A stretch of DNA of 64,000 bases, from the IMG/VR virus record IMGVR_UViG_3300029922_000029, positions 44,700 to 108,699 of that record. The stretch is one strand, 5' to 3'. Every line of letters starts with the position of its first letter. The stretch's first letter is position 1. A model generated the notes under the pieces. The model was not told the origin of the DNA. It made no database searches and saw only the letters and a list, made by a program, of their open reading frames with translations. Made by a program: the position numbers and the translations under genes. Shown piece after piece: positions 1 through 64,000 of this stretch. The DNA comes from a virus.

Positions 1-1296
1 TGGGAGGTCGAGGATCACAAAGCGGCCTACGGGCAGGGCGATCGCTTCAATCGATCCCGGGACGTGCTGAGCGAAGCCACGATCGAGGCATGGGGCCAAG
101 GCGTCTTTGAATCGATCAGTCAAAGCAGTCTGCGAGAAATCAAAAAATACGTCGATGACTTCCTTGACTTCCTCCACTGCCCGACCTTCAAGAGTTTCGA
201 CTCGATGGACATGATCCGGATCATGTTCGCCTACCTCGACTATCACGACATGTACTTCTGCTTCTATGACATGCCGGTCCAGATGTGCATGGATCAGCAC
301 GAGTTCACCTACATCAATAAAGCGACTGGCGAGACCCTGAACCCAGAGCATACCGAAGTCTTTCGGGTCGCACGCGGCTGGGACTTTGCTCCGTTCCGAA
401 CCTTCAAGCAGCGTATCTCTCATCCTTCCGTTCAGGCATTCGGAAAGGGTGAACAAGTCATGCACTCGAAGGAACAAAGACCCATCACAAGAGAGGATAT
501 TCTTAGAGTTCTCTGCGAACCAGTTTATGGAAATTACGATGAAAACTCTTCTCAATCCAGGCAGTCCGGCCTCAAGGAGTATGTTGAAGATCAGGTCGAT
601 GCTTACTTGAGCGAGCAGACTTTCGATGTGCGCAACGACATGGAGAAGGTCCAGGACTTCAACGATGTTAGGCAGGCCATTATCGAAGCGACAGTCGCAG
701 CTGGGATCGCGGTCTGCGCGTGGATTAAGTCTCCGATGGCTGTCCCGTTTCTGTCCCAGTGGCATCCGGTCTACTATCATATCTTGGGTTGGGACAACGA
801 CACCAACAAAGCCTATATCGAACCCGGAACCGGAGGAGAGGCGGTCGTGACCGGCTGGGAAGTCATGACTCTCAAGTCAGTCACAAAGCTCGAGAATATG
901 CCGGCCGGCAGCTGCCGGAGCTGTCAGCTTACTCTTCACTGCACCCACATTCTGAATGCTAACGCATTGATCTACAAAGTTTGCAGTTGCGGGAAGCCAG
1001 TTCATCCTGATGACCTGGAGCTCGATCTCCACTCAATCCCTGGTCCTTATCGCGGGACCGCAAGGGATGAACGGTGCGTCCCTTATCGGAAGGCGCACCC
1101 GAGTCTGCCTTCGTTTGTCTGTTATCGCTGCGCTGAGAAGCACCTGCTGTTTGAGACCGCCATGCAGGCACCCCCTCAGTACAAATGCTCACGCACAGTC
1201 TGCCCGAATACGGGTTGCGCCCACCATTGGGGTGAGGCAACGCGCCGGCAAGTCCTGAATCAGAGGCGGAGGCAAATGTTGCCAGCCCCATCGTAA
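1..1296 (+). CDS. Cysteine-rich hypothetical protein, 5' end cut by window
   Basis: The frame is open from base 1, so the GTG at 64 need not be the start and the N-terminus probably lies outside the window. At least 431 codons are present. The first two thirds are acidic and rich in aromatic residues. The last third carries paired cysteines (CRSC, CSCGKPVH, CYRCAEKH, CSRTVC) that look like two or three zinc-binding knuckles. I do not recognise the family. It precedes a nuclease gene by 65 nt on the same strand, so it may belong to a DNA-processing operon; that is inference. Confidence 0.75.
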   Translation, partial: WEVEDHKAAYGQGDRFNRSRDVLSEATIEAWGQGVFESISQSSLREIKKYVDDFLDFLHCPTFKSFDSMDMIRIMFAYLDYHDMYFCFYDMPVQMCMDQHEFTYINKATGETLNPEHTEVFRVARGWDFAPFRTFKQRISHPSVQAFGKGEQVMHSKEQRPITREDILRVLCEPVYGNYDENSSQSRQSGLKEYVEDQVDAYLSEQTFDVRNDMEKVQDFNDVRQAIIEATVAAGIAVCAWIKSPMAVPFLSQWHPVYYHILGWDNDTNKAYIEPGTGGEAVVTGWEVMTLKSVTKLENMPAGSCRSCQLTLHCTHILNANALIYKVCSCGKPVHPDDLELDLHSIPGPYRGTARDERCVPYRKAHPSLPSFVCYRCAEKHLLFETAMQAPPQYKCSRTVCPNTGCAHHWGEATRRQVLNQRRRQMLPAPS

Positions 1297-1361
1297 GGTG
1301 TTAAAAAGAATGTCGAGGCGCCTGTACGAGGCCTCGGCAATTTCTTTACCTCTGAGGACGC

Positions 1362-1844
1362 ATGGACGAGGCAAAATTCAAGAAGCAACTTAGAGCCTCC
1401 TTTCTAGCGCAGACAGCGCTCGCCCAGGGCTACGAGTGGCCGGTCACCGATCCCTTCCGGACTGGCACCGCCGACTTCTTTCTTGCTGTCCGTGGCTGCG
1501 TGATGGCATGCGAGGCCAAGCATATGAAAGAGCTTCCGGTCCGAGAAAACTCGAGAGTCCTCGACCACCCCGTCTCGATGGAGCAGTACAGGTTTCTCAG
1601 ACGTTACCAGGAGAGCGGCTCGCCATCGTTTGTGCTCATCGGTGTTGGTAAGGATGCGGCTGCTTACACCAACCGGATTCAGCTCAATTACACGAAGAAG
1701 GAGCTCATGTTCTTGCCGAGGCTGCAAAGACTCGGGAAAGACCTCTGGGACATGGGACCTTTGATTACGATCATGGCGGATCACAATAAAACCTGGCAGC
1801 CCTATCTCAACCTCCCTGCGGACGCACATGCCAACACCCCCTGA
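1362..1844 (+). CDS. PD-(D/E)XK nuclease, Holliday-junction-resolvase or VRR-NUC-like
   Basis: 160 aa. The catalytic pattern of the PD-(D/E)XK fold is visible: GTADFF (Asp38), then ACEAKH (Glu51-x-Lys53), then a downstream Gln (SMEQYRFL, near residue 75) on the following helix. This order and spacing match RecU-like and VRR-NUC phage nucleases. The expected role is metal-dependent cleavage of branched or recombining phage DNA in the cytoplasm. The gene overlaps the next one by 17 nt. The fold assignment is fairly safe; the substrate is not. Confidence 0.72.
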   Translation: MDEAKFKKQLRASFLAQTALAQGYEWPVTDPFRTGTADFFLAVRGCVMACEAKHMKELPVRENSRVLDHPVSMEQYRFLRRYQESGSPSFVLIGVGKDAAAYTNRIQLNYTKKELMFLPRLQRLGKDLWDMGPLITIMADHNKTWQPYLNLPADAHANTP

Positions 1845-2403
1845 AAAACCTCAGTCAAAACCCCAAGGCTTCTTCTTCGAGGAAGATCCGGACTCGACCG
1901 AGAGTGGCGTCGACTGGTCTGAGCAATCCGCATTTTTCAATAGCGTGATCCAGACCGAGGGTAAACATAAAGCTAAAGAAGGCAGCGAGATGCCGTCCAT
2001 GGTTCCGATGGGGATCCAGTCGGAAGCAAGCCTTAAGCGTCTCCAGAATGGTTGGATCGCAGTGGAGTTTGGGAAAGTCAGGAAAGACTACGCGATCCAC
2101 ACCATCCCCATCAACCCGCGAGTCGACTTCGGAAACAAGGACGTCTTCGCGCAGACTTGTCGGATCACGATCCTTCTCCTGAACGAGATCGTGCCCTTCG
2201 ATCTTCAAGTGAACGTATTCCCTCCGGATCCGAACTGGTCGGTGAAAGCGGTCAGCTATAAAATCATTGGTGGCGTGGATGCTTGGAACCTCGACCTGGA
2301 TAAACTCGAAGCAGAGGTCATGCCTAAAATCCTCGAGCAGCTCACCCAGTACTGCATGGCCAAAAATACTCAGCGCGGCCCTCAACCGGGTCCACGGCGA
2401 TGA
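1828..2403 (+). CDS. Hypothetical protein between nuclease and MBL-fold gene
   Basis: 191 aa, no family recognised. The N-terminal 60 residues are polar and probably disordered (Pro, Gln, Glu and Ser rich). The C-terminal part alternates beta-like segments (GWIAVEFGKVRKDYAIHTI, ITILLLNEIVPFDLQVNVF) and ends in a basic tail. It overlaps the nuclease gene upstream and shares an ATGA overlap with the gene downstream, so the three are likely co-translated. Confidence 0.7.
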   Translation: MPTPPEKPQSKPQGFFFEEDPDSTESGVDWSEQSAFFNSVIQTEGKHKAKEGSEMPSMVPMGIQSEASLKRLQNGWIAVEFGKVRKDYAIHTIPINPRVDFGNKDVFAQTCRITILLLNEIVPFDLQVNVFPPDPNWSVKAVSYKIIGGVDAWNLDLDKLEAEVMPKILEQLTQYCMAKNTQRGPQPGPRR

Positions 2404-3200
2404 AACTCAGGTCACTGGGGTCCGGTTCCTCCACCTGTCGTCACCCGCTCGTGCCGTCCTGCTGGCTTCTTCAGTCGGCCGGCGCGACTGTGGTGATTGG
2501 AGCTCCTTGGCAGCTGGCAGCTAGGCTTGAAGCGATCGGAATCAGTCTTGACCAGATTGATATGATCCTTCCCCTCTCGCCCCGCGGCGACCAGATCGGT
2601 GGCCTGGAAGAGATTGCTCACTATTTCATGGGCAAGTCGAAGAAACCCTACCTTGTGGCACCCGAGAAGCTGCTTCAGAAAATCAAGGAGCGGATCGAGC
2701 CGGCCTTCCTATTTTACCTGAAGGAACTGTTTCAGGTGAAGGCAGTGTCTCGGATCCAGGTAAAAGAAGAGCATATCTCAGAGACCCTGAGCTTCGTGCC
2801 CAACTACTTGGACCTCAACATCCCTTCCTACGGCATCCGACTCGAGGACGCCAAGATCTTCATCACAGGCGAGACGGCCCTCAATGAAACCTGGCTGTTC
2901 AAGGAAATGGGCTGCAACGCGATCCTACACAGCTGTAATTTATCAGCAGGCATTACGGGTTATCCAGGCCCTCCAAGTCTTGCCGAGCTTCAGACCCTCC
3001 CCGTCTATCTGCAGAACAAACTCTGGCTCTACGGTTACGGCAATGCGTTCGCTGAGCACGAGTCCCAGATTATCCCTATGCTCTTTCTGCCTCAGGGCGC
3101 CGCAGTCTATGACAGCGCGAGGCGTGACAAGATTCTCAACAAAGAGCGTTATTTACGGGAAAACGCAAAGCGTCTTCTGGGTAACGAACGAGAACCCTGA
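2400..3200 (+). CDS. Metallo-beta-lactamase-fold protein with degenerate metal site
   Basis: 266 aa. The opening MKLRSLGSGSS is the usual first strand of PhnP/RNase Z-type MBL-fold hydrolases. The position of the HxHxDH metal motif is occupied by LSPRGDQIGGL (residues 59-69): the spacing and the trailing GGL are kept but all three histidines are gone and only Asp remains. Later segments (FITGETALNET, ILHSCNL) sit where the family has its third and fourth metal ligands. The overall fold is therefore probable, while ordinary zinc hydrolase activity is not. It could be a pseudoenzyme or binding protein. The ATG overlaps the preceding stop (ATGA). Confidence 0.6.
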   Translation: MKLRSLGSGSSTCRHPLVPSCWLLQSAGATVVIGAPWQLAARLEAIGISLDQIDMILPLSPRGDQIGGLEEIAHYFMGKSKKPYLVAPEKLLQKIKERIEPAFLFYLKELFQVKAVSRIQVKEEHISETLSFVPNYLDLNIPSYGIRLEDAKIFITGETALNETWLFKEMGCNAILHSCNLSAGITGYPGPPSLAELQTLPVYLQNKLWLYGYGNAFAEHESQIIPMLFLPQGAAVYDSARRDKILNKERYLRENAKRLLGNEREP

Positions 3201-3232
3201 GTCCCGACGCTAATGCCCAAGAGTCCCAAGAG

Positions 3233-3261
3233 TTGACAGGGAAGTAATTGCCGAGTAATCT
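3233..3261 (+). promoter_or_regulatory. Sigma70-type promoter, probably leaderless transcript
   Basis: TTGACA (3233-3238), a 17-nt spacer and TAATCT (3256-3261) form a near-consensus sigma70 promoter. The -10 box ends 6 nt before the ATG at 3268, so transcription would begin at or next to the start codon. No Shine-Dalgarno sequence can fit. Confidence 0.6.
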
Positions 3262-3267
3262 CGGCAC

Positions 3268-3555
3268 ATGAAGAAGAACAAGGCGCAATGCCAACGAGTC
3301 CACGCAAAGAAACGGGCACTGGAAAGGTATGACCTAGACCTCAATCGAGACGCCCTCGAGGAGATCGTCAGCCGCATCCAAAACGGGGTCGGCATTAAGA
3401 TGGTGCTCAAACAAAGCCTCAGGATCTCCCACTACGAGATGACGGTTCAGGAGAAACTGGTGCGAGTCGTTTATGACCGGTCTCGCAAGACAGTCGTCAC
3501 CTTTCTGCCCCTGATTCCTGCCACCGATATTCAGCACGACCCCGTGGATTGGTGA
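3268..3555 (+). CDS. Small DUF4258-like protein
   Basis: 95 aa, basic. The pattern HAKKRALERYDLDL ... IVSRIQNG ... LVRVVYDRSRKTVVTFLP resembles the short barnase/RelE-like DUF4258 fold, in which a helical N-terminus is followed by beta strands ending in a T-x-L-P or T-V strand. The match is by eye only. The start is set by the strong promoter immediately upstream, which would give a leaderless message. It could be a toxin-like or RNA-binding protein; the function is unknown. Confidence 0.55.
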   Translation: MKKNKAQCQRVHAKKRALERYDLDLNRDALEEIVSRIQNGVGIKMVLKQSLRISHYEMTVQEKLVRVVYDRSRKTVVTFLPLIPATDIQHDPVDW

Positions 3556-3584
3556 ATCAAAAAGTCGGGATTATCTGGCATAAG
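3556..3584 (+). promoter_or_regulatory. Phage promoter motif (ATCAAA-N15-GGCATAAG)
   Basis: The sequence ATCAAA (3556-3561), 15 nt, then GGCATAAG (3577-3584) matches the arrangement at 28985, 40081, 43260, 47006 and 63414. It is followed by a good Shine-Dalgarno (AGGAGAAA) and the ATG at 3603. Confidence 0.55.
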
Positions 3585-3602
3585 AAAGATAGGAGAAAAC
3601 TT

Positions 3603-4034
3603 ATGAAAACAGCTGAGAAGATTGTGAAGGGGAGCTATTGGGCTACCGACAGTGGAGATTGCGCTCGAATCGATGCGGATGATTATCCCACCGAAGACTC
3701 GATTGTGGGTCGTATTTATTCACGTCGACTGAATAAGTGGCGCATAAGTCCGTCCTCATGGCGGAGCGATGGGGAGTACTATAATGGCCCTGGGACCTTG
3801 ACTGATAATAAGTTGCTCAAGCCTTGGACCGGTCCTCTGCCTTGGGCAGAGAAAAAATCAGAACCAAAACCCCGCATGCTGGCCTACTTGGTCAACGTGA
3901 AGGTGAAGAACACGACTCGCCGTCGGTGGTCTCTGAGATTCTATAAAGAAACCGACATGGTCGGAATTGACAACGACTTCGTGAAACGCGCCCCCTGGCT
4001 CGATGAACCCTTTAACCCGACTGGACAACCATGA
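3603..4034 (+). CDS. Hypothetical protein, first gene after phage promoter
   Basis: 143 aa. The start MKTAEKIV at 3603 is chosen because AGGAGAA lies 8 nt upstream. The frame extends further back to 3549, but that part lies inside the promoter. The protein is basic and rich in Trp and Tyr (KGSYWATDSGDC, KWRISPSSW), with no family I can name. It ends in an ATGA overlap with a secreted protein gene. Confidence 0.68.
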   Translation: MKTAEKIVKGSYWATDSGDCARIDADDYPTEDSIVGRIYSRRLNKWRISPSSWRSDGEYYNGPGTLTDNKLLKPWTGPLPWAEKKSEPKPRMLAYLVNVKVKNTTRRRWSLRFYKETDMVGIDNDFVKRAPWLDEPFNPTGQP

Positions 4035-4657
4035 AACTCATCACTCTGATTCCCTTTCTTTCACTCCTTCTGCTGTCTACTGGCTTCGCTCATCATGCCC
4101 CGGCCCCATTGCCGAGCTCAACGCCTGCTGTCGTTGCAGCCCTCCCAAGTCCCGCTCCGACCGCCACCACCCACGTGGACCCGCTCTCTCCAACGATCAC
4201 TCTCGATTGTGATTCGACTTGTCTACCCAACGAGGTGGCCCAGCTACCGGCGCTGCAAGCCAAGATGAATGAGGTTTTGAACTCGGATTGCCTATCTGCT
4301 TACTTCCTTACTCCTCATCGCCGGATCGATAATAGGGACGACCTCACGCCCGAGCAGGTATTGTTGAAGCTCAGGCAGCCCTCCCATCTCACGCTCAACT
4401 ATTTCTACAAGAGCGGGACCAAAGAAGAAGGCTACGAGTCGGCCGTCGACTTCTCCGTTATTCACATGAATCGAGCCTATACGGCTACGTGGACGTTATG
4501 CGAGGTGACATCGCTAGGTCTTCATGAGATGACCCATACCAAGCAATTCTGGCATCCGGGTGGATTCAATCAAGCGAAGAAAGATTACTTCACGGTTCCC
4601 TATCAAGCCAATAATGCAACCGAAGGAAGGGACAATATGTCTGCGTGCTGCCAGTGA
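4031..4657 (+). CDS. Secreted HExxH zinc metallopeptidase-like protein
   Basis: 208 aa. A Sec signal peptide is clear: MKL, then a Leu-rich core of about 14 residues, then GFAHHA. A Pro/Ala/Thr-rich linker follows (residues 22-55). The segment LGLHEMTHTKQF (residues 162-173) contains HEMTH, an HExxH zincin signature. The four cysteines (60, 64, 87, 157) fit disulfides outside the cytoplasm. A periplasmic or extracellular peptidase is the best reading, possibly for envelope degradation or lysis. No third zinc ligand could be fixed. It ends in a GTGA overlap with the next gene. Confidence 0.62.
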   Translation: MKLITLIPFLSLLLLSTGFAHHAPAPLPSSTPAVVAALPSPAPTATTHVDPLSPTITLDCDSTCLPNEVAQLPALQAKMNEVLNSDCLSAYFLTPHRRIDNRDDLTPEQVLLKLRQPSHLTLNYFYKSGTKEEGYESAVDFSVIHMNRAYTATWTLCEVTSLGLHEMTHTKQFWHPGGFNQAKKDYFTVPYQANNATEGRDNMSACCQ

Positions 4658-4980
4658 TCAACATCCCACAGCCCAGACAGGACAAGGTCCTCACCGACCT
4701 CGACGGGAATCGTTATATTTGGGAGGCCGATGCCAAAGAAACATTCGCCGATCTGACCCACCGCCTGAACAAAGCGGAAGAGGTCATTCAGTATTTCGTC
4801 GATCGGGCTACCGACTTCAACCATCCAGAAGGTTGGATCCAGAGCAAAAAGACTCTTGCTCGGATGCAGTTTGCCCTCACTGTTGTTCAGACCGGGAAGG
4901 AACCACCGCCGGAAGCCCCAACCCGCCCAGAACAGCCACACAACACTCCGTCATCTCACTACGAACGACGTCCACTCTAA
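4654..4980 (+). CDS. Hypothetical protein, coupled to metallopeptidase gene
   Basis: About 108 aa. Two GTG starts are possible (4645 and 4654). The second is preferred because it overlaps the upstream TGA as GTGA, the coupling style used repeatedly here. The middle is predicted helical (AKETFADLTHRLNKAEEVIQYF) and the C-terminus is Pro-rich. The family is unknown. It may act with the preceding secreted peptidase. Confidence 0.5.
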   Translation: MINIPQPRQDKVLTDLDGNRYIWEADAKETFADLTHRLNKAEEVIQYFVDRATDFNHPEGWIQSKKTLARMQFALTVVQTGKEPPPEAPTRPEQPHNTPSSHYERRPL

Positions 4981-4994
4981 CGCAAGGAAGCCAA

Positions 4995-5288
4995 ATGATC
5001 ACCCTTCTCCTCGCTCTCGCTTCTGCCCCTCAGTTCGAACATCCTCACCCCGGTCACGAACCCGGTCCATCTATAGGCCATGGATCCTGCATCAAGGAAC
5101 ACCCTGCGGCTGATTCGGATCGCGGAGTCACGGATATGCCGTATCTGATTGACCACCAAGAAGTCGAAGCGGTGGCGAGTCCATTGCCTGGGCAGATCAA
5201 AAAGAAGCAGAAGTACGCCTCTCACTTTCATCACAGTTATCCTCACTGCCTCGACTCTTGTGGTAATTGGATTGCGGGGTGTAGATAA
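4995..5288 (+). CDS. Small His-rich protein with hydrophobic N-terminus
   Basis: 97 aa. The start MITLLLALASAP at 4995 has AAGGAAG upstream. The short hydrophobic N-terminus resembles a weak signal peptide. The rest is rich in His and Pro (FEHPHPGHEPG, HFHHSYPH) with Cys residues near the end, which suggests metal binding. The frame is open well upstream of 4995, but that region overlaps better-supported genes and lacks a ribosome site. The function is unknown. Confidence 0.45.
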   Translation: MITLLLALASAPQFEHPHPGHEPGPSIGHGSCIKEHPAADSDRGVTDMPYLIDHQEVEAVASPLPGQIKKKQKYASHFHHSYPHCLDSCGNWIAGCR

Positions 5289-5813
5289 ATGATTATTCCG
5301 CTCGATGTCCAAGAACAGAGACCTATGGTTGAGCTTCCCCTCCGAGGTGTAGATCTCAGAGCCTTTCTGCTTCGCGTAGAGTTCGCATTGATCGTCCAGG
5401 CACTCGAACGAACGAGCAACCACAAGACTCATGCCGCCGAGATTCTTCACATCAAACGTTCCACTTTGATAGAAAAGATGCGGCGTTTGGGATTACCTTT
5501 GTGCGTGAAGACTCGCCAGACTCCGGACACCGGAAGTCTCAAAGACAGGGCAAATGCGCATACAAAACGAGTTCAAGCTAAGAAAAAAAAGAGAGCGCGG
5601 CTAAAACCTAAATTAGAAATACAAAAAGAAGAAATCATCCATCGTGTCATGGGACTAATGGGATGGGACGCCGATAGGGCTGCTGTTTGGTACCGCACCT
5701 CTAACCCAAACTTTGGGGGCGCATCAGCTGATCATCTTGTTCAAATGAATCGCGGCCGCAAAGTCTTAGCCTTTATTGAATCAGCAGAGAAAGAAAGTAA
5801 GCCAGCCGCCTGA
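5289..5813 (+). CDS. Fis-type HTH plus MbcA/ParS/Xre toxin-binding domain protein
   Basis: 174 aa. Residues about 20-70 (RGVDLRAFLLRVEF, ALERTSNHKTHAAEILHIKRSTLIEKMRRLGL) match the Fis/NtrC-type C-terminal helix-turn-helix: AA-x2-L, then R-S-T-L-x2-K-x3-L. A lysine-rich linker follows. Residues about 125-165 (GWDADRAAVWYRTSNPNFGGASADHL ... GRKVLAFIE) match the MbcA/ParS/Xre (DUF2384) antitoxin domain with its W-x3-NP-x-(F/L)-GG core. In the known families these parts bind DNA and a RES-type toxin respectively. The combination suggests a regulator or a stray antitoxin. No toxin gene is adjacent. Confidence 0.62.
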   Translation: MIIPLDVQEQRPMVELPLRGVDLRAFLLRVEFALIVQALERTSNHKTHAAEILHIKRSTLIEKMRRLGLPLCVKTRQTPDTGSLKDRANAHTKRVQAKKKKRARLKPKLEIQKEEIIHRVMGLMGWDADRAAVWYRTSNPNFGGASADHLVQMNRGRKVLAFIESAEKESKPAA

Positions 5814-5872
5814 ATCCGCTATGAAGTAGAATCGTCATCCTTTCAAACTACAAACACCACCGGAACCCCACC

Positions 5873-6247
5873 ATGAAAAAACTGATTGTGCTGTTTTCGG
5901 CCATCTTGCTCAGCCTGCTCTATTACACCTTCACGTTGACGGAGTCCTTGTCAAACAGTGAATCTCAGGAGAACAGTAAACAAGCTACCATCGACGACCT
6001 CTCGAAATGGCTTGCCGAATCGCGACTTCAAACGATCCAAGCTGAAATCGAAATCAAAAAGAACAAGCTCATCACGGAAGCAGAATGCTCCATCAGGCTT
6101 CTTGAGGTTGCGAAGAAGGCCGAGCCACCTCAAAATGATGAATCCGTAACGGATCCGCAAGTTGTTTGGACTTCGGCTTATGGAACTCGGGAGACTTCGG
6201 GGACATCTGTCAGTGATCGATATGAAAAGGAGCAGGCAAATGAGTAA
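5873..6247 (+). CDS. Membrane-anchored coiled-coil protein, spanin-like shape
   Basis: 124 aa. One N-terminal membrane segment (MKKLIVLFSAILLSLLYYTF) is followed by a charged helical region of about 60 residues likely to form a coiled coil, then a polar tail. This is the architecture of inner-membrane spanins (Rz-like), but it is also found in unrelated phage membrane proteins, so lysis is only one option. It overlaps the following gene by 8 nt. Confidence 0.55.
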   Translation: MKKLIVLFSAILLSLLYYTFTLTESLSNSESQENSKQATIDDLSKWLAESRLQTIQAEIEIKKNKLITEAECSIRLLEVAKKAEPPQNDESVTDPQVVWTSAYGTRETSGTSVSDRYEKEQANE

Positions 6248-6605
6248 AATAGGTAAACCGATCCGATCGAGACTGAATCAGGTTGAGCGAGGAGTTTACG
6301 AAAAAAATCTTTCAATGGGAAGTATGAGAAGCGCTAAGGAAGATGCAGAAATCATTCTAGAGTTGGATGACGCCCTAATCATCATGACGAAGCGTTACGA
6401 AGACCAGCTTTCATGCTGGCAAGTCAGCGAGCACGAATTCATCACGAAACGTGAAGCAGGTTATCTGGCGAAAATAGCCGAACTTGAGAAAAGACCGGCC
6501 ACAGGGCCTCGTGAGTGGTCAATAACGGAACAGTACATCATCGACGGCCCAGATCTGATTGAAGGCGAAGTGGTTACGGTCGTAGAAGTCTTGGAAGGAA
6601 AATAG
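6240..6605 (+). CDS. Hypothetical acidic helical protein
   Basis: 121 aa from the ATG at 6240, which overlaps the previous stop and follows GGAGCAGG. The N-terminus is basic, followed by helical acidic stretches (AKEDAEIILELDDALIIMTKRYEDQL) and a C-terminal strand-rich piece (GEVVTVVEVLEGK). No recognised domain. It probably shares a transcript with the membrane protein before it. Confidence 0.6.
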   Translation: MSKIGKPIRSRLNQVERGVYEKNLSMGSMRSAKEDAEIILELDDALIIMTKRYEDQLSCWQVSEHEFITKREAGYLAKIAELEKRPATGPREWSITEQYIIDGPDLIEGEVVTVVEVLEGK

Positions 6606-6606
6606 T

Positions 6607-7029
6607 ATGGATAGCAGTGGAAAAATTCATCATCTCACAGAAGAAGAATCAGCAGCAACCAAGCTTCGGTATGACGCCGAGACGGCGGCAGGAGAGAAGC
6701 ACGAGATGACTCCCATCACGGAGAAGCTGGCTCGATTCATGGCTTCACGGAGCAAACTCTTTCGGGAGACGTGGGGTAGGAAGTTCTCTCGTGGGCTCAC
6801 GCCAGTCGAGAAGAATGGGCTACAGACGATGTTGTTCGAGTTTCTCCACAAGGAGAAGGACGCGCAACTGAAGAAGTTGGGTGATATCCCCATGCAGCGT
6901 CATCAAGCAGCCCAGATTGTTATGGCCCCAGAAGGAGAGCGAAGTCATGAAAGAAGTATCGCAGCCGAACAAATCCTTGGAGAGCGAATCCGCGGGCAAC
7001 GAGTCGAAGACATGCCTGACGGAAGCTGA
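6607..7029 (+). CDS. Hypothetical protein
   Basis: 140 aa, preceded by GGAAGGAAAATAGT. Mixed charge, predicted mostly helical, with a basic middle (FRETWGRKFSRG). No family recognised. Its 3' end overlaps the next gene by 83 nt, which is long even for this region. The N-terminal three quarters are the better-supported coding part. Confidence 0.55.
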   Translation: MDSSGKIHHLTEEESAATKLRYDAETAAGEKHEMTPITEKLARFMASRSKLFRETWGRKFSRGLTPVEKNGLQTMLFEFLHKEKDAQLKKLGDIPMQRHQAAQIVMAPEGERSHERSIAAEQILGERIRGQRVEDMPDGS

Positions 7030-7327
7030 ACTCAAACTCATCGACAGGGCATGGAAGTCGGGTCAATTCCAGAATTATGTGCAAGGGCCTGCGAACGCCA
7101 CGATGCTTGTAGCAAAGATGGTAAAAGAAATTAGGCGTCTGCGGATAAAGTGCGGGGAAAGCCGGATGATTATGGGTTACTTGGTCCCTTGGGATACCTG
7201 TAGCATCTGCGGAAACAAGGCAGAATCGAAGGAGGACCTTTGTGGTCATCTTAGGGTCAACAGAGATCAGGTACACCCCGATCCACTTCGGCCACTGCAA
7301 AAGGTGCCGGAAGATCCGAACGTTTAA
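6947..7327 (+). CDS. Hypothetical protein with one CxxC zinc-knuckle-like motif
   Basis: 126 aa. The start at 6947 follows AGGAGAGCG. A helical segment (LTEAELKLIDRAWKSGQF) precedes TCSICGNKAESKEDLCGH, which has the C-x2-C ... C-x-H spacing of a small zinc site. The last 30 residues are overlapped by the next gene in another frame. The overlap region may be functional in only one of the two frames. Confidence 0.5.
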   Translation: MKEVSQPNKSLESESAGNESKTCLTEAELKLIDRAWKSGQFQNYVQGPANATMLVAKMVKEIRRLRIKCGESRMIMGYLVPWDTCSICGNKAESKEDLCGHLRVNRDQVHPDPLRPLQKVPEDPNV

Positions 7328-7436
7328 GTGTACTTTCTCACTGCCATTCGTTATGTATTGGTGCAGTCACTGCCGATTAGGTGGGTCGGCCACAACCTTG
7401 AGAGAATGGAGTAAGAAATGCAGGTCACGCAAATGA
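7242..7436 (+). CDS. Small zinc-ribbon protein
   Basis: 64 aa, GTG start fixed by AAGGAGG 6 nt upstream. HCKRCRKIRTFKC and WCSHCRLGG give two C-x2-C knuckles about 20 residues apart, the form of a minimal zinc ribbon. It ends with a basic tail, so nucleic-acid binding is plausible. It overlaps genes on both sides. Confidence 0.5.
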   Translation: MVILGSTEIRYTPIHFGHCKRCRKIRTFKCTFSLPFVMYWCSHCRLGGSATTLREWSKKCRSRK

Positions 7437-7618
7437 ATCTGATCTTCGATGTTTTCTTTCTGGCAAGTCCTCTCATCTTGTTGGGCATAGGCATCTTCCG
7501 CTACCTCGAGCACGGGTGGGGTGCCTGCTGGTTGGAATTTCTGTTTGCACTCTTTCTGTTGTGTTTTGTGGTAAATTCGGTGCGGGAAATGGGCTGGTTC
7601 CCGGCGAGTGGGTATTAA
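7418..7618 (+). CDS. Small two-helix membrane protein
   Basis: 66 aa. Two hydrophobic stretches (LIFDVFFLASPLILLGIGIF and LEFLFALFLLCFVV) are joined by a short loop rich in Trp and Gly. The size and topology would suit a holin or an inner-membrane modulator, but nothing more specific can be read. A GGAG lies 8 nt upstream of the ATG. Confidence 0.5.
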   Translation: MQVTQMNLIFDVFFLASPLILLGIGIFRYLEHGWGACWLEFLFALFLLCFVVNSVREMGWFPASGY

Positions 7619-7642
7619 GCTGATGACGGCGAAAGGTTGTTG

Positions 7643-7894
7643 ATGGCAGCACATACCGTTCAGTTCATTGTCTACTTTGATGATTCCAAGAAGCGTCGCA
7701 ATCTTTGCTGGCCGGGAACAAAGGAGAAGCTCCCTATTCCATCCTGCGAGTTCTGTCACCGGGAACCACCCGAGGTAAAACGGTTCTTGATCTTAGAGGG
7801 GGTATCTCTGTGTGCGGAGTGTGTGGAGCTCGATCTGAAGAGGATGCGGGAGACCGAAGAGCGTTCTGAACGCCAGAGAGGGATAGAGAAATGA
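7643..7894 (+). CDS. Stand-alone ClpX-type C4 zinc-finger protein
   Basis: 83 aa. Residues about 34-64 read CEFCHREPPEVKRFLILEG, then VSLCAECVELDL. This reproduces the ClpX N-terminal zinc-binding domain pattern: C-x2-C, a V-(R/K) pair, a G in the turn, then C-x2-C-(V/I)-x-L. In ClpX this domain dimerises and recruits adaptors and substrates. No AAA+ domain follows, so the protein could act as a decoy or adaptor for host ClpXP; that is inference. It overlaps the next gene as ATGA. Confidence 0.55.
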   Translation: MAAHTVQFIVYFDDSKKRRNLCWPGTKEKLPIPSCEFCHREPPEVKRFLILEGVSLCAECVELDLKRMRETEERSERQRGIEK

Positions 7895-8145
7895 GCCACT
7901 ACTGCGGCCACGGATTCATCAAGGCTTGCCAGAAATGCTTCGACGAGAAAATGGGCGTTGCCCAAGACAGGATCAAGACCCTCGAGAAAGCTCTCCACGA
8001 ACTCTGTGAGCTCAAGATCGTCAAGGATGTGCAGGGTGACGTGCCCTGGTATCGGGAGCGTAAGGGGCCGGCATGGGCGAGTGCTTTTGCTTGCTTTCCG
8101 GAGTACGCCAAGGAGGAGGCTCTGAATGGAGCAGAAACTTCGTAA
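7891..8145 (+). CDS. Hypothetical Cys/His-containing protein
   Basis: 84 aa. It opens with HYCGHGFIKACQKCFDEK, a Cys/His cluster that may bind one zinc, followed by a helix (AQDRIKTLEKALHELCELKIV). No family recognised. It begins in an ATGA overlap with the ClpX-finger gene and its 3' end overlaps the next small gene by 20 nt. Confidence 0.55.
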   Translation: MSHYCGHGFIKACQKCFDEKMGVAQDRIKTLEKALHELCELKIVKDVQGDVPWYRERKGPAWASAFACFPEYAKEEALNGAETS

Positions 8146-8305
8146 AAACGTAGGAGATGTATTGCACCTCGTGGTATCAGCACTGACCAAAGCTAAAATC
8201 ACACAAGATGACTACAACTTTGACAGGTACAGCACACTCCTTAAGGCCAGGCTTCTCACGCAAGCTGAAATTAATGATTGTATGGAGTACCTGGAGCCTT
8301 CATGA
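8126..8305 (+). CDS. Small hypothetical protein
   Basis: 59 aa from an ATG preceded by AAGGAGGAGG. Mostly helical and mixed in charge (KLRKNVGDVLHLVVSALTKAK), ending MEYLEPS. The TGA overlaps the next ATG (ATGA). The strong ribosome site and tight packing support it despite its size. Confidence 0.5.
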   Translation: MEQKLRKNVGDVLHLVVSALTKAKITQDDYNFDRYSTLLKARLLTQAEINDCMEYLEPS

Positions 8306-8634
8306 AAACCGTCATCAAGAGCAAAAATCTCAGTTTCCAAGAAGCAGTGAGTGCCTGGAAAACCGACAAGCGCAGGTTCAGGCGAAAGGACGATGAGTAC
8401 TGGCATGAGATGCACGAAGGAAAGTTGACCCGTGGCGAAGGCGGCAACGGGATCCGAGGACTCACTGTAGATGATGCTCTGGCTCAAGATTGGGAGCTCG
8501 AGCAGATCTATAGGCAGTGCAGTGCCGAGGAAATCATTGAGGCCATGCTCATCTCTGTCCGTCAAACCGCTAACCATCGTCTGGGCCCTATGGAGCATCT
8601 GAACAATGCTCTGATTGAGCTCGGGCTCCTCTAG
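8302..8634 (+). CDS. Hypothetical protein
   Basis: 110 aa. The start at 8302 is chosen by the ATGA overlap. The N-terminal half is basic (AWKTDKRRFRRKDDEYW). The C-terminal half is helical with regular leucines (AEEIIEAMLISVRQTANHRLGP, LNNALIELGLL). Family unknown. Confidence 0.58.
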   Translation: MKTVIKSKNLSFQEAVSAWKTDKRRFRRKDDEYWHEMHEGKLTRGEGGNGIRGLTVDDALAQDWELEQIYRQCSAEEIIEAMLISVRQTANHRLGPMEHLNNALIELGLL

Positions 8635-8644
8635 GAGTTATCGT

Positions 8645-8791
8645 ATGTACAACGGTCCCCTGAAAAAGACGCCGCCTGGATTTGGTCTGAGTCTATTCGT
8701 CTTGATCCTGAGTGTAGGTTTTGTTACATCAGGCAGTATGCTTCTCTATATTTCATACAAACTAATTCGCGCCGCAGGAGGTCATCCATGA
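8645..8791 (+). CDS. Small single-span membrane protein
   Basis: 48 aa. TAGGAGTTATCGT precedes the ATG. A Pro/Gly-containing N-terminus leads into a hydrophobic helix (LSLFVLILSVGFVTSG, MLLYISYKLI). The gene overlaps the next as ATGA, with AGGAGG for the next gene lying inside its 3' end. Confidence 0.5.
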   Translation: MYNGPLKKTPPGFGLSLFVLILSVGFVTSGSMLLYISYKLIRAAGGHP

Positions 8792-9024
8792 AGAAGGTCC
8801 ACGTAAAACAAGTCCCTGAAGCCGAAGTCCCCGTTGAGATCCTGGCCTCCTCGATTGTCCAGGTCGCCGCCGGCATGAAGCGGATCAATGAATCCCGGCT
8901 GACTCGTAAGGCACTCGTTGTGCTCCTCGTTCATGATACGGGCTTGGGCCACGGAGCCGTATCCACTGTTCTCGATAGTCTCGACTCACTCGAGGCTACG
9001 TACCTCAAACCCCTGAAGAAGTAA
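8788..9024 (+). CDS. Hypothetical protein
   Basis: 78 aa with a strong ribosome site (AGGAGG). Predicted helical in the middle (LASSIVQVAAGMKRINES, RLTRKALVVLLVHDTG); GAVSTVLDSLDSLEATYL could be a winged-helix-like end. It is the last gene before a 300-bp stretch holding structured RNA elements. Confidence 0.58.
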   Translation: MKKVHVKQVPEAEVPVEILASSIVQVAAGMKRINESRLTRKALVVLLVHDTGLGHGAVSTVLDSLDSLEATYLKPLKK

Positions 9025-9059
9025 CTGAAGATTTGTCCGGTGCTTTCCCGGGCAATCAT

Positions 9060-9121
9060 GGCGGTGGGTCGTAAGGGTCGAAGTGCGGTAAAGTCCAAAC
9101 TAGATTCCTGAACTCACCGCC
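9060..9121 (+). ncRNA. Possible structured RNA element 1
   Basis: GGCGGTGGGT (9060-9069) can pair with ACTCACCGCC (9112-9121) with one G-U pair, closing a loop of about 42 nt. It lies in non-coding sequence between 9024 and 9327. The closing stem core GGCGGTG/CACCGCC recurs in element 2 about 150 bp downstream. Class unknown. Confidence 0.35.
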
Positions 9122-9167
9122 TGAATTTTACAAAGATTGTCGCGGCGCTGGCTCTGTTTTACCGCGC

Positions 9168-9191
9168 GGTACCTAAACGGACCTAGGTACC
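9168..9191 (+). repeat. 8-bp perfect inverted repeat between two RNA elements
   Basis: GGTACCTA (9168-9175) and TAGGTACC (9184-9191) are perfect inverted repeats around an 8-nt loop. They could form a hairpin in RNA or serve as a protein-binding site in DNA. Confidence 0.45.
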
Positions 9192-9207
9192 CAGGGCGCG
9201 ACATGAT

Positions 9208-9295
9208 GGCGGTGGGCGTAGAGGCCGGGTTTGATCCCCACCTCTCGTGGCAATATGGTCTGGCGCGGCCAGGCTGATGAAGCCGACCCACCGCC
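9208..9295 (+). ncRNA. Possible structured RNA element 2 (three-way junction)
   Basis: GGCGGTGGG (9208-9216) pairs perfectly with CCCACCGCC (9287-9295). Inside lie a hairpin GAGG-cc-GGG/CCC-ca-CCTC (9221-9244) and a hairpin CTGGC-GCG-GCCAG (9260-9272). The result is a compact three-way junction of 88 nt followed by a T-rich stretch. It does not fold as a tRNA: no T-arm can be placed. It may be a phage sRNA or riboregulator. Confidence 0.42.
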
Positions 9296-9312
9296 TTATT
9301 TTAAGTTTTTCT

Positions 9313-9320
9313 GGTATAGG
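9313..9320 (+). promoter_or_regulatory. Possible -10 element GGTATAGG
   Basis: GGTATAGG resembles the -10 part of the phage promoter motif but has no matching upstream box. It lies 6 nt before the ATG at 9327, so a transcript from it would be leaderless, as at 3268. Confidence 0.3.
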
Positions 9321-9326
9321 TTCAGT

Positions 9327-9830
9327 ATGGCAACTGCAATCAAAATGACATCCGCCGATATCGAGCTCGCCCTCACACATGCCGGTGCGCCGCTTTGCAG
9401 GCGGCGTTGGGTCGTGGTGCCCAATGTGAGTTGGGGATGGGGCCTTCGATATGAGGCCGATCTGATTGCGCTCAGCAAGACCGGCAACGCTACTGAGGTA
9501 GAAATCAAAGTCAGCAAGTACGATCTCCGTGCCGATGCCGCTAAGGATAAGTGGAAAGATGGGATTTCAAAAAAGATCTCTAGGTTTTTCTATGCCGTAC
9601 CTTCTGAACTAGAGCAAGAAGCTCTAGCCGTCATTCCGCCCGACTGCGGGCTCTATGTCGTTACTGAATCTAAGTCAGGTCTCCGGACAGCTAAGATAGT
9701 TAGACCAGCAAAGGAGCGCGCTGGATCCCGAAAGCCAGATGCCGAAGAGATTCTGAAGCTGCACCATCTGGCCTGCATGCGGTATTGGGATCTCAGGAGT
9801 CGGCAGAACACAAATCGAGCTCAATCGTGA
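9327..9830 (+). CDS. MmcB-like PD-(D/E)XK nuclease
   Basis: 167 aa. YEADLIALSKTGNATEVEIKVS (residues 42-63) gives Glu43-x-Asp45 and Glu59-x-Lys61, the active-site arrangement of the MmcB branch of PD-(D/E)XK proteins, followed by the typical DLRAD ... KW helix and the GLYVV strand. MmcB relatives take part in DNA repair. Here a role in phage recombination or host DNA breakdown is possible. The start is set at MATAIK; the in-frame extension to 9231 runs through the structured RNA and is unlikely to be translated. Confidence 0.65.
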   Translation: MATAIKMTSADIELALTHAGAPLCRRRWVVVPNVSWGWGLRYEADLIALSKTGNATEVEIKVSKYDLRADAAKDKWKDGISKKISRFFYAVPSELEQEALAVIPPDCGLYVVTESKSGLRTAKIVRPAKERAGSRKPDAEEILKLHHLACMRYWDLRSRQNTNRAQS

Positions 9831-9845
9831 AAGGTCTAGTTGGAC

Positions 9846-10091
9846 ATGAGTTATACAGAATTGAAAGTACGGTTTCCGGTGGGTCGAAAGGATTATTCTT
9901 GCGAGTGGTGCGCGCAAACCATTCCTAAAGCCGAAAAACATTTTCACCGCACCTATATTTGGGAGAATGAATTCAATGATGGTCGTATGCATTTGGAGTG
10001 CGAAAGGGCTATGCACGAGGTGCCACGTGAGCATCTAGACGAGGGTTGGACTCCAGGTGATTATGCGCGCGGATCAGTTGACAGTATTTGA
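9846..10091 (+). CDS. Small zinc-binding-like protein
   Basis: 81 aa from the ATG at 9846; a TTG two codons earlier is an alternative. DYSCEWCAQTIPKAEKHFHRT and HLECERAM give a C-x2-C ... H ... H-x2-C pattern typical of small phage zinc-finger proteins that bridge a fold rather than catalyse. Function unknown. Confidence 0.55.
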   Translation: MSYTELKVRFPVGRKDYSCEWCAQTIPKAEKHFHRTYIWENEFNDGRMHLECERAMHEVPREHLDEGWTPGDYARGSVDSI

Positions 10092-10106
10092 AAAAGAAAG
10101 GACATC

Positions 10107-10514
10107 ATGCCCAAGAAAACCAAAGTAGTAGCGAAGAGCATCAAAGTCTATCCGGCGAACATAAGGAAAGCATTTCAGAAGGAGATGGATCAACAAGCGA
10201 GGTCAGTAGCGCTCCATCAATCCAAGTCCAGATCAAACCGACCAAAGCCCCATCGGTTTGTAGTGATGCTCAACCAAGAACTCCTGGATGCGCAGATTCA
10301 AGAGGTGCTCCGCTTGAAGGAGAAACACGCCCTTCGGGGGAAGAGCCCAGTGGTCAAGGAAGTTTTTGTTGATTCCGATGATCTGTTCTATGGGATTCTC
10401 GGTGCATTGAAAGATATGCCATTTGCGCTTCCGATCAAAGAGCGGGCTGCATTCATAAAACTGAGAGTTGCTAAGGTTTTGGAGGAATCGGGTATTCGGG
10501 TAGGCCTAACATGA
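10107..10514 (+). CDS. Hypothetical basic protein
   Basis: 135 aa. The N-terminal 50 residues are strongly basic and likely disordered (KKTKVVAKSIKV, SKSRSNRPKPHRF). The rest is helical with an acidic turn (VDSDDLFYGILGALKDM). AAAGGACATC lies before the ATG. Possible nucleic-acid binding. It overlaps the next gene as ATGA. Confidence 0.58.
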   Translation: MPKKTKVVAKSIKVYPANIRKAFQKEMDQQARSVALHQSKSRSNRPKPHRFVVMLNQELLDAQIQEVLRLKEKHALRGKSPVVKEVFVDSDDLFYGILGALKDMPFALPIKERAAFIKLRVAKVLEESGIRVGLT

Positions 10515-10735
10515 AATCAAAGCTAACCGTTCGTAGAGAACTCAACCGCCTCGTGAGAAGTGAGAAGAACATCAAGGATCCAGTCGAAGCATCTAAAGCA
10601 TCTATGGTCTTAGCTCTTCGATGGGTGATGGATGATGGCACTCACGGCACTTTGCAGCCCAGCAGAATCATCGAGATGATGGAGCAGGTATCCAAGTTGC
10701 ACACCAACAGAAAAGGAATCACGAATGGGTTTTGA
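10511..10735 (+). CDS. Small helical protein
   Basis: 74 aa in an ATGA overlap with the previous gene. Helical and basic at the N-terminus (TVRRELNRLVRSEKNIKD), then ASMVLALRWVMDDGTHG and a helix RIIEMMEQVSKLH. Family unknown. Confidence 0.55.
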   Translation: MKSKLTVRRELNRLVRSEKNIKDPVEASKASMVLALRWVMDDGTHGTLQPSRIIEMMEQVSKLHTNRKGITNGF

Positions 10736-10743
10736 CGTGACAC

Positions 10744-11085
10744 ATGACTGACTGGGTGATAACACTCCCCAAGGCTATCGAATGGTCTGATTATGAGAAA
10801 GAGTTCGCAGCAGTCAAGGACTGGAGCCAGGTGATGAATTATCGCCTGGCTCGTTTCCCCAAGGGCTTACAGTCTAACGACCGGTGCTTTGTCTGCTACC
10901 GCGGTAAGATCAGAGGTTGGATGCGGATCGTGAGCTGGAAGCTTCATTGGTATGACATGGTTTGCTCCACCACCGGAGCGCCCTGGCCGAAGGGTTTTTA
11001 TCTTCACCGATCAGGCCCGTTCACTTATGTAGACGGACCCGAAATGCGGGGATTTCAGGGTATAAGGAGACTGAAGCATGAGTAA
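10744..11085 (+). CDS. Hypothetical protein, ASCH/PUA-like strand pattern
   Basis: 113 aa. The middle (RCFVCYRGKIRGWMRIVSW) followed by aromatic Gly/Arg-rich segments (FYLHRSGPFTYVDGPEMRGFQGIRRL) has the strand-turn-strand look of small PUA/ASCH-type RNA- or nucleotide-binding domains in phages. This is a visual analogy and not a firm family call. Confidence 0.52.
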   Translation: MTDWVITLPKAIEWSDYEKEFAAVKDWSQVMNYRLARFPKGLQSNDRCFVCYRGKIRGWMRIVSWKLHWYDMVCSTTGAPWPKGFYLHRSGPFTYVDGPEMRGFQGIRRLKHE

Positions 11086-11329
11086 GACCTACACAATCAA
11101 GCCTTTCACTCTTGAAGGTTTCCGCGCCGTAATGAAACAAGTGATGGAGGCCGGTCTGCAAGCAGAGCCGACCCTGTGCTTCAGATGTAACCGTCCCTTC
11201 GATGGAAGACTTCCCAGGAATCATGCCCTAGTGAAAGCTTTCTGTGCGCTCTGCCTAGCGGAGCCCGATATCGAGGATTTCCAACGAGCAGTCGCTTATT
11301 TAAACGGAGTTAAAAATGAAGATCGATGA
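11078..11329 (+). CDS. Small zinc-knuckle protein
   Basis: 83 aa. TLCFRCNRPFDG and FCALCLAEPD form two C-x2-C knuckles about 23 residues apart. A GGTATAAGG sequence lies 20 nt upstream, resembling the -10 part of the phage promoter motif, and GGAGACTGAAGC serves as ribosome site. It overlaps both neighbours. Confidence 0.55.
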   Translation: MSKTYTIKPFTLEGFRAVMKQVMEAGLQAEPTLCFRCNRPFDGRLPRNHALVKAFCALCLAEPDIEDFQRAVAYLNGVKNEDR

Positions 11330-11663
11330 AGCAGCAAAGACAGGCTTACCTCTCAGAAGAAGCGGCTGGAGTGATTGGTTGACCGAACAAACCTGTGCAG
11401 GAACCATGGGAGGAGACAGTGTTCAGGCCCTCTGTTTTCCTGATCGAGTCAATCCTCATTTGGATTTTGAGGATCTTACGGCAGACGACTGGGAAGTCCA
11501 GCACAAGCCCATGAACCTGATTGAGGCTGTGCAGAGTGGTAAGCCCTTCAAAAGATCAGGCTGGGTAGAATTCATGGACTTCGCGAAGAAGTCTCCTGCT
11601 CAGGCTCAAGGCTTTTACCGCGAAGACCTTCTGGCGACTGACTACATTCTGGAGGACTCGTGA
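11316..11663 (+). CDS. Tandem Tad2-like (DUF2829) protein, candidate Thoeris anti-defence
   Basis: 115 aa made of two similar halves. Half 1 (residues 1-63) has IDEAAKTGLPLRRSGW near its start and FEDLTADDWEV at its end. Half 2 (residues 66-115) has LIEAVQSGKPFKRSGW and YREDLLATDYILED. Each half follows the DUF2829/Tad2 plan: an EA-x4-G-(K/L)-P-x-(R/K)-R-x-x-W opening and an acidic (A/T)-D-(D/Y)-W-like closing. Tad2 proteins sequester the cyclic ADP-ribose signal of Thoeris immunity. A two-domain fusion in one chain is unusual. It overlaps a SLOG protein gene as GTGA. Ligand and activity are inference. Confidence 0.6.
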   Translation: MKIDEAAKTGLPLRRSGWSDWLTEQTCAGTMGGDSVQALCFPDRVNPHLDFEDLTADDWEVQHKPMNLIEAVQSGKPFKRSGWVEFMDFAKKSPAQAQGFYREDLLATDYILEDS

Positions 11664-12043
11664 TCCAAAGCGAAACCGCACCATTCATCAGAGGCTCAAC
11701 CGAAATCATCGTCACCGGCGGCCGCGACTATAAAGATGCTAAAAGAGTGCAAGAAGTCCTGACCCTCTTCTATCCAAAAACCATCATCCAAGGCGGAGCC
11801 AAGGGTGCCGATCATCTCGCCCGAATGTTTGCGTCCGAGTTCAATCTCAAGTGCGTCAGCTGGCCGGCCGACTGGGACCAGTGGGGCAAGGCAGCGGGCC
11901 CGAGGCGAAACAAGGAGATGATCTTGGCTCATCCGAACGCAATTGTTGTAGCTTTTCCTGGTGGGGCCGGAACGGAGAACTGTGTGGAGTTTGCGATCAG
12001 GCAGAAGAGATTGGTTCTCAGGGTGGAGCCGCAATGGACTTAA
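11660..12043 (+). CDS. SLOG-fold DUF2493 (YspA-like) protein
   Basis: 127 aa. IIVTGGRDYKDAKRV, IIQGGAKGADHLARM, PADWDQWGKAAGPRRNKEM and VVAFPGGAGTENCV are the successive motifs of DUF2493, a Rossmann-like SLOG domain related to DprA, LOG and the ThsA sensor domain. SLOG proteins bind nucleotide-derived ligands. The GTG start overlaps the stop of the Tad2-like gene, so the two are translationally coupled and probably act together. Catalytic or sensing role unknown. Confidence 0.75.
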   Translation: MIQSETAPFIRGSTEIIVTGGRDYKDAKRVQEVLTLFYPKTIIQGGAKGADHLARMFASEFNLKCVSWPADWDQWGKAAGPRRNKEMILAHPNAIVVAFPGGAGTENCVEFAIRQKRLVLRVEPQWT

Positions 12044-12252
12044 AACCCCACCCTCTCGACAACACCCTGATTCAGTACATCAACGCCGCAGAGGATGCTG
12101 GGTATGAGTGGGAGATCAGCGGTGGTCGCATGAGCAAGGAATCGTCCGTGGTCTTGCATCACGCTATCGATAGGACGGTATATAGCACGGACTCACAACC
12201 CAACTACGCATTCCACAGCGCCCTCAAGAAAGCAGGAGTTATCCGTGAGTAG
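12034..12252 (+). CDS. Hypothetical protein downstream of SLOG gene
   Basis: 72 aa. The ATG at 12034 lies inside the end of the SLOG gene. Sequence (IQYINAAEDAGYEWEISGGRMS, FHSALKKAGVIRE) is compact alpha/beta with no known family. It may be part of the same small cassette as the Tad2-like and SLOG genes. Confidence 0.55.
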   Translation: MDLKPHPLDNTLIQYINAAEDAGYEWEISGGRMSKESSVVLHHAIDRTVYSTDSQPNYAFHSALKKAGVIRE

Positions 12253-12334
12253 GGTGGGTTGGATCGAAGCAACCCTTTTGTTGTTGTTTTTGGGTGTCAT
12301 CGCTTATTTCACTATGCAATTGGTCATACAATAG
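12245..12334 (+). CDS. 29-aa membrane microprotein
   Basis: GTG start with AGGAG 8 nt upstream, overlapping the previous gene. One hydrophobic helix (ATLLLLFLGVIAYFTMQLVI) makes up most of the protein. The next gene follows after 9 nt with its own GGAGAG site. Confidence 0.45.
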   Translation: MSRVGWIEATLLLLFLGVIAYFTMQLVIQ

Positions 12335-12343
12335 GAGAGCCGA

Positions 12344-12721
12344 ATGAGTCAGGAAACCCTCGTAGAAAAGCACCTTCGCGGCGCCACAACCGAAGAAGAA
12401 GACGAAAGACTCGAGGCCGACCCGAAAGCCTGGAAAGACGAGCTGACCAAGATCATCATCGATTGTGACCGCGAGATGCAGACTGCTAAGGCTAGATCGA
12501 TCGAAGAAAAAACACCGGCCGCGAAGCTCGCCTACGAACAAGTGAAGATCATCTGTATCGCGAAGAAGCAGAAGGCTGTCGAGGTTTCGCGTGAGCTGAA
12601 GGAACAGCTACGGGGGCCGAGTCACACTGAGAGTACGAGCGTCCTGTCACAGAAATCTCAAATGGTTATAGAGTTGCAGGCGATCCGGGCTATCTTGGAA
12701 AGAATGGAGCAACGAGCATGA
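12344..12721 (+). CDS. Hypothetical coiled-coil protein
   Basis: 125 aa, highly charged and helical throughout (ATTEEEDERLEADPKAWKDE, AYEQVKIICIAKKQKAVEVS), likely a coiled coil. No family recognised. It starts after GGAGAGCCGA and overlaps the next gene as ATGA. Confidence 0.58.
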   Translation: MSQETLVEKHLRGATTEEEDERLEADPKAWKDELTKIIIDCDREMQTAKARSIEEKTPAAKLAYEQVKIICIAKKQKAVEVSRELKEQLRGPSHTESTSVLSQKSQMVIELQAIRAILERMEQRA

Positions 12722-12951
12722 GAAAATGGGGACAGAAAAAGTATCGACCAGGAGCGGTATGGCAGGCAAAAGACTACGATACTTCGCCGCAGCCCGTACA
12801 CTTTCAGATTATTGCACCTGGCGAATTTCCGAATGAACGGAAGTGCACCATCATCCACAAGTACTCGCATCACGAAAAGCATAACACGGAGGGTGTCTAC
12901 ACGCTCAGGCATCTGAAGAAGCACTTTGTTTGCATCAAAGAAGGAAAATGA
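12718..12951 (+). CDS. Small basic protein
   Basis: 77 aa, rich in Lys, His, Trp and Tyr (KWGQKKYRPGAVWQAKDY, IIHKYSHHEKHNTEGVY). The beta-rich pattern with a C-terminal K-H-F-V-C-I strand could be an SH3-like barrel. Unknown function; an ATGA overlap couples it to the previous gene. Confidence 0.55.
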   Translation: MRKWGQKKYRPGAVWQAKDYDTSPQPVHFQIIAPGEFPNERKCTIIHKYSHHEKHNTEGVYTLRHLKKHFVCIKEGK

Positions 12952-12952
12952 T

Positions 12953-13210
12953 ATGAGAGACCTGAAGATCAACCCAAGCAATTTTGAAATCAGCCTCAGG
13001 GAAGAGAACCTCGAAAAGGCCGTCGACCGAACTGAAATCAGTGCTGCTACTGTCTGCATGATTTTTGGCGATCAAAGCGTAGAGCAATGTATAGACGCGA
13101 AAGAGGCCGCAGCCATCGGGAAGTGGTTCTCTGCTTTGGCGCTTCGCCTGAAGCAATTCGATAAACGGGCCAACAAAATCGCACCTCAGCGTGAATCTTC
13201 GGAGTGCTAA
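12953..13210 (+). CDS. Hypothetical protein
   Basis: 85 aa, starting one base after the previous stop (TGATATG); GAAGGAAAA provides the ribosome site. Helical (REENLEKAVDRTEISAATVC, AAAIGKWFSALALRLKQF). No recognised family. Confidence 0.55.
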   Translation: MRDLKINPSNFEISLREENLEKAVDRTEISAATVCMIFGDQSVEQCIDAKEAAAIGKWFSALALRLKQFDKRANKIAPQRESSEC

Positions 13211-13284
13211 CCATGAAAATTATAGTCGGTCACATCTGTTTGATGATTTTCCTCATGAACGTATAGTTGCTTCTCCACCCCAGA

Positions 13285-13371
13285 ATGAAGGTAGATTTTG
13301 TTGCTGCGCTTATCTGGGGCGTCTGTCTGGGTATTTTTTCTGGAGCAGCTCATCTGCTGCTTTTTGGGTAA
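13285..13371 (+). CDS. Possible 28-aa membrane microprotein
   Basis: ATG to TAA encodes a single hydrophobic helix (VAALIWGVCLGIFSGAAHLL) with only MKVDF before it. No clear ribosome site is visible, so support rests on the hydrophobic pattern and on the gap between flanking genes. A 17-aa hydrophobic frame at 13213-13266 precedes it. Confidence 0.3.
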   Translation: MKVDFVAALIWGVCLGIFSGAAHLLLFG

Positions 13372-13374
13372 GCC

Positions 13375-13614
13375 GTGAAAAAACGAATCAAAGTCTTCGT
13401 GGGTAGAAGTAAGGACTCCAACTGGGAGCTCGCTGAAAAGATTGGGATCGATCTCAATACGGCAGCGGTTAGTGAATTCTCTCACCTCGCAACCGAAGTG
13501 GAGCTCATAGTCGATGTAGACACTGTATCAGGCAGACATGAGATCGTAGCCTGTGATGGTAAATTCCTCGGAGACGAATTGGTTAGTTCCGGAGAAGTCG
13601 AGGTATGCGAATGA
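13375..13614 (+). CDS. Hypothetical small protein
   Basis: 79 aa, GTG start. KKRIKVFVGRSKDSNWELAEK leads into acidic beta-like segments (TEVELIVDVDTVSGRHEIV, FLGDELVSSGEVEVCE). Family unknown. Its TGA overlaps the ATG of the next lipoprotein gene. Confidence 0.5.
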   Translation: MKKRIKVFVGRSKDSNWELAEKIGIDLNTAAVSEFSHLATEVELIVDVDTVSGRHEIVACDGKFLGDELVSSGEVEVCE

Positions 13615-13721
13615 AACTTTTATTTGCTGCCGTCTTTCTTCTGATGGTGGGGTGCGCTTTTACGGTCATTGGCTACAGACACGTTGTGTCAGGCTTTCCG
13701 AAAATACAGAAGCCCAAATGA
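13611..13721 (+). CDS. Very small lipoprotein
   Basis: 36 aa: MKLLFAAVFLLMVGC is a complete signal-peptide-II lipobox (LMVGC, Cys15), leaving a mature chain of about 22 residues (CAFTVIGYRHVVSGF ...). Such tiny lipoproteins are typical of phage outer-membrane spanins or superinfection-exclusion factors; neither can be proven here. ATGA overlaps join it to both neighbours. Confidence 0.5.
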   Translation: MKLLFAAVFLLMVGCAFTVIGYRHVVSGFPKIQKPK

Positions 13722-13975
13722 CCAACGAACAGCAAGTCCAGTACCTCGCGAAAGAGTACGGGTTCAATGAGGTGATGCAAGCGGTCTTGTTGAAGGCATT
13801 GGACCACGCCTTCAACCAGGGTATGATGCACGTCCGCGTGGACCGTCAATACGTGAGCGTGCACGGGACTGATGGATGCCTGAACTGTGAGACCGGCCGT
13901 ATCACGACCTATGCCCATTCGAGGTGGTGTGTGGAGTGTTTACATGAGAAGGAGACGAGAAGATGCAAAAAATAA
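13718..13975 (+). CDS. Zinc-knuckle protein
   Basis: 85 aa. A helical N-terminus (QQVQYLAKEYGFNEVMQAVL) is followed by DGCLNCETGRITTYAHSRWCVECLHEKE, two C-x2-C knuckles 18 residues apart. Start by ATGA overlap. The family is not recognised; it resembles several other one-zinc proteins in this region. Confidence 0.57.
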   Translation: MTNEQQVQYLAKEYGFNEVMQAVLLKALDHAFNQGMMHVRVDRQYVSVHGTDGCLNCETGRITTYAHSRWCVECLHEKETRRCKK

Positions 13976-14163
13976 ACCAGCTCAAGATGGCTAAGGCATC
14001 CGCTTCGATCGGATACGCGATCGGAGTCATGGAGGGTTTAGCTGATCTCTGTAGGGGGTTGAATAAGAGACAGAAGGAATGCCTCGACGATGCTTGCGAA
14101 GGGCTACAATCCATTGATCTGTGCGAGATTATGGGAATCACGGGGGAGAGGCCCGATGCATAA
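13963..14163 (+). CDS. Small helical protein
   Basis: 66 aa. MQKINQLKMAKASASIGYAI, then a helix with three cysteines (LADLCRG, ECLDDACEG). GGAGACGAGA precedes the ATG, inside the end of the previous gene. The 3' end overlaps the phosphoesterase gene by 8 nt. Function unknown. Confidence 0.52.
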   Translation: MQKINQLKMAKASASIGYAIGVMEGLADLCRGLNKRQKECLDDACEGLQSIDLCEIMGITGERPDA

Positions 14164-14767
14164 GATCTGGCTGACCTCTGACCAGCACTTTGGACATCGG
14201 AACGTTATCACCTACTGTTCTCGGCCCTTCAAAGATGTGGATCACATGAAAGAAGAGCTCGTGAGTCGGTTCAACGCAAAGGTGAGCCATGATGACATGA
14301 CTTGGCACCTGGGCGACTTCTCCATGCATCCGCGCGAGCTAGATGTGCTGCGAAGACTGAATGGTTGGCATGCCCTAGTTGTTGGAAATCATGATGGCTG
14401 CCATCCGGTTCAGTGTAAGAGCGATGAAAAGCTGAAGCGACTGACGCAAGTCTACCTGGATGCTGGTTTCGCTGAGGTATCTACCGAAGATAAACTAGTG
14501 ATGACGGATCACCCGTTTGAAACCATTAAACTCCATCACATGCCGTACAGTGGTGACCACGGAGAGAAGGAGCGATTCACGCAGTACAGGCCCCAAGATG
14601 ACGGACTCTGGCTACTTCACGGGCACGTCCATACGGAATGGAAAGTTCGTGGTAAGCAGATTAATATCGGTGTTGACCAGTGGGGCTATGCGCCAGTAGC
14701 ACTCGACACGATCAAAGAGATCGTACGTAACAAGGAGAATAAAAATGACGGTCACGCTGACAAATGA
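14156..14767 (+). CDS. Calcineurin-like metallophosphoesterase
   Basis: 203 aa. All signature blocks are present: TSDQHFGH (D-x-H), HLGDFS (GD), VVGNHDG (GNHD), KLHHMPYSGDH and HGHVHTE (GHxH). The start MHKIWL at 14156 follows GGGGGAGAGG. Members hydrolyse phosphodiesters or phosphomonoesters with two metal ions; this short type occurs in many phages with nucleotide, RNA-repair or signal-cleaving roles. A second, unrelated-looking phosphoesterase lies at 18408-19190 on the other strand. Confidence 0.82.
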   Translation: MHKIWLTSDQHFGHRNVITYCSRPFKDVDHMKEELVSRFNAKVSHDDMTWHLGDFSMHPRELDVLRRLNGWHALVVGNHDGCHPVQCKSDEKLKRLTQVYLDAGFAEVSTEDKLVMTDHPFETIKLHHMPYSGDHGEKERFTQYRPQDDGLWLLHGHVHTEWKVRGKQINIGVDQWGYAPVALDTIKEIVRNKENKNDGHADK

Positions 14768-14858
14768 AGGCATGTGGTTTGTTTCTTTTGTAGTTCTGGT
14801 AGGTGCGATAGCCGGGGGGCTCTGCTTCAACCACCTTGTGTCGCAAATCAAAAAATGA
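14745..14858 (+). CDS. 37-aa membrane microprotein
   Basis: CAAGGAG lies 7 nt before the ATG. A single hydrophobic helix (MWFVSFVVLVGAIAGGLCF) is followed by a short polar tail. It overlaps the end of the phosphoesterase gene and joins the next gene as ATGA. Confidence 0.45.
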   Translation: MTVTLTNEGMWFVSFVVLVGAIAGGLCFNHLVSQIKK

Positions 14859-15157
14859 AGATCCGAGTCGAAGACGGATTCGGCCGGCCAGTGGGGATGC
14901 TAGAGATTCCGGAGAGCTTCACCGCCCAGGTGTCCGTCCGGATTGAGTGGCATACTAAGATCAAGCACGGCCTGAATGAGCACGGCTACGTGCACAGTAT
15001 CGTTCTACCTCTTGGAGAGGTCATACCCTATGGCTGGCACATCAGGACCGGTTGGAAAGAGCGGGAGCGGCTCAAACGTGCCGGGCTTCTGTTGCCTTAC
15101 GAGGAGATCATACGGTACCGGCTGAACGAGGAGAAAACAAAATGGGTGAAGATTTAG
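14855..15157 (+). CDS. Hypothetical beta-rich protein
   Basis: 100 aa from the ATGA overlap at 14855. Strand-like segments (FGRPVGMLEIP, AQVSVRIEWHTKIKHGLNEH) and a basic helix (GWKERERLKRAGLL) before a charged end. Family unknown. The in-frame extension back to 14774 is not needed and lacks a ribosome site. Confidence 0.56.
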   Translation: MKIRVEDGFGRPVGMLEIPESFTAQVSVRIEWHTKIKHGLNEHGYVHSIVLPLGEVIPYGWHIRTGWKERERLKRAGLLLPYEEIIRYRLNEEKTKWVKI

Positions 15158-15513
15158 TCAGGCCAAGCGGTGAAGATCGAGTCAGTGTAAGTAATGAAGA
15201 TCGAGTCAGGCCAAGCATGGGTGCTCTAGTTAGTGCAAGCAGTGAAGGTCCAGTCAGTCCAGCCAGTGGCGCTCCAGTCGACCCCAAAGAGAAGTACCTC
15301 CTGATTGTCCGCCGCTGGAAATACTACTGGATGAGTCAAGAAGACAGCTACCCGGAACGCGCTAGGAGGGTGGATGCCAACATGGTCCATGACCTGGCTC
15401 GAAGGCTGGCTGATGAAGAGTTCGGGCCTACCTCAATCACGAAAACAAAGGAGAATGAAAATGGTGAAGATCGATCTGGCAGACCTGAAGAAAATGTCCC
15501 AGGCACTCCTTAA
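15142..15513 (+). CDS. Protein with degenerate N-terminal repeats
   Basis: 123 aa. Residues 4-46 consist of short repeats (VRPSGEDRVSVSNEDRVRPS and onward) encoded by imperfect 24-bp DNA repeats of the form GAAGATCGAGTCAG. The remainder (KEKYLLIVRRWKYYWMSQED, MVHDLARRLADEEF) is a compact helical domain. The repeat tract looks like recent expansion. Unknown function. Confidence 0.48.
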   Translation: MGEDLVRPSGEDRVSVSNEDRVRPSMGALVSASSEGPVSPASGAPVDPKEKYLLIVRRWKYYWMSQEDSYPERARRVDANMVHDLARRLADEEFGPTSITKTKENENGEDRSGRPEENVPGTP

Positions 15514-15700
15514 GGATCCGACCAATAACAAGGCCCACACTGAGTTCCGGATTCAGTTCAATCCGATTTTAGTGGCTCACTTGCTCGACGACCTCGAGTA
15601 TGCACTTAAGCTGTTGAAAGAGGGGAAGACCAAATTCGCGCCCCACACAACAAACAGTAATGTGGATGATTTCCTGAAGAAGTATGAGGTGAAAGGGTGA
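15461..15700 (+). CDS. Small hypothetical protein
   Basis: 79 aa. The ATG at 15461 lies 8 nt after AAAGGAG, so it is preferred over the ATG at 15455. Helical (DLADLKKMSQALLKDPTN, AHLLDDLEYALKLLKEGK). It overlaps the 3' end of the repeat protein gene and ends in a GTGA overlap. Confidence 0.55.
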   Translation: MVKIDLADLKKMSQALLKDPTNNKAHTEFRIQFNPILVAHLLDDLEYALKLLKEGKTKFAPHTTNSNVDDFLKKYEVKG

Positions 15701-15915
15701 AAAAATTCGAGAAAGGTACCCGCGTCCGGTTTCATGGGTTTGCCTGGAATTCAGCATCCATGACAGCTGCTCTTTGTAAGGATGTCTGCCGCCTAGTTGA
15801 GGAGGACTTCGATTGGCCTGTGCCTATCATGTGGAAAGTGAAAAATGAAATCTCTGGGCGAACCCATATCGTCCATCCTTTTCAATGTAGGAAGATGAAG
15901 AAGCAGGACATATGA
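15697..15915 (+). CDS. Small SH3-like protein
   Basis: 72 aa, GTG start in a GTGA overlap. KKFEKGTRVRFHGFAW and VPIMWKVKNEISGRTHIVHP give a short barrel-like strand pattern similar to KOW/SH3-like nucleic-acid-binding proteins. This is an analogy only. Confidence 0.52.
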   Translation: MKKFEKGTRVRFHGFAWNSASMTAALCKDVCRLVEEDFDWPVPIMWKVKNEISGRTHIVHPFQCRKMKKQDI

Positions 15916-16226
15916 GAGTTAAAAACTACAGTAAAGAAACAGTGACGACCGAAGACCTTAAACGCCATAACGAAAAGTATTCGGACTCAAGTGAAGAATC
16001 ACGTACTCCTGAAGCCATCCTCGCTGACTTTCAAGATGAAGACTCTGCAATCAGTATGATGGAACTTCACTATCTGGCATGCTGGCTCATGACTGAACGT
16101 GAGCAGTTTAAAAAAGCACTCGAGGAGATTGACAGTTTCGATGCCGATCCATTTCTTCATAACCATGCCAACCCGGCAATGTGTGCGATCTGTGTCGCTA
16201 AGCGAGCCCTCGGAAAAGAGGAGTGA
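15912..16226 (+). CDS. Hypothetical acidic protein
   Basis: 104 aa with an ATGA-type overlap at its start. Acidic (SEESRTPEAILADFQDEDS) with a C-terminal MCAICVAKRALG motif that may complete a metal site with His residues (HNHANPAMC). Family unknown. Confidence 0.55.
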   Translation: MRVKNYSKETVTTEDLKRHNEKYSDSSEESRTPEAILADFQDEDSAISMMELHYLACWLMTEREQFKKALEEIDSFDADPFLHNHANPAMCAICVAKRALGKEE

Positions 16227-16227
16227 G

Positions 16228-16710
16228 ATGAGCGCAATTCTAAGCCCTGACCTTAAGTACCGCTATGTCCTGACTCGCCAAATCCCACAAGCGGTGAGGT
16301 GGGTGAAGCCCTGTCTGTTTGTAATGTTAAATCCATCGAAAGCAACAGCCGAGCTCGACGACCCCACAATCCGGAGATGCCTTGGCTTTGCGAAACGTGA
16401 AGTCTGTACCTCGCTGACAGTCGTCAATCTTTTCGCTCTCCGGTCCACCGACCCAAAAGCGCTTCTGAAAGCAGAAGATCCAGTGGGGATAGAGAACGAC
16501 CACCATATCCAAGAGCAGGTACTTAAGCACTCCACGGGCTGGATCATTGCGGCATGGGGCGCTCATCCGATGGCAATCAAACGAGCCCAGCATGTCATTC
16601 CGATGCTGGGTGATGTTCACTGTTTGGGTACCACCAAAAACGGAAGTCCGCGGCATCCGCTCTATGTGAGGTCGGATCAACCGTTCGTTAAATATAAAGG
16701 AGCCGTATGA
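16228..16710 (+). CDS. DUF1643 family protein
   Basis: 160 aa. RYVLTRQI ... LFVMLNPSKATAELDDPTIRRCLGFAKRE ... VVNLFALRSTDP ... AAWGAHP ... LGTTKNGSPRHPLYV is the complete motif series of DUF1643, a common phage and plasmid family of unknown activity. The start at MSAILS follows GAGGAGTGAG; a longer in-frame extension to 16099 overlaps the previous gene and is rejected. Its biochemical role is not established. Confidence 0.82.
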   Translation: MSAILSPDLKYRYVLTRQIPQAVRWVKPCLFVMLNPSKATAELDDPTIRRCLGFAKREVCTSLTVVNLFALRSTDPKALLKAEDPVGIENDHHIQEQVLKHSTGWIIAAWGAHPMAIKRAQHVIPMLGDVHCLGTTKNGSPRHPLYVRSDQPFVKYKGAV

Positions 16711-16874
16711 CCCCAGCAGAAACAAAAGCCTACAACAAAGGCTTAGAAGCCGCAGCCAAGCTGGCGGGTTACCAAGTCTTTGAGGTGCGGGATGAAAAGA
16801 ACCGACTGCACACATGGCAAGTCGGAGAGGCTATCGCGAAGCTGATCCGAGCCAAGAAAAAGAAAGTCAAATGA
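16707..16874 (+). CDS. Small basic protein
   Basis: 55 aa in a tight overlap (ATGA) with the DUF1643 gene, with AAAGGAG 6 nt upstream. Helical and very basic at the end (EAIAKLIRAKKKKVK), so nucleic-acid binding is possible. It overlaps the next gene as ATGA. Confidence 0.52.
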   Translation: MTPAETKAYNKGLEAAAKLAGYQVFEVRDEKNRLHTWQVGEAIAKLIRAKKKKVK

Positions 16875-17140
16875 CTCTCTACCAACTGTGGGAGCAAATT
16901 GGAACTATCGGGCTAAGGGACTCTGATCCCGGCTGCTTCAAGTTCTACCAGCTTCAGGAGCGTAGAGCCTACGCCGGCGACCACCAGCCTGTGCTAGATT
17001 TGATCAAGTACCTACTGAAGGAGCGTGACCATTACAGGGACTTATTCCTGGATAAAAAACTCAGCGAGCCGTTGCCACCGATAGTTTTGTGTAAGTGTTG
17101 CGCTCCAGCCGTGCAACTAGAAGGACCAAAAACAAAATGA
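16871..17140 (+). CDS. Hypothetical protein
   Basis: 89 aa. Starts in an ATGA overlap. MTLYQLWEQIGTIGL and a helix (VLDLIKYLLKERDHYRDLF), ending with LCKCCAPA, a Cys cluster. No known family. Confidence 0.55.
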   Translation: MTLYQLWEQIGTIGLRDSDPGCFKFYQLQERRAYAGDHQPVLDLIKYLLKERDHYRDLFLDKKLSEPLPPIVLCKCCAPAVQLEGPKTK

Positions 17141-17502
17141 CAAAAGACGAAAGAAAAGTCCTCCGTGATCTAGCTAATCAATCTACCTTGGTGAATGCCT
17201 GGTATCCCCATCACGGCGGAAAAGATAGTACGGCCGAAGCAACAGTCCGCGGTCCGTTCAATCGTTGGTTCAAGTGCACAAACATTGAGCTTAAGTACAG
17301 CCATCATGTCGCTGAAGACTACGACGACTGCCGGTTCGCCGCGGCCGCGATGAATAATCTGGTCCCATTACTGGATGAAGTGGACCGACTGGAGGCCGAG
17401 ACCAAGAAGCTGCGAGCCCTTGTCAACAAAAACGCTGAAGCCTGCGAAGGGCTGAGCCAGGAAATCGACAGACTTTGCCGCGCGCAGAACAATTCCAGAT
17501 AA
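17137..17502 (+). CDS. Hypothetical protein, Lar-like pattern
   Basis: 121 aa, ATGA overlap at the start. LVNAWYPHHGGKDSTAEATVRGPFNRW ... DDCRFAAAAMNNLVPLLDEVDRL: the closing segment resembles the D-A-x-F-I-A-x-A-R-N-x-x-P-x-L-L motif shared by many short phage early proteins. It ends with a coiled-coil helix and Cys residues. Function unknown. Confidence 0.58.
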   Translation: MTKDERKVLRDLANQSTLVNAWYPHHGGKDSTAEATVRGPFNRWFKCTNIELKYSHHVAEDYDDCRFAAAAMNNLVPLLDEVDRLEAETKKLRALVNKNAEACEGLSQEIDRLCRAQNNSR

Positions 17503-17531
17503 CCCAGCAGTACAACCCCAGGAGAATCAAA

Positions 17532-17738
17532 ATGAGTGTCCAAGCCCATGTCCAAACTGTGATCAACAAGATTAACGAAAAGGCTGAGCGCAATACCGAG
17601 CAAACGGTAGAAAACCTCGTGAATAAAATCATCTCGACCAAAGCCGACATTGCGCAGAGCCAAAAGAACCTCGTGGAGTACACCAAGCAACTCAAAGAGC
17701 TTGAGATGCCTACGCCTGTCACGTTGGACCTCGAATAA
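17532..17738 (+). CDS. Small coiled-coil protein
   Basis: 68 aa, start set by AGGAGAATCAAA. Entirely helical with heptad spacing (HVQTVINKINEKAERNTEQ, VEYTKQLKELEM). Likely a short coiled coil. Its TAA shares one base with the next ATG. Confidence 0.55.
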   Translation: MSVQAHVQTVINKINEKAERNTEQTVENLVNKIISTKADIAQSQKNLVEYTKQLKELEMPTPVTLDLE

Positions 17739-17968
17739 TGGAGGTCTCACTCGTACTCAAAAATTGGGGCATCAAGCAAGATGCTGAGACAAAGCTTCCC
17801 AAGCTGGTCGGCTCTTTCGGAGTCATGGCTGGCGAGAAAGAAATTAGTTCCCAGGAATTCAATGAGGGTTACACACATAAGAAAGTCACCTTCAGCCCAG
17901 GACTCACTACGAAGATCCAGACTCTTGAAGCAGAGATCCAGGCGGAATTGACCCAGCTGTTGTCGTGA
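17738..17968 (+). CDS. Hypothetical protein, last of the plus-strand run
   Basis: 76 aa. SLVLKNWGIKQDAETKLPKL, then FGVMAGEKEISSQEF and a C-terminal helix (IQTLEAEIQAELTQLL). The alternating strands suggest a small beta sandwich. Unknown family. The tRNA-like gene and a terminator follow. Confidence 0.55.
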   Translation: MEVSLVLKNWGIKQDAETKLPKLVGSFGVMAGEKEISSQEFNEGYTHKKVTFSPGLTTKIQTLEAEIQAELTQLLS

Positions 17969-17986
17969 GGTAGGATCATCCTCTGT

Positions 17987-18061
17987 TCCGGGGTGCACCA
18001 CAAGTAGGTGAGCACACTGTTAATGTGCCGTATGCTGGAGCGTTACCAGCCCCCGGAGCCA
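17987..18061 (+). tRNA. tRNA-Asn (anticodon GTT), atypical loops, CCA encoded
   Basis: A full cloverleaf can be drawn. The acceptor is TCCGGGG (17987-17993) paired with CCCCGGA (18051-18057). The D stem is CACC/GGTG around ACAAGTA. The anticodon stem is GCACA/TGTGC around CTGTTAA, with GTT at 34-36. A 5-nt variable loop follows, then T stem GCTGG/CCAGC around AGCGTTA. Discriminator G and CCA are encoded (18058-18061), and G73 is usual for tRNA-Asn. Oddities: the D loop lacks the GG pair and the T loop lacks TTC, so the elbow contacts would be abnormal. It may be a divergent functional tRNA, a decoy or a tRNA-like RNA. Confidence 0.7.
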
Positions 18062-18067
18062 TAAATC

Positions 18068-18104
18068 AAACGCTGACTTCTCTTCGGAGGGTCAGCGTTT
18101 TTTT
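18068..18104 (+). terminator. Rho-independent terminator after tRNA
   Basis: AAACGCTGAC (18068-18077) pairs with GTCAGCGTTT (18091-18100) around a 13-nt loop and is followed by a T run. It ends the plus-strand gene run. Its reverse complement may also stop minus-strand transcripts from the gene ending at 18092. Confidence 0.85.
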
Positions 18105-18430
18105 ACTTTACCCATCAGAAGCGGCCGCAAAACCGCCCTGAACATCTGAGCCGCGATGTGCTCGACGATGAGCTCCTCGAGGTCCTCGTGGAGCGATGTG
18201 TTCTCGACTCCGAGTTCGTCAAGCACGGCATGCCCGAACTCGTGCAGAAACGTTTCCCAGCGGTGAGCGCTGTCCTGAGTCTGGTCAATCTTGATGGTTC
18301 GGGTTTCTGGATTCGTCGTACCCACGACGCCATCCTTGAGGTCAGCCGTCAGCTTCACCTTCCAGTGGTGACCCAGGATCCGCACGTACCGCGGGATATC
18401 GGGAAGGTCAGCCACGGTAGAGCTCGCCAT
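18092..18430 (-). CDS. HExxH metallopeptidase-like protein (ImmA/SprT type)
   Basis: 112 aa from the ATG at 18430; an upstream in-frame extension overlaps the phosphoesterase gene and reads as low-complexity Ser/Arg/Thr. WETFLHEFGHAVLDELG (residues 58-74) holds the zincin motif HEFGH, followed 20 residues later by EELIVEHIAAQM, which could provide the third ligand. The layout matches short ImmA/IrrE or SprT-like phage peptidases. Substrate unknown; it is the last gene of the minus-strand run. Confidence 0.65.
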   Translation of the reverse strand: MASSTVADLPDIPRYVRILGHHWKVKLTADLKDGVVGTTNPETRTIKIDQTQDSAHRWETFLHEFGHAVLDELGVENTSLHEDLEELIVEHIAAQMFRAVLRPLLMGKVKKR

Positions 18431-19190
18431 TCCAGAAGGCCTGGACGTCTCCCTTTTTAATGTCGGTCTCGTGGATCCGGATCGGCTCGTGGTGGAACCA
18501 ACCGCTCGACGGATCGTAGTGGATGATGGAGAAGCCAAGGCTCCAGTTCGGCGTCTGCTTCAGGTACCGGAACACGTCCATCCGCTTGTCACCCAACCAC
18601 CCCGGGCAGATCGCGACTTTAGGCTTCTGGTCGAGGCCTACCAAATAGGCTTCCTCAGCCCGGTGCACGTGCCCGTAGATATGCGATACCAGCGCGCGCT
18701 GAACACTGAGGCGAGGATTCGGGGCAAACGGCTCGTGACGGGCCCAGAGATGAGATCCCAGTACCTGGTGGCGCTGATCCGCGTGGTAGGGGATCCAGGT
18801 CCAATGCTTGCGCTCGTGCATCTTGAACAAGCCTGAGACGGAGTAAATACCGTAGAGCGGCATGGCATTTTGGATCAGGAACCGCTCGAGCCGGAACTCG
18901 TGATTTCCCTCGAGGTAGATCTTCTTGACGCCGTGAAACGCGGAGTCGAATTCATCCAGCCCCACATTGACGTCATCAATCTCTTCCTTGGCACTCGGGA
19001 TCACATCCGGGTGCCGTAGCCCATGCATCTGGAAACCGTAGAAGTCGGCGTAATCGCCGAGCACCACGAGTTCGTCCAGGCGGGGTAGCTTCTTTGCTAT
19101 TTTCATCGCGAGCGCGTAAGCCCGGCGATGATGGAAGGGGCGGTGTGTATCCGGAATCACGAGCGCGATCTTGGATTGTGCCATCTCCAC
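18408..19190 (-). CDS. Calcineurin-like metallophosphoesterase
   Basis: About 260 aa; a GTG at 19190 or an ATG at 19184 may start it. Motifs in order: VIPDTHRPFHH (D-x-H), VVLGDYADFYG (GD), LEGNHEFRLE (GNHE), WARHEP and IYGHVHRAEEA (GHxH). It is a complete binuclear metal site. Phage proteins of this type have been tied to phosphodiesterase and DNA/RNA-repair roles. It overlaps the metallopeptidase gene downstream. Its promoter is probably in the 19191-19305 gap (TATAGT near 19238 on the minus strand), but this is weak. Confidence 0.82.
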   Translation of the reverse strand: MEMAQSKIALVIPDTHRPFHHRRAYALAMKIAKKLPRLDELVVLGDYADFYGFQMHGLRHPDVIPSAKEEIDDVNVGLDEFDSAFHGVKKIYLEGNHEFRLERFLIQNAMPLYGIYSVSGLFKMHERKHWTWIPYHADQRHQVLGSHLWARHEPFAPNPRLSVQRALVSHIYGHVHRAEEAYLVGLDQKPKVAICPGWLGDKRMDVFRYLKQTPNWSLGFSIIHYDPSSGWFHHEPIRIHETDIKKGDVQAFWNGELYRG

Positions 19191-19305
19191 AAGCCTGACA
19201 TGAGCGCGTCCTCAGTGCAAATTTTTACACTATACGTGTGTAGTCGGAGATTGGCTCTAGTGGCCCAAACTAATAAAATAATGCTATTGTGATAGTCTTG
19301 TCAGT

Positions 19306-20131
19306 ATGGTAGCTTTCATTCATAGCACAAGCAAAAGATCTAACAGATAAACAGTTTGATTTTCTAAAAGTACTAAGACGCTCTGATATTCCACGGACTT
19401 CACTGGGTACAATGTGGCTATGTGAATGTAAATGCGGAGAGAAGAAAGACGTGCCAGCCAGACGACTTGTGAATAAGCTCACCAAGAGCTGTGGCTGCCT
19501 GAGGCGGCGTGGTTTCCCAGAGAGGAAAATAGACCTTACTGGAGAAAAATTCGATCGGCTAAAAGTACTACGGGCTTTACCACGAGAACCAGGTGATCTG
19601 AGCTTTTCTCCTCGCACAGTTAAATGGCTATGCAAGTGCAAGTGCGGAAATGAGATCGTGGCGATAGCCAATAATCTACATGCAAAAAAGGTTAGGAGCT
19701 GTGGCTGTCTTCGTGATGAGGCGTGCACAAAGACAGCTAAAAGCAGAGCTTTCCCAGATCTGCAGTCCGCTAAGAACTATCTATTCCATATGTATACTCG
19801 GGGCGCAGAAAAGAGAGAACTCGAGTTCTCTCTTTCAAAAGAGGAGTTTCTGGTCCTTACTTCTCAAAATTGTCATTATTGCGGTATAGAGCCACTTCAG
19901 AAAGTAGCAGCGACCGCTAATAATCCAGATCTAGTGTATTTTTATAACGGCGTTGATCGAAAAGACAATGCTATTGGCTACACACTTCAAAACTGCACTC
20001 CCTGCTGTGGCAAATGTAATTTCTTAAAAAGAAGCACGAGCTACGAAGTCTTTGTAGCTCGAATAAGAAGAATAGCTGAGCATATGTCTCTAGTTAATAA
20101 AATAACTAATAATAATCAAATAGTTAAGTAG
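19306..20131 (+). pseudogene. HNH homing endonuclease with N-terminal frameshift
   Basis: The main frame (from about 19313) encodes two modules of the form D-L-T-x-(K/E)-x-F-x-x-L-K-V-L ... W-L-C-(E/K)-C-K-C-G ... S-C-G-C-L, then an HNH nuclease (NCHYCG ... YNGVDRKDNAIGY ... CCGKCNFLK). The first module starts at codons before any in-frame start. The ATG at 19306 reads MVAFIHSTSKRSN and then stops, and joins the main frame only if one A is removed from the AAAA run at 19333-19336. So the gene is frameshifted, carries an assembly error, or uses an internal ATG at 19412. It sits just past the tail tube gene in opposite orientation. Confidence 0.65.
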
Positions 20132-20846
20132 CATTCAAAAGGGCAATTGGGACTATGCGATCATATTGACACGATGCGCCTTCCATCACCAAAACCGATC
20201 CGCTCGACAGCGAGAACTGATGCCCCTGCACCTGGACTTGCTCGAGGTAAAACGCGCCCACCGAGTTGAAGTTCGCATCCTTGAAGTAGAACGCGAGCCC
20301 GAAGCCCTGGTGGAACAGATCGGAGGCCAGGTTGACATAAAAGTGATCGGCACCCGGAGACTGCGCGACCTGGTGGAAATTGTCCGACCCCGTGTCAAGC
20401 AGACGTGCCAACGGATCCACCGATGTCGAACCGTCTTCCAGCGTAATCGTGGACCCGGATGGGTTCGTTCCGATGTTGACCCCGTTCGTGTCATTGTAGT
20501 AGTAGGCGTAGAAAGTCTTGAGGAGCGATGGCCCGTAGTAGAAGACGCGACCGAGCTGCACGCTCCCGATCACACGGCCTGGAATGAAGTAGCAGCGCGA
20601 ACTTCCGACTTCGAAGATCTTCTGAAGCTGCTTCGACTGGCTGATGCCGGCGTTTTCGATCAACCCAATCGGATAGACCGTGCCGACGGATGCCACCGGG
20701 ATCTGGTCGAACACCGACACACCCGAGAGTTCGGGGGGACCGGACGCGATCAGGGAGGTTTCAGCCGAGATGAATTGGCCGCCCGACAATTCCTGTTGGA
20801 CGTGGTAGTTTCTGAAGTCCCAGTTATTGAGTGCGGTTTGTGCCAT
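20124..20846 (-). CDS. Putative tail tube protein
   Basis: 240 aa, Gly/Ser/Val-rich beta structure (PVASVGTVYPIGLIENAGISQ, SRCYFIPGRVIGSVQLGRVF). It lies one small gene downstream of the sheath, where contractile-tailed phages usually encode the inner tube. The sequence itself does not prove this, so the call rests on position, size and beta-rich composition. GGAGAGACGAGCAA precedes the ATG. Confidence 0.5.
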   Translation of the reverse strand: MAQTALNNWDFRNYHVQQELSGGQFISAETSLIASGPPELSGVSVFDQIPVASVGTVYPIGLIENAGISQSKQLQKIFEVGSSRCYFIPGRVIGSVQLGRVFYYGPSLLKTFYAYYYNDTNGVNIGTNPSGSTITLEDGSTSVDPLARLLDTGSDNFHQVAQSPGADHFYVNLASDLFHQGFGLAFYFKDANFNSVGAFYLEQVQVQGHQFSLSSGSVLVMEGASCQYDRIVPIALLNAT

Positions 20847-20876
20847 TTGCTCGTCTCTCCTCTAAATTAAAACAAT

Positions 20877-21263
20877 TTACCGTGCGATACTGTTTCCGCT
20901 AATGTCTGGGCCTGTTGAGCGAGTCATCGTGTCGGGCCCGACCGGGGTAGGCGCAGAACCCTTGGCTGGAGTCAGAGGGGCCTTGTTGGTCTGCTTGGTC
21001 TTTTGGTAGGCCTTGATCTTCTGGGTTGCGAGGGCTGTGCCGCCGCCCAACAGACCACCACCTACCGCGCCCTTCAGAGCTCCGCCCAGGCCACCGCGAT
21101 TGCCTTGCTCGTCTCTCCCCATAGCTCCTGTTGCGCCGCCGGCGACCGCGCCTGCGATCGCGCCACCCCGAACCAGTGGATTCTTGATCACTTTCTTGGC
21201 TGCGCCCAAGATTTGATTTGTATTAAAAGCGGAGGTTTTGAGAAGACCGATGGAGAATGTCAT
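20877..21263 (-). CDS. Glycine-zipper protein with MTFSxGL N-terminal signature
   Basis: 128 aa. It begins MTFSIGLLKTS, the signature found on about ten small proteins of the virion cluster. The middle is a long Gly/Ala tract (RGGAIAGAVAGGATGAMG, GGLGGALKGAVGGGLLGGG) typical of membrane-inserting glycine zippers. The C-terminus is Pro/Thr-rich and disordered. It lies between sheath and tube genes. A membrane-active, possibly injected protein is a reasonable guess. Confidence 0.6.
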   Translation of the reverse strand: MTFSIGLLKTSAFNTNQILGAAKKVIKNPLVRGGAIAGAVAGGATGAMGRDEQGNRGGLGGALKGAVGGGLLGGGTALATQKIKAYQKTKQTNKAPLTPAKGSAPTPVGPDTMTRSTGPDISGNSIAR

Positions 21264-21266
21264 CGA

Positions 21267-23270
21267 TTACACGTTAATCGTGATGTCGAGGTTGTTCAAT
21301 GGGATCGGAATTCCCAAAGTGTAGTTCTCCAGCACTGCGTCGATGTTGACCGGATCCTGCGCGATCGAATTCACGACGCCCGAGGTAATGACTCCGCCGA
21401 TCTTCGGAAGGATTGTCTTTTCCTTCAGGTACGTCAAGAGGCCCTGGGCATTGCCTTTGAGTTCGTCGATCGTGCCGGCCACAATGTTGTAATCACCGAT
21501 GTACTGCTTGTGGTTGGTGCGGATAAACTTCGCGATAAAGTCGACGTTCTTGGTGACCGAGAACTCCTGGAACTTAATCGCAGACGTATCCGTTGTCAGC
21601 TGCTGGCGGATATAGAGAGGAGTTTGGTTGATGACGTCCTGAACAAAGATCATCATGCCGCCCGAAGCCATCACGTTCAGCTGATCATTGCTGAAGTAAT
21701 CATTCGAGTGCAAGACGCCCGAGTAGGTCGCCACGGCCAGATTGGTGAAGCCCTGCTGAGTAGGAAGACCCGTCGTCAGCGCGCAGACTGAGGCATTCAG
21801 GAAGTAACCCGGGAGTTGCCGGATCGTGGATCCCACAGGGATTGAGACCACGTCAGGCCAGGTCAGAACAAGCCGGCGATCGCCCAGCGCGGAAGCGTAG
21901 GAAGCCATGGTGGCTGCCTGCTGATCCTTGGTCAGGTTCTCGTCGATGAAGTAAGTGACGCCAGTCGCGGCAAAGGTGGGAGCCGTAGCCGCAACCAAGG
22001 TGAGGTGCGTCTGCGAGTCGACCGACGCGATCGCGTAGCGACCAATGACGTTACTTGGGCTGGGTCCAACCACATTCAGGAACTCACCTGGGACAACGCC
22101 ATCCGTGATGAAGGAAGCTTCTGAGTCGGTGAACCAAATATCGGCGCTCCCAGAAGGCCCGGAGAGGCCATCGGATCCGGTCGTCAATGTTTCCTCAGTG
22201 ATCGCTTGGGTCGTGACGAGCTCACGATTGATGATACCGACGCGCTCGAGTTTCTGTTCAGGCACGGAGTAATCGTCCACATGCGTCTTGAGAAGAGTGT
22301 GGATAGCAGTGTTCTCGGTCAGCACACCAATCGCGTACACGTCGACCAAGGCCAGGACCTCGAGCGCCAGGCCGTAAGCAATGCCTTCGTCGCCGGTATT
22401 AGGGCCGTCACCGTTATCGAGGTAAGCCTGTGGGAGAGCGAGGATCTGGTTCTGTGCGACCGAGTTGTTGATCGCGAGGAGCGCCGCGAAGGCCAGCGTG
22501 TTCTCGGGCACCAGTTGATCGGTCCCGAAGTCAGCCTGGAGGCTTGCGAGAGCCGTCGCGCCCGCGTAACCCCTCATCGAGGCCGAGTAATCGAACCGCA
22601 GCGCGCGGTAGCTCAGCAACACGTTCGCACTCAAGATCGGAACCGTTCCGAAGACAGCATGAACGTAGGTGAGGCCGACCGGGAGGCCCACGCCGGCGTA
22701 AGCCACCGTGACACCGCTCGTCGAAGTCGAGAGCAGGATATTGCCGATTGTTGCCTGCAGGTTCCGCTGCATCGTGTAGCTGAGTCCGGTCTCATTGAGA
22801 GCCGCGAACTCTTCATTCAGTTGCAGGCTGTTGTTATTCAGCTTTGCGCGCACGATATACGTACCGTCATTGCCCATGGTGCTGCCCGTAACAATCAAGG
22901 AATCGCCGGGAAGGATATTGGCAAAGGCATTCGTCGTGGCATCATCAAAGGTCGTAATCGTGGTGGCGTCCGTGGCGCCCGTCCCTGTAGCTGTCAGGAT
23001 CTGAACCACGACCTGAGCAAGGGTGATCGTCACCGGATAGCTGGTGAGATCAGTGGGATCCAAGGGCCGGCAATCGATCTTGGTCCCCGCCTGCTGACCA
23101 CTGAACGTAAAGACGGCCGCACTCCCTGTGTAAGACCCCTCGTTCTCGAGGCTGATCACCTGAAAGGCCGGTCCGACCTGCACATTGGGCAGGCTGAACA
23201 AAGCCAATGCAGGAAGAGCATTGACGAAATTTTGAGTGACGGTGACTCCGGGTTGTCTAACGACGGCCAT
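21267..23270 (-). CDS. Contractile tail sheath protein
   Basis: 667 aa, the length expected for a large-phage sheath. The start AVVRQPGVTVTQ (P-G-V-x-(V/I) opening), the central beta domains, the TWPD strand and the conserved C-terminal region (IFVQDVINQTPLYIRQQLTT ... KFIRTNHKQYIGDYNI) are typical of sheath subunits, whose C-terminal domain interlocks with neighbours around the tube. It is the main evidence for myovirus morphology. Confidence 0.85.
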   Translation of the reverse strand: MAVVRQPGVTVTQNFVNALPALALFSLPNVQVGPAFQVISLENEGSYTGSAAVFTFSGQQAGTKIDCRPLDPTDLTSYPVTITLAQVVVQILTATGTGATDATTITTFDDATTNAFANILPGDSLIVTGSTMGNDGTYIVRAKLNNNSLQLNEEFAALNETGLSYTMQRNLQATIGNILLSTSTSGVTVAYAGVGLPVGLTYVHAVFGTVPILSANVLLSYRALRFDYSASMRGYAGATALASLQADFGTDQLVPENTLAFAALLAINNSVAQNQILALPQAYLDNGDGPNTGDEGIAYGLALEVLALVDVYAIGVLTENTAIHTLLKTHVDDYSVPEQKLERVGIINRELVTTQAITEETLTTGSDGLSGPSGSADIWFTDSEASFITDGVVPGEFLNVVGPSPSNVIGRYAIASVDSQTHLTLVAATAPTFAATGVTYFIDENLTKDQQAATMASYASALGDRRLVLTWPDVVSIPVGSTIRQLPGYFLNASVCALTTGLPTQQGFTNLAVATYSGVLHSNDYFSNDQLNVMASGGMMIFVQDVINQTPLYIRQQLTTDTSAIKFQEFSVTKNVDFIAKFIRTNHKQYIGDYNIVAGTIDELKGNAQGLLTYLKEKTILPKIGGVITSGVVNSIAQDPVNIDAVLENYTLGIPIPLNNLDITINV

Positions 23271-23288
23271 ACGTTTCGATCTCCTTGA

Positions 23289-23966
23289 TCATCCCGACTG
23301 AATGAGCCCACCTGGGTTCACGGTTAATTGTAACAAAAATTTCCTTAACCGAATAGGGTCAACCCACTCGGTCTTCCAGTTCTCAGTCACCTGGACGTTA
23401 ATCAGCACGGGTGTGACTGAAAGTCCAGGCCTCGCGCCCTTCTGAATCAGAGCTCGTTGCCCAACTTGGTTCACATGAATCGTCAGGAATCCGAACCGCT
23501 TGAGTGCGGGACCGAACATCTCCACGGCTCCCGACACGATCGCGGCCAGACCGTCGGCCTCAAGCTCCTCACTCGAGTAGCAGGAAATGCCGACTGATCC
23601 GTTCAGGATCCTGGCCCGGTGGGTACTGAGTCTACCGATCTGGGCACTCCCAATCCCGCCATTGATGCCGGCGAACTGATACCGGATGGGTCCGCGCGCC
23701 ACCACCAACTTTGGCCTCGTGTCCACTGTCTCCAGGTTGTCGGTCGACTGGCCTTCGATGGCTATCTCCGAGCTAACTGGGTCCCCGATCACGTACTTAT
23801 ACTGAGGCAGTTGATTATCGAGCTGCTCGGTCTCAGAGAAGCTGGCGATACCCGGGAAAGTAGAAAACAAGGCCTGCAGAAAGCCAAGCATCGCGTTCTC
23901 GATGAACCGTAAGGAGTTCTGGTACTGTTGATTGGGATTGACCAGATCCTGCGGACCGTTAGCCAT
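23289..23966 (-). CDS. Putative tail completion/terminator protein
   Basis: 225 aa directly upstream of the sheath. Mixed alpha/beta (FIENAMLGFLQALFSTFPGI, PVLINVQVTENWKTEWVDPI). Its size and position between neck genes and sheath fit a neck or tail-terminator protein. No signature is recognised, so this is positional inference. Confidence 0.5.
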   Translation of the reverse strand: MANGPQDLVNPNQQYQNSLRFIENAMLGFLQALFSTFPGIASFSETEQLDNQLPQYKYVIGDPVSSEIAIEGQSTDNLETVDTRPKLVVARGPIRYQFAGINGGIGSAQIGRLSTHRARILNGSVGISCYSSEELEADGLAAIVSGAVEMFGPALKRFGFLTIHVNQVGQRALIQKGARPGLSVTPVLINVQVTENWKTEWVDPIRLRKFLLQLTVNPGGLIQSG

Positions 23967-24261
23967 TCATGGCCTCCTGGACTTCGTCCTGTGTGGGCTC
24001 ATAAAGTGACTGTCTCAACCACTCCGCGTAGTTTTCCCCGTCTTCGAAGGCAAGGTATCCAGCGGCGGCTTCAGGACTGATGACTTTAACCATGATACCA
24101 CCACCTTCATGGTATTCGCTATCATCGATTTTGATGGCGGTATCCGGGGTCCCGGTCAGGAAATTGCGCTTGAAGTCATCGATGACCTGGCCTTTCAAGA
24201 GTTCCCGCGGGATCGGGGCTTGCTCCTGGAAGAGGGGGTCGACTGACTGAAGGGTGATCAT
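23959..24261 (-). CDS. Small neck-region protein
   Basis: 100 aa. The start MITLQSVDPLFQ at 24261 overlaps the previous stop (ATGA). The frame is open further upstream, but no ribosome site is seen there. Acidic, with FEDGENYAEWLRQSLYEP near the end. Unknown; overlaps the next gene by 8 nt. Confidence 0.55.
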   Translation of the reverse strand: MITLQSVDPLFQEQAPIPRELLKGQVIDDFKRNFLTGTPDTAIKIDDSEYHEGGGIMVKVISPEAAAGYLAFEDGENYAEWLRQSLYEPTQDEVQEAMNG

Positions 24262-24587
24262 TTGGGTAACTCGGGCAACGGTAAACTCTTGCCCGCAAAT
24301 GAGTGCGTGCAATCAGCGCAGAAGTTGAGGATTCCGGAAGTCAGGACGTAATGGCAGACGGAAGGGATCGGATTGCCTTGTAGATCCCTGACCCACTCAC
24401 CAGTCCACTTGCCGCCAATCTTTTCTGTCTGGCTCCCTGAATGTTTGAAGCTCGGCTGGAACGTCGGCTTATTCACATCACCGTTGAAAGCCCAGCCATT
24501 TGGCAGCGGATGCATCTCTTCACAAGCCGGACACCAGTGCATGTAGCCGTCCGTAGTCTGCCGGAGGTACGGGCTTACTTGGCTCAT
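24258..24587 (-). CDS. DUF6527-like zinc-binding protein
   Basis: 109 aa. HWCPACEEMHPLPNGWAFNG, PTFQPSFKHSG, SVCHYVLTSGILNFCADCTHSFAGKSLPLPE reproduce the C-x2-C ... H, W-x-FNG, P-T-(F/L)-x-PS and D-C-x-H-x-x-A-G blocks of the phage family known as DUF6527. Such genes occur among structural genes; their function is unknown. The motif agreement is good along the whole length. Confidence 0.7.
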   Translation of the reverse strand: MSQVSPYLRQTTDGYMHWCPACEEMHPLPNGWAFNGDVNKPTFQPSFKHSGSQTEKIGGKWTGEWVRDLQGNPIPSVCHYVLTSGILNFCADCTHSFAGKSLPLPELPK

Positions 24588-24606
24588 TTGTGGTCGCTCC
24601 GAGGGT

Positions 24607-24831
24607 TCATCTGACTTTCATCCCGGGCCCCGGACTCACGGTATGCGAAATCGGCTTCATGGCCTTCCTGGCGTTCTGAGCGATCGGGTGACTCATCGTC
24701 GCGGTCTCGGGCTGTCCCGTGAGTGACTTCAGCCCCTGAACCGGATTACCCGGCTTGATGTCGGTCGTGATCCGCCTGGGTCTCGACATCGCGTTCATGC
24801 TGTTTTTTAGGCCCGTGGTGAAGGATCCCAT
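24607..24831 (-). CDS. Small protein with GSFTTGLK N-terminal signature
   Basis: 74 aa. MGSFTTGLKNSM is a looser form of the shared M-x-F-S-x-G-L-x-K signature. The rest is Pro/Thr-rich and basic, with no predicted fold. It sits in a run of four consecutive short genes bearing the same start signature. Confidence 0.5.
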   Translation of the reverse strand: MGSFTTGLKNSMNAMSRPRRITTDIKPGNPVQGLKSLTGQPETATMSHPIAQNARKAMKPISHTVSPGPGMKVR

Positions 24832-24832
24832 A

Positions 24833-25027
24833 TCAGCACAGCGCCGTCACTTCGGAAGGATGGTCTGGATTCTTATTGAACAGCCATTTCATACAGCTCT
24901 CCGTTCGGTTCGAGGAGTCTTTGCCGGTTGCAGGGGAATTGTTGCCCTCAGAAATCTTCGAAGGTGCCTTGATCGGGGTGTTGTCGTGGTGCTTGGCGAT
25001 CTTCTGGAGGCCGCGGGAAAATTTCAT
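24833..25027 (-). CDS. Small protein with MKFSRGLQKIA signature
   Basis: 64 aa. It starts MKFSRGLQKIA and continues with a polar Lys/Ser/Pro-rich chain without obvious fold. ATGA overlap with the kinase-like gene upstream. Likely a minor virion component if the shared signature is a targeting tag. Confidence 0.5.
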   Translation of the reverse strand: MKFSRGLQKIAKHHDNTPIKAPSKISEGNNSPATGKDSSNRTESCMKWLFNKNPDHPSEVTALC

Positions 25028-25803
25028 TTGTTACCCAGAAATTTCTTACGAGAGTAGTTGGTCGAACTATTCATTGGTAATTTCCACTGCTGGTCCATAT
25101 AGCGTGTGTGACTTCTCATATGGGGTGATAAGTCCACAATTTTTCCACCAATAAAATTAGCATGCCGCATATCATGCAATCCAGGATACTTGGCCTTTAA
25201 CTTCTCAAGATGCTGTTCGGTTTCTGGCGATAGTTTGGGCTGTGTCTGGAACATTGCCCTTACGCGACTTCTGTGCTTATCTGCGCGCACATATTTTCTG
25301 TGACTAGCCTCATCGAAATCAATACGATCGCCTTCTGCTGGCCAGCGTTTATTCTCTAGGTCTTCAAATGCTTTGTGCTTTTGCTTGTAGAGAGTGTCGA
25401 TTCTACTGTGCATTTCTTTTGCGTGAGGTTTGCTGTATTCATAGTAACTCACCGGCTTTCCAGCAACTCTAGATAGAAGGTGTGCAAAATCACCTTTCCC
25501 TCCAGTTATCTTTTTAGTGTGCTTCCAGAGGTCTACTCTTTCTTTTTCCGCAGAAAGAGAGTCCATAAGGTGCTTGGGGTGAGTTGAGTCTAAGATCGGT
25601 ATTTTTCTAACCGCTAAACCGTGCTGTGGATGAAGAACCAAGTCAGCAATCTGCTCGCCTCCATGCCCCAGTCGTTTCACTTCTTTTGGATTAGAAACCA
25701 GTCCTTTTAGGCGGTCAATAGCTGAAGGGCTAAGATTGCCTTTAGCGATCTCTTTGATGAAGCGTGAGGTGGAGATTTTCTCAATGCCCCGTGAAAAGGT
25801 CAC
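25024..25803 (-). CDS. Protein-kinase-fold protein with virion signature
   Basis: 259 aa, GTG start in a GTGA overlap. It opens MTFSRGIEKIS, the shared virion signature. Kinase-like elements follow in order: LGHGGEQIADLVLH as a glycine-loop region, GLAVRKI with Lys67 at the VAIK position, a charged helix with Glu (residues 84-99), then LHDMRHANF with Asp211 and Asn216 at catalytic-loop spacing, and KIVDLS with Asp224 at the DFG position. This is a reduced kinase or aminoglycoside-phosphotransferase fold. The DNA is visibly more A+T-rich than its neighbours, suggesting acquisition. Activity and targets are unknown. Confidence 0.5.
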   Translation of the reverse strand: MTFSRGIEKISTSRFIKEIAKGNLSPSAIDRLKGLVSNPKEVKRLGHGGEQIADLVLHPQHGLAVRKIPILDSTHPKHLMDSLSAEKERVDLWKHTKKITGGKGDFAHLLSRVAGKPVSYYEYSKPHAKEMHSRIDTLYKQKHKAFEDLENKRWPAEGDRIDFDEASHRKYVRADKHRSRVRAMFQTQPKLSPETEQHLEKLKAKYPGLHDMRHANFIGGKIVDLSPHMRSHTRYMDQQWKLPMNSSTNYSRKKFLGNK

Positions 25804-26012
25804 CGGCTCAGTGTCCCTGCATCTTGCGGAGCCGCGGCACCGAAGCCTAAGCCTGACTTCAGATTTGACCAAGCCGAGCTCATGCTCGTACCGCCCGATA
25901 GTGCTCCGGCCTGCATCTGCCTGGCCTTGCGAGGGTCGATCATAGGAGAGCTTGGCGCATCGGCGATCTTACAAATGAGGAGTGCATTTTTCTTCAAACC
26001 CTTACTGAACAT
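25800..26012 (-). CDS. Small protein with MFSKGLKKNA signature
   Basis: 70 aa. MFSKGLKKNALLICKIADAP carries the shared signature and a second L-x-x-K-I-A motif that also appears in the large head proteins as LIAKIA. The rest is Ser/Gly/Ala-rich. Overlaps at both ends couple it to its neighbours. Confidence 0.5.
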   Translation of the reverse strand: MFSKGLKKNALLICKIADAPSSPMIDPRKARQMQAGALSGGTSMSSAWSNLKSGLGFGAAAPQDAGTLSR

Positions 26013-26950
26013 CAGAATTCTCTTTTCCGTTTGATGGCTTCAAGTTCCTTGAGTTTCACAGCAGCATACTTGGCATCGAAAGGCAGATGGTACTCAATAT
26101 CTCCGGGCTTCACTTCACTGACCCTACAGAATTGTAACATAGGAACTCTGCGCTTTTCAGTCGGCTGGATCTTCTCGAAACGCCAAAGCCTGCCACTCCT
26201 GATCTCCTTCACCAGATCGCCTTGTGTGACTTCTGGAAAATTGCTGAGCAGCACTTGGCTTTCGTTGGGCTGCATCTCACCCCAGGGCGTGATGTCGACG
26301 GTCTTGGGATTGGGGCTGTAATCCACATAGCTGTCGATCGCGCGGTAAAATCCACCCACCCAGTTGGTTCCGAAGCACGAATTGCACTTACTCAGGGTCC
26401 GCTTACTTTGGAGCTCGTCGAAGCACTTCGGGCACCGGATGCCGCCGCGGCGTCTCTGATAGATCAGCGATGGTACGCCGATCGTGTCCTCGAGGAGAAA
26501 GTTGTGCTCCTCCACGATGTAGAGCCCGATCAGATCGAGCTCGCCCTCAAATGTGAAAAGTTCGCTTTCGGTTGTCTCCTGCGTGCTGATTCGCTGAATC
26601 ACGAGCTTGTAGTAGACCGGCCGATTCAGCATCTGGAGGTTGACTGCCTGGTCGATGTACCACGGATAATCGAGCGCCGAGATGGGCTGCGAGATATACG
26701 CCGTTACGTTCTCGGCGTGCGTGCTGGCCGGGATAGGCTGAACCCGCGACTCCTTCTGCGTCATCATGTCGATGTGTTGGAAACCCGGGATGGCGTCTTG
26801 GGCCTCGGCTCTGAGGATGAAGACTTGGTGATCCTGCAGCACTGAGCCCGGGATATTACGCTCACAGAATTCCCACTCGATGCGGACGCGCGCTGGCGTG
26901 CGGGAGAGGGGTTGGGCGGTGTGGGATTTTAGGGTTAACTGGACTGACAC
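26012..26950 (-). CDS. Virion protein with zinc ribbon, neck/tail region
   Basis: 312 aa, GTG start overlapping the stop of the HNH gene. The N-terminal 100 residues look like an Ig/FN3 beta sandwich (VRIEWEFCERNIPGSV, DHQVFILRAEAQD). RCPKCFDELQSKRTLSKCNSCFGTNW (near residues 170-195) is a C4 zinc ribbon. A beta-rich C-terminus follows. Position between neck and tail genes suggests a connector or baseplate-hub role, but the family is not known to me. Confidence 0.6.
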   Translation of the reverse strand: MSVQLTLKSHTAQPLSRTPARVRIEWEFCERNIPGSVLQDHQVFILRAEAQDAIPGFQHIDMMTQKESRVQPIPASTHAENVTAYISQPISALDYPWYIDQAVNLQMLNRPVYYKLVIQRISTQETTESELFTFEGELDLIGLYIVEEHNFLLEDTIGVPSLIYQRRRGGIRCPKCFDELQSKRTLSKCNSCFGTNWVGGFYRAIDSYVDYSPNPKTVDITPWGEMQPNESQVLLSNFPEVTQGDLVKEIRSGRLWRFEKIQPTEKRRVPMLQFCRVSEVKPGDIEYHLPFDAKYAAVKLKELEAIKRKREF

Positions 26951-27688
26951 TTAAGTGAGACCTCGGTAATGGAAAATTTGAGAAATCTTTTTTAAATAGG
27001 CGTCTTCTGAAGCTTCCATTTTAGAGGATTGGCAGGTAAAGCAGGCTGGAACAGAATTATCTAAAGTATAGTATGACTCATTATTTAAGCGATCTACAGA
27101 GTTGCACGGCACTATTTCGCCAGTGCAGTTATTCTTTCTGTTAGAGATGTCACCACAGTAATGGCAAGGTTTTGAGGTGAGATGAGTATATTCCTCCTCT
27201 GATAAGCAGCTTTTAATATTACGTTTATTTGCACCATTCAGATGGTGTAAATATGAGGCGTGTTTTACTGCGCGGCCATTAGGTTTTTTTTGAGAGGTAC
27301 TAATCATTTCTCCAGTTTTGCATCCGCAACTTTTTACATCACCCTTAACTGCATTTCTGGATTTTTTCTCCACTTCATTCCCACATATACACTTAAAGAG
27401 CCATATGAATACCCCTGGCTCTTTACTATTGCGGACAAACTTTAAAGCTGTAAGGTACCCATAAGTTCTCCCAGTAATGTCAGCTGGCTTTCCGGTCTTA
27501 TGGCAAGTGCGACGCTGCCCCATTCTCAATTTAGACTCTATGACCTGTATTGCTCCGCCGCAGTCGCAGTCGCAGTTCCATAACCTTTCGTGCCCTGGGA
27601 CTACAGAGACCGCCGTAAGTTGATGAAACTTGTCGCCTGACTTAATCAATGCAGGCCCGTATTGTCGTGGCATCTGGATTACCCCCAT
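26951..27688 (-). CDS. HNH homing endonuclease
   Basis: 245 aa. Two N-terminal modules (SGDKFHQLTAVSV ... WNCDCDCGG; TGRTYGYLTALKFV ... WLFKCICGN ... SCGCKTG) precede an HNH nuclease (PCHYCGD ... NSVDRLNNESYYTLDN ... ACFTCQSSK). It is a relative of the genes at 19306 and 52072. More A+T-rich than its neighbours, in the same orientation as the virion genes it separates. A 7-bp hairpin (CTGATTG/CAATCAG, 27692-27712) marks its upstream edge. Confidence 0.8.
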   Translation of the reverse strand: MGVIQMPRQYGPALIKSGDKFHQLTAVSVVPGHERLWNCDCDCGGAIQVIESKLRMGQRRTCHKTGKPADITGRTYGYLTALKFVRNSKEPGVFIWLFKCICGNEVEKKSRNAVKGDVKSCGCKTGEMISTSQKKPNGRAVKHASYLHHLNGANKRNIKSCLSEEEYTHLTSKPCHYCGDISNRKNNCTGEIVPCNSVDRLNNESYYTLDNSVPACFTCQSSKMEASEDAYLKKISQIFHYRGLT

Positions 27689-27708
27689 TACCTGATTGTT
27701 ATTGTCAA

Positions 27709-28191
27709 TCAGAAATCGAAGCCAATTAACGAATATTCTGAGGAAAAACCATCTCCAAAACCACCGGCTACGTTTTGAAAGATCTTGTAGTTGAGTTTTT
27801 TGCTTTCATATTCAGCTGCGAATAATGACACCCAGCGTTGATAATACGCTGTTTTATTACTTCTCAAAAAACTACTCCCTCCGGATGAGTATGTCAACTC
27901 ATTCCGAGACTGGTAAAGGCCTGCCATCTTCAAGCACTGGATCGCGCCACCATGCATGAGCAGGTAAAGAGAAGGGAAGTTGGTGATGTCGACCTTGGTG
28001 AGAAGTGGAGTGGTCGTGTTCCAGTCACTCAGAGTCATCAGGATAGAAAATTCCAGCCTGTCATCGTCTATCTCTTTACCGCGGATCAGCCGATTCAACT
28101 CCGGCGTATCCATGGTGAAATAGCGCAAGTACTTCTTAGCTTTCCGCATCCGTTCGGCCGCGGGCGTGCTGAGCTCTGTAGAGTCACTCAT
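27709..28191 (-). CDS. Putative neck/head-completion protein
   Basis: 160 aa. Helical with conserved-looking stretches (RYFTMDTPELNRLIRGKEI, FSILMTLSDWNTTTPLL, FPSLYLLMHGGAIQCLKMAG, YQSRNELTYSSGG), a pattern shared by phage head-tail connector proteins lying after the capsid gene. The call combines position and pattern; no exact family is named. Confidence 0.5.
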   Translation of the reverse strand: MSDSTELSTPAAERMRKAKKYLRYFTMDTPELNRLIRGKEIDDDRLEFSILMTLSDWNTTTPLLTKVDITNFPSLYLLMHGGAIQCLKMAGLYQSRNELTYSSGGSSFLRSNKTAYYQRWVSLFAAEYESKKLNYKIFQNVAGGFGDGFSSEYSLIGFDF

Positions 28192-28239
28192 CGTCTGATA
28201 ATAACACGCTCATCCATGAGCGCGCCACCATCCTTGGTA

Positions 28240-28929
28240 CTAACGCTTGGAGCTGATGACGGCACCTGGGCCGGTATGCCTTGGCGCCCGGATCGTGAAG
28301 GCAGCGCTGTTGTCGAGGCTATGCGGCACCTCGCCAGGAATCGGGCTGAGTTCGTTGTTCGTGTCGACACGGCTCGTGTCCACCTTCGCGGCGCTCTCAG
28401 AGACTCGCACGCGGTCATGAACGTGGTGGGGCGCGATCGCGGGCCGGCGCGCCGGCTGACCGGGACGCTCGGGCATATGGGCGCCTTCGGCTTCGCCTGG
28501 GCCTGGAGGACGGCCCGGGCGATCCATGCCGAGAGCGGCGCCTGGCACGCTCTGAAGTGGCGGGAGGGTGGCGTCGACGGCGAGGTTGAGATCGGGTTCG
28601 TCCTCTTCAAAGGGATCGTCGTTGGTGGCTCGGGTCTCTTTCTCTTTCAGGCCGGCGTCGGCTCCCCGCATCTCACGAAGTGGGCTTAGTTGGCCTGGGG
28701 TCAGCATCTGAGCTGCGGGCGCGCCGATGTCAACGCCGCTGTCAGCATTGATCACACGGCACAGCCCCTGGTCCCGCCACTCGAGAACGTGCTCAGGAAT
28801 CTCAGTACCCACTTCACCTTGCCAGTACCGATCGGCAGGGATCAGGGCATCTTTGAAGCGCTCTCCCATGCTGAGGAATTGACCGCCATGGGACTTGCTG
28901 CGACTGATATTGATCACTCGGATACGCAT
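28240..28929 (-). CDS. Virion-cluster protein with disordered C-terminus
   Basis: 229 aa. The start at MRIRVINIS (28929) follows CAGGAGGCACAAATT; the frame is open further upstream without a ribosome site. The first 90 residues are folded (SKSHGGQFLSMGERFKDALI, VLEWRDQGLCRVI). The remaining 140 are Pro/Arg/Glu-rich and disordered. It is the first gene below the capsid gene, so a head-associated role is possible. Function unknown. Confidence 0.55.
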   Translation of the reverse strand: MRIRVINISRSKSHGGQFLSMGERFKDALIPADRYWQGEVGTEIPEHVLEWRDQGLCRVINADSGVDIGAPAAQMLTPGQLSPLREMRGADAGLKEKETRATNDDPFEEDEPDLNLAVDATLPPLQSVPGAALGMDRPGRPPGPGEAEGAHMPERPGQPARRPAIAPHHVHDRVRVSESAAKVDTSRVDTNNELSPIPGEVPHSLDNSAAFTIRAPRHTGPGAVISSKR

Positions 28930-28984
28930 AATTTGTGCCTCCTGGGCTAGGAACAACTTACCTAACTGCGATGGGGTTGGCAAG

Positions 28985-29013
28985 GGCAAGATGAATAAGA
29001 ATTCGGGTATAAG
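28985..29013 (+). promoter_or_regulatory. Phage promoter motif (GGCAAG-N15-GGTATAAG)
   Basis: GGCAAG (28985-28990), 15 nt, GGTATAAG (29006-29013), then AATAGGAGAAAC and the ATG at 29034. It drives a single plus-strand gene inside the minus-strand virion operon. Confidence 0.6.
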
Positions 29014-29033
29014 TTCAATAGGAGAAACTTTAT

Positions 29034-29327
29034 ATGCCCACCGCTAGAGTGCTTGAGTTTACAGATGCTGTTGCGATGAACAAATCAAACCCACAAACTT
29101 TTGAGGTCCCGACAGACCAGGAAATCGATCAGCTGAATGTTGGAGATAATATAAAAGTGAGCCTCGGAAAAGAACGTTTCTGGATTCTTATAACTAAAAA
29201 GAAACGCGATAAAAATTTTGTTGGTATCGTCGATAACGATGTCCTTCAGCCGGGATTGAAGTGTGGAGATGTTGTTACTGTGGAAAGACGCCACATCTAC
29301 AATTTCCAAATCAACAAAAAGAAATAA
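29034..29327 (+). CDS. DUF2314-like protein in a moron
   Basis: 97 aa. NPQTFEVPTDQEIDQLNVGDNIKVSLGKERFWILI ... FVGIVDNDVLQPGLKCGDVVTVERRHIYNF has the DUF2314 plan: F-x-(I/V)-P, L-x-x-GD-x-(I/V)-K-(L/V), E-R-F-W, the G-x-(I/V/L)-x-N turn, then GD-x-V and a final H-I strand. The gene has its own promoter upstream and terminator downstream and runs against the operon around it, the hallmarks of a moron. It may give the infected cell or virion an accessory trait. Function of the family is unknown. Confidence 0.62.
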   Translation: MPTARVLEFTDAVAMNKSNPQTFEVPTDQEIDQLNVGDNIKVSLGKERFWILITKKKRDKNFVGIVDNDVLQPGLKCGDVVTVERRHIYNFQINKKK

Positions 29328-29328
29328 A

Positions 29329-29359
29329 AAAACCCGCTTGGGAATCCCAAGCGGGTTTT
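29329..29359. terminator. Bidirectional terminator between moron and capsid gene
   Basis: AAAACCCGCTTGGG (29329-29342) pairs with CCCAAGCGGGTTTT (29346-29359) around a 3-nt loop. A run of A on one side and T on the other allows it to stop transcription of both the plus-strand moron and the minus-strand capsid gene. Confidence 0.88.
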
Positions 29360-29384
29360 AAATTTTAACTCAGGCGGACTAGTC

Positions 29385-30305
29385 TTAGAAGCTACCACCA
29401 CCCGGTATGGTCTGGGGAACCGCGAGCCGCAGCTTAGCCACGGAACGCAAATTGGCGATCCCCATACCAACGTATTCCCACGACTTCCAGAAGACCTTGT
29501 CGGCTTCTTTCTTGATCCAGAACTTGACGTCATTCAGGATGAAGAAGTTGCCCAAGAACTGTGGATCCGTGAAGGCGAAGATGTCACCGGGAGGCAAAAG
29601 ATCAGTCTTATTGGTGACTAACAAACGCCTCTTCATTATCTTGTCGGACGTCCACCCGTTGACGGTCATGTCAGACGCAAGGGGAGAGCCGACATCGGTT
29701 GCCTGCTGAGTCGTCCAGTCCGAGAAGTCCACGTTGGTCATGAGCAAGAGAGCCGACTGAAGAAGATCGCCGTCGATCATCTTGAACAGGCTGTTGAGCT
29801 GCGCGCGATTGACGATCGTGCCGGGAGAGTTGATGAACTTGCCCGAGTTGAACACGGCACCGTTGGCGGCAGCGAGACCAGTCGTGTCTTCGACACGCAT
29901 GATGTCTTTGATGCCGTTTTCTTCGATCACTTTCGTGATCTGGTACTCGTACGCCATCAACTCAGCTTCTTGCTTGCTGAAGAGATCGGTTTCGACCTTG
30001 AAGAACGGAACCGCGTAGCGAGTGCCTTGCAGGTAACGTTCGCGGCCGGCAGAACGGAAATTGACTGCCGCAGCCGTCGAGGGATGCTCGAAGTCCACGA
30101 TCTTCACCATCGTGTCGTGCTTGGTGGAGCGAGTCAGATCCGTCCGGACGACGGTTTCGGTGGGGAGCACTTTGCGGAAGAAAGAGTTCTCACGCAAGTA
30201 GCTCCGGATAAAGGCCTGGCCCACCATCGCGGTCTTCTGCTGACCATCTTGGGTGTCCATGCGCTCGACGAACAGGTTGTTAAAACTTACGGCTTCTTCG
30301 TTCAC
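29385..30305 (-). CDS. Major capsid protein (HK97 fold)
   Basis: 306 aa, GTG start with GAGGAGG 8 nt upstream. SFFRKVLPTETVVRTDLTRST and HDTMVKIVDFEHPSTAAAVNF give an N-arm and E-loop-like region; TRYAVPFFKVETDLFSKQEAELM is the spine-helix region; WKSWEYVGMGIANLRSVAKLRLA is a typical C-terminal P-domain end. The order protease - decoration-like - capsid is standard. Terminators on both sides suggest separate, strong expression. Confidence 0.78.
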   Translation of the reverse strand: MNEEAVSFNNLFVERMDTQDGQQKTAMVGQAFIRSYLRENSFFRKVLPTETVVRTDLTRSTKHDTMVKIVDFEHPSTAAAVNFRSAGRERYLQGTRYAVPFFKVETDLFSKQEAELMAYEYQITKVIEENGIKDIMRVEDTTGLAAANGAVFNSGKFINSPGTIVNRAQLNSLFKMIDGDLLQSALLLMTNVDFSDWTTQQATDVGSPLASDMTVNGWTSDKIMKRRLLVTNKTDLLPPGDIFAFTDPQFLGNFFILNDVKFWIKKEADKVFWKSWEYVGMGIANLRSVAKLRLAVPQTIPGGGSF

Positions 30306-30366
30306 GGTGTAGCCTCCTCATGTTTGGTGTAGAATTGGCTAGATTCGAGTGAGCTTCAGTTAAAAT

Positions 30367-30402
30367 GGGCCGGGGAGAAAAACTCACTCAGATCCCCGGC
30401 CC
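30367..30402 (-). terminator. Strong hairpin between decoration-like and capsid genes
   Basis: GGGCCGGGGA (30367-30376) and TCCCCGGCCC (30393-30402) are perfect inverted repeats around 16 nt. On the minus strand the hairpin is followed by ATTTTAAC, so it may act as a partial terminator or an mRNA-stabilising structure upstream of the capsid gene. Confidence 0.65.
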
Positions 30403-30500
30403 GTACTTTCGGTTCTTCATCTTTAGAGATAAAGTCCGTACTTCATTTTCAGTCAGAGGTCTGGTCAGTCATCAACGAGGGCCGACCAGACCGAAATCAA

Positions 30501-30980
30501 TTACCGATTCAGAACTTCGACGGTATAGACGTTGCCGATACCGAGGATCACGTTCATGTCGTAAACGCGAGCCACGACGGCATCACTTCCGCCGGCGGCA
30601 GAGGGGATCTGCTCACCGCCACCGAGGTTCTTCACGCAGAGGTTCTGGCCGAGCGTGTAGGACGCCGCAACCAGCTTCGTGGTGTTGTACATGAACCCGC
30701 CGCCCTCGATCACGGAGATGTTGCCCGTGGCGAGAGAGTCGTATTCGTTGTTACCCACGACGACGGGGTAAACGTTGGCCGGCGCATTGCCGGTTGGGGG
30801 AGGAGCGAAGCCGGAAGCAGTCTTCCAGGCCCAGTCACCAGGAGCGAAATTCCCGGAGGCCAGAGGAGCGTCAACGTAATTGACGTGCTCGAGACCCTTG
30901 ATGATGTCGAAGTAGTATTCGCTTGCGGGATTCCGCAAGTCGACGGTGATCGGTGCAACAAGTTCTTGTGGGAGAGTCAT
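30501..30980 (-). CDS. Putative capsid decoration/stabilisation protein
   Basis: 159 aa, Gly/Ala/Val-rich beta protein (FAPGDWAWKTASGFAPPP, GFMYNTTKLVAASYTLGQN). It lies directly upstream of the capsid gene, where many phages encode a gpD-like cement protein. The composition and size fit this, but no signature is decisive. Its leader has a hairpin GAACCT/AGGTTC with a loop that is U8-rich on the minus strand (31001-31021). Confidence 0.5.
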   Translation of the reverse strand: MTLPQELVAPITVDLRNPASEYYFDIIKGLEHVNYVDAPLASGNFAPGDWAWKTASGFAPPPTGNAPANVYPVVVGNNEYDSLATGNISVIEGGGFMYNTTKLVAASYTLGQNLCVKNLGGGEQIPSAAGGSDAVVARVYDMNVILGIGNVYTVEVLNR

Positions 30981-31135
30981 TTTCTTTTTCCTTATTGAGA
31001 GAACCTAAAAAAAACAGGTTCTTGACTGTTTCCGGGCTTCGGAATTTTGTCCCTTACACCACTATTCTACAGTATTCGTGTACCGTGCGATAGCCTGTAA
31101 CGCGCCGAGCTCGTATTTTTTTAAGGTCTCACTGT

Positions 31136-31519
31136 TTAACGAGTGTCGACCTCACCATACAGTACCCAGCGCTCCATCTGGTTCAGCTTGCGGCCAGAAG
31201 AGTTGGAATCAGAATCATCCAGAGTGCCTGAATTGATGCCGACCGAACTTCCTCCGCCTCCCGCTGAATATCCGCGTTGGAGCGCTTTTTCTACTACCTG
31301 GAGGTCATCCTCTGTCATCAGAGACGCCACCTTGTTGAGAAACTCTTCATGGGTGCGAAAGGGCTCGGAAAAACCAAGCTCAATTTCGCGGAAAGCAACC
31401 TTCATCGCACGCTTCTCGAGGTCGTTATGAGCTGCGACCTTTTCGAGTTCCAGTCTGCGCGTATGCTCTTGTTTAAGAAGCTGGCCTGCTTTCTTGACCA
31501 GCTCGGGATCGTAACCCAT
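31136..31519 (-). CDS. Head-cluster hypothetical protein
   Basis: 127 aa. Helical first 95 residues (PELVKKAGQLLKQEHTRRLE, ELGFSEPFRTHEEFLNKVASL) and a flexible Gly/Ser-rich linker (SAGGGGSSVGINSG) to a short tail. LEKVA and LNKVA match the recurrent L-x-K-x-A motif of the head proteins. A scaffold or internal head role is possible. It abuts the next gene without a gap. Confidence 0.55.
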   Translation of the reverse strand: MGYDPELVKKAGQLLKQEHTRRLELEKVAAHNDLEKRAMKVAFREIELGFSEPFRTHEEFLNKVASLMTEDDLQVVEKALQRGYSAGGGGSSVGINSGTLDDSDSNSSGRKLNQMERWVLYGEVDTR

Positions 31520-32020
31520 TTACTCTCCGATCGTACGAGATGCGGGTTGGCTGGGAGAAGCCATGCTGCGCTCGCCGCTCGGAATGGGTTTGCCATTCTT
31601 TCCGGCGTTGACGTCATCGCCCTTAGCAGAAGCCATGGCCGCACCGACTGCCACAAAATCAACGAGGCGTTTTTTTAAACGACCCGCAGCGACTTTCTCC
31701 AGGGCCTCATCGACATGGGCATTCATGTGGCCCTGTTCGTAAGCCGCTTCCTGGAACCTAAACATCCGATCGAGTTCATCGAGCTGCGTATCGGCATGGA
31801 TCTGATTCATCACGACCGCTATTTTCTCGAATTCGTCGAGGCCGGTAAGGGAATCGTTTCCGGCGCACTTCTCGATCTGGGAGACGACAGCGTTGACTTC
31901 GGAAGAAGAGGAAGGGGCCCCAGAGACAGCCGCAGGAACAACTGGAGAGGCGGTTTTAATCACTTTCTCCAAGTCATTTAGGCGGTCCGCGTCTGCGAGT
32001 AGGTCTTTGAGTGGTCTCAT
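31520..32020 (-). CDS. Head-cluster hypothetical protein
   Basis: 166 aa. Helical and acidic in the middle (MNQIHADTQLDELDRMFRFQ), Ser/Ala/Pro-rich linkers. It contains VIKTA, FEKIA and LEKVA, three copies of the recurrent K-x-A motif. Likely an internal or scaffolding head component by context. Confidence 0.55.
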   Translation of the reverse strand: MRPLKDLLADADRLNDLEKVIKTASPVVPAAVSGAPSSSSEVNAVVSQIEKCAGNDSLTGLDEFEKIAVVMNQIHADTQLDELDRMFRFQEAAYEQGHMNAHVDEALEKVAAGRLKKRLVDFVAVGAAMASAKGDDVNAGKNGKPIPSGERSMASPSQPASRTIGE

Positions 32021-32059
32021 AGATTCCTCAAGAGTGGTGTGTTCTGAGGCCCCGATTCC

Positions 32060-32953
32060 TTAATCTTCCTTGTGACCCATCAAGCGGTGAGCGAGAGCAG
32101 CACCGCCGGCACCCGCTGCGGCGCCAGTGCCCGCACCGTAGTAGGCTTTATGCTTGCCGACATGGCCGCGAGCCTTGTCGTAAGCGCCACCCAAGTGCTT
32201 CTTGAGTTTAGCCATGTGGCCCATCGCTGCGCCGGCTTTAGTCCCGCGTGCCGCGATCTTCTCGATGCCGTCACCGATCAGGTTCTCGACGGATTCCTGC
32301 ATCCGGACTTCGTCCGCGAGCTCGGCAACCGTGCACTCAGAGGCTTTCTTGTCGTGGCCGCTCTTGTGACGGAGAGCCATGTGAGCTCCGAGAGCTCCGA
32401 CACCGGCACCTGCGATCAAGGCCGCTTTGCCCTTGTGCTTCTTGCCGTACTTCATAGCTTCATGGCCATGACCCTTGGCGGCTTCGTAAGCCTTACCGAG
32501 GCGAGCCTTGGTCTTGTCAAGGAAGCCCTTGGCCTTCTTGATTTTCTTGGCGTCGGCAGTCTTAACTGCGTCTTCAGCCAGCTTTTCGATCTGGTTGATG
32601 TAGCCTTCCAGCATCGCGGCACCGCAGACCTGAGCGATCTTCTGGAGTTCGACGGGGTCCGAGTTTTCGACGACACCCGAAGCCGCCTGAGCTTCGTCCA
32701 TGGCCTTCAGAATTTCTTCTTCGGCACCATCGAATTCAGCCGAAGCTTCTTTCGAAAGGGGTTCTTCGTCATCGGCTTCCGCGAATTCGCGGTCCGCACA
32801 ATAAGCGCCGTACGCGTAGATGCTTTCGACCAGATCGTTGCCAGCAAGGCTGGCTTCAGCCTGCTTGACGAGCTCGGGGTCGAACTCCTTCGCCAGAAGC
32901 GCCTGGAGTTGTTCTTCGTTCATACCCTGCAAAGCCTGTTCAATCTCGTTCAT
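32060..32953 (-). CDS. Internal head protein, helical with glycine-zipper
   Basis: 297 aa. The acidic N-terminal half (LVESIYAYGAYCADREFAEA) is followed by a Lys/Gly/Ala-rich half with two similar segments: a lysine-rich helix then a hydrophobic glycine zipper (KHKGKAALIAGAGVGALGAH and KHKAYYGAGTGAAAGAGGAA). Many K-x-A motifs (KIAQ, KLAE, KTAD, KKAS, KIAA). The repeated membrane-active segments suggest an ejected internal protein. Long open antisense frames here are shadows. Confidence 0.55.
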   Translation of the reverse strand: MNEIEQALQGMNEEQLQALLAKEFDPELVKQAEASLAGNDLVESIYAYGAYCADREFAEADDEEPLSKEASAEFDGAEEEILKAMDEAQAASGVVENSDPVELQKIAQVCGAAMLEGYINQIEKLAEDAVKTADAKKIKKAKGFLDKTKARLGKAYEAAKGHGHEAMKYGKKHKGKAALIAGAGVGALGAHMALRHKSGHDKKASECTVAELADEVRMQESVENLIGDGIEKIAARGTKAGAAMGHMAKLKKHLGGAYDKARGHVGKHKAYYGAGTGAAAGAGGAALAHRLMGHKED

Positions 32954-33017
32954 TTTTGAGTCTCCTGAGGTTTTTGTTTCCGGTCGTTGTGATCCGAAAC
33001 GAATGGGTTAAGGCCGA

Positions 33018-33746
33018 TTAGGTCTGGTGATAAGCTCCGACATCGCCAGCCTGCGCCTTGATCTTGCGCTTCAGCATTGCCTGAGCGGTGACTTCGGGAA
33101 TGTCCATGCGCTTGGCCGTGCTGCCGTTGGTTTCGACCTTGCCGCCACCGGTCGCCTTGTGGTTGACCGTGATGGCTGGATCTTGGCCGTTACCGACGAT
33201 CGCGGCGAGTTGGCCGCTGTTGGAGAGACCGGCCATGGGCTTCGAACCTTCTTCAGCGCCGCCAGCGGAGTCGCCTGCGATCTTGTCGAGGTAGCAGGTC
33301 TGGCCTGCGTTGAAGTAGTGAGCCACGCACTCGCCGAAGAGCTGAGCGGGGGTGGCGTCTTCGTCGTTGCCTTCGACAACACCGCCGACCACTTCGGTCA
33401 GGCTCGCGACTTTGGTCTGCCCACCGACCGCAGCGGTCAGGGAACCCGCAGCAGCGGGATCAGCAGCCGCGGCGCCAGCCGTCTTATCGAGACCTTCGGT
33501 TCCAAAAACTTCCTCGTACATCGAAGTGAAATCACTCATTGCGGATCCTCTTTCTTGGGTGGCGGCCGATGCAGTTTTCGTCTGCTCGGTGGCCTGGGTT
33601 GCGGGGGTTTGGGCGAGTCCCAGGCTCTCGATCACCTGGTCGACTTCACTTTTGCCACCAGCCGCGGGAGCAGCTGATGCAGTCTTGGTTTGCGATTTGT
33701 CATCCATTCCGAAATCAGACAGCATTTGTTCGAGAGTACGTGACAT
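33018..33746 (-). CDS. Putative scaffold/internal head protein rich in KTA motifs
   Basis: 242 aa, mostly disordered Ala/Gly/Thr/Gln-rich. KTASAA occurs twice and KTAG, KVAS, KIAG once each, regularly spaced between short helical modules. This looks like a precursor cut at several places by the head protease encoded just upstream. Scaffold or core protein is the best contextual guess. Confidence 0.5.
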   Translation of the reverse strand: MSRTLEQMLSDFGMDDKSQTKTASAAPAAGGKSEVDQVIESLGLAQTPATQATEQTKTASAATQERGSAMSDFTSMYEEVFGTEGLDKTAGAAAADPAAAGSLTAAVGGQTKVASLTEVVGGVVEGNDEDATPAQLFGECVAHYFNAGQTCYLDKIAGDSAGGAEEGSKPMAGLSNSGQLAAIVGNGQDPAITVNHKATGGGKVETNGSTAKRMDIPEVTAQAMLKRKIKAQAGDVGAYHQT

Positions 33747-33759
33747 GTGGGGTCTCCTT

Positions 33760-35643
33760 CTAAAGAGCCAATTGAGTCATTGCCTGCAGGAGCAAGAGCT
33801 CCTGCGCAGGTAGCCGGTTCGTCATAGGAAGTTGATTTGGATTGAGTTCGCCCGTGCCCATGACGGAAGCAGCCTTCTCGAGAAGGCTCGAGACTTCAGC
33901 TACATCGCTGGGTGTTTGTGTGAGGAGGCTTCTGGCGAGCAGAGAGACAGGAAGCCGGTCACCGAGCGTCTCAGGGGTCTGCCCGGGTTCAGAAAGATAA
34001 ATCAGTCCAGACACCCCTTCGAGGGGATGATGGCCTAACTTAGGGAACCAGGAGAGAGCTTCCAAATCGACGACGGAACCGGTTTTGATAACCGCAACGG
34101 GACGTGCTTGTAAATCTACAAAACGTCTCCGCCAGTCTTGAGTATACAAGTCTTGGCTGCCCCCCGCAAGGTCGTATTGCCCGCTGACTAAAGGCTTCGC
34201 ATTGGAAGACGCCAGGGTCTTGGCCGCAGCGGCGATGGGGAGGCCGGCGAGAAGCAAGGGAATGGGGTGATTCAAGAAGAGATCCCGGAGTTTCTCGGGG
34301 ACAAACATGGCAGCCAGAGCTACGAGTAAGCCCTGCTTGATGCCTTGCTCAAAGGTACCGGGCTGCTTCTTGTGCCTAGACTCTTCAGCAGCCCTCTTCA
34401 CCATCTTGGGATCCAGCTGCCGAAGCCTGATCATCAGGACGGGAGGGCTAAAAGAACGCTCGGGGATGAAAGGTGCGAGTGCGTCACAGCACTCCGGGCT
34501 GACGCGGTGAAGACCTTCAGCCTTCTTGCCCGTGAAGATCTCGCCGATCGTGCGCGCCTCGTCGGGGGTCGGCGCGATCGCAAGAGTCACGAGGGATGAA
34601 AGGAGCTCGGGGAGGCTGGAGCTCTTCGCAACGGATTCGAAGGTCTGGCGCGGGATAGGCTTCGCCGAGCGGTCGAGGGCCAGCTTGATGGCCGCACTCA
34701 GAGCCGTGACCTTTTTCGCCGCCTGGGCCGGGACTTCGGACAGTCCGGGGCGGGGAACCACAGAAACACCCGGGATCTGCTTCTTGATGAAGGCTTTCTT
34801 GGCGACAGCGGCCTGTTTGATGCCGCGTTTCATACCGTAGGCTTGCTCGAGTTCTGATGCCACCTTATCCAAGTAGACTGGATCGCCGACCGCTCCAGGC
34901 GGCAGCTCAGCAAGGTGAGCCGAGCCCAAGCGGGAAGGCGCGGCAGCACTCGCAATCTTCTCCCACATGTAAGCCGTCTTGTCGGCTGGGATCAGGACGC
35001 GGGAGATATCGAAGAATTTCGGATGGGGGTTCCGCGCAAAGACCGCCTTGCCAGTATCTGGATCGATCTGCCGCAAAAGGTACCTGAGGTGATCGCAATA
35101 CTCAGCGCGTGTCTTGGCTTTATTCAGGCAGATATTGCAGACGTCATAAGGCAGTTTTGCGCCCATCGAGGTCGTGATGGGTTCACCACGGTCGACCATC
35201 GCGGCGCCCTCGGGGTCGCGAGCTGGATCGATCCCGATGACGAGCTCCACGCGCTTGGCGTTCTCATTCCAAACAGCGAGGATCACCTTCCCTTTGGCTA
35301 GGGCTGGGTTTTGATTGACGTGATGGGTAAAGTAATTCGCGTTAGTCTTGAAGGTGTCGACCCCGTAATCGGGCCCGCGGTGGGAGAGTGGCTCTTCACC
35401 GAACCAATCCGCATTGATATTGTCACCCCAATATTCACCCGCTCCGAGTGCCGTGATGAGCGCCTGAACCAATCCCTCCATGGGCTTGGCCTGCTCGATA
35501 TACTTCTGGACTTGTGGGTGGTAGGCAAACTTGCGGTTCGCGCTGGCGGCCTGCTTGAGAAGGTAGCGACGATCCTCTGTAAGCAGGAACACGTCCCGCT
35601 CTTTACGGCTCAGGTTTTGAGGGTAGAGGAGGAGCTTATCCAT
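33760..35643 (-). CDS. Head maturation protease (prohead protease-like), large
   Basis: 627 aa. Residues about 65-240 carry the pattern of a phage head protease: WGDNINADWFGEE, YGVDTFKTNANYFTHHVNQNP, KGKVILAVWNENAKRVELVIGID, then PITTSMGAKLPYDVCNICLNKA and RAEYCDHLRYL, ending KFFDISRVLIPADKTAY. The His in THHVN and Ser in TTSMG are candidate catalytic residues. About 390 further residues form a long C-terminal part with Ala/Lys-rich linkers and K-x-A motifs, perhaps an internal scaffold. It is expected to cleave head precursors during maturation. Confidence 0.65.
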   Translation of the reverse strand: MDKLLLYPQNLSRKERDVFLLTEDRRYLLKQAASANRKFAYHPQVQKYIEQAKPMEGLVQALITALGAGEYWGDNINADWFGEEPLSHRGPDYGVDTFKTNANYFTHHVNQNPALAKGKVILAVWNENAKRVELVIGIDPARDPEGAAMVDRGEPITTSMGAKLPYDVCNICLNKAKTRAEYCDHLRYLLRQIDPDTGKAVFARNPHPKFFDISRVLIPADKTAYMWEKIASAAAPSRLGSAHLAELPPGAVGDPVYLDKVASELEQAYGMKRGIKQAAVAKKAFIKKQIPGVSVVPRPGLSEVPAQAAKKVTALSAAIKLALDRSAKPIPRQTFESVAKSSSLPELLSSLVTLAIAPTPDEARTIGEIFTGKKAEGLHRVSPECCDALAPFIPERSFSPPVLMIRLRQLDPKMVKRAAEESRHKKQPGTFEQGIKQGLLVALAAMFVPEKLRDLFLNHPIPLLLAGLPIAAAAKTLASSNAKPLVSGQYDLAGGSQDLYTQDWRRRFVDLQARPVAVIKTGSVVDLEALSWFPKLGHHPLEGVSGLIYLSEPGQTPETLGDRLPVSLLARSLLTQTPSDVAEVSSLLEKAASVMGTGELNPNQLPMTNRLPAQELLLLQAMTQLAL

Positions 35644-35911
35644 CTAAATCACTTACGTGGATTTTAAAGATCGGAGGTTCTCCGGGTAAAGGATACTCAA
35701 AACCCTCGAAAAGATACGTCTCTTTAATGAGTTTACCCCTGATGCCTAGCCGGCGTTTGATATCGATAAAAAACCGCACATCTTTAATATGTGTTCGAAT
35801 ATTAAAAGATTCTACTAAACCAATTGCTTCTTCTTCGATTTCTATAAAGGGCCTGGAGTAAGGGGATTTAGAAAACCTGCGAACAATCAAGCAATCCGTA
35901 TTTTTCCACAT
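35636..35911 (-). CDS. Small hypothetical protein
   Basis: 91 aa, A+T-richer than its neighbours. ECF-like features are absent; strands (FIEIEEEAIGLVESFNIRTH, KETYLFEGFEYPLPGEPPIFK) suggest a compact alpha/beta fold. It overlaps the protease gene by 8 nt. The base composition hints at a later insertion. Unknown function. Confidence 0.5.
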   Translation of the reverse strand: MWKNTDCLIVRRFSKSPYSRPFIEIEEEAIGLVESFNIRTHIKDVRFFIDIKRRLGIRGKLIKETYLFEGFEYPLPGEPPIFKIHVSDLDG

Positions 35912-35914
35912 AGA

Positions 35915-37189
35915 TTAAGTCTTCTTCTCGGGCTCGCCCTGACCGCCCTTGCCCTGACCGCCCTTGCCCTTACCGCCAATACCCATAGGGAAGTGCAGCG
36001 TTTCCATCACGCCCTTCATTCCGCCCATGAACCCTTTATTGCCGCTGACCGAGCGGTCGACGGCCGAGTTGGCTTCCGCCAGTCCCTTGATGGTGTCGGG
36101 CGCGATCCGGCCGAACGCCTGGACTTGCTGCTCGAGGAAAGAACGGAGAACCGGAGGGCGCGCGGCGAGGGCTGGTGCGACCATGCAGATCGTATCGAAG
36201 GCTTCACGCGCGGCCTGAGGATCTTGCTTCAGGGTATCGTTCGTCCGCATCAACTGGCTGAATTGATTCTGTGCCTCATTTTTGAGGTGTGCGTCTTGCG
36301 AGCGATCGTACACAAGCTTCACGAGGCCTAATCCGCCCCCGAGTGCGAGAGCGGGAGCGATGTATGCGAGATGGTCAGCCAAACCCTTTGCGCCCTTCCC
36401 AAGCATATCCTTCATGCCGGAACCGAAACCACCCTTCGCCGCGGCCGTTTTCATCATGTGAACGCGATCGCTCACCATGCGGCCCAGGCAGGCTTCCGAG
36501 ACGTAGAGCGGGAACTCAACCGAGCTCTGCTTAGTCTGGTTCTTCGCTTGTGCCTTGCCTCTGGCATGAGCATAGAGTTCCTCAGGGCTCATGTTTCTGT
36601 AAACACTGGGATCAGAGATCTCGGAAACCAGCGTGGATTTCAAAAGTTTTCCGGCATCGGCGACTTCCTGATCAATAGATTGAAACTTTTTCTCAGTGCG
36701 CCTGAATGTTTCCATCCCGAAGATATTCAGGGATTTCTCGAGAGCACCCAGAATCGCCGCGCGGGCTCCGGCGCTTGCAGTTTGAGGGCGACCCGCCGTT
36801 CCCATCCGAGAGGCTTCGATCACGGAGAGCTTGTGGACATCATCGAGGCTGAAGCCGGTATCAAGCCGTTCGGTCAAGAGCTTGTGCGCCATCTGGGGGT
36901 TCTTCGCAACAGTCGGAGCCACCACGGAGAGCTCGCCAAAGAGAGCGGCGAATTTCTGGGGATCCTGCTTGAATTGCGGGTTCTTTCCAAAAGTGGCATG
37001 AAGACTGTCGGCCAGATCTTTCTTATGGTTCTCGGTAGCGCTGCGTCCGCTCATATAACCGTAGAGGCCCGCGGCACCCGCGATCCCGGTGACCCCGAGA
37101 AGTGGAAAGAGCATAGCCTTCATCTTTTTGGCGGTGGCCGGGGTCAGCATCGACTCGGCTTTTGCGGCTTCTTTTACGACTGTGCTCAT
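35915..37189 (-). CDS. Virion-cluster membrane protein with internal duplication
   Basis: 424 aa. Two halves repeat the same plan. A hydrophobic helix (MLFPLLGVTGIAGAAGLYGY; LAYIAPALALGGGLGLVKLV) is followed about 30 residues on by a helical block (FKQDPQKFAALFGELSVVAP with TVAKNPQ; LKQDPQAAREAFDTICMVAP with ALAARPP). The C-terminus is Lys/Gly-rich (GKGKGGQGKGG). The two membrane-like helices and location among head genes suggest an internal ejected protein that contacts the host membrane. No family is recognised. Confidence 0.6.
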   Translation of the reverse strand: MSTVVKEAAKAESMLTPATAKKMKAMLFPLLGVTGIAGAAGLYGYMSGRSATENHKKDLADSLHATFGKNPQFKQDPQKFAALFGELSVVAPTVAKNPQMAHKLLTERLDTGFSLDDVHKLSVIEASRMGTAGRPQTASAGARAAILGALEKSLNIFGMETFRRTEKKFQSIDQEVADAGKLLKSTLVSEISDPSVYRNMSPEELYAHARGKAQAKNQTKQSSVEFPLYVSEACLGRMVSDRVHMMKTAAAKGGFGSGMKDMLGKGAKGLADHLAYIAPALALGGGLGLVKLVYDRSQDAHLKNEAQNQFSQLMRTNDTLKQDPQAAREAFDTICMVAPALAARPPVLRSFLEQQVQAFGRIAPDTIKGLAEANSAVDRSVSGNKGFMGGMKGVMETLHFPMGIGGKGKGGQGKGGQGEPEKKT

Positions 37190-37371
37190 GTTGGCCCCCG
37201 AGGCGTTTGCATGCTGGTCACACGCTTCATGTTCTGGCTAAACTGGTTGCTGGCGTCGGCGGCCGTCAGAACTGCGTTCAGCTTCCCACCGGCCAGATTG
37301 GTGATGGCTTTGGCTGCAGAGCCGATGATTCCGGCTGTCTTCTTGAGACCGTCACTGAACTTAGAGCCCAC
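37186..37371 (-). CDS. Small protein with FSDGLKKTA signature
   Basis: 61 aa, GTG start. MGSKFSDGLKKTAGIIGSAAK holds the shared signature, followed by an amphipathic Ala/Gly-rich helix. Overlaps both neighbours by 4-11 nt. Confidence 0.55.
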   Translation of the reverse strand: MGSKFSDGLKKTAGIIGSAAKAITNLAGGKLNAVLTAADASNQFSQNMKRVTSMQTPRGPT

Positions 37372-38245
37372 GGATCTTTTCCTTCAACTGAGGAAGAGTG
37401 GCATCCACAATCCCGCGGTGGGTGCGGAGATGCTCTTCCTCGTCCCATTTCCCGCCTAAGGTATTGATGGTGATGTAGAGTGCGTGGTTGCCATTCACGA
37501 TCTTGGCCGGGATGTCGTAGTTGATTAGGCTTTCTGGTGCCTGCTGCTCGGCGAATTTATAGAGGCCCTGGACCGTCAGGACATGGGCGATCTTTGCGAT
37601 GAGGAGCGCGGTCTTGTTCTTGCGCTTCGGATCGCTCACGGCCGAACGTACAAACTCAGCGATCTTCTTGAGGCCCTCGCCGCGGTCGGTGAAAGGCATC
37701 TCAATCAGCATCTGACGGGCTTCTTTGATGAACTTGATCTCGAGAGCTTCGATCTGAGAAGTGATCTCGATCTGCTTGTCGCTCAGGCGTTCGGAGGCCG
37801 CGGCTGTCTTTTCAAGACGGTTCGTGAGTTCGTGCTTAAGTAGTCGCTTGTCAGACGCCAGCTTCTGGTGGCCATTCGTGGGCAGAAAGGCGGTCCAGGT
37901 GTCGGAGGCCTGCTTCTTCATGGCCCTTGAGCCTTCGGGGGGCGCCATGTAGTCTTCTGAGGCCTGCTTGCAGAGGACAGGAGCCACGGCCTGGAGTTCA
38001 CCTACGACTTCGTCTGGGTTGACGGGGACGAAAGAGTAAGAGGCTTTCTTATCCAAATCGTAGAGCCCCTTCCAAACAATACCATTAGCCTCTCCAGTGA
38101 GGACAGGTATTTGCACCGGAGCAAGGCGCTCAGATGAGGCAACCTTCTTTAGCTCTGCCTTGAGGGTACTCTTCCCACCCGAGGTTAGAAAAGCCTCAGC
38201 AGCCCGTTTAGACAGAAGCTTCAGGGTCTCTCTCGTCTTATGCAT
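37361..38245 (-). CDS. Head-cluster protein rich in K-x-A motifs
   Basis: 294 aa. Mostly helical with at least eight L/I/F-x-K-x-A-like motifs (LKKVAS, LDKKAS, LCKQAS, MKKQAS, LEKTAA, LKKIAE, IAKIAH, LYKFAE). The stretch LLIAKIAHVL is echoed in the 711-aa protein at 58953 (LIAKIAHQ). The C-terminal 60 residues form a strand-rich domain (NGNHALYITINTLGGKW). A processed head component is likely; exact role unknown. Confidence 0.55.
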   Translation of the reverse strand: MHKTRETLKLLSKRAAEAFLTSGGKSTLKAELKKVASSERLAPVQIPVLTGEANGIVWKGLYDLDKKASYSFVPVNPDEVVGELQAVAPVLCKQASEDYMAPPEGSRAMKKQASDTWTAFLPTNGHQKLASDKRLLKHELTNRLEKTAAASERLSDKQIEITSQIEALEIKFIKEARQMLIEMPFTDRGEGLKKIAEFVRSAVSDPKRKNKTALLIAKIAHVLTVQGLYKFAEQQAPESLINYDIPAKIVNGNHALYITINTLGGKWDEEEHLRTHRGIVDATLPQLKEKIRGL

Positions 38246-38584
38246 CTAGGTTCCTTCATGGCGGTGACCGCCGCGTCCCGGAGTCGACTTAAGGTTAAGC
38301 TCCCCAGCCATTCTATAAACTTTGTTTGCTTGATATTTACGGATGATCTTGCCAGCTTCATGCCCAGCGACGCCGCCAGAGGCTGCGCCGAGACCTGCGC
38401 CGATCAGCCCCACTTTGGATTTGTTGCCGTGCTTTCCCCTGAGTAAACCAATAGCTGCGCCAGCCCCTGCGCCCCCTATAGCACCCTTATATTTATCGCC
38501 GGCACCCACATGCTCATAAAACTCGGTCGGAGTCATGGTAACGACTGTGACTGCGATCTTCTTTAGGCCCGTGGAAAACAGCAT
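38246..38584 (-). CDS. Glycine-zipper protein with MLFSTGLKKIA signature
   Basis: 112 aa. MLFSTGLKKIAVTVV carries the shared signature. Two Gly/Ala-rich helices (GAIGGAGAGAAIGLLRG, GLIGAGLGAASGGVAG) follow and then a basic tail. First gene of the 18-38 kb minus-strand virion run; the operon promoter should lie in the 69-bp divergent gap to 38654, but no convincing box is seen. Confidence 0.58.
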   Translation of the reverse strand: MLFSTGLKKIAVTVVTMTPTEFYEHVGAGDKYKGAIGGAGAGAAIGLLRGKHGNKSKVGLIGAGLGAASGGVAGHEAGKIIRKYQANKVYRMAGELNLKSTPGRGGHRHEGT

Positions 38585-38653
38585 CGGTATTCAGTCCTCA
38601 AGTTCCTAGTTTATCCTCTTTAAGAACTTCCAGCAATCCCGTATGGTAGGGCC

Positions 38654-39094
38654 ATGATCGATCGTGCCCTGCCAAAACCAAAGCCTCCAGTCCAGCCATC
38701 CATTACCTTGTCCACTGACATGCTTCAGGATGCCCGGATGGAGCCCCTCCGGGTCATCGTAAAGCCCTACCGCGGGATCACAGAGACTCCGCCGGATCTG
38801 TCGACTCCTGGGGTCGACTCATGGGTCTTTATTCAACTTCAGCTGTGCTTCAAGAAACAGGGATATGTTGCTGAGGGGCTTCTCCCAAACGTCATCTGGG
38901 GCTTTGAGCAGATCGGATGTGATCCACGTGCTGTGGCAGCTGGGCTGACTGTACTGCGAAAAAAGGGATACATCTACTACTCAGATGAACTTGGAGGGAT
39001 AATCGAGGAACACAACTTTAACCCGATCATTCCCATCTGGATTAGGTATACACCTAAGTTCATTAGGCTTCTAATCCGGGAGGATCGCAAGTGA
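38654..39094 (+). CDS. Hypothetical winged-helix-like protein
   Basis: 146 aa. After a Pro-rich start the sequence is helical with ending strands: SWVFIQLQLCFKKQGYVAEG, AVAAGLTVLRKKGYIYYSDELGG. The helix - recognition-helix - beta-hairpin order (VLRKKGYIYYSD) resembles a winged helix, so DNA binding is possible. The stop overlaps the GTG of the glycosyltransferase gene. Confidence 0.55.
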   Translation: MIDRALPKPKPPVQPSITLSTDMLQDARMEPLRVIVKPYRGITETPPDLSTPGVDSWVFIQLQLCFKKQGYVAEGLLPNVIWGFEQIGCDPRAVAAGLTVLRKKGYIYYSDELGGIIEEHNFNPIIPIWIRYTPKFIRLLIREDRK

Positions 39095-40077
39095 ATATCC
39101 TTCATCTATCAAACAACCCAATTTCGGGCGCACCCGTTAACATTGCTCACTGCCAACGCGTCTACGGCGGCCACACCGCGCTCGTGCTCCTAAACCGCGA
39201 CACGAGTGCCAACGGAATCAAATACGAGGGTGGAGAACTATGGGCTCAAAAGTCAGCAGAAGAACTGACGGCGTTATTCGAGTCGGCCGATGTGATCCAC
39301 ATGCACAACTTCGCCTACGAATTAAAAATCTTTCAGACTCACTCTCATCTCATTCAGAAGATGAAACAAAAAAAGTACGTCATCCAATACCACTCCGATC
39401 GCTACTCAGGCCTCGAGAGTTTCGAACCATCGCTCAAAGATCCCGACTTTGATGGCCGACGCCTGGTGCTGGCGCAGTACCACGCGCGCCAATACCCAGA
39501 AGCTAATTTCTTAGTCGGAAATCCACTTCCACTTTTTAAGCCAGAGTACCAGCTCCTCGATGTTCCCCTCCGCTGGGAGTCCCCACCCGTCGTGAACTTC
39601 GCACCCTCCAACATCCACATCACCCGCGGCTGGGATTATAAGGGCGCGGACAAGATCGTGCCCGTGCTCGAGGCGATGGGTCGGGCCGGCCAGATCACAC
39701 CCGAGATCCTGACCAACATGCCAAAAGAGGAATGCATTGCCCGCAAGCGATGGTCAGTGTTTGGAATCGAGGAGCTCGTGACGGGCTCCTACCACCTGAG
39801 CTTCCTCGAGTATCTGGCGCTGGGATGCGTAACCTTTGGGTACCTTGACGATAAAACACGCCAGGCTCTTTATGACCTGATTGGCATAGATGCTACTGAA
39901 GAATTACCTTATATCCCAGCACATGTAAGTACTCTTGCTGCAATCCTTCCGCTCTATGTGGGCGATGGGCCAGAAGACTGGCGCGAAACAGGATTGGCCG
40001 GCCGCAAGTGGATCGACGACCACTGGTCCCCCAAGTCCCACGTCGATCGCTTCGACAAAATCTACGCATCAGTCTAG
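39091..40077 (+). CDS. GT-B fold glycosyltransferase-like protein
   Basis: 328 aa, GTG start in a GTGA overlap. MNILHLSNNPISGAPVNIAHC is a typical GT-B first strand and glycine loop. ADVIHMHNFAYEL fits the D-(V/I)-x-H-x-H segment. FAPSNIHITRGWDYKGADKI and SYHLSFLEYLALGCVTFGYL fit the second Rossmann domain with the E-x-LA-x-G donor-site motif. It may decorate phage DNA, virion or host surface. It lies next to DNA polymerase. Donor and acceptor are unknown. Confidence 0.68.
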   Translation: MNILHLSNNPISGAPVNIAHCQRVYGGHTALVLLNRDTSANGIKYEGGELWAQKSAEELTALFESADVIHMHNFAYELKIFQTHSHLIQKMKQKKYVIQYHSDRYSGLESFEPSLKDPDFDGRRLVLAQYHARQYPEANFLVGNPLPLFKPEYQLLDVPLRWESPPVVNFAPSNIHITRGWDYKGADKIVPVLEAMGRAGQITPEILTNMPKEECIARKRWSVFGIEELVTGSYHLSFLEYLALGCVTFGYLDDKTRQALYDLIGIDATEELPYIPAHVSTLAAILPLYVGDGPEDWRETGLAGRKWIDDHWSPKSHVDRFDKIYASV

Positions 40078-40080
40078 ACA

Positions 40081-40109
40081 AGCAAATTCCTCGGAGATTC
40101 TGGCATAAG
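40081..40109 (+). promoter_or_regulatory. Phage promoter motif (AGCAAA-N15-GGCATAAG)
   Basis: AGCAAA (40081-40086), 15 nt, GGCATAAG (40102-40109), then TGAGGAGAA and the polymerase ATG at 40131. Same spacing as the other copies. Confidence 0.6.
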
Positions 40110-40130
40110 TTCTCTGAGGAGAATTTTTGT

Positions 40131-41843
40131 ATGCTCGAAGACGGTATTGTTCAATCCATTTCTGAAGCGGAGAACTTTGTAAAAGAGTTCAGGACTCGAA
40201 AATCTCAATCGTTGATTATCGCTCCCCTTCTTATTTTCCCTGAGGGTAGAATCCGCTTGGGCTTGGCTATGGAAGGTAGCGTTCTATCGAGGATCTTCCC
40301 AGTTGATCGCGAGATCTTTTCCCCTCTGGCCGAGATCTTCGAAGACAAGGAAATCCAAAAGGTCGGCGTGCACCTCGTAGATATCTACTGTGCTATTAGA
40401 CATTCGTTGGGCGTGGCGATGGCCGGCATGTTTGATCTAGAGATTGCTGACCGCCTTCTGTTGGCTGGCCTTGAGCTTGACCACTCGCATGAAGGGTTGC
40501 TGAAGCGGAGGCTCAACAAGGGCCTACCGGAAGACGCACAGGGTTGGTTTCATACGACCATCGAACTTCTCGATCAAGTCAGAACTGAGATTAAGTCCAA
40601 AGAACTCGAGAAGGTTTGGCAGATCGAGCGCAACGCCCAGCCCGCATTCTGTGAGATGCACTACCAAGGCATGAAGCTGAGCCGCCCCAAGTGGATCAAG
40701 CTCATGCAGAAAAACCAGGCAGAGATGCAGAAAGCTCAAGCCGAGCTGCTCGATTTCCTGGGTCCGATTTGCCAGCGGAGCGAAGAGGGCCGGCCGCTGA
40801 TCAATCTCGATTCTCCCCAGCAAGTCTTGGGAGCCTTACGGGAAATGCAGATGAGGACACCTGACGGCAAACTGATTGAGGCCACCGACAAGTCGACTCT
40901 TCTCACGATCTCCCATCTACCTCCGATTCAGTCGTTGCTCCGCTATCGTGCTGCCGAATTCGGGTTCACGCGATTCGGGCACAACTACTTAGATGCCTGC
41001 GACAAGGATGACCGCATTCACTTCAACGTGAATCAGAACGGAACGGCATCAGGTAGGCCCACGACATTCAATAAGCTCAACTGCCTCAACACGCCCAAGA
41101 AAGGGGGGTATCGTGAGGCGTTCGTGGCCGGTGAAGGGAAGAAACTCACGAAGGCCGACTACAACGCGATCGAGCTCAGGATTCTGGCGCAAGGTAGTCA
41201 GGATCCCGCCATGCTGGAGGTCTTCAACAGCGGTAAGGATTACCATCAAAGCTTCGCATCCGATATGTTCGGCCGACCTGTGGAACGGCACGATCCGCTC
41301 CGTGATGGGGTGAAGAAGGTCGCTTACGGTATCCCTTATGGGCAGAGCGTCAGAGGAGTTCATCTCGAGCTCTGCGAGCAAGGCTATGCAGGCACTCTAC
41401 AAGACACGCAGGAACTCTACACGAAGTACGCGGTGAAAGTTCCTCGGATGATTGCGTTTCTGAATGCCGTGGGCTCACTTGCTATCAGGGATCGTTATCT
41501 CCGAAACAACAACGGCAGGCTCCGATATTGGGCTGGGCCGGTAGAAGGTCAGAGACAGGAGTACTGGGAGAACGCGGTTCGTCGAAGTGCGGCCAGCTTC
41601 CCAGGGCAATCGACCAATGCTGATTTCATGAAGGTGGCGATCGCAAGGATCTGGCAGGAGATCCTGGATCGTAAATGGTTGGGCCGTGTCTGGATGAGTA
41701 ATATGAGGTTTGATGATCTGTTGCTGGAGGCGGATGACTGTTTGGCTGATGAAGCGTATTCATTGCAATGTAAACACATGACGGAAGCCGCTCAGGAGAT
41801 GCTGCCGTCGGTTCCTATCGTTTTGATTGGAGGGATTTTATGA
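40131..41843 (+). CDS. Family-A DNA polymerase with inactive exonuclease domain
   Basis: 570 aa. The start at 40131 follows the promoter motif and GAGGAGAA; an in-frame extension upstream is rejected. Motif A is TKADYNAIELRILAQGSQDP. Motif B is RDGVKKVAYGIPYGQS, with Tyr where E. coli Pol I has Phe762. Motif C is MRFDDLLLEAD, where HDE becomes FDD. The N-terminal 200 residues align with the 3'-5' exonuclease domain in outline (KVGVHLVDIYCAI, FDLEIADRLLLAG) but the D-x-E, N-x3-D and Y-x3-D residues are missing, so proofreading is probably lost. It is the replicative polymerase candidate of the phage. Confidence 0.88.
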   Translation: MLEDGIVQSISEAENFVKEFRTRKSQSLIIAPLLIFPEGRIRLGLAMEGSVLSRIFPVDREIFSPLAEIFEDKEIQKVGVHLVDIYCAIRHSLGVAMAGMFDLEIADRLLLAGLELDHSHEGLLKRRLNKGLPEDAQGWFHTTIELLDQVRTEIKSKELEKVWQIERNAQPAFCEMHYQGMKLSRPKWIKLMQKNQAEMQKAQAELLDFLGPICQRSEEGRPLINLDSPQQVLGALREMQMRTPDGKLIEATDKSTLLTISHLPPIQSLLRYRAAEFGFTRFGHNYLDACDKDDRIHFNVNQNGTASGRPTTFNKLNCLNTPKKGGYREAFVAGEGKKLTKADYNAIELRILAQGSQDPAMLEVFNSGKDYHQSFASDMFGRPVERHDPLRDGVKKVAYGIPYGQSVRGVHLELCEQGYAGTLQDTQELYTKYAVKVPRMIAFLNAVGSLAIRDRYLRNNNGRLRYWAGPVEGQRQEYWENAVRRSAASFPGQSTNADFMKVAIARIWQEILDRKWLGRVWMSNMRFDDLLLEADDCLADEAYSLQCKHMTEAAQEMLPSVPIVLIGGIL

Positions 41844-42061
41844 GGGTTGTTGGAGCACACTCTCAAGTTTATGAGTATGATGGTGCTTTTAAGTGCCTGG
41901 CATGCCAGCAAAGTTGGGGCGCTCTTCCAGGCAATCCAAAGATACCTGAAATCTGTAAACTTTCAGAGAGATCTAAGAGAATACTAGCTATTCAAGTGGA
42001 GATCAGCAACCTAGAGAGCGAACTTTCATATCTATACCAAATACAACAAAGGACCACGTAA
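41840..42061 (+). CDS. Small protein after DNA polymerase
   Basis: 73 aa in an ATGA overlap with the polymerase gene. FKCLACQQSWGALPG resembles half of a zinc knuckle; the rest is a helix (AIQVEISNLESELSYLYQIQ) likely to dimerise as a coiled coil. Possible accessory factor; no known family. Confidence 0.6.
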   Translation: MRVVGAHSQVYEYDGAFKCLACQQSWGALPGNPKIPEICKLSERSKRILAIQVEISNLESELSYLYQIQQRTT

Positions 42062-42492
42062 TGACCGACACCACACCCCGTTTTCTACCGCCTCAGGATG
42101 CCTCTGAGGTCGTCATCGCCACCCTGGACTCCGGCCAAAAGTTCATCGGCTGGGTCAGCGAGTCCAGAGAGGATATTGAGATCCAGGCACTCAACGATCC
42201 GCTCGAGATCGTCGTGCGGGCTTTTCCGAGGTCCCCCAATCCTCAAGAACCCAGAGCAGTGGGCCTTGAGGTCTTCTCACCTGACTTCGAGATTCCGGGA
42301 TCCGCCGCCCTCACCACCGTCGTCAAGTTTGAGTACTACCCACAAGGCACTAAGATCTTCGGACTCTACTTTCAGTGCCGGGATCAGATCGGGAGTGAGG
42401 CCATCAAGATCGCGGTGAAGAAGGCTTACAAGGAAGTCCCACGTCAATTGAATCAAGCACCAGCCGTAACCGCCAGCGGACAAGTTAGATAA
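42061..42492 (+). CDS. Hypothetical protein
   Basis: 143 aa, TAATG overlap with the previous gene. Beta-rich (SEVVIATLDSGQKFIGWVSE, PLEIVVRAFPRS) like an SH3/Sm-type barrel at the N-terminus, acidic, with a polar C-terminus. Possibly acts with the polymerase by position. Family unknown. Confidence 0.6.
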   Translation: MTDTTPRFLPPQDASEVVIATLDSGQKFIGWVSESREDIEIQALNDPLEIVVRAFPRSPNPQEPRAVGLEVFSPDFEIPGSAALTTVVKFEYYPQGTKIFGLYFQCRDQIGSEAIKIAVKKAYKEVPRQLNQAPAVTASGQVR

Positions 42493-42501
42493 GGAGAAAC
42501 T

Positions 42502-42762
42502 ATGAGAATCGATAAGGATGTCACTTGTGCTAAGCCAGTCAACACGTCGCCAGAAGAGCTCCGCATGCTCGCAGATAAGCTCGAAGCCGCTCATAAGAAT
42601 TGTCTGCCCGGCCAGAAGATCAGCTTTCTAGCCGAAGGGGATCTCATGTTCGTCTACAGTCCTTTAGTCAAGTCCTCCGCTGCCACGGGACTTCTGAAGT
42701 CCTATAAGGCATTTGAAGGTTCAAGCGAAGAACGTCAAGAGGAGCCAGTTCTTCAGAACTAG
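42502..42762 (+). CDS. Hypothetical protein
   Basis: 86 aa, TAAGGAGAAAC ribosome site. NTSPEELRMLADKLEAAHKN is a helix followed by QKISFLAEGDLMFVYSPL strands. The end is acidic. Last gene before a terminator at 42781. Confidence 0.6.
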   Translation: MRIDKDVTCAKPVNTSPEELRMLADKLEAAHKNCLPGQKISFLAEGDLMFVYSPLVKSSAATGLLKSYKAFEGSSEERQEEPVLQN

Positions 42763-42780
42763 CTCCATCGCGCAAGAGAA

Positions 42781-42819
42781 AACACCGGTCTGCCTGGGGA
42801 GGCGGGGCCGGTGTTTTTT
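42781..42819 (+). terminator. Rho-independent terminator of polymerase operon
   Basis: AACACCGG (42781-42788) pairs with CCGGTGTT (42808-42815), followed by TTTT. A second T-rich segment GTGTTTTTTAGCTCC repeats 35 bp later without a hairpin. Confidence 0.87.
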
Positions 42820-42871
42820 AGCTTAGATCTCCCAGTGTTTTTTAGCTCCGACCCATGGTACACTTGACCCC

Positions 42872-43090
42872 ATGAGCTTCTCCCTAGGACTCCATAAGGT
42901 CTCGGCAGCCAAGATGGGTCTCCGCGGCGTCATTGCCGCCACCGAAAAAGCACCGGCCAAGGCAATGTCGGGGATCGCGCAGAACAGCCTCAAGGCCATG
43001 CCCAAGCGCCCCAACATCATGGACATCAAAGACCTGCCTGCGGCCGCACCCAAGAAGAAGGGCTTTCTGGGTGGGATGTTTGGGTTCTAA
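42872..43090 (+). CDS. Small protein with MSFSLGLHKVS signature, on plus strand
   Basis: 72 aa. MSFSLGLHKVSAAK has the virion-cluster N-terminal signature, yet the gene lies alone on the opposite strand far from the others. The body is basic (AATEKAPAKAMSGIAQNS, APKKKGFLGGMFGF). It is separated from the polymerase operon by a terminator and must have its own promoter. Probably a relocated member of the family. Confidence 0.55.
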   Translation: MSFSLGLHKVSAAKMGLRGVIAATEKAPAKAMSGIAQNSLKAMPKRPNIMDIKDLPAAAPKKKGFLGGMFGF

Positions 43091-43140
43091 TCTTAGCCAT
43101 ACTGGGCACTAATCTCAGCTATACCGGGCTCTAACCCTGC
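43087..43140 (+). repeat. 22-bp imperfect tandem repeat
   Basis: CTAATCTTAGCCATACTGGG and CTAATCTCAGCTATACCGGG begin 22 bp apart (43087, 43109) and a third partial copy starts at 43131. It begins at the stop codon of the previous gene. The remaining stretch 43141-43259 shows no gene. Confidence 0.5.
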
Positions 43141-43259
43141 CCTGATGGACGCGCTCGGGTTCCAGCAATGAGCTCGGCGGAATACCCGGGTTCTGATTAA
43201 AGCCAATTCAGGCACTTAAACACCCCCTTTTTACCCCTAAAACCAACCCCCTAAATACA

Positions 43260-43288
43260 GGCAAAAACAGCCCTTTTTCGGGTATAGG
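43260..43288 (+). promoter_or_regulatory. Phage promoter motif (GGCAAA-N15-GGTATAGG)
   Basis: GGCAAA (43260-43265), 15 nt, GGTATAGG (43281-43288). It precedes a non-coding leader of about 210 nt before the ATG at 43503. Confidence 0.6.
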
Positions 43289-43294
43289 TAATAT

Positions 43295-43500
43295 GGAGAC
43301 AAATTAGGTCTTCAATTTACCAGTCTAGAATTGCCTAGGAGCATGGTGCTCTAACGGCATGCCAGCCATCTGTATCAATCTCCAGTTGACCCGGATTGTC
43401 TGGTTTTAATTGTGTGCCGGCATGGTGTCGGGACACGGTGGGGTGTGGAGTTTTTAGTTGATATGGCCACGCCCCACCTGATTTCAGAAAGGAGTCTGTG
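43295..43500 (+). ncRNA. Structured leader RNA
   Basis: Between promoter and gene lie several possible stems: AAATT/AATTT near 43300-43320, CATGCC/GGCATG spanning the middle, GTGT/ACAC, and a strong 12-bp hairpin GGTGGGGTGTGG (43437-43448) with CCACGCCCCACC (43467-43478). The hairpin has one G-U pair and an 18-nt loop. A ribosome site (AAAGGAG) follows. It could be a regulatory 5' leader or a small RNA; no known riboswitch is recognised. Confidence 0.4.
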
Positions 43501-43502
43501 TT

Positions 43503-43946
43503 ATGTCCAATTTTCAAAAACCAAAGAACTTGTTTGAATCAATGATTGTCGGAATTGATCGCTCGAATACTGCTAAGCATTTACTCTCAAATGTGAATCG
43601 TCTGGAGATTACAGAAGAGGCATTCCCTCACGTGAGAGATTTCCTGGCTCAAAAGTTCACGCCTGATCTGATGGATAAAAAAGAGGTCATCGAACTATGG
43701 AACCGAATCACGGGAGAAGGAAAAGTCTATCTCCATGATGAAGTCAATGAACGCAGGTTAAAAACAGCCCTGTCTCAAATATCTGTCTTACTGAATGAGG
43801 CGTGGGTCCTTGCTGCTGAACACGGAGCTATGGAAAGAAACATAGTGAGAAGCCGGGCGGAAGCCATCTTCAGGGGGATTCTCCCAGGTGATGAAGTGGC
43901 TCTATCTGTTCTGCTTGCCGAACTTAACTTAGGAGAAAAGGAATGA
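43503..43946 (+). CDS. Hypothetical helical protein
   Basis: 147 aa, A+T-richer than average for the window. Helical throughout (FESMIVGIDRSNTAKHLLSN, KTALSQISVLLNEAWVLAAE). AAAGGAGTCTGTGTT precedes the ATG. Unknown; first gene under the 43260 promoter and coupled by ATGA to a lipoprotein gene. Confidence 0.6.
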   Translation: MSNFQKPKNLFESMIVGIDRSNTAKHLLSNVNRLEITEEAFPHVRDFLAQKFTPDLMDKKEVIELWNRITGEGKVYLHDEVNERRLKTALSQISVLLNEAWVLAAEHGAMERNIVRSRAEAIFRGILPGDEVALSVLLAELNLGEKE

Positions 43947-44155
43947 AGGCCTTCTTTGATGCGGCTCTGTCTTTGTTCGTGCTTGCTCTGCTCTGCTTTG
44001 GGTCCGGCTGTGCAACTCTGGCTGCTGGACCCCGCCTACAATCTCGAGTGGTGATTGGCTTCGCTGAAGTCATTGACCAGTCAACGTCCTGTGTCTTAGG
44101 AATCACGGAGCTGACTCACGGGAAGTATATCCGCGGGAACAGCTGTCACAAATGA
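43943..44155 (+). CDS. Small lipoprotein
   Basis: 70 aa. MKAFFDAALSLFVLALLCFGSGC is a signal peptide ending in a lipobox (FGSGC, Cys23), leaving about 48 mature residues. ATGA overlaps at both ends. It could sit in the outer membrane as an o-spanin or exclusion factor; not decidable. The last codons lie inside a repeated leader block (see 44167). Confidence 0.55.
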   Translation: MKAFFDAALSLFVLALLCFGSGCATLAAGPRLQSRVVIGFAEVIDQSTSCVLGITELTHGKYIRGNSCHK

Positions 44156-44166
44156 AAGGAGTAGTT

Positions 44167-44382
44167 ATGAAAGCAAGAAATGAAATGTCCGATAAAGAAT
44201 ATGTAGTCTGGGTCCTAAAAAAATTAGGAATTAATCAGCCTAGTGAAATCGCTATTATAGACAGCATACGCTGGATGGAGTCTGTCCGTAGTACAGGACT
44301 GGAAGAGAGTCGTGTCAGAATCGCATTTGTAGATTATGTAGATGCTTCATTAGAAGAAGTTATCAAGTTGCACAAGCTATAG
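44167..44382 (+). CDS. Small protein with repeated leader block
   Basis: 71 aa. The start MKARNEM at 44167 follows AAAGGAGTAGTT, part of a leader (GGGAACAGCTGTCACAAAT ...) that is nearly duplicated before the next gene. An ATG five codons earlier overlaps the lipoprotein stop but is too close to this ribosome site. A helical acidic protein of unknown family. Confidence 0.52.
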   Translation: MKARNEMSDKEYVVWVLKKLGINQPSEIAIIDSIRWMESVRSTGLEESRVRIAFVDYVDASLEEVIKLHKL

Positions 44383-44430
44383 TACTTGTACCCGTGGGAA
44401 CAGTTGTCACAAATAAACAAAGGAGTAGTT

Positions 44431-44706
44431 ATGAAAAAAGAAACAGTAAAAGGCTGGGATAAAATAGAAGCACCAAAGCCGTCCACTAACTTCTGTATGC
44501 CAGACCCACGCGAAGAGATGGTGGAGAGAGTCGATTCTATTGAAAAGGAACTCAGCATCCTGCTGGGTGCTCTGCGCGCTGAAATAACCCGACCTGTCGA
44601 TCTCAACTCAAATGAGGAATACAAGGCGCATCTTTCGTCAGACCTTAGAATCCAATTGATTGTGTTAACCGATATTATCGACGAGGTCTTTCCTAGGAAG
44701 TCCTGA
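44431..44706 (+). CDS. Small protein, MKKET...PRKS paralog
   Basis: 91 aa. It begins MKKETVKGW after AAAGGAGTAGTT and ends VFPRKS. Both ends are nearly identical in DNA to those of the next gene, while the core differs (VERVDSIEKELSILLGALRA). It looks like a shuffled cassette with conserved flanks. Function unknown. Confidence 0.55.
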   Translation: MKKETVKGWDKIEAPKPSTNFCMPDPREEMVERVDSIEKELSILLGALRAEITRPVDLNSNEEYKAHLSSDLRIQLIVLTDIIDEVFPRKS

Positions 44707-44737
44707 CCTGTCCCAAACAATAAACAAAGGAGTTGTT

Positions 44738-44941
44738 ATGAAAAAAGAAACCGCAATTGATCGCGCCAAGCAAAGGCTAGCTCCAGGAAATATGACCATG
44801 TTCACTTCGAACGGATCCATCTATGGAGACCAAGAAGCTGAAGCATTGATCGAAGCAGCGCTAGGTCTTGGGATTAAGGTCCAAATCTCTGGAACAGTCG
44901 AGCGTCCCGTACTTGAGTTTGTCTACCCTAAGAAGTCCTAA
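44738..44941 (+). CDS. Small protein, MKKET...PKKS paralog
   Basis: 67 aa. It begins MKKETAIDRAKQRL after AAACAAAGGAGTTGTT and ends FVYPKKS, sharing 5' and 3' flanks with the preceding gene. The core (EAEALIEAALGLGIKVQIS) looks like a small alpha/beta unit. A 7-bp hairpin (CTGAGAA/TTCTCAG, 44963-44980) follows without a T run. Confidence 0.55.
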   Translation: MKKETAIDRAKQRLAPGNMTMFTSNGSIYGDQEAEALIEAALGLGIKVQISGTVERPVLEFVYPKKS

Positions 44942-45019
44942 CCCGTCTCGCCCCCGAGAGTACTGAGAAATAATTCTCAGCCCCTCACCCCAAACCCCCC
45001 AATCAAGGAGGTAAGTACC

Positions 45020-45352
45020 ATGAGTGGAAACTCACGTGCTGTCCAGTCTTACGAAGAAAGAATCCGGTTCACCGTCGCGGTGTCACTCAGAGCCCTTCTG
45101 ATGTGGCGCTACGCCTATGACCCGGAATACACGGTCACCTACGATGCCTTGCGTGAAACGCTCGGGATCGATAGGCAGCGACTCGACGATGTCCTGAGTA
45201 TGGTCATGGAGATGGATGTGGGGATGAAGACATTCCTGCACGGTTCCATGGTCGTGAATGCGGAGACAGGTAAGCCCGGAAAGGGCCACTGGATCCGTCT
45301 TCAGGAGATCTCAGAACGAGTCGCTCAAGCTCTCGCGCAGGAGGCCTCATGA
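45020..45352 (+). CDS. Hypothetical winged-helix-like protein
   Basis: 110 aa, AAGGAGGTAAGTACC ribosome site. RFTVAVSLRALLMWRYAYDP, YDALRETLGIDRQRLDDVL and FLHGSMVVNAETGKPGKGHW follow a helix - HTH - wing order. A small DNA-binding regulator is possible. Stop overlaps the next ATG. Confidence 0.55.
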   Translation: MSGNSRAVQSYEERIRFTVAVSLRALLMWRYAYDPEYTVTYDALRETLGIDRQRLDDVLSMVMEMDVGMKTFLHGSMVVNAETGKPGKGHWIRLQEISERVAQALAQEAS

Positions 45353-45471
45353 TGGAGGTCATTGTAGTCGGCTTGATGGTTGTGTTGGCGCTCGCTATCA
45401 GAAGGTCTAGACGCAGTCGGGATCAGCTCGACGTGCACCAGGCTTTTGACCGGCACTCCAAGGGCTACTAG
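45349..45471 (+). CDS. 40-aa membrane microprotein
   Basis: ATGATGGAGG in overlap with the previous stop, with GCAGGAGG upstream. One hydrophobic helix (VIVVGLMVVLALAI) then a basic RRSRRSR stretch, which would keep the C-terminus in the cytoplasm. Function unknown. Confidence 0.45.
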   Translation: MMEVIVVGLMVVLALAIRRSRRSRDQLDVHQAFDRHSKGY

Positions 45472-45525
45472 CCTCTGGGATGCCGTTTAATCAGCTCAAT
45501 CAAACAATAAACCAAGGAGTACGTT

Positions 45526-46356
45526 ATGAAGATGTTCAAAATGGTTTCTGTTCTTGCTCTGTCTGGGATTGCGTCTGCTTGCTCGAGTCCAGATACCGCC
45601 CAGACTACTTCTCTCATCACGCATGGCGCAGCTGCTTCAATTCCAACCTCGGGGTGCTCAGTCACTCAGTCGGGTGGAACTGCAGTGATTACTTGCGCTG
45701 ATGGGACGACGGCGTCGATTAACAACGGGAGCGCTGGAGCCGCTGGTTCCAGTGGTGCCGTTGGCAATCCAGGTGCAACTGGGCCCGCTGGTGCAGCTGG
45801 CGGAGTCGGAGCACAGGGCGCAGCTGGTGTTACAGGTCCCACGGGAGCTCAAGGCTTAGCGGGAAAGTTCCATGCGGTGTCGAATACAGGCGTAACGATC
45901 GGAGATGAGTTCATCCAGCAGTACAACGATGGCTCAAGCATGGGTGCGACACTTGTGCACTATGATCTCGGAGATGTCTACACCTACTACGATGGCGGCA
46001 GTCTGGGTGGAGTGGAGTACATGTACTTCGCTGGCACCGGCTGCACAGGCCAGGCTTATGTTGCAGTGACTCCGGGGGCGACTAATGGGATTCCTATTGC
46101 TATGGGTAATCTCTACTTCCGTCAGTACACCTCCAACAACATGAGTACTGTCCAGCTCTATAAAACCGTTGTGACGTCCTTTGTAGAACCCTTTGCCTAT
46201 CAAAGCAAATCGATCTACGGCCCCACTCTGGATTGTATCAATACGGGTACCCTCACGGATACTTTTCTGATGCAGGCGGCAGCGGAGTCTGGCTTCAACG
46301 GCAATGCTGCAGTGCTGTGGAGTGCATCGCTCCCCATCAGCCTGAGTATCCAGTAA
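45526..46356 (+). CDS. Collagen-like lipoprotein
   Basis: 276 aa. MKMFKMVSVLALSGIASAC ends in a lipobox (IASAC). TQSGGTAVITCADGTTASIN precedes about 15 Gly-X-Y triplets (GSAGAAGSSGAVGNPGATGP onward), then a 160-residue globular beta domain rich in Tyr. The lipid anchor, collagen stalk and head suggest a trimeric surface protein displayed by the infected cell, not a virion part. The leader (CAAACAATAAACCAAGGAG) belongs to the repeated leader family. A terminator follows at once. Similar proteins are bacterial, so acquisition from a host is likely. Confidence 0.68.
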   Translation: MKMFKMVSVLALSGIASACSSPDTAQTTSLITHGAAASIPTSGCSVTQSGGTAVITCADGTTASINNGSAGAAGSSGAVGNPGATGPAGAAGGVGAQGAAGVTGPTGAQGLAGKFHAVSNTGVTIGDEFIQQYNDGSSMGATLVHYDLGDVYTYYDGGSLGGVEYMYFAGTGCTGQAYVAVTPGATNGIPIAMGNLYFRQYTSNNMSTVQLYKTVVTSFVEPFAYQSKSIYGPTLDCINTGTLTDTFLMQAAAESGFNGNAAVLWSASLPISLSIQ

Positions 46357-46362
46357 TCAATC

Positions 46363-46401
46363 ATTCTCCCCGGGTGCCGCTGGTGCCCGGGGAGAATTTT
46401 T
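46363..46401 (+). terminator. Rho-independent terminator after collagen-like gene
   Basis: ATTCTCCCCGGG (46363-46374) pairs with CCCGGGGAGAAT (46386-46397), 11-nt loop, then TTTT. A very strong hairpin. Confidence 0.9.
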
Positions 46402-46445
46402 AGCTCCCTCTTGACTTGGTCCTAGCTCAATGAGAATGTGCGCCA

Positions 46446-46991
46446 ATGCCTACCTCACATCCTTCCCTCATCTCTCCCGTCGCTCAGAAGATCCTGGCTC
46501 TCCAACCCAAGACAGTCCTTGATCTGGGGGTTGGTTTCGGGAAGTGGGGCGCGATGGCACGAGAGTACACGGACATTTGGAGCTGGCGGTTCTACCCGGC
46601 TGAATACCAAACGGTGATCCACGGCGTCGAGGCGCATGAGAAGTATGAAAGCGCCAACTGGGGCCACTACCAGAAGATATTCCTCGGGAAGATTCAAGAA
46701 GTACTCCCGACTCTCGGCGGATACGACCTCATCACGTTCCTAGAGGTTCTCGAACATTTCGAGAAGCGAGAGGGGATCGCGGTACTCGAGGAGTGCCTGC
46801 GACACACGGATCGACTCCTTGTGAGCTTCACCAACACCCACCAGCACGACGTCAGGGACAACAAGCTCGAGGATCACCTCTCGACCTGGGAGCTCCGAGA
46901 CTTCACGCGCCTGTCTGTTGAACATGTCGAAGTCCTTCACCAGACGCCTGAAGGCGGCCTTCTTTATCTGTCTCGTACGCTAGCAAAATAG
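46446..46991 (+). CDS. SAM-dependent methyltransferase-like protein
   Basis: 181 aa. TVLDLGVGFGKWGAMARE (residues about 23-40) is motif I of class I methyltransferases. HGVEAHEKYESANW gives the acidic end of strand 2. DLITFLEVLEHFEKREG is the post-motif with E-(V/A)-(L/I)-E-H. The C-terminus is short, as in small-molecule or glycan methyltransferases. It has no target-recognition region typical of DNA methylases. It could modify cell-surface sugars together with the glycosyltransferase; inference. Confidence 0.75.
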   Translation: MPTSHPSLISPVAQKILALQPKTVLDLGVGFGKWGAMAREYTDIWSWRFYPAEYQTVIHGVEAHEKYESANWGHYQKIFLGKIQEVLPTLGGYDLITFLEVLEHFEKREGIAVLEECLRHTDRLLVSFTNTHQHDVRDNKLEDHLSTWELRDFTRLSVEHVEVLHQTPEGGLLYLSRTLAK

Positions 46992-47005
46992 CCATCGAGC
47001 AGCCT

Positions 47006-47034
47006 GGCAAAATAATACACAATAGCGGTATAAG
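47006..47034 (+). promoter_or_regulatory. Phage promoter motif (GGCAAA-N15-GGTATAAG)
   Basis: GGCAAA (47006-47011), 15 nt, GGTATAAG (47027-47034). Best match to the consensus. It precedes a structured RNA and the gene at 47215. Confidence 0.65.
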
Positions 47035-47040
47035 TTCCTT

Positions 47041-47165
47041 GGCAATGGAAGCAATTTCATTGTGAGTCATCGTAGTGGTAGATGATTCGGGTCAGACCCA
47101 TAGCCAAGAGGGCCGTGCATCTGAGGCCCAAGAATAATGCAGCCGGGAATCTACGATTGCTTAGG
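47041..47165 (+). ncRNA. Structured RNA downstream of phage promoter
   Basis: AAGCAAT (47049-47055) and CGTAG (47071-47075) pair with the continuous strand CTACGATTGCTT (47151-47162), giving a 12-bp closing stem with one 15-nt bulge. Inner ATTC/GAAT (47085-47088, 47147-47150) extends it. Two local hairpins lie inside: GGG-TCAGA-CCC (47089-47099) and GGGCC/GGCCC (47110-47114, 47125-47129). The region has no good reading frame. It is either an independent sRNA or the leader of the gene at 47215. Confidence 0.5.
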
Positions 47166-47214
47166 GCGTGAGAAACCTTAAATGACAATCGCGATTTTCA
47201 AGGAGAATGTGTGT

Positions 47215-47865
47215 ATGGGTTCTATGCGAGAACAGGGGTTCATGGGGGAAGCGTTGCATCAGATTCGGCACAGTGGTGAGCTGGATGTGATTCATCAGAA
47301 AAGCATTAAACAAGTGGAAGCAGCTTATGCACCCGGCATTAGCCAGGTGTCGACGCTGTTCCTGCTACCAGACAATACGATCGTGGATGATCTGGAAACT
47401 CTTTGCGAGGTCGAGTGCATCATCAGGACTCACCAAACCAAAGAGCCGGCATGGATCGACGCCCCTCACTGGAGGGGCTATGAGCTCGGCTCGATCAAGG
47501 CGCGCTGGAGGGATTACCATCTCCTGAATCGTTCCCGTTATCGTTCCTCGTTCAATACGGACGCGGGCGATGTCAGACCAGACGAGCTCGAGGCGATGGC
47601 GACACTGGTACAGAGTGACTCGGGGCTTTTGGCGCTGAAGAAGCTCCAACTCTGGATCCGACAGGGCGAGATGAACGCGCCCTCCTATCTGGGGCCATTG
47701 CCGAATACAGAGCCCGTGAAACGGTTCTTGAGGAGGCTCTACCCGCTGGACAAGTTCATGACGCCTGAGCGTATGACGGCTATCCAGCATCAAGAGGCGG
47801 CTCGTCTCAAGTGGTGTTCGCTCGGAGTGAATACTGCGTTCTGGTATCTGGGAAACCAGAGATGA
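47215..47865 (+). CDS. Hypothetical protein under promoter 47006
   Basis: 216 aa. The start MGSMREQGF at 47215 follows AAGGAGAATGTGTGT; an extension to 47182 is possible but lacks a ribosome site. Mixed alpha/beta with a Trp-rich centre (AWIDAPHWRGYELGSIKARW) and a C-terminus like AFWYLGNQR. Family unknown. Its stop overlaps the next ATG. Confidence 0.62.
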   Translation: MGSMREQGFMGEALHQIRHSGELDVIHQKSIKQVEAAYAPGISQVSTLFLLPDNTIVDDLETLCEVECIIRTHQTKEPAWIDAPHWRGYELGSIKARWRDYHLLNRSRYRSSFNTDAGDVRPDELEAMATLVQSDSGLLALKKLQLWIRQGEMNAPSYLGPLPNTEPVKRFLRRLYPLDKFMTPERMTAIQHQEAARLKWCSLGVNTAFWYLGNQR

Positions 47866-48122
47866 GAGCAATGAGAATACCGGCAGTCGCTCATGGCTGT
47901 AAGGTACCCGCTGACCTCAAAGGAGCAATTGAAGACACGATCGTGCTGTGTCCGTACTGCGGGACAGAGCGAAGTGAAGTATTTGAAATGTGCTGCAATG
48001 AGGTTCACTTGGAGCGTCACAACATCCGATCCTATGTGTGCGGATGCGTGGAGTTCTACAGTCTCCTCACTGGAAAAACGTATCCTGAGGCTTGTGAAGA
48101 GACTCAGGTTCAGTTGCACTGA
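47862..48122 (+). CDS. Zinc-ribbon protein
   Basis: 86 aa from the ATGA overlap at 47862. VLCPYCGTERSEVFEMCCNEVH and SYVCGCVEFY provide Cys residues for one zinc site. Unknown function. A terminator follows. Confidence 0.58.
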   Translation: MRAMRIPAVAHGCKVPADLKGAIEDTIVLCPYCGTERSEVFEMCCNEVHLERHNIRSYVCGCVEFYSLLTGKTYPEACEETQVQLH

Positions 48123-48155
48123 AGTAACAACTGAGTAGTAGTTGAAGTAACAACC

Positions 48156-48194
48156 AAGGCCCCGCTCTCCGTGGTGGAGGGTGGGGCCTTTTTT
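48156..48194 (+). terminator. Rho-independent terminator
   Basis: AAGGCCCC (48156-48163) pairs with GGGGCCTT (48183-48190) and is followed by TTTT; inner CTC/GAG pairs extend the stem. It separates the 47 kb unit from the alpha-CTD-like gene. Confidence 0.87.
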
Positions 48195-48210
48195 ATTGGG
48201 AGGAAATATT

Positions 48211-48744
48211 ATGTTGACAAATGAATCTGATTTTAAAGAAGTTTTTACTAAGTATTTTGGCACGCATTTTTCTCTTTCCCAAACCAGAAAAGCTATATTT
48301 AAAGACTTGCGTCGCATCGAAGAGGAAAAGAAAGTTGGTATTTTTGGTGATACTACCGCAAGACTAGGAATGACCGTAGAAGCTTTCGCCAAAGATGAAA
48401 AATTACCTGTGCGTGCTCAGAATGCACTTTCGAATCTTGGGTGTGAATATGTCTGCCAGATTGTAGTTTTCACTAGAGATGAGGCGAAGAACTCCTGTCG
48501 AAATCTTGGTAACAAGTCTTTGGATGTTATTGAGGCTGGCCTTCGGAAAAATAACCTCTTCTTTGGCATGGATCTGTTTGCATACACACCTCCAGAGGGT
48601 GTGTGTATTGAGAAGATTAAAAATGGGGAGAACAGCTTCACTATAAAAGGCAGCCATGAGCGGTCGGTAGAACGGTATCGTAAAACGAGAGAGAATGCGA
48701 CCTTGAGGAGGATCCATGAAGCTCAGTCAAATCATACTGCCTGA
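48211..48744 (+). CDS. RNA polymerase alpha-CTD-like protein
   Basis: 177 aa, start fixed by GGGAGGAAATATT. Residues about 62-120 match the C-terminal domain of bacterial RpoA: LPVRAQNALSNLG (Arg68 and Asn71 at the places of R265 and N268), a helix, NLGNKSLDVIEAGLRK (Gly100, Lys102, Ser103 at G296, K298, S299), and LFFGM at the SLGM position. The E302 position is Val. The N-terminal 60 and C-terminal 55 residues are unlike RpoA. UP-element and activator contacts run through these residues, so it may compete with, or substitute for, host alpha-CTD. A+T-rich gene. Confidence 0.68.
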   Translation: MLTNESDFKEVFTKYFGTHFSLSQTRKAIFKDLRRIEEEKKVGIFGDTTARLGMTVEAFAKDEKLPVRAQNALSNLGCEYVCQIVVFTRDEAKNSCRNLGNKSLDVIEAGLRKNNLFFGMDLFAYTPPEGVCIEKIKNGENSFTIKGSHERSVERYRKTRENATLRRIHEAQSNHTA

Positions 48745-49735
48745 GATTATCCTGGGACGCCGCGGTCACCCGAAAGTGATCGAGTTCTACAGGCAACAGA
48801 TGAATGCTTGTAAACTTCAGGCCGATAAAGACGGGATCATGCGGTGGTGCGCCCCCGCAGGCATCACGATGTACGGTGATGACAATAATGACATCACCGC
48901 CAATCACATGATTGTGTGCCGATTTTTTCGGGACGGGAATGGGGAATCCTACTATATTCCTAAGGCTTTCGCACAGGCCCTATCTCGTGTCGATCGGGAA
49001 ATTCCAATCGATATCCTCTCTACCGGAAAACGTGAAGTCGTTCATCTGCAGTTCGCTTCTGGCGCGCTCAAAGATGATACTGGCCCCATCAGCGGCGCAA
49101 TTGTCGTCATTGATACGATTGACGGATTGGGCTACCGGAATAAAACGGGGTCAGACGACAATGATCTCGCTCTCTCGCTTTCTTACTATGGGATTGATGA
49201 AGATCATCCGGAGATGGGGCCAACGGTCGTGACCAAGCTCTCTTGTCCACTCTCTCGGAGCAAGGTGGCCGGGATCACAAATGCGATTGACGAGCTGAAT
49301 CTTGAGGGGCACCGGGATCCAGAGGAACGTCGTGCATCAAGGCTGCCCGTTTATAGAGCGATCATCAATGCTCTCATCTATCTGCGGAGCGCGGATCCAG
49401 AAATCATGAAACTTCGTCCACTCGCTGAGTTGACGAACAAGAAGCGTGTCGAAGAGAAGCACCGAGTCCCCGTTCACAACGAGCTCACGGTGCCTATCAG
49501 TGTCTTGAACTGGGGATACCACGAGGGCAACAGTTACTCTGTTGATTCATCGTTCGTGCAAACCCATATGCGGTGGCAACGGTGTGGTCCGGGGCTGTCG
49601 CAAGTGAAGCTGGTGTGGGTGCGTGAGCACGAGCGCCGTTACAAAAAGGGGGAAGAAAATGGACTTAGCAGAGACGTACAGAGCAGCAGTAGCGATGGAG
49701 CCGATTCAGTTGGACCAGTGGAAGCCGGGGGATGA
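48716..49735 (+). CDS. Hypothetical protein
   Basis: 339 aa, GAGGAGG ribosome site inside the end of the alpha-CTD-like gene. The N-terminal half is alpha/beta (IPIDILSTGKREVVHLQFAS, DDTGPISGAIVVIDTIDGLG). The end HMRWQRCGPGLSQVKLVWVREHERRY resembles the R/H-x-x-R ... G-x-G ... (V/I)-W-(V/I) tail seen on some plasmid and phage proteins of unknown function. Translational coupling suggests it works with the alpha-CTD-like protein. Confidence 0.62.
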   Translation: MKLSQIILPEIILGRRGHPKVIEFYRQQMNACKLQADKDGIMRWCAPAGITMYGDDNNDITANHMIVCRFFRDGNGESYYIPKAFAQALSRVDREIPIDILSTGKREVVHLQFASGALKDDTGPISGAIVVIDTIDGLGYRNKTGSDDNDLALSLSYYGIDEDHPEMGPTVVTKLSCPLSRSKVAGITNAIDELNLEGHRDPEERRASRLPVYRAIINALIYLRSADPEIMKLRPLAELTNKKRVEEKHRVPVHNELTVPISVLNWGYHEGNSYSVDSSFVQTHMRWQRCGPGLSQVKLVWVREHERRYKKGEENGLSRDVQSSSSDGADSVGPVEAGG

Positions 49736-49892
49736 ATGCTTGGTTCCCACTCCCGGGGATCCGTCTACGGCGTTCGAAGGCCGGATCTATAAACTCTATC
49801 GGGATCAGGGCATAGCGGTAGTTCGATGTCCGGGATCCGTGGAGCTCAGGGTCAAAATTTCTGAACTGCTTCCGCGGAAGGCGGCTGGCTAA
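49659..49892 (+). CDS. Small Tudor/SH3-like protein
   Basis: 77 aa from the ATG at 49659 with AGGGGGAAGA upstream, overlapping the previous gene by 77 nt. WKPGDECLVPTPGDPSTAFE, GRIYKLYRDQGIAVVRCPGS, ISELLP has the strand order of a Tudor or KOW barrel. Function unknown. Confidence 0.55.
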   Translation: MDLAETYRAAVAMEPIQLDQWKPGDECLVPTPGDPSTAFEGRIYKLYRDQGIAVVRCPGSVELRVKISELLPRKAAG

Positions 49893-50101
49893 TGGAAAAG
49901 AAACTCAGCTTTTCGATTCAATGCCGGTCATTCGACGTAGCCCTTCATGAAGCTACCCAAAAGGCAGCCGACTGGATGAGCGATCGGGATGAGGTCGAGC
50001 GGAAGCCTTTGGAGCTCCGGCATTCGGGGACACAAGTGAACATCGATACGTTCCGCAGAGGGAACGATGTGACGCTTCATCATTTTGAGATCTATGAGTA
50101 A
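49892..50101 (+). CDS. Small hypothetical protein
   Basis: 69 aa, TAATGG overlap. LSFSIQCRSFDVALHEATQK and a C-terminal strand (VTLHHFEIYE) suggest a compact alpha/beta fold. Family unknown; the next gene overlaps by 8 nt. Confidence 0.55.
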   Translation: MEKKLSFSIQCRSFDVALHEATQKAADWMSDRDEVERKPLELRHSGTQVNIDTFRRGNDVTLHHFEIYE

Positions 50102-50309
50102 AAAACTTCATGCGTTTGGCGTTAGAGCTGAGAGTATGGTGTTTGCTTTTGATATCGCCAGGCAACGCCTTCGTAAATGGGTGAACAAACAGCACACGGT
50201 GCCCGAGTTCCTGGTGCTCCGCTTAGTTGGAATGGAGCAGACGTTCGACTGTAAGCGAGTAGACTGGCTTACGCCGCTCTATCGGTTTGAGGTCCATGAA
50301 GAAGAATAA
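50094..50309 (+). CDS. Small hypothetical protein
   Basis: 71 aa, starting MSKKLHAFGV at 50094. Basic (AFDIARQRLRKWVNKQH) then strand-rich and acidic end. No recognised family. Last plus-strand gene before the convergent terminase gene. Confidence 0.55.
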   Translation: MSKKLHAFGVRAESMVFAFDIARQRLRKWVNKQHTVPEFLVLRLVGMEQTFDCKRVDWLTPLYRFEVHEEE

Positions 50310-50312
50310 TTG

Positions 50313-50347
50313 AAACCGCATGGCTCCGATGGGGCTGTGCGGTTTTC
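50313..50347. terminator. Terminator between convergent gene runs
   Basis: AAACCGCA (50313-50320) pairs with TGCGGTTT (50338-50345) with inner GGC/GCC-like pairs, then TTC. It lies in the 39-bp gap between the plus-strand stop at 50309 and the terminase stop at 50349, and could serve both strands. Confidence 0.75.
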
Positions 50348-50348
50348 T

Positions 50349-52088
50349 TTAGCCAGGCTCCCCATAGTAGCGTCTGGCTGCCTCACGGCAGAACAGAATC
50401 GAGTGTGCTGCATCATCCGGCTCGCTGGGTTTATGATCGTACTTAAGGCCGGAACGCCCCGCTCCGCCGCCGTACTCGGCGTGGATCGCGAGCACATCCT
50501 TGAGGAAGGGTTGTGACTGCTCCCATCGCGGAAAGATGTAGCGGCCCATCTTCATGTCATCAAACATATCAGTCATGACTTCCGTCCGGTTCAGTTGAAC
50601 TTTGTGGCCGATCTCATCATATTTACTGCGTTCACGTTGACTACAGTGTTGGAACTTGATCAGACGATCCGCACCGAAGACTTCTTCGATTGTGTCGTTT
50701 ACACCAAACCCAAAGCCAAAGTCAGCACCGATCAGCTTTACACCGAAGGCAGTGCAGACGCTCAAAATATCTCTTACACAATTTCTAGGTAAAGCATTGT
50801 CTCCGGTGTATCTACGCTGAAAAAGAATCTGAAACTTCCCAGGAGTAATCATCGCACCAAGCGTGAGTATGGTGTAAGAAGCTATTTTCAGCTTCCCCGT
50901 CAACCCTCTCTCACTCCCGTCCTGTCCTGATCCCCAGTCAATCCCGCCTATAATAGTCAAGCTATTTGTGTGGGCCGTAGGGTGGGTAAAGTAACTCAGG
51001 TTGGGAGCACAAATCCTCTGTAATTCCCCTTGTGTAATTGGCATTGAAGCCGAATCGTGGGGAAGCGCGAGCACTTCGTTTTTGAAGCTAGCGGTAGAAT
51101 AAGTACGCTGTTTAAAGAGCAGATCACTCCACTTGGATGCGCTCTGCTGCCAGGGCACCATGAGAGCGCAGACACGGAAGCCCAGCACATCTTTCGTGTC
51201 ACTAAAACTAAACCATTTTCCGTTTGCAGGGTTGATAGGCTTCTGGCACTTATTGCAAATGACCCCCAGTGGTCCGATGCACCGCTCGTCCATATAGTTG
51301 TAGTGGGCTGGTGTGTGGCGATCGCATGGTACGAGCCACTCGTTCATTGATGAGTTATTAAATAGGTGCTGAAGATAATTTGAGCTTGATAGGGGGGTCC
51401 CGCTGAAGGTAGCCGTAGGAAACGGCTCATGAGACTGACACTCAAGGATGACGGGAATGTTTCCAGACAACATATTCTGGAGCTCATCAATTGCAATTTC
51501 TGATGCGGTGCATCCGCGGACTCGGTCTGCGTTTAGAAAGGCAGACCTCAACATAATCAGGGATCCGTTGGCTAATGATTTCTCCTGGGCCTGGTCAATC
51601 TCGGCTGTTGATAAAAAATATTTCGATATGATTGGAGAATCATGCATCCATGGCGACAGTTTAGCCGACCCGAACTGTCTGGTCTGTAAAGCTGAAGGAC
51701 TTACGTACAATGACTTGTTGTACGGTTTAATACACGAGTTAACTATAATCTGGTTTGCGAGCATTGTGCTTTTTTCAGTTTGGCGGCTGAAAAGGAGTAC
51801 TTTTCTTGGGTGCTGGATATTATAGATAGGAAGCAGGTAATTGCGCCCAGTGAAGGAAAATGGGGCTCCATCGAGCCACACCAGGTTTCGAATCCACGAG
51901 GCTGGTGTGGCTCTAATTAGTTTTTTCACGCTTCCATCGGACTGAAGAAGGCTTTGTATGGCCCATGCTTTTTTCTGCGGTGTCCGGGACCTTATTGCTG
52001 AGTTGGATGATGCCCTGCTATTTTCCTCTGGTGTGTAATTAGCCTCGGCGGATTCGGCTAGTTCTTCTTCATTAAGCTGTTCGGACAT
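50349..52088 (-). CDS. terL: Terminase large subunit
   Basis: 579 aa from MSEQLNEEE, with GAGG 9 nt upstream; a GTG four codons earlier is the alternative. The ATPase half has VLLFSRQTEKST (about residues 97-108, a Walker A of the R-Q-x-E-K-S-T type) and EIAIDELQNM (Walker B with catalytic Glu). A C4 knuckle (ICNKCQKPINP) sits in the linker region. The nuclease half has GGIDWGSG, LIGADFGFG and DDAAHS, giving three metal-binding Asp. It packages DNA into proheads by ATP hydrolysis and cuts the concatemer. The HNH gene upstream ends inside its 5' end. Confidence 0.88.
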   Translation of the reverse strand: MSEQLNEEELAESAEANYTPEENSRASSNSAIRSRTPQKKAWAIQSLLQSDGSVKKLIRATPASWIRNLVWLDGAPFSFTGRNYLLPIYNIQHPRKVLLFSRQTEKSTMLANQIIVNSCIKPYNKSLYVSPSALQTRQFGSAKLSPWMHDSPIISKYFLSTAEIDQAQEKSLANGSLIMLRSAFLNADRVRGCTASEIAIDELQNMLSGNIPVILECQSHEPFPTATFSGTPLSSSNYLQHLFNNSSMNEWLVPCDRHTPAHYNYMDERCIGPLGVICNKCQKPINPANGKWFSFSDTKDVLGFRVCALMVPWQQSASKWSDLLFKQRTYSTASFKNEVLALPHDSASMPITQGELQRICAPNLSYFTHPTAHTNSLTIIGGIDWGSGQDGSERGLTGKLKIASYTILTLGAMITPGKFQILFQRRYTGDNALPRNCVRDILSVCTAFGVKLIGADFGFGFGVNDTIEEVFGADRLIKFQHCSQRERSKYDEIGHKVQLNRTEVMTDMFDDMKMGRYIFPRWEQSQPFLKDVLAIHAEYGGGAGRSGLKYDHKPSEPDDAAHSILFCREAARRYYGEPG

Positions 52089-53286
52089 TCCTAGCCTCAC
52101 GGAGACTCAATCTAAAATCCAGTGCAGAACTTAACCAGAGCTTAAACTCTTCAACGGATCTATCGCTTTTTATGATGTTGCAGTATCTGCAGCAAGAGCA
52201 TACATTACCAACCACATATCCTAGATCACTGTTGATTCTGTCAATTCCACTATAAACGATCTCTCTTCTTTTATTTATATGCCTATTCCCATCGTTAGCT
52301 TTTGCGAATGGTGGATTTTTACAGTAGGTGCAATTTCCAGCCAATAAAGACTTGAAGTAATCAAAATCTAAATCAAAATTAATGTCCTTCTTCCTTTTCT
52401 TGGCCATGATTCTATAAGTGCTAAAAATATGTCTTTCTATGACTGGTACAGAGATATACTCACTTTTTGGGATAACGCCAGACTCTCTTATGTCTAGGGA
52501 CGCCTCCATCCACCTTAAGTAGTCCGCTACAGGATGCTCTCTTTTCGCCCTATTACAGGCTTTACAGCAAGTGACCACATTGCCAGTCGTATAGCTTCCG
52601 TTACTTTCCACCCTGTCTAATCCGTTGTAACTAACCTTATGTGTATATAGCTCTCTCTTAACTAATACTGTCGCCGCGGGGGGGCAGTTGCAGTAATTGC
52701 AATTCATCCCTATCAACTCAAGGAATTTCTCGTATCCAATCTCAAAAAGGAGTCCTCGTTCTTTCGCGTGCCAGATATAGGAGCCATAAAGACCCTTCTC
52801 AATAGTTTGTGGACTGCGAATTTTTTTAGCTCTTTCTACATTTGCACAACCACAACTAGTGGTATGCCCATCTCTGATGCTTGCAAGTCGCGTCTCAATC
52901 TCGCCTGAGCATCCTGCAACTTTGCCATCACAATCACACTTAGCTAGAATAACTGCTCTACCTCGATATGAGCCTGTAATTCTTACTACGGTAAGGCGAT
53001 TGAACTTTTGCCCAGATGGGTCTGATCCATTCCATCTGTTTGTTTTACTTGGACCACGGTAGTCTTTTGCGTAACAGTCTCTACACATCTCCTTGCAAGA
53101 GACATCCTTCAGGCATCCTAATGTCTTGCATGGACGAATTACTTTTTTAAGCTTTTTAGAAACACCTGGATCTCCATACTTTTGAAATGCACGCATATGA
53201 CTGCGACACATTTTATGTGTCCTATTTTCCCACGGTTTTCCACAGGAATTATAGATGCAAGACGTACCTAAGAAGATGGTTGGCAT
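52072..53286 (-). CDS. Double-HNH homing endonuclease
   Basis: 404 aa. N-terminal Cys-rich knuckles (IYNSCGKPWE, CKEMCRDCYAKDYRG), one SGQKFNRLTVVRI ... CDCDGK ... SCGCANV module like those of the genes at 19306 and 26951, then two successive HNH domains: NCNYCN ... YNGLDRVESNGSYTTGN ... CCKACNRAK and NCTYCK ... YSGIDRINSDLGYVVGN ... CCRYCNIIK. The tandem nuclease arrangement is unusual. A+T-rich; inserted immediately before the terminase gene, overlapping it by 17 nt. Confidence 0.82.
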   Translation of the reverse strand: MPTIFLGTSCIYNSCGKPWENRTHKMCRSHMRAFQKYGDPGVSKKLKKVIRPCKTLGCLKDVSCKEMCRDCYAKDYRGPSKTNRWNGSDPSGQKFNRLTVVRITGSYRGRAVILAKCDCDGKVAGCSGEIETRLASIRDGHTTSCGCANVERAKKIRSPQTIEKGLYGSYIWHAKERGLLFEIGYEKFLELIGMNCNYCNCPPAATVLVKRELYTHKVSYNGLDRVESNGSYTTGNVVTCCKACNRAKREHPVADYLRWMEASLDIRESGVIPKSEYISVPVIERHIFSTYRIMAKKRKKDINFDLDFDYFKSLLAGNCTYCKNPPFAKANDGNRHINKRREIVYSGIDRINSDLGYVVGNVCSCCRYCNIIKSDRSVEEFKLWLSSALDFRLSLREARNVRTA

Positions 53287-53315
53287 ATCTAAAGCCTACC
53301 TCCGCCTTCGCAGGA

Positions 53316-53933
53316 CTACAAGTGATCTCGGGCGTTTCGGTCTACCATCGAGAAGTGCTTATTCCAAGCCTCATTCGTAGTCTTCGCCGGCGTCACAAAA
53401 CCATCAAGGTCTAGGATCGCCTGCTTGATCTGCCGGCATGAGATGTCTGGATCCATCCCTCCCGTGCCAGTACAAAGCCCAGGAAACGCGATCGATCTTT
53501 CCCGCGGCTCACTCACGACGTACCGATCACAGTGCCGGGCTGCCAGGATCGCGGCGCGCGCAGCTAAGTAAGCATTCACTGTCGACGCGACTTGCATCGG
53601 GACCCGCATGGTCGGAGCAACAATCAAGAGAGGAATGACAAAGTCCTCGGTCGGCTGGATAAAGGCGCAGCCCACCGGAAGTTCTCCATTCCAATTGGAC
53701 TGGATGGCGTGCTGTACCATCCTCTGGATACCGGGGAATCTTTCTATGTAAGCAGCATCGACCCCGCCATCCATAAATCCGAAGCTATTGGCCGGCGACA
53801 CGACCGCATCCACCGACTTGAGTTTTGTGATGTCGCCCTCCACGATCGCGACGTTCGACATCGGAGCCAGGTGCTTGCGGTAGGCGGCGAGGAGTTTTTT
53901 GTCTCCGGGGAGAGCGACGAAGATGAGGTTCAT
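53316..53933 (-). CDS. Macro-domain protein
   Basis: 205 aa. NVAIVEGDITKLKSVDAVVSPANSFG (residues about 28-53) is the macro-domain opening (GDIT, then V-V-(S/N)-(P/A)-(A/S)-N). GGVDAAYIERFPG is the second loop, LPVGCAFI the G-x-A strand, AFPGLCTGTGGMD the phosphate-binding loop. Macro domains bind or hydrolyse ADP-ribose and its derivatives. It may remove ADP-ribose marks or capture NAD-derived signals. It lies directly upstream of the terminase/HNH block and overlaps its upstream neighbour by 4 nt. Confidence 0.82.
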   Translation of the reverse strand: MNLIFVALPGDKKLLAAYRKHLAPMSNVAIVEGDITKLKSVDAVVSPANSFGFMDGGVDAAYIERFPGIQRMVQHAIQSNWNGELPVGCAFIQPTEDFVIPLLIVAPTMRVPMQVASTVNAYLAARAAILAARHCDRYVVSEPRERSIAFPGLCTGTGGMDPDISCRQIKQAILDLDGFVTPAKTTNEAWNKHFSMVDRNARDHL

Positions 53934-54160
53934 TTTTTATTCCCAAAAACATTTTTCCAGTTCTTCTGAATCCGTTCGCGCCCAATAGAGTCTTTACACT
54001 CCTGAATGGACCTATTGAATCCCTCTCTCGAGTACGGTTTGTATCCGGGTATACTTTTTGAGGCCAACCAATAAAGCACTCGGAAGCAAGCGCTACGGTG
54101 AGTGCACCAGTCGTCGGCAATATTCATGAAGAAGCTTGCCAGGCTGAGTCGGAAAATCAT
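53930..54160 (-). CDS. Small basic protein
   Basis: 76 aa. MIFRLSLASFFMNIADDWCT, then basic (FNRSIQECKDSIGRERIQKN). ATG/TAA overlaps with both neighbours. No recognised family; a DNA-binding terminase accessory role is conceivable from position only. Confidence 0.52.
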   Translation of the reverse strand: MIFRLSLASFFMNIADDWCTHRSACFRVLYWLASKSIPGYKPYSREGFNRSIQECKDSIGRERIQKNWKNVFGNKK

Positions 54161-54438
54161 TTTTTCGCCTCAGGCGTCTTCATGTACATCCAGGTGGGAT
54201 CGATCAGCTCAAGGCTTTGAGTGCCATGATCCTCTGGGTTGCTCCAGTCAATCTTGAGTGCCGTCTGAATGGAGCAGAACCCATAGAGAGCGAGCTCCTC
54301 GGCGATCAGATCAATTTTGTCGTCGAGTTTAATTCTCCACTGTGTCTTGAGTTTCTGGAATTCGCTGTCAAAACTCGGGCTCGACAATTTGAGTTGGAGT
54401 CGGGTGGTTTGTTGTTCTTTTGTGATGACTGGGTTCAT
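54157..54438 (-). CDS. Small hypothetical protein
   Basis: 93 aa. Helical N-terminal half (SPSFDSEFQKLKTQWRIKLD, DKIDLIAEELALYGF), acidic C-terminal part. 4-nt overlaps on both sides. Family unknown. Confidence 0.55.
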   Translation of the reverse strand: MNPVITKEQQTTRLQLKLSSPSFDSEFQKLKTQWRIKLDDKIDLIAEELALYGFCSIQTALKIDWSNPEDHGTQSLELIDPTWMYMKTPEAKK

Positions 54439-54797
54439 TTTAGCTCCTTCATGATTTGTTCAACCACCAAAGCCTCTCTCCAGCCACACAAAAGCGAACC
54501 TATCGTGGACACCTGGTAGATAGCGTTTAGCTTCTCCCAATGCTTCACATGATTCCAGAGAAAGATCGAACAATTGTGGGGTGTCCAGCCGGCATGCAAG
54601 AGTTCGTCTGCCCATGCAACATCCAAGGTCTTAGCTTTTTGGTACTGTACCCAGAGTGGATGGGCGTGGATCACCTGGAGCAGCCGGAGAGGCTCTTCTG
54701 GTTTTTCAGTTGCGGTCTCCTGATACATGGAGAGCTCCTCTTTCCCCAGCCGTTCCGGATAATGAGTAAGCGCGTAGTTTTTGTATTCCTGCTCCAT
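54435..54797 (-). CDS. Hypothetical protein overlapping upstream gene by 127 nt
   Basis: 120 aa. GAAGGGCT immediately before the ATG can serve as ribosome site. Sequence (PEEPLRLLQVIHAHPLWVQY, WADELLHAGWTPHNCSIFLW) looks like real coding sequence, including in the part overlapped by the upstream gene. It may instead be reached from that gene by a -1 shift, but no good slippery heptamer is seen. Confidence 0.55.
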   Translation of the reverse strand: MEQEYKNYALTHYPERLGKEELSMYQETATEKPEEPLRLLQVIHAHPLWVQYQKAKTLDVAWADELLHAGWTPHNCSIFLWNHVKHWEKLNAIYQVSTIGSLLCGWREALVVEQIMKELK

Positions 54798-55195
54798 AGC
54801 CCTTCAATCAACTCCTGAGATGAAGGCTGCTTTAAGGGGCCATCAGGCACCGGCCCCATCCAACGGGGAGGCATCTCATGCATCATCCAGCTGCGGACCT
54901 CTGTATCCGCGGACTCCTCCAGATATTTTTTTAAGTAAAGGTCTTCGGCCTGCTCATTGATCCAGATTTTGCCGACTTCTGGGTGCTCTGGTTTCGGCTG
55001 CACCACCACGATCTTTTTCAGCACCTGGTCGAGCGCTGTGGGCGAAAAGAACATCTTGTCGATGAAGCCGGCAGGCATACCATCAATCGCGAACCGAACG
55101 CCTTGGGCTACGATCAGAGCGCCGTCCGCGGTGGTCTTTTCAATCGAAATGATTGTGAAGGGTTGGGATGAGTTGAGGAGATCGGAAGGGCTCAT
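54671..55195 (-). CDS. Hypothetical protein, 3' part doubtful
   Basis: 174 aa. The first 130 residues look coding (FTIISIEKTTADGALIVAQG, LDQVLKKIVVVQPKPEHPEV, WMMHEMPPRWMGPVPDG). The last 42 residues overlap the next gene in another frame and have the Arg/Ser/Thr-rich look of out-of-frame sequence. So the true product may end by frameshift into the next frame, or the overlap is real. Unknown family. Confidence 0.5.
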   Translation of the reverse strand: MSPSDLLNSSQPFTIISIEKTTADGALIVAQGVRFAIDGMPAGFIDKMFFSPTALDQVLKKIVVVQPKPEHPEVGKIWINEQAEDLYLKKYLEESADTEVRSWMMHEMPPRWMGPVPDGPLKQPSSQELIEGLWSRNTKTTRLLIIRNGWGKRSSPCIRRPQLKNQKSLSGCSR

Positions 55196-55251
55196 AGCCC
55201 ACTCCTAGCACCCCAGAAAAGACTAGGCAACAAATTCTCACCCATTATTCA

Positions 55252-55295
55252 TTATGCATACAATTCAGTCATCCCTCACTGAATTGTATGCATAA
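55252..55295. repeat. 18-bp perfect inverted repeat
   Basis: TTATGCATACAATTCAGT (55252-55269) and ACTGAATTGTATGCATAA (55278-55295) are perfect inverted repeats around CATCCCTC. It is the longest perfect palindrome I found in the window and lies upstream of the minus-strand packaging genes. Confidence 0.85.
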
Positions 55296-55364
55296 GCGTG
55301 ACGGTATGCGTCGCACACTGGCGGAAACCGAACAGCCTTTTTTCAGAAAAACTGTGCGTCATTT

Positions 55365-55406
55365 TCTGTAACCCTGAGTGGTACTCCACTTACTCAGAGT
55401 TACAGA
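55365..55406. repeat. 15-bp inverted repeat, one mismatch
   Basis: TCTGTAACCCTGAGT (55365-55379) and ACTCAGAGTTACAGA (55392-55406) pair except at one position, around a 12-nt loop. A smaller hairpin CAACCG/CGGTTG follows near 55437-55455. Confidence 0.75.
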
Positions 55407-55570
55407 CTCACCGCACTATATTAGGACTATGCTACAACCGTTTGAGTCGGTTGCCTGCCGCATATTGCAAACCATGATCCCTGATCCCACACCCAACAAC
55501 CCACCTGGAACGCCTAGATCTGTAGGGGACCCCGACAATCCTCATGACTTACTGTGTTACCACCCAACCG

Positions 55571-55980
55571 TGCACCCAAATCAATTGGGTGCAGCTGGCC
55601 TTAATGATTACATAGACTTAACCCCTTCTGCACCCAACCACCCAACTTCTACTACTAGAGAGCAAGTTTATAGGGAATATTTTATTTCGAGGTACCAGAC
55701 CGGAGTTGTAGTCTATTCTCAATAAAGCCAGTAACCATTTGATTACACTAGGCTATAGTAGATAATGATGCATAAATACAAGACTAGTTAAGTAGGTAGT
55801 ATTGAGTGTTAAAAAACCCTGTTGAACGTACAATACTAGGACTGGGGAGTTGGGTGCGTTTATTCCCCTATAAACCTAGTCTCTAGATAGATTCTTTGGC
55901 TTTTTGGGTGCGCCGCAAAGCGTTACCTAATAATATCAATAAGAAGGATCTGTGTTTTGCCCCCACCTTTTTTGGGTGCA
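55571..55980. repeat. Six copies of TTGGGTGC(A/G), iteron-like
   Basis: TTGGGTGCA or TTGGGTGCG occurs at 55585, 55850, 55904 and 55972 on the plus strand, and as TGCACCCAA at 55571 and 55629. The first two face each other as a 9-bp hairpin. The whole gap 55196-56155 has no convincing gene: a frame at 55378-55725 is low-complexity Pro/Asn/Thr-rich and includes the repeats. A+T-rich tracts lie around 55730-55830. Together with the palindromes above this looks like a replication origin or a multi-operator control region. Confidence 0.6.
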
Positions 55981-56155
55981 GCTATGGATGGGTAAACCAG
56001 TCAAGATTAGAAACAGACCAATTGTCAAGTGACTCGTGGCGTTGTTAGGTGGGAATAGTTGAGTATGACGCGAAGTTGACTAAGGATTGTTAAGAAGATC
56101 GGGTATGAGAGCTCGTATAATCGAGGAGAGGACAAAGCCCAATTCAACTAAAAGA

Positions 56156-57307
56156 CTAGAGCCCCACGTTCCCGCGCCCCGGATCCTGGCCAAGCGCGCC
56201 CGGCTTCTCGAAGCTGAGTGGGTCACTCTCTAGATCTGGCTGGGTGGTGGGTGGCACTGGGGCCTCAGGCGCGTTTACAGGCGCCACAGGGAGTTCAAGC
56301 TGGGGATCGGGCGCCACGGGGGGCGCAGCCGGCTCCGGAGTGAAGGTAACGGCCTGGGGAGGCAACCTGAGCTTGCCCTGGGCGTCCTGGGGTGATGTCG
56401 GCATGGCGGAGCGGATGATCTCCTCACTGGCCGCCTCGATCTGAGAAGGGACGTACTCGAACTCGGTCTGGATGAACTTGAGGAGGTCGCCCTGGCTCTT
56501 GCCACTGAACTTCTGGAACCGGTCGCCAGCGTCCATGCCGACCTTAGCCCACTTGCGGGCTTCGGCCTCACCGCCAGCTACGTTCAGCCGGGCGTGGTGG
56601 CGTAATTTCATTTCGGCGAGGGCCAACACACTCTTTAAGTAGTCGGTATATTGCCGACGCGTCGGCAAGTTGCAGAGCTGCAGTACGGCATCCACACCTT
56701 GGGTGAGTGCGGCATGATAACGCGCGTAGCTATAGGGATCTTCCTGGAGACTCGCGAGGTACTGTCGCCAGTCCGAGATCTGCATGGCCTTCCAGTCGAA
56801 GAAGTACCTCTCATAGAGCTCGATCGCCGGCGTCGACGGTACGCGCTGGCTCCCGTTCTCCGTCATGATCTCGGTCAGCTCGACGTGGGTGAGGCCGGCA
56901 AGTCTGAGACAGTCGACGGTGACGCGGAGGACGGGGTCCTGGAGGAGGGTTCCAACTTCGGTCCACAACTCTTTCAGTGTATCGGACGACTTCAACATCC
57001 GTTGAAGGTAGATCTCGGAGAAGCCAAGGCGGTCCCAATAGGCGCTGTCCTCGGGGCTGTAAATTTTCTTCTGGAGGCGCCTCAAGAGCGAACTGGGCGG
57101 CTTAATCTGCTCTTGAGAGCCGGCCGCCTCGATCGCTTGCCGCGAAGGCTCAGGAATCTGGAGCTTGCCGTAAAATGCCTTGATAGCGGGTTCGGGATTC
57201 CCTTCGAGACTGATCCAGCGGAGGTGACGGCCGTATGGAAGAACGGGACTGCGGGGATCAGCGTCCGGAACTTCGAGAGCGGGAAATAGAAGACTGTCAA
57301 GTGACAT
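56156..57307 (-). CDS. Hypothetical protein, possible packaging or virion component
   Basis: 383 aa. Helical N-terminal 270 residues (WDRLGFSEIYLQRMLKSSDT, LRLAGLTHVELTEIMTENGS, AIELYERYFFDWKAMQISDW), then a Pro/Ala-rich tail (PEPAAPPVAPDPQLELPVAP). LTHVELTEIMTENGS resembles a helix-turn-helix, so a small-terminase-like role upstream of the packaging genes is imaginable. Not assigned. Confidence 0.55.
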   Translation of the reverse strand: MSLDSLLFPALEVPDADPRSPVLPYGRHLRWISLEGNPEPAIKAFYGKLQIPEPSRQAIEAAGSQEQIKPPSSLLRRLQKKIYSPEDSAYWDRLGFSEIYLQRMLKSSDTLKELWTEVGTLLQDPVLRVTVDCLRLAGLTHVELTEIMTENGSQRVPSTPAIELYERYFFDWKAMQISDWRQYLASLQEDPYSYARYHAALTQGVDAVLQLCNLPTRRQYTDYLKSVLALAEMKLRHHARLNVAGGEAEARKWAKVGMDAGDRFQKFSGKSQGDLLKFIQTEFEYVPSQIEAASEEIIRSAMPTSPQDAQGKLRLPPQAVTFTPEPAAPPVAPDPQLELPVAPVNAPEAPVPPTTQPDLESDPLSFEKPGALGQDPGRGNVGL

Positions 57308-57411
57308 CTTCTAAAGAATCTCATCTGTGCGGCGCGTTAGCAAGCTTGAATCAGGCGACTATAGGGGGTTCCATAAAAGTATGGAGGCTGCTCACTTTAT
57401 TTTTACGTCTC

Positions 57412-57431
57412 ACCCGCGTTCGTTTTTTAGC
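57412..57431 (+). repeat. 20-bp direct repeat, left copy
   Basis: ACCCGCGTTCGTTTTTTAGC, identical to 58114-58133. The pair brackets the HNH gene 57467-58114, so the element with one repeat is 702 bp. Confidence 0.9.
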
Positions 57432-57466
57432 TTACAGTTTTAGGCGCATAGGATAAGTCAGTAGGT

Positions 57467-58114
57467 ATGGGTGAATGTTTTGAGTGCGGAGAGCCGGCCG
57501 AGCACAGACATCATGTGGTTCCAAAGTCGTTAGGTGGAACTAAGATGGTCCCTCTTTGCCTGAACTGTCACGGCAAAGTGCACAATGGTATTAATTTATT
57601 TACGCTTAGAAAAAAGGGCTTAGCTAAAAAAATAGCCGAAGGATGGAAGCCAGGACCAGAGCATACTTTTCGTATGGGTGACGAAAAAGAAACCGTATTG
57701 AGAGAACTTTATTTTAAGGGTGTGACACTAAGGGAGATTGCAGAGAACTTTGGCGTCTCCGAAGGTACGATTGAGCGTTTCACAAGAGAAAATAGAAGCG
57801 TCTATAAACCCAGAAGAAAAGATATACGCGAAATTGAAAGACTAGCTATTCCGTTGCTAACTGGAGGACAGCCAAAAGAAAGAGTTGCAGCGGAAATAGG
57901 TGTAAGTGTGACAACCATACTGAGGATAGCAAGAAGGAATGATATTGCTGGAAGGAGGCACAGAAAATTCAGTGCCGAAGATATGGCCACACTCGATAAA
58001 TTTTTAAGCGACGGAAAGCCTTTAGCCCATATTGCAAAATTAATGGATCGAGCTGAGACAGTCATTCATCGCCACAAGTGGAAGAGCCCATCTTATTTGG
58101 TAAATAAGGAATGA
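57467..58114 (+). CDS. HNH endonuclease with three HTH motifs, in repeat-flanked element
   Basis: 215 aa. N-terminal HNH (CFECGEPAEHRHHVVPKSLG ... PLCLNCHGKVHN). Three helix-turn-helix-like units follow: TLREIAENFGVSEGTIERFT, KERVAAEIGVSVTTILRIA and PLAHIAKLMDRAETVIHRHK. The HTHs probably recognise the target while HNH cuts. A+T-rich relative to its neighbours and on the opposite strand to them. The 20-bp direct repeats at both edges mark it as a discrete inserted element. It is unlike the other three HNH genes in the window. Confidence 0.8.
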   Translation: MGECFECGEPAEHRHHVVPKSLGGTKMVPLCLNCHGKVHNGINLFTLRKKGLAKKIAEGWKPGPEHTFRMGDEKETVLRELYFKGVTLREIAENFGVSEGTIERFTRENRSVYKPRRKDIREIERLAIPLLTGGQPKERVAAEIGVSVTTILRIARRNDIAGRRHRKFSAEDMATLDKFLSDGKPLAHIAKLMDRAETVIHRHKWKSPSYLVNKE

Positions 58115-58133
58115 CCCGCGTTCGTTTTTTAGC
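58114..58133 (+). repeat. 20-bp direct repeat, right copy
   Basis: Identical to 57412-57431; it starts on the last base of the HNH stop codon and ends 4 bp before the stop of the minus-strand gene at 58137. Confidence 0.9.
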
Positions 58134-58136
58134 CCC

Positions 58137-58427
58137 TCACTTCTTCTTCCGATCGTAAGCATGATGCTCGTACATATGAGCGTAAAGCTTCTCGTTGTGG
58201 ATCCCGCTGGTGTGCTCGACCTCAGCAACGCTGTTGATGAAGGGTTCGGCGAGATCGCCGTATTCGGCTTGCGTGATCTGGCCGGCCAAGCTTTTCTTCC
58301 GGGCCTCTTCTGCTTTTTTGAAGGCAGGCAGTATCTTCTTTACGTGCTCGTCTGTGATCTTGGGCTCGGGCTTTTTCTTACCGAAGCCGAAGAAGGCAGT
58401 TTTGATGAGGCCGTGAGAGAGACTCAT
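58137..58427 (-). CDS. Small protein with MSLSHGLIKTA signature
   Basis: 96 aa. MSLSHGLIKTAFFGFGKKK is the shared signature followed by a basic stretch. The rest is helical (ITDEHVKKILPAFKKAEEAR) and rich in His/Tyr at the end. ATGA overlap with the gene upstream; last of a coupled trio with the same signature. Confidence 0.58.
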   Translation of the reverse strand: MSLSHGLIKTAFFGFGKKKPEPKITDEHVKKILPAFKKAEEARKKSLAGQITQAEYGDLAEPFINSVAEVEHTSGIHNEKLYAHMYEHHAYDRKKK

Positions 58428-58615
58428 TCGGGTTTTTTCTTCCGGTTCGCGCCGTAAGCCGTACCTAAAGACCCCGCGGCCGCGGCGCCCATCAAGTAGT
58501 CTTTTCTGTGTTTGCTAAGATGTTTGCCGACAGCTTTACCGGCAGTTCTCGACTTGATGAAGGCCCTGTCGAGGCGAGTGTTGGCGGTTTTTTGGAGGGC
58601 GGTGGAGAAAGTCAT
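58424..58615 (-). CDS. Small protein with MTFSTALQKTA signature
   Basis: 63 aa. MTFSTALQKTANTRL, then a basic helix (SRTAGKAVGKHLSKHRKDY) and a short Gly/Ala tract (LMGAAAAGSLGTAYG). Middle of the signature-bearing trio, coupled by 4-nt overlaps. Confidence 0.58.
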   Translation of the reverse strand: MTFSTALQKTANTRLDRAFIKSRTAGKAVGKHLSKHRKDYLMGAAAAGSLGTAYGANRKKKPE

Positions 58616-58956
58616 TTTTTCTCTTCGTGTTTGTATTTGTGGCCCAAACGCTTGGCAATATGATAACCAGCATGACCACCGGCAACTACGCCAACTGGCA
58701 CAGTAGAAAGTAAAGCGATAGCGGCTGCTTTTCTTTTGGCTCCGTGAAGACGTGTCATACGTTCTTTGAGCAGCGTAATTGCTCCGGCTCCAGCTGCACC
58801 ACCAATATTCGCACCCAGGTGCGCAGCCCCACCCCGAAGCGCCCCAATTCCACGGTTAACAATGTGTCCGTGCTCATCTTTTTCACCGCCGGCAGCAGCT
58901 CCTATGAGGGCGCCGGTGACGAATGCCCGCTTCTGAAGTCCATCTGAAAAACTCAT
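58612..58956 (-). CDS. Glycine-zipper protein with MSFSDGLQKRA signature
   Basis: 114 aa. MSFSDGLQKRAFVTGALIGA, then Gly/Ala-rich segments (GALRGGAAHLGANIGGAAGA), a hydrophobic helix (AAAIALLSTVPVGVVAGGHA) and a basic tail. Like 20877 and 38246 it combines the signature with membrane-prone glycine zippers. 4-nt overlap with the large gene upstream. Confidence 0.6.
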   Translation of the reverse strand: MSFSDGLQKRAFVTGALIGAAAGGEKDEHGHIVNRGIGALRGGAAHLGANIGGAAGAGAITLLKERMTRLHGAKRKAAAIALLSTVPVGVVAGGHAGYHIAKRLGHKYKHEEKK

Positions 58957-61088
58957 GCCACCCTCTGTTTCGGCTTAGAAATCGAAGCCTGCACCTTGCC
59001 GAGCGCTTCCGCGACTTCGGTGAGTTTACCCATTGCGCTGACGGCCGCTGACTCAGGAACTTCCTTGAGACCCAGCCGTGAAGCCAAGACGAGCTCAGCC
59101 AGATAATCGGCGACGCGCTCAAACACGGGCTGGAACGCCACGAACTTCGCGATATTCTCGGGGTTCAAGAAGTTGAGAGCAAGCAAGGCATCGACGGTGG
59201 CGCCCTGGACCTTGTCGGGCCCACCGAGCTCAGCGGCTTCTTTGATCAAGTTCTTGCGAACCATCGCTGCCAGCTTCTTGAGTTTGCCGAAGCGCGGATC
59301 CGAGCCGATCACTTCTTGGTGTGCGATTTTGGCGATGAGGGTCGCGGTGCCGTGAATCTTGACCCGCCCCTTCTTCTTGGCCTCCTCTTTGATCGAAGCG
59401 ATCTTTTCAACAGGCACGCCTAGGTTAGCCATGACGGCGTTGAGTGTGCGCTCGTCATACGATTTCTTCTCCAGGCCGTTACCGCCGAGCTCGAATGCCA
59501 TCCCACTCCAAAGCAAGGAAACGGGATCATTGTCCATGTGATGGCTGGCTTCTTTGTTGAGCCACTCTTTGGGAGTTTCGGTGACTTCTGAAAAGTCCTC
59601 AAGCGGCAGCCAGATCATCTTGTCTGGGATAATGTAGACGTCGGGCTGCGTCTCGACAAAGGCGTGGACGTCGAGCTTGATACTGTAGCCCTCTTGCTTC
59701 TGCGTGGGAGTGAGCGCGCCCTGGCCGAGCGTGGGCTTGGGTTCCTTCTTGATCAGGTCTCCGTACTGGCGGTGGATCCGGATCTTGCGGCCCGAGAGGA
59801 GCTCTTTCACGACGAGTTCACGGCCGCCGTTGTCGTAGGAGCCGTGCTTGACGTTCATGAGAATGGTGACAGGCACGGTCGCTACCACGTTGCCGGAATC
59901 CGCGAATACGAAGGTCCCGGTTTGGCCGACGCGGATGTCGGAAGGCTTGAGGAGCTGCTTGAGCTTCCCGCCGTTCTCGACGAGCATGCCCGCGATCGAC
60001 TTCTGGCAGCTCGAGTGATTCATGCCGCGGAAGATTTTGAGACCAGTCTTCTTACCGTCAAAGGTGACGACATTCGGAATCACGGCGCCCTCAATCATGA
60101 GATTGCCGCGGCCTTTCACGATGTACTGACCAAATTTAGAGGCCTCGACAGGCTTTTCCTGCATGTCGTCATAGAGCCAGACACCGCGGTCCGAGGGCTT
60201 TTTGATGACGATGATTTTCTCACCCTGCATGTCGACATCGTGGAGCACGTCCTGCGGCTTGGGAGAGATGCCAGACAAGAACTTGAGGCAGTCCTCGCGA
60301 TTGCATTTGATGACGTCTGACGTGTCCCACAGGCCGTCGGCCATCGAGAGGATCGAGTACTTGTCGGGGCCTTCCTTCTTGAGACTGGCGAGCGATCGCG
60401 GGATCAGGGATTCAGCGGACGCCACGAAATCCTGGCCGTTCGGATAGGTCTTTTTCGCCAGCTTCTGGATGATTTCCTTCTGGCCACGTTTCTCAAAAGA
60501 AAGGAGTAGTGCTGGCTGGTCGATGAAGGTTTTCTTGAAGTCGGCCGCTTCTTCGGAGCGGAAAGTGTCAGACAGATTATCGAGCAAGGGATAGCCTGCC
60601 GAGGCGTAGCTGTAGCGACCCTGGAGCGGCGGGTAAGTGGTCGTCCACATCGAGGGATCGTTGAAGTACTGGCCTGCCGTATCGGTCGGCCGCGCATCGA
60701 CGCCGTCGTCCATATTGCGCGAGAAGAATTCTTCGCGGAACGTGTCTTTGTGGAGCGGGTGAACGGCCTGGGTCTTCGACTCCATCCAGATGTCGAGCGG
60801 ACAGAGGCTCGAGTCCTTGATGATGAAGGGCACAAAAATCGTCTTGTTGGCGTCCATCGAGACCACGTGGATCGCACCGATCGCGGTACCGGTCTGTTCG
60901 TCGCGCTTTCGAAACTCGACCGTCAGTGGCAGAGTAGCAACATCTGGGAACTGTTCACGAAGCCGGGTCGTGACGGACTCCGCCCACTTCTGAGGATCCT
61001 CAGGGAGCTTGAACGTCTGGACTTGGGGAAGGGACGGTTCTACCGCGAAGAGGTTTTCTACCCCAGCCGCATGCTTCAGAATTGCCAT
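58953..61088 (-). CDS. Large virion-cluster protein, unknown
   Basis: 711 aa. The N-terminal 480 residues are a mixed alpha/beta domain (LPLTVEFRKRDEQTGTAIGA, IFVPFIIKDSSLCPLDIWME, DVYIIPDKMIWLPLEDFSEV). The C-terminal 200 are helical with many K-x-A motifs (LNKEAS, VEKIAS, LIAKIAH, LKKLAA, LIKEAAE), like the head proteins at 33-38 kb. It is co-transcribed with the baseplate spike and the signature trio. Possibly an internal or portal-vertex component; no family recognised. Confidence 0.6.
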   Translation of the reverse strand: MAILKHAAGVENLFAVEPSLPQVQTFKLPEDPQKWAESVTTRLREQFPDVATLPLTVEFRKRDEQTGTAIGAIHVVSMDANKTIFVPFIIKDSSLCPLDIWMESKTQAVHPLHKDTFREEFFSRNMDDGVDARPTDTAGQYFNDPSMWTTTYPPLQGRYSYASAGYPLLDNLSDTFRSEEAADFKKTFIDQPALLLSFEKRGQKEIIQKLAKKTYPNGQDFVASAESLIPRSLASLKKEGPDKYSILSMADGLWDTSDVIKCNREDCLKFLSGISPKPQDVLHDVDMQGEKIIVIKKPSDRGVWLYDDMQEKPVEASKFGQYIVKGRGNLMIEGAVIPNVVTFDGKKTGLKIFRGMNHSSCQKSIAGMLVENGGKLKQLLKPSDIRVGQTGTFVFADSGNVVATVPVTILMNVKHGSYDNGGRELVVKELLSGRKIRIHRQYGDLIKKEPKPTLGQGALTPTQKQEGYSIKLDVHAFVETQPDVYIIPDKMIWLPLEDFSEVTETPKEWLNKEASHHMDNDPVSLLWSGMAFELGGNGLEKKSYDERTLNAVMANLGVPVEKIASIKEEAKKKGRVKIHGTATLIAKIAHQEVIGSDPRFGKLKKLAAMVRKNLIKEAAELGGPDKVQGATVDALLALNFLNPENIAKFVAFQPVFERVADYLAELVLASRLGLKEVPESAAVSAMGKLTEVAEALGKVQASISKPKQRVA

Positions 61089-61149
61089 TGTATCAAGGCC
61101 TCCAGATACTCCCCAGTTTACACCAAGCAGATCAGGACCGCCATACTGC

Positions 61150-61698
61150 TTATAAGACCGGAACCGTGGCTATAAGCGGTTGGGGGGTCGGCGGAACCGA
61201 ATTGAGTCCCGTCAACATCACCTGAAGGCTAGCGAAGGCTGCCTGGAAAGCTTTCGGCATCTCGAGCTCCTGTGGCCCAATGACCGTGGGCGCTTTGAGT
61301 ACCGCGAGGGCCGACTGGAGTTGGGCTGTAGCCGCAGCAACCGATGTCGGCGCGAAGACCGCAACGGGTGGGGCCGAGAAGGTGGTGGGAGGGGTGGGTA
61401 CGCCGAGATACCCTCCGGTGACAAGCCAAACGCTTGCGGTGCAGGCAGCTTGAAACGCCAAGCTGTACTGTATCGCCATCGCGATCGGTGACGGTGAGAT
61501 CGGGACGCCTTCCATACCCGATGCAAATACTCCAGTAGCGAAGGTAAAGAGAGCTGTTCCCGAAAAGGGCAGTCCGATCTGGATGCCGGCGAGGAGAGCA
61601 GTGACAGCAAGCGCGCGCTGTTGGCAAGCTGCTCCGTCGGTCGGAACCGGGGGCAGTGCGTAAAATTGCGCTTGCCAAGTCGAGACTGGAGCAATCAT
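61150..61698 (-). CDS. Baseplate-region hydrophobic protein
   Basis: 182 aa, unusually rich in Ala, Pro, Thr and Val (ALAVTALLAGIQIGLPFSGT, FSAPPVAVFAPTSVAAATAQ). Coupled by 4 nt to the Pro-rich gene upstream, itself next to the spike gene. Position suggests a baseplate component, but composition also allows a membrane protein. Unknown family. Confidence 0.55.
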   Translation of the reverse strand: MIAPVSTWQAQFYALPPVPTDGAACQQRALAVTALLAGIQIGLPFSGTALFTFATGVFASGMEGVPISPSPIAMAIQYSLAFQAACTASVWLVTGGYLGVPTPPTTFSAPPVAVFAPTSVAAATAQLQSALAVLKAPTVIGPQELEMPKAFQAAFASLQVMLTGLNSVPPTPQPLIATVPVL

Positions 61699-62000
61699 TC
61701 GGTGTGAGAACTCGTCGTGATATCGACCGACACAGTTGTGGGGGTGCTTGCGGCCGGATCACCGAATTTGGGGAGCCCGATATTGAAGTTGGGCGCAGCG
61801 GGTAGCTTGGGAAATGTGATTTTAGGCAACGGCGGTACGATCAAGGGAATCGGAGGAGTTGGCAGAGAGAAAGAGGGGAGAGAGGGAATACTGGGGAAAT
61901 TAAGGGTGAGAGGGATTCGCTCTGTCTTGGTGAGCGTCGTCTTGAGATTCCCATTCACAAAGTATTTTGCTGTGGCAGTTACAACTAAAACTGAGGCCAT
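61695..62000 (-). CDS. Proline-rich baseplate-region protein
   Basis: 101 aa. A beta hairpin (SVLVVTATAKYFVNGNLKTT) is followed by about 50 residues of alternating Pro/Leu/Ser (FPSIPSLPSFSLPTPPIPLI), likely an extended rod. The gene shares its start base with the end of the spike gene. It could bind the spike or hub. Confidence 0.55.
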   Translation of the reverse strand: MASVLVVTATAKYFVNGNLKTTLTKTERIPLTLNFPSIPSLPSFSLPTPPIPLIVPPLPKITFPKLPAAPNFNIGLPKFGDPAASTPTTVSVDITTSSHTE

Positions 62001-63367
62001 TACAAGTTTCCTTTCAGTTTGATGGAACTGGCTTTAGCAGAAGTGGTGGGGATCAGCTCCATCAGGGCCATCGTGGTAGGAGGTGTGGGTGGTGCAGAGG
62101 GCCCGCTTGAAGTGAGATGCGTGTGTTGGTCGAAGATATCTTTCAGTTTGCTGTACAGAACAGCAAAATCACCCGTGAGCGCAGCGCCGCTCCCAATGTA
62201 GGTTGTGTCGCCCGCGATCGAGACTGCCGGCGCGCTCATATTGATCGCCGTGGGGCTTGCCACATTAAAAGACTTGTCGGCCGCAACGCCGAAGCTTGAG
62301 GTTCCGTCTGGACTTCCGAAATTAGTTGCTCCCCCAATAACTGCGGAATGGCCATCCGAAGTTGTAAGGTGCAAACCCTGTGAATCGAGCGTGATCGAGT
62401 TGTTATTGGCATCGACCATGGAGACAGCGCCCGCCGTATCAATCATGAAGCGAGCACCACTTGCATGCATGAGAGCTAAAGAACTATCATCGGCCGTATC
62501 ATTGAAAACCAGCGCATGCCCAAGCGGGGTGAGGATTGAGCACTGCCTGTTTTCAAAGTCCATCTGGGCAACGTAGCCGCCTGGGCCGGAGGGTCCAGCG
62601 GCTAAGATCGTCTTGAGCGCCGTGATCATTTGAAAGAGGCCATCCTCCCGGATCTGGATGAGGACATTCTCCGTGTCGAGCGTCTTAGTGGAGGCCGTGA
62701 TGGGCCCGACTGCGAGCTCAAACGGCAACTGATTGTCCTGGCTCGAGCCCATCTGGAGTCTGGCACCCTTAGTGGGGTTGAGATTATCCCACGCCAAGAG
62801 ATCAAAAAGAGTTGAGTTCAGGGGTTGCGTGTTATCGTTACGCTGGGTATCCCAGTGGAGATAGCCACCGTTTGTGTCGAGTTCCCAGTCTTGACAAAGC
62901 GTGTAGATGATTTCCTTGGTCGGGATGTAGTAGGTCCGGCAGCCCTGCGTTGAGATAATTTCGAGCGCACCGCCAGAACGGAGGGTGATCCGGTTGCCCG
63001 CGATAGTCGAGGTGGTCTTGTCGCCTAGCTGAAGATTCTGGGTGTACTCATCGGTGCCCGGATTGGCGGAGCCATTCGCATTCTGAAGCGGCACATATCC
63101 CACGATGAAGGCTTCGTTATTGACAAACAGAATCACGCAGTAACAATTGGCCCGCGGGATGAAGACGTCTTCATCTCCCTCTGCGTGCCAGGCGTTATGA
63201 AGAAGCCTGACATCGGAGAGATCTAGGTCATCTGTGACACCGGGGAGCCCCACCGTCTTGGCTCGGCAAGTCCTGGCGTTTAGATCGACTGAGATGATTT
63301 TCCCTATGCAGGTCATCCCACTGAGCTTTCTGTCGACTGTGCCTTCCCAGGGGGACTTTTCTCTCAT
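62000..63367 (-). CDS. Baseplate spike / puncturing protein (gpV-like)
   Basis: 455 aa from MREKSPWEG at 63367; longer in-frame starts exist but cross the divergent promoter region. Residues about 18-105 (CIGKIISVDLNARTCRAKTV ... VIPRAN-like ... AFIVGYV) match an OB-fold spike domain. The C-terminal half is a repeated beta-helix (NRITLRSGGALEIIST, MVDANNNSITLDSQGLHLTT, AINMSAPAVSIAG) ending in a His-containing tip (IFDQHTHLTSSG). It should form the trimeric membrane-piercing needle at the tail tip. Confidence 0.78.
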   Translation of the reverse strand: MREKSPWEGTVDRKLSGMTCIGKIISVDLNARTCRAKTVGLPGVTDDLDLSDVRLLHNAWHAEGDEDVFIPRANCYCVILFVNNEAFIVGYVPLQNANGSANPGTDEYTQNLQLGDKTTSTIAGNRITLRSGGALEIISTQGCRTYYIPTKEIIYTLCQDWELDTNGGYLHWDTQRNDNTQPLNSTLFDLLAWDNLNPTKGARLQMGSSQDNQLPFELAVGPITASTKTLDTENVLIQIREDGLFQMITALKTILAAGPSGPGGYVAQMDFENRQCSILTPLGHALVFNDTADDSSLALMHASGARFMIDTAGAVSMVDANNNSITLDSQGLHLTTSDGHSAVIGGATNFGSPDGTSSFGVAADKSFNVASPTAINMSAPAVSIAGDTTYIGSGAALTGDFAVLYSKLKDIFDQHTHLTSSGPSAPPTPPTTMALMELIPTTSAKASSIKLKGNL

Positions 63368-63413
63368 GATGGATGACCCGACATTGGCATGGTTTGAGAG
63401 TAGCATGGGGGCA

Positions 63414-63442
63414 GGGAAAAATGTAGGGTTGTCGGGTATAAG
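63414..63442 (+). promoter_or_regulatory. Phage promoter motif (GGGAAA-N15-GGTATAAG)
   Basis: GGGAAA (63414-63419), 15 nt, GGTATAAG (63435-63442), then AGAGGAGAAATTT and the ATG at 63462. It diverges from the spike gene. Confidence 0.58.
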
Positions 63443-63461
63443 GCTTATAGAGGAGAAATTT

Positions 63462-64000
63462 ATGAAGACACTTGTGGTAAAGACGCAGACAGAATTTGAT
63501 GCAATTGGTGAATGCAAAGAACACACAATCATCGAAATTAAATCAGATCCCGGTTTGTGGATTATCGTAAGAAAAGTTCCTGCTAACAGCCATGTCGTGG
63601 CCTGGGGATCCAGCCATGTCGTGGCCTGGGGATCCAGCCATGTCGAGGCCTGGGGATCCAGCCATGTCGAGGCCTGGGGATCCAGCCATGTCGTGGCCCG
63701 GGAATCCAGCCATGTCGAGGCCCGGGAATCCAGCCATGTCGTGGCCCGGGAATCCAGCCATGTCGAGGCCTGGGGATCCAGCCATGTCGAGGCCTGGGGA
63801 TCCAGCCATGTCGTGGCCTGGGGATCCAGCCATGTCGAGGCCTGGGGATCCAGCCATGTCGAGGCCCGGGGATCCAGCCATGTCGAGGCCCGGGAATCCA
63901 GCCATGTCGAGGCCTGGGGATCCAGCCATGTCGAGGCCGGGGGATCCAGCCATGTCGTGGCCCGGGAATCCAGCCATGTCGTGGCCCGGGAATCCAGCCA
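63462..64000 (+). CDS. Octapeptide-repeat protein, 3' end cut by window
   Basis: At least 179 residues, open at the window end. The first 42 residues (MKTLVVKTQTEFDAI ... GLWIIVRKVPAN) form a short alpha/beta lead. From residue 43 the chain is a perfect-period repeat of eight residues, S-H-V-(V/E)-A-(W/R/G)-(G/E)-S, at least 17 times. Such short regular repeats suggest a beta-solenoid, as in ice-binding or polymer-like proteins. It has its own promoter and strong ribosome site (AGGAGAAA). Role unknown; a surface or adhesive function is possible. Confidence 0.75.
   Translation, partial: MKTLVVKTQTEFDAIGECKEHTIIEIKSDPGLWIIVRKVPANSHVVAWGSSHVVAWGSSHVEAWGSSHVEAWGSSHVVARESSHVEARESSHVVARESSHVEAWGSSHVEAWGSSHVVAWGSSHVEAWGSSHVEARGSSHVEARESSHVEAWGSSHVEAGGSSHVVARESSHVVARESS
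63588..64000 (+). repeat. 24-bp tandem repeat array (17+ units)
   Basis: Unit AGCCATGTCG(T/A)GGCC followed by (T/C)GGG(G/A)ATCC-type endings, in frame with the gene. Changes are confined to two or three positions: T or A at the V/E codon, and tgg/cgg/ggg with gga/gaa at the W/R/G and G/E codons. No spacers, so not a CRISPR array. Confidence 0.95.

Follow-up and report, generated by a model that had tools for sequence, protein, structure and literature searches.

Encapsulins load unrelated enzymes into an HK97-fold shell by means of short cargo-loading peptides, which are C-terminal and remain uncleaved. In phage T4, the CTS is an N-terminal propeptide of about 10-19 residues that is carried by unrelated internal proteins (IPI-III and Alt) and removed by the head protease gp21. 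Ten residues of IPIII suffice for targeting, and within the CTS residues 4 and 7 are responsible for targeting, while processing depends on residues 8 and 10 (PMC9026906). In phiKZ and SPN3US, the head proteases are gp175 and gp245 and the processing sites are S/A-x-E. Only one pair of proteins with a common start has been reported for these phages, SPN3US gp53 and gp54, which have an identical 15-residue N-terminus (PMC5694885).

The proteins that a phage packs and injects are hard to learn without virion proteomics, and the phages considered here are uncultured. We analysed a window of 64,000 nucleotides, bases 44700-108699 of a viral contig of 108,699 bases (IMG/VR record IMGVR_UViG_3300029922_000029), the remainder of which is designated L002-L004. 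Unrelated small proteins of this contig begin alike. We read their shared start as a capsid-targeting propeptide that would be removed by the phage's own prohead protease and would load cargo into the head, and we give this reading, which is drawn from sequence, a probability of about 0.8.

A common start on unrelated proteins

A search of the whole contig in all six frames with the expression [FL]S.[GA][LI].K.[AS] gave 11 occurrences, 10 inside the window and one outside it, and in all 11 a start codon precedes the motif by 1-4 codons. For comparison, residue shuffling in the N-termini of 175 gene calls gave a mean of 0.003 matches and column permutation a mean of 0.002, with a maximum of 1 in either case. 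A first-pass annotation of this DNA had listed eleven genes with the N-terminal signature M-x-F-S-x-(G/A)-(L/I)-x-K-x-(A/S). Ten of them carry it (every window gene described below except 24607), the motif stands above chance in the full genome, and the shared start is confirmed as real and as larger in extent than had been stated.

With one exception, the tagged genes of the window lie on the minus strand. Just downstream of a tail-sheath-like gene, a protein of 128 residues with a glycine-zipper body begins MTFSIGLLKTS (20877..21263). Further tags open the genes at 24833..25027 (MKFSRGLQKIA, 64 residues), 25024..25803 (VTFSRGIEKIS, 259 residues with a GxGG segment) and 25800..26012 (MFSKGLKKNA, 70 residues, the tag being one residue shorter). 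The gene at 24607..24831 (74 residues) had been counted as a weaker case, and its degenerate tag, MGSFTTGLKNSM, does not fit the pattern, since K follows directly on L; at a comparable place in a relative, a short gene (L008:18433, a correspondence made by eye) has a perfect tag, MFVSGFTKTA. The 259-residue protein starts at a GTG at 25803, not at 25872, and its relatives at L012:19675, L110:3656 and L112:7712 are tagged in their own dialects. Pfam and PDB profile searches identified no fold in this protein and do not support the kinase-like domain once proposed for it.

The 61-residue protein at 37186..37371 begins VGSKFSDGLKKTA, a tag two residues longer; syntenic genes are tagged in L008, L010 and L011, and L009 has KGFIGGFEKTA. 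At 38246..38584, MLFSTGLKKIA opens a glycine-zipper protein of 112 residues with syntenic tagged relatives in L008-L015. The single plus-strand gene (42872..43090, 72 residues) begins MSFSLGLHKVS, and the equivalent position in L009 has MNFLKGFRKVA. The remaining genes of the window are 58137..58427 (MSLSHGLIKTA, 96 residues, basic, with L replacing F), 58424..58615 (MTFSTALQKTA, 63 residues) and 58612..58956 (MSFSDGLQKRA, 114 residues, with a glycine zipper). The occurrence outside the window, MMNFSSGLKKSA, belongs to a tagged gene at L002:14271-14504. Tagged genes often stand side by side, as in 24833/25024/25800 and 58137/58424/58612, and glycine-zipper bodies are frequent among tagged proteins.

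Behind the tag the proteins are unrelated, as the earlier reading had it, with a best E value of 0.09 in an all-against-all blastp of the bodies. Pfam and PHROGs gave almost nothing for the tagged bodies of the window, and a nucleotide search of phage records gave no match. At the F, G, K and A that are conserved in the tag, the synonymous codons vary, and selection therefore acts on the protein. The adjacency of tagged genes could point to functionless paralogues of one small gene that have kept only its N-terminus, a very improbable origin, since the tag codons differ between genes and the bodies share nothing. Moreover, retention of the tag while capsid proteins diverge to about 55% identity needs selection, as do the internal and C-terminal copies described below.

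Capsid protein, predicted protease and assembly block

The major capsid protein (29385..30305, minus strand) matches the PHROG major head protein profile (3.4e-14), and its model has the HK97 fold, with Foldseek E values down to 4.8e-10 and HK97 among the matches. A conserved G-Q-Q-K-T-A occupies residues 21-26. When 68 capsid proteins reaching down to 27% identity are aligned, 67 have K.A in their first 50 residues, in one alignment column and almost always as G..K.A. Capsid-protein relatives in bacterial genome assemblies come from four MAG contigs; because these are short and their labels mixed, we claim no host.

The head-assembly block, also on the minus strand, adjoins the capsid protein gene. 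Counting the pattern [LIVMFQ].K.[AS] in the proteins of the contig, we found 39 sites in seven consecutive genes (31136-38245), where about 10 are expected, and 11 in the protein at 58953..61088 (3.1 expected), while the remaining genes are at background (about 70 sites, about 72 expected). The block includes two small proteins, 31136..31519 (4 sites, 0.37 expected) and 31520..32020 (4 sites, 0.78 expected), and two presumed scaffold or core proteins, 32060..32953 (5 sites, 1.8 expected), in which DGIEKIA repeats the G[IL]xKxA of the tag, and 33018..33746 (5 sites, 0.88 expected). Past the predicted head maturation protease (33760..35643) stand 35915..37189 (5 sites, 2.3 expected) and 37361..38245 (10 sites, 1.5 expected), the latter a positional counterpart of gp220 of Salmonella phage Arash, a virion protein by mass spectrometry. 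The 711-residue protein at 58953..61088 (minus strand), which adjoins three tagged genes, is probably the counterpart, judged by eye, of Arash gp218, which is found in virions.

The predicted protease family matches the PHROG head maturation protease profile (1.8e-5), a match made by 40 of its 44 members. In the alignment of 44 relatives, H108, S159 and K229 are invariant, and conservation is at least 90% at K30, A32 and A231. The two K-x-A motifs, at 30-32 and 229-231, border the confidently modelled domain (43-231), residues 26-34 being modelled with very low confidence; autoprocessing sites would be expected to lie in this way, and we predict that the two motifs are such sites. The fold match to T4 gp21 is weak, at rank 20 with E 0.29, a probability of 0.54 and TM scores of 0.31 (query) and 0.52 (target), and searching PDB sequences with the profile of the protease returned noise, with no solved relative. 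The assignment as a protease is based on the PHROG profiles, His108 and Ser159, the position of the gene and the weak gp21 fold match.

The end motif of the tag is common to the capsid protein, the scaffold or core proteins and the predicted protease, where it would act as a cleavage site. At the internal sites S, A and G are favoured as the residue after A (S in 40% in this contig), which suggests a cut after K-x-A, probably at that very bond. A generic test for N-terminal sites used mechanical gene calls, in which start errors blurred the far clades. The occurrence of G-x-x-K-x-A without the F-x-x part in capsid and core proteins would also be expected if the tag were an extended substrate of the prohead protease and had no part in targeting, its proteins entering the prohead in some other way. 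We consider this unlikely because tags strongly conserve the F-[S/W]-x half and the stretches upstream of internal sites do not, and because the tagged helicases and Nudix enzyme of relatives have no evident other route in.

Tag dialects among relatives

Searching IMG/VR with the protease and the capsid protein gave about 160 loci. The tag is found across this clade, in 201 ORFs that fall into about 128 body clusters; the clusters are the better measure and, as single-link clusters of short proteins, approximate. DNA patterns of the tag occur in 7 copies in G000, 7 in G001 (the L008 contig), 11 in G002 (L009) and 11 in G003 (L010), and their reversed control in 0 copies in all four. Near relatives have the form M(x)F-x-x-G-F-x-K-x-A, relatives at about 52-61% capsid-protein identity have F-W-x-G-F-E-K-[R/Q]-A, and farther ones have F-x-[D/E]-E-L-x-K-[I/L/V]-A or a short M-x-L-I-E-K-[L/I/V]-A.

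The two main expressions match 103 and 54 ORFs, and their letter-swapped or reversed versions match 3-5 and 0-1; as the expressions were picked after the data had been seen and refined on the same data, and as the relatives are not independent, these counts overstate how many origins there were. In 2.9 million viral contigs, scanned for exact matches, FW.GFEK[R/S]A occurs in 34 distinct instances, 31 of which lie at most 8 codons from a start. The FADE[LF].K[I/L/M]A core is less specific, since 35 of its 64 matches in viral contigs lie at most 12 codons from the start. The dialects track capsid lineage, which suggests a docking partner that co-evolves with the tag.

Internal copies and presumed cargo

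Away from start codons, F-x-x-G-[F/L]-x-K-x-[A/S] was found 21 times, 15 of these in FW-clade contigs, which were assigned by capsid-protein identity or by the tag itself. In 9 of the 15, a K-x-A immediately precedes the core, as in EKSA/FWDGFEKRA, LTKKA/FWQGFEKRA and EKTA/FWVGFEKQA (the slash marks the junction), and two copies from the internal search sit at the end of the protein (L109 and L114). An internal targeting peptide needs two cuts, so that the bracketed copies lend independent support to K-x-A processing. Copies away from starts also remove explanations that invoke translation start. Every occurrence in the contig is at a gene start, as a similarity arising from initiation context or chance would have it; given the null of 0.003, the varied codons and the internal and C-terminal copies in relatives, such an origin is hardly conceivable. 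We rejected it as refuted by the null together with those copies.

Clear enzymes are tagged among the relatives, namely two SNF2-type helicases (L013 and L100) and a Nudix hydrolase (L114, E 5.8e-18), and weaker matches are DnaJ-like and DNA-ligase-like. On balance, we lean towards viewing the tag as a position-independent, excisable cassette (K-x-A / F-x-x-G-[L/F]-x-K-x-A /, with slashes at the presumed cuts) whose dialects covary with the capsid and which loads many unrelated proteins.

Isolated relatives and the Arash virion

Related protease and capsid proteins occur in Salmonella phage Arash, Vibrio phages D69, D148 and D181, and Bacillus phage G. Arash and D69 have a K-x-A-rich assembly block like that of this contig, and a search for the tag pattern in Arash, D69 and phage G gave no match. 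Arash particles contain 116 proteins by mass spectrometry, including gp218 and gp220-gp226 (PMC10585845), which are the positional counterparts of the block described here. The site count is high in Arash gp220, gp222, gp223, gp225 and gp242 and weaker in gp4. A set of 63 Arash proteins not labelled structural is at background, the set being made up of selected longer genes, some of them present in the mass spectrometry table (PMC10585845). Three Arash virion proteins start with a bare K-x-A/S (gp206 MPKSA, gp100 MEKQA and gp224 MHKES), and these starts may represent the tag in minimal form. The isolated relatives are all distant, and virion proteomics among them comes from Arash only, which does not carry the tag. 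Trypsin-based proteomics resolves cuts next to lysine poorly.

Proposed mechanism

The N-terminal half of the tag reads F-S-x-G in this contig and F-W-x-G or F-x-D-E in relatives; it would dock the protein on the prohead core, the scaffold or the protease, docking on the core being suggested by analogy with T4. The C-terminal half, [L/F]-x-K-x-[A/S], would be recognised by the prohead protease that the phage itself encodes, and the same enzyme would trim the capsid protein at its N-terminus, the core proteins, and itself at its flanks. During head maturation the tag would be removed, probably by a cut after K-x-A/S, and the freed cargo would stay inside the DNA-filled head, from which it could enter the host together with the genome. 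A capsid-loading tag cut by the head protease after K-x-A/S was already the proposal of the first-pass annotation, and this proposal is supported, as all the points that can be tested in sequence agree with it. The C-terminal half corresponds to the G-x-x-K-x-A of capsid-protein N-termini, of the assembly block and of the predicted protease at its domain edges, a further K-x-A often brackets the internal copies, and relatives tag enzymes.

A number of tagged genes stand amid tail genes, such as 20877 by the sheath-like gene, and the function of most tagged bodies is not known, both of which would suit a tag that docks to another compartment (tail, baseplate, nucleus-like shell or membrane) with a secondary likeness to K-x-A. 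That is quite improbable, since the assembly block, the protease and the N-terminus of the capsid protein all contain the same K-x-A, which also brackets internal tags. If loading into the head is correct, a tag readable from sequence would list the cargo or injected proteome of a large and diverse phage group from metagenomes, hundreds of small unassigned genes would gain a role, and a short loading peptide would become available for engineering.

Comparison with known systems

The tag would have the layout of the T4 CTS, with a targeting first half and a head-protease site at the end, and it too is a short N-terminal sequence common to unrelated proteins (11 of 11 occurrences in the contig are at starts). 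However, its sequence is unrelated, the phage lineage is different, the motif is [L/F]-x-K-x-[A/S] and not [L/I]-x-E, and the kinship of the predicted protease to gp21 is weak. The presumed cargo of the relatives is also more numerous and more varied than that of T4, and the tag has internal and C-terminal copies as well.

As here, phiKZ and SPN3US have repeated three-residue sites in the capsid protein, the protease and internal proteins. Their propeptides are mostly longer than 100 residues and their sites end in Glu, whereas the tag has 11 residues and K-x-A, which places it outside the phiKZ type. Compared with the encapsulin peptides, the tag is mostly N-terminal and is predicted to be cleaved. 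The string GFEKRA was found in no paper when the open-access literature was searched, and a search of that literature for comparable N-terminal tags of metagenomic phages found only the T4 and SPN3US work.

These comparisons support the view that the tag is a non-homologous variant of capsid-targeting propeptides, with no prior description found in the open-access literature. If so, the solution of T4, a short address ending in a protease site, exists with K-x-A instead of L-x-E, and the address can stand within a protein or at its end, not just at its N-terminus.

Tag Cassettes and a Short Dialect in Related Viruses

In longer proteins of related viruses and phages, where the tag, a predicted capsid-loading peptide, lies internally or at the C-terminus, a further K-x-A, the predicted protease site, stands immediately before the cassette (L101, L114, L116, L179, L180, L184, L186, L189, and L195). 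From its sequence context, a cassette placed directly behind K-x-A looks as if it were a removable linker joining two fused products. A small recurring segment, SQRRKFYALKAEGKM-QKTIDEWE-ETP--LPER, is found ahead of the tag in both L195 and L182, and tagged modules have therefore been shuffled with other small domains. A short dialect of the tag, M-x-L-I-E-K-[LIV]-A, opens several adjacent, unrelated small genes (L141, L143). The separate IMG/VR contig L088 encodes a capsid protein 100% identical to that of the source contig and carries the identical set of tagged genes, and therefore reflects repeat sampling of the phage or overlapping records.

Proteins of Salmonella Phage Arash

Arash gp242 (L174) may be a processed head protein, because it contains eight K-x-A sites compared to 1.35 expected. 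The RNA polymerase beta protein gp206 (L175), the most abundant protein in Arash virions, has the N-terminus MPKSA, and that of gp100 (L173) is MEKQA.

Other Genes in the Window

By eye, the ORFs at 26951–27688 and 52072–53286 resemble HNH endonucleases; they are insertions between structural genes and next to a terminase-like gene (50349–52100). A macro-domain-like protein (53316–53933), its resemblance seen only by eye in VDAVVSPANSFGFMDGG, is a possible ADP-ribose enzyme. Near the contig end, an ORF at 63543–63977 consists of near-identical MAGFPGHD/MAGSPGLD units. In the head-assembly block, the 424-aa protein at 35915–37189 (minus strand) appears by eye to be internally duplicated into two similar halves, each with one hydrophobic segment and a VAP--A--P motif. 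Its Arash counterpart, gp221, is approximately half its length.
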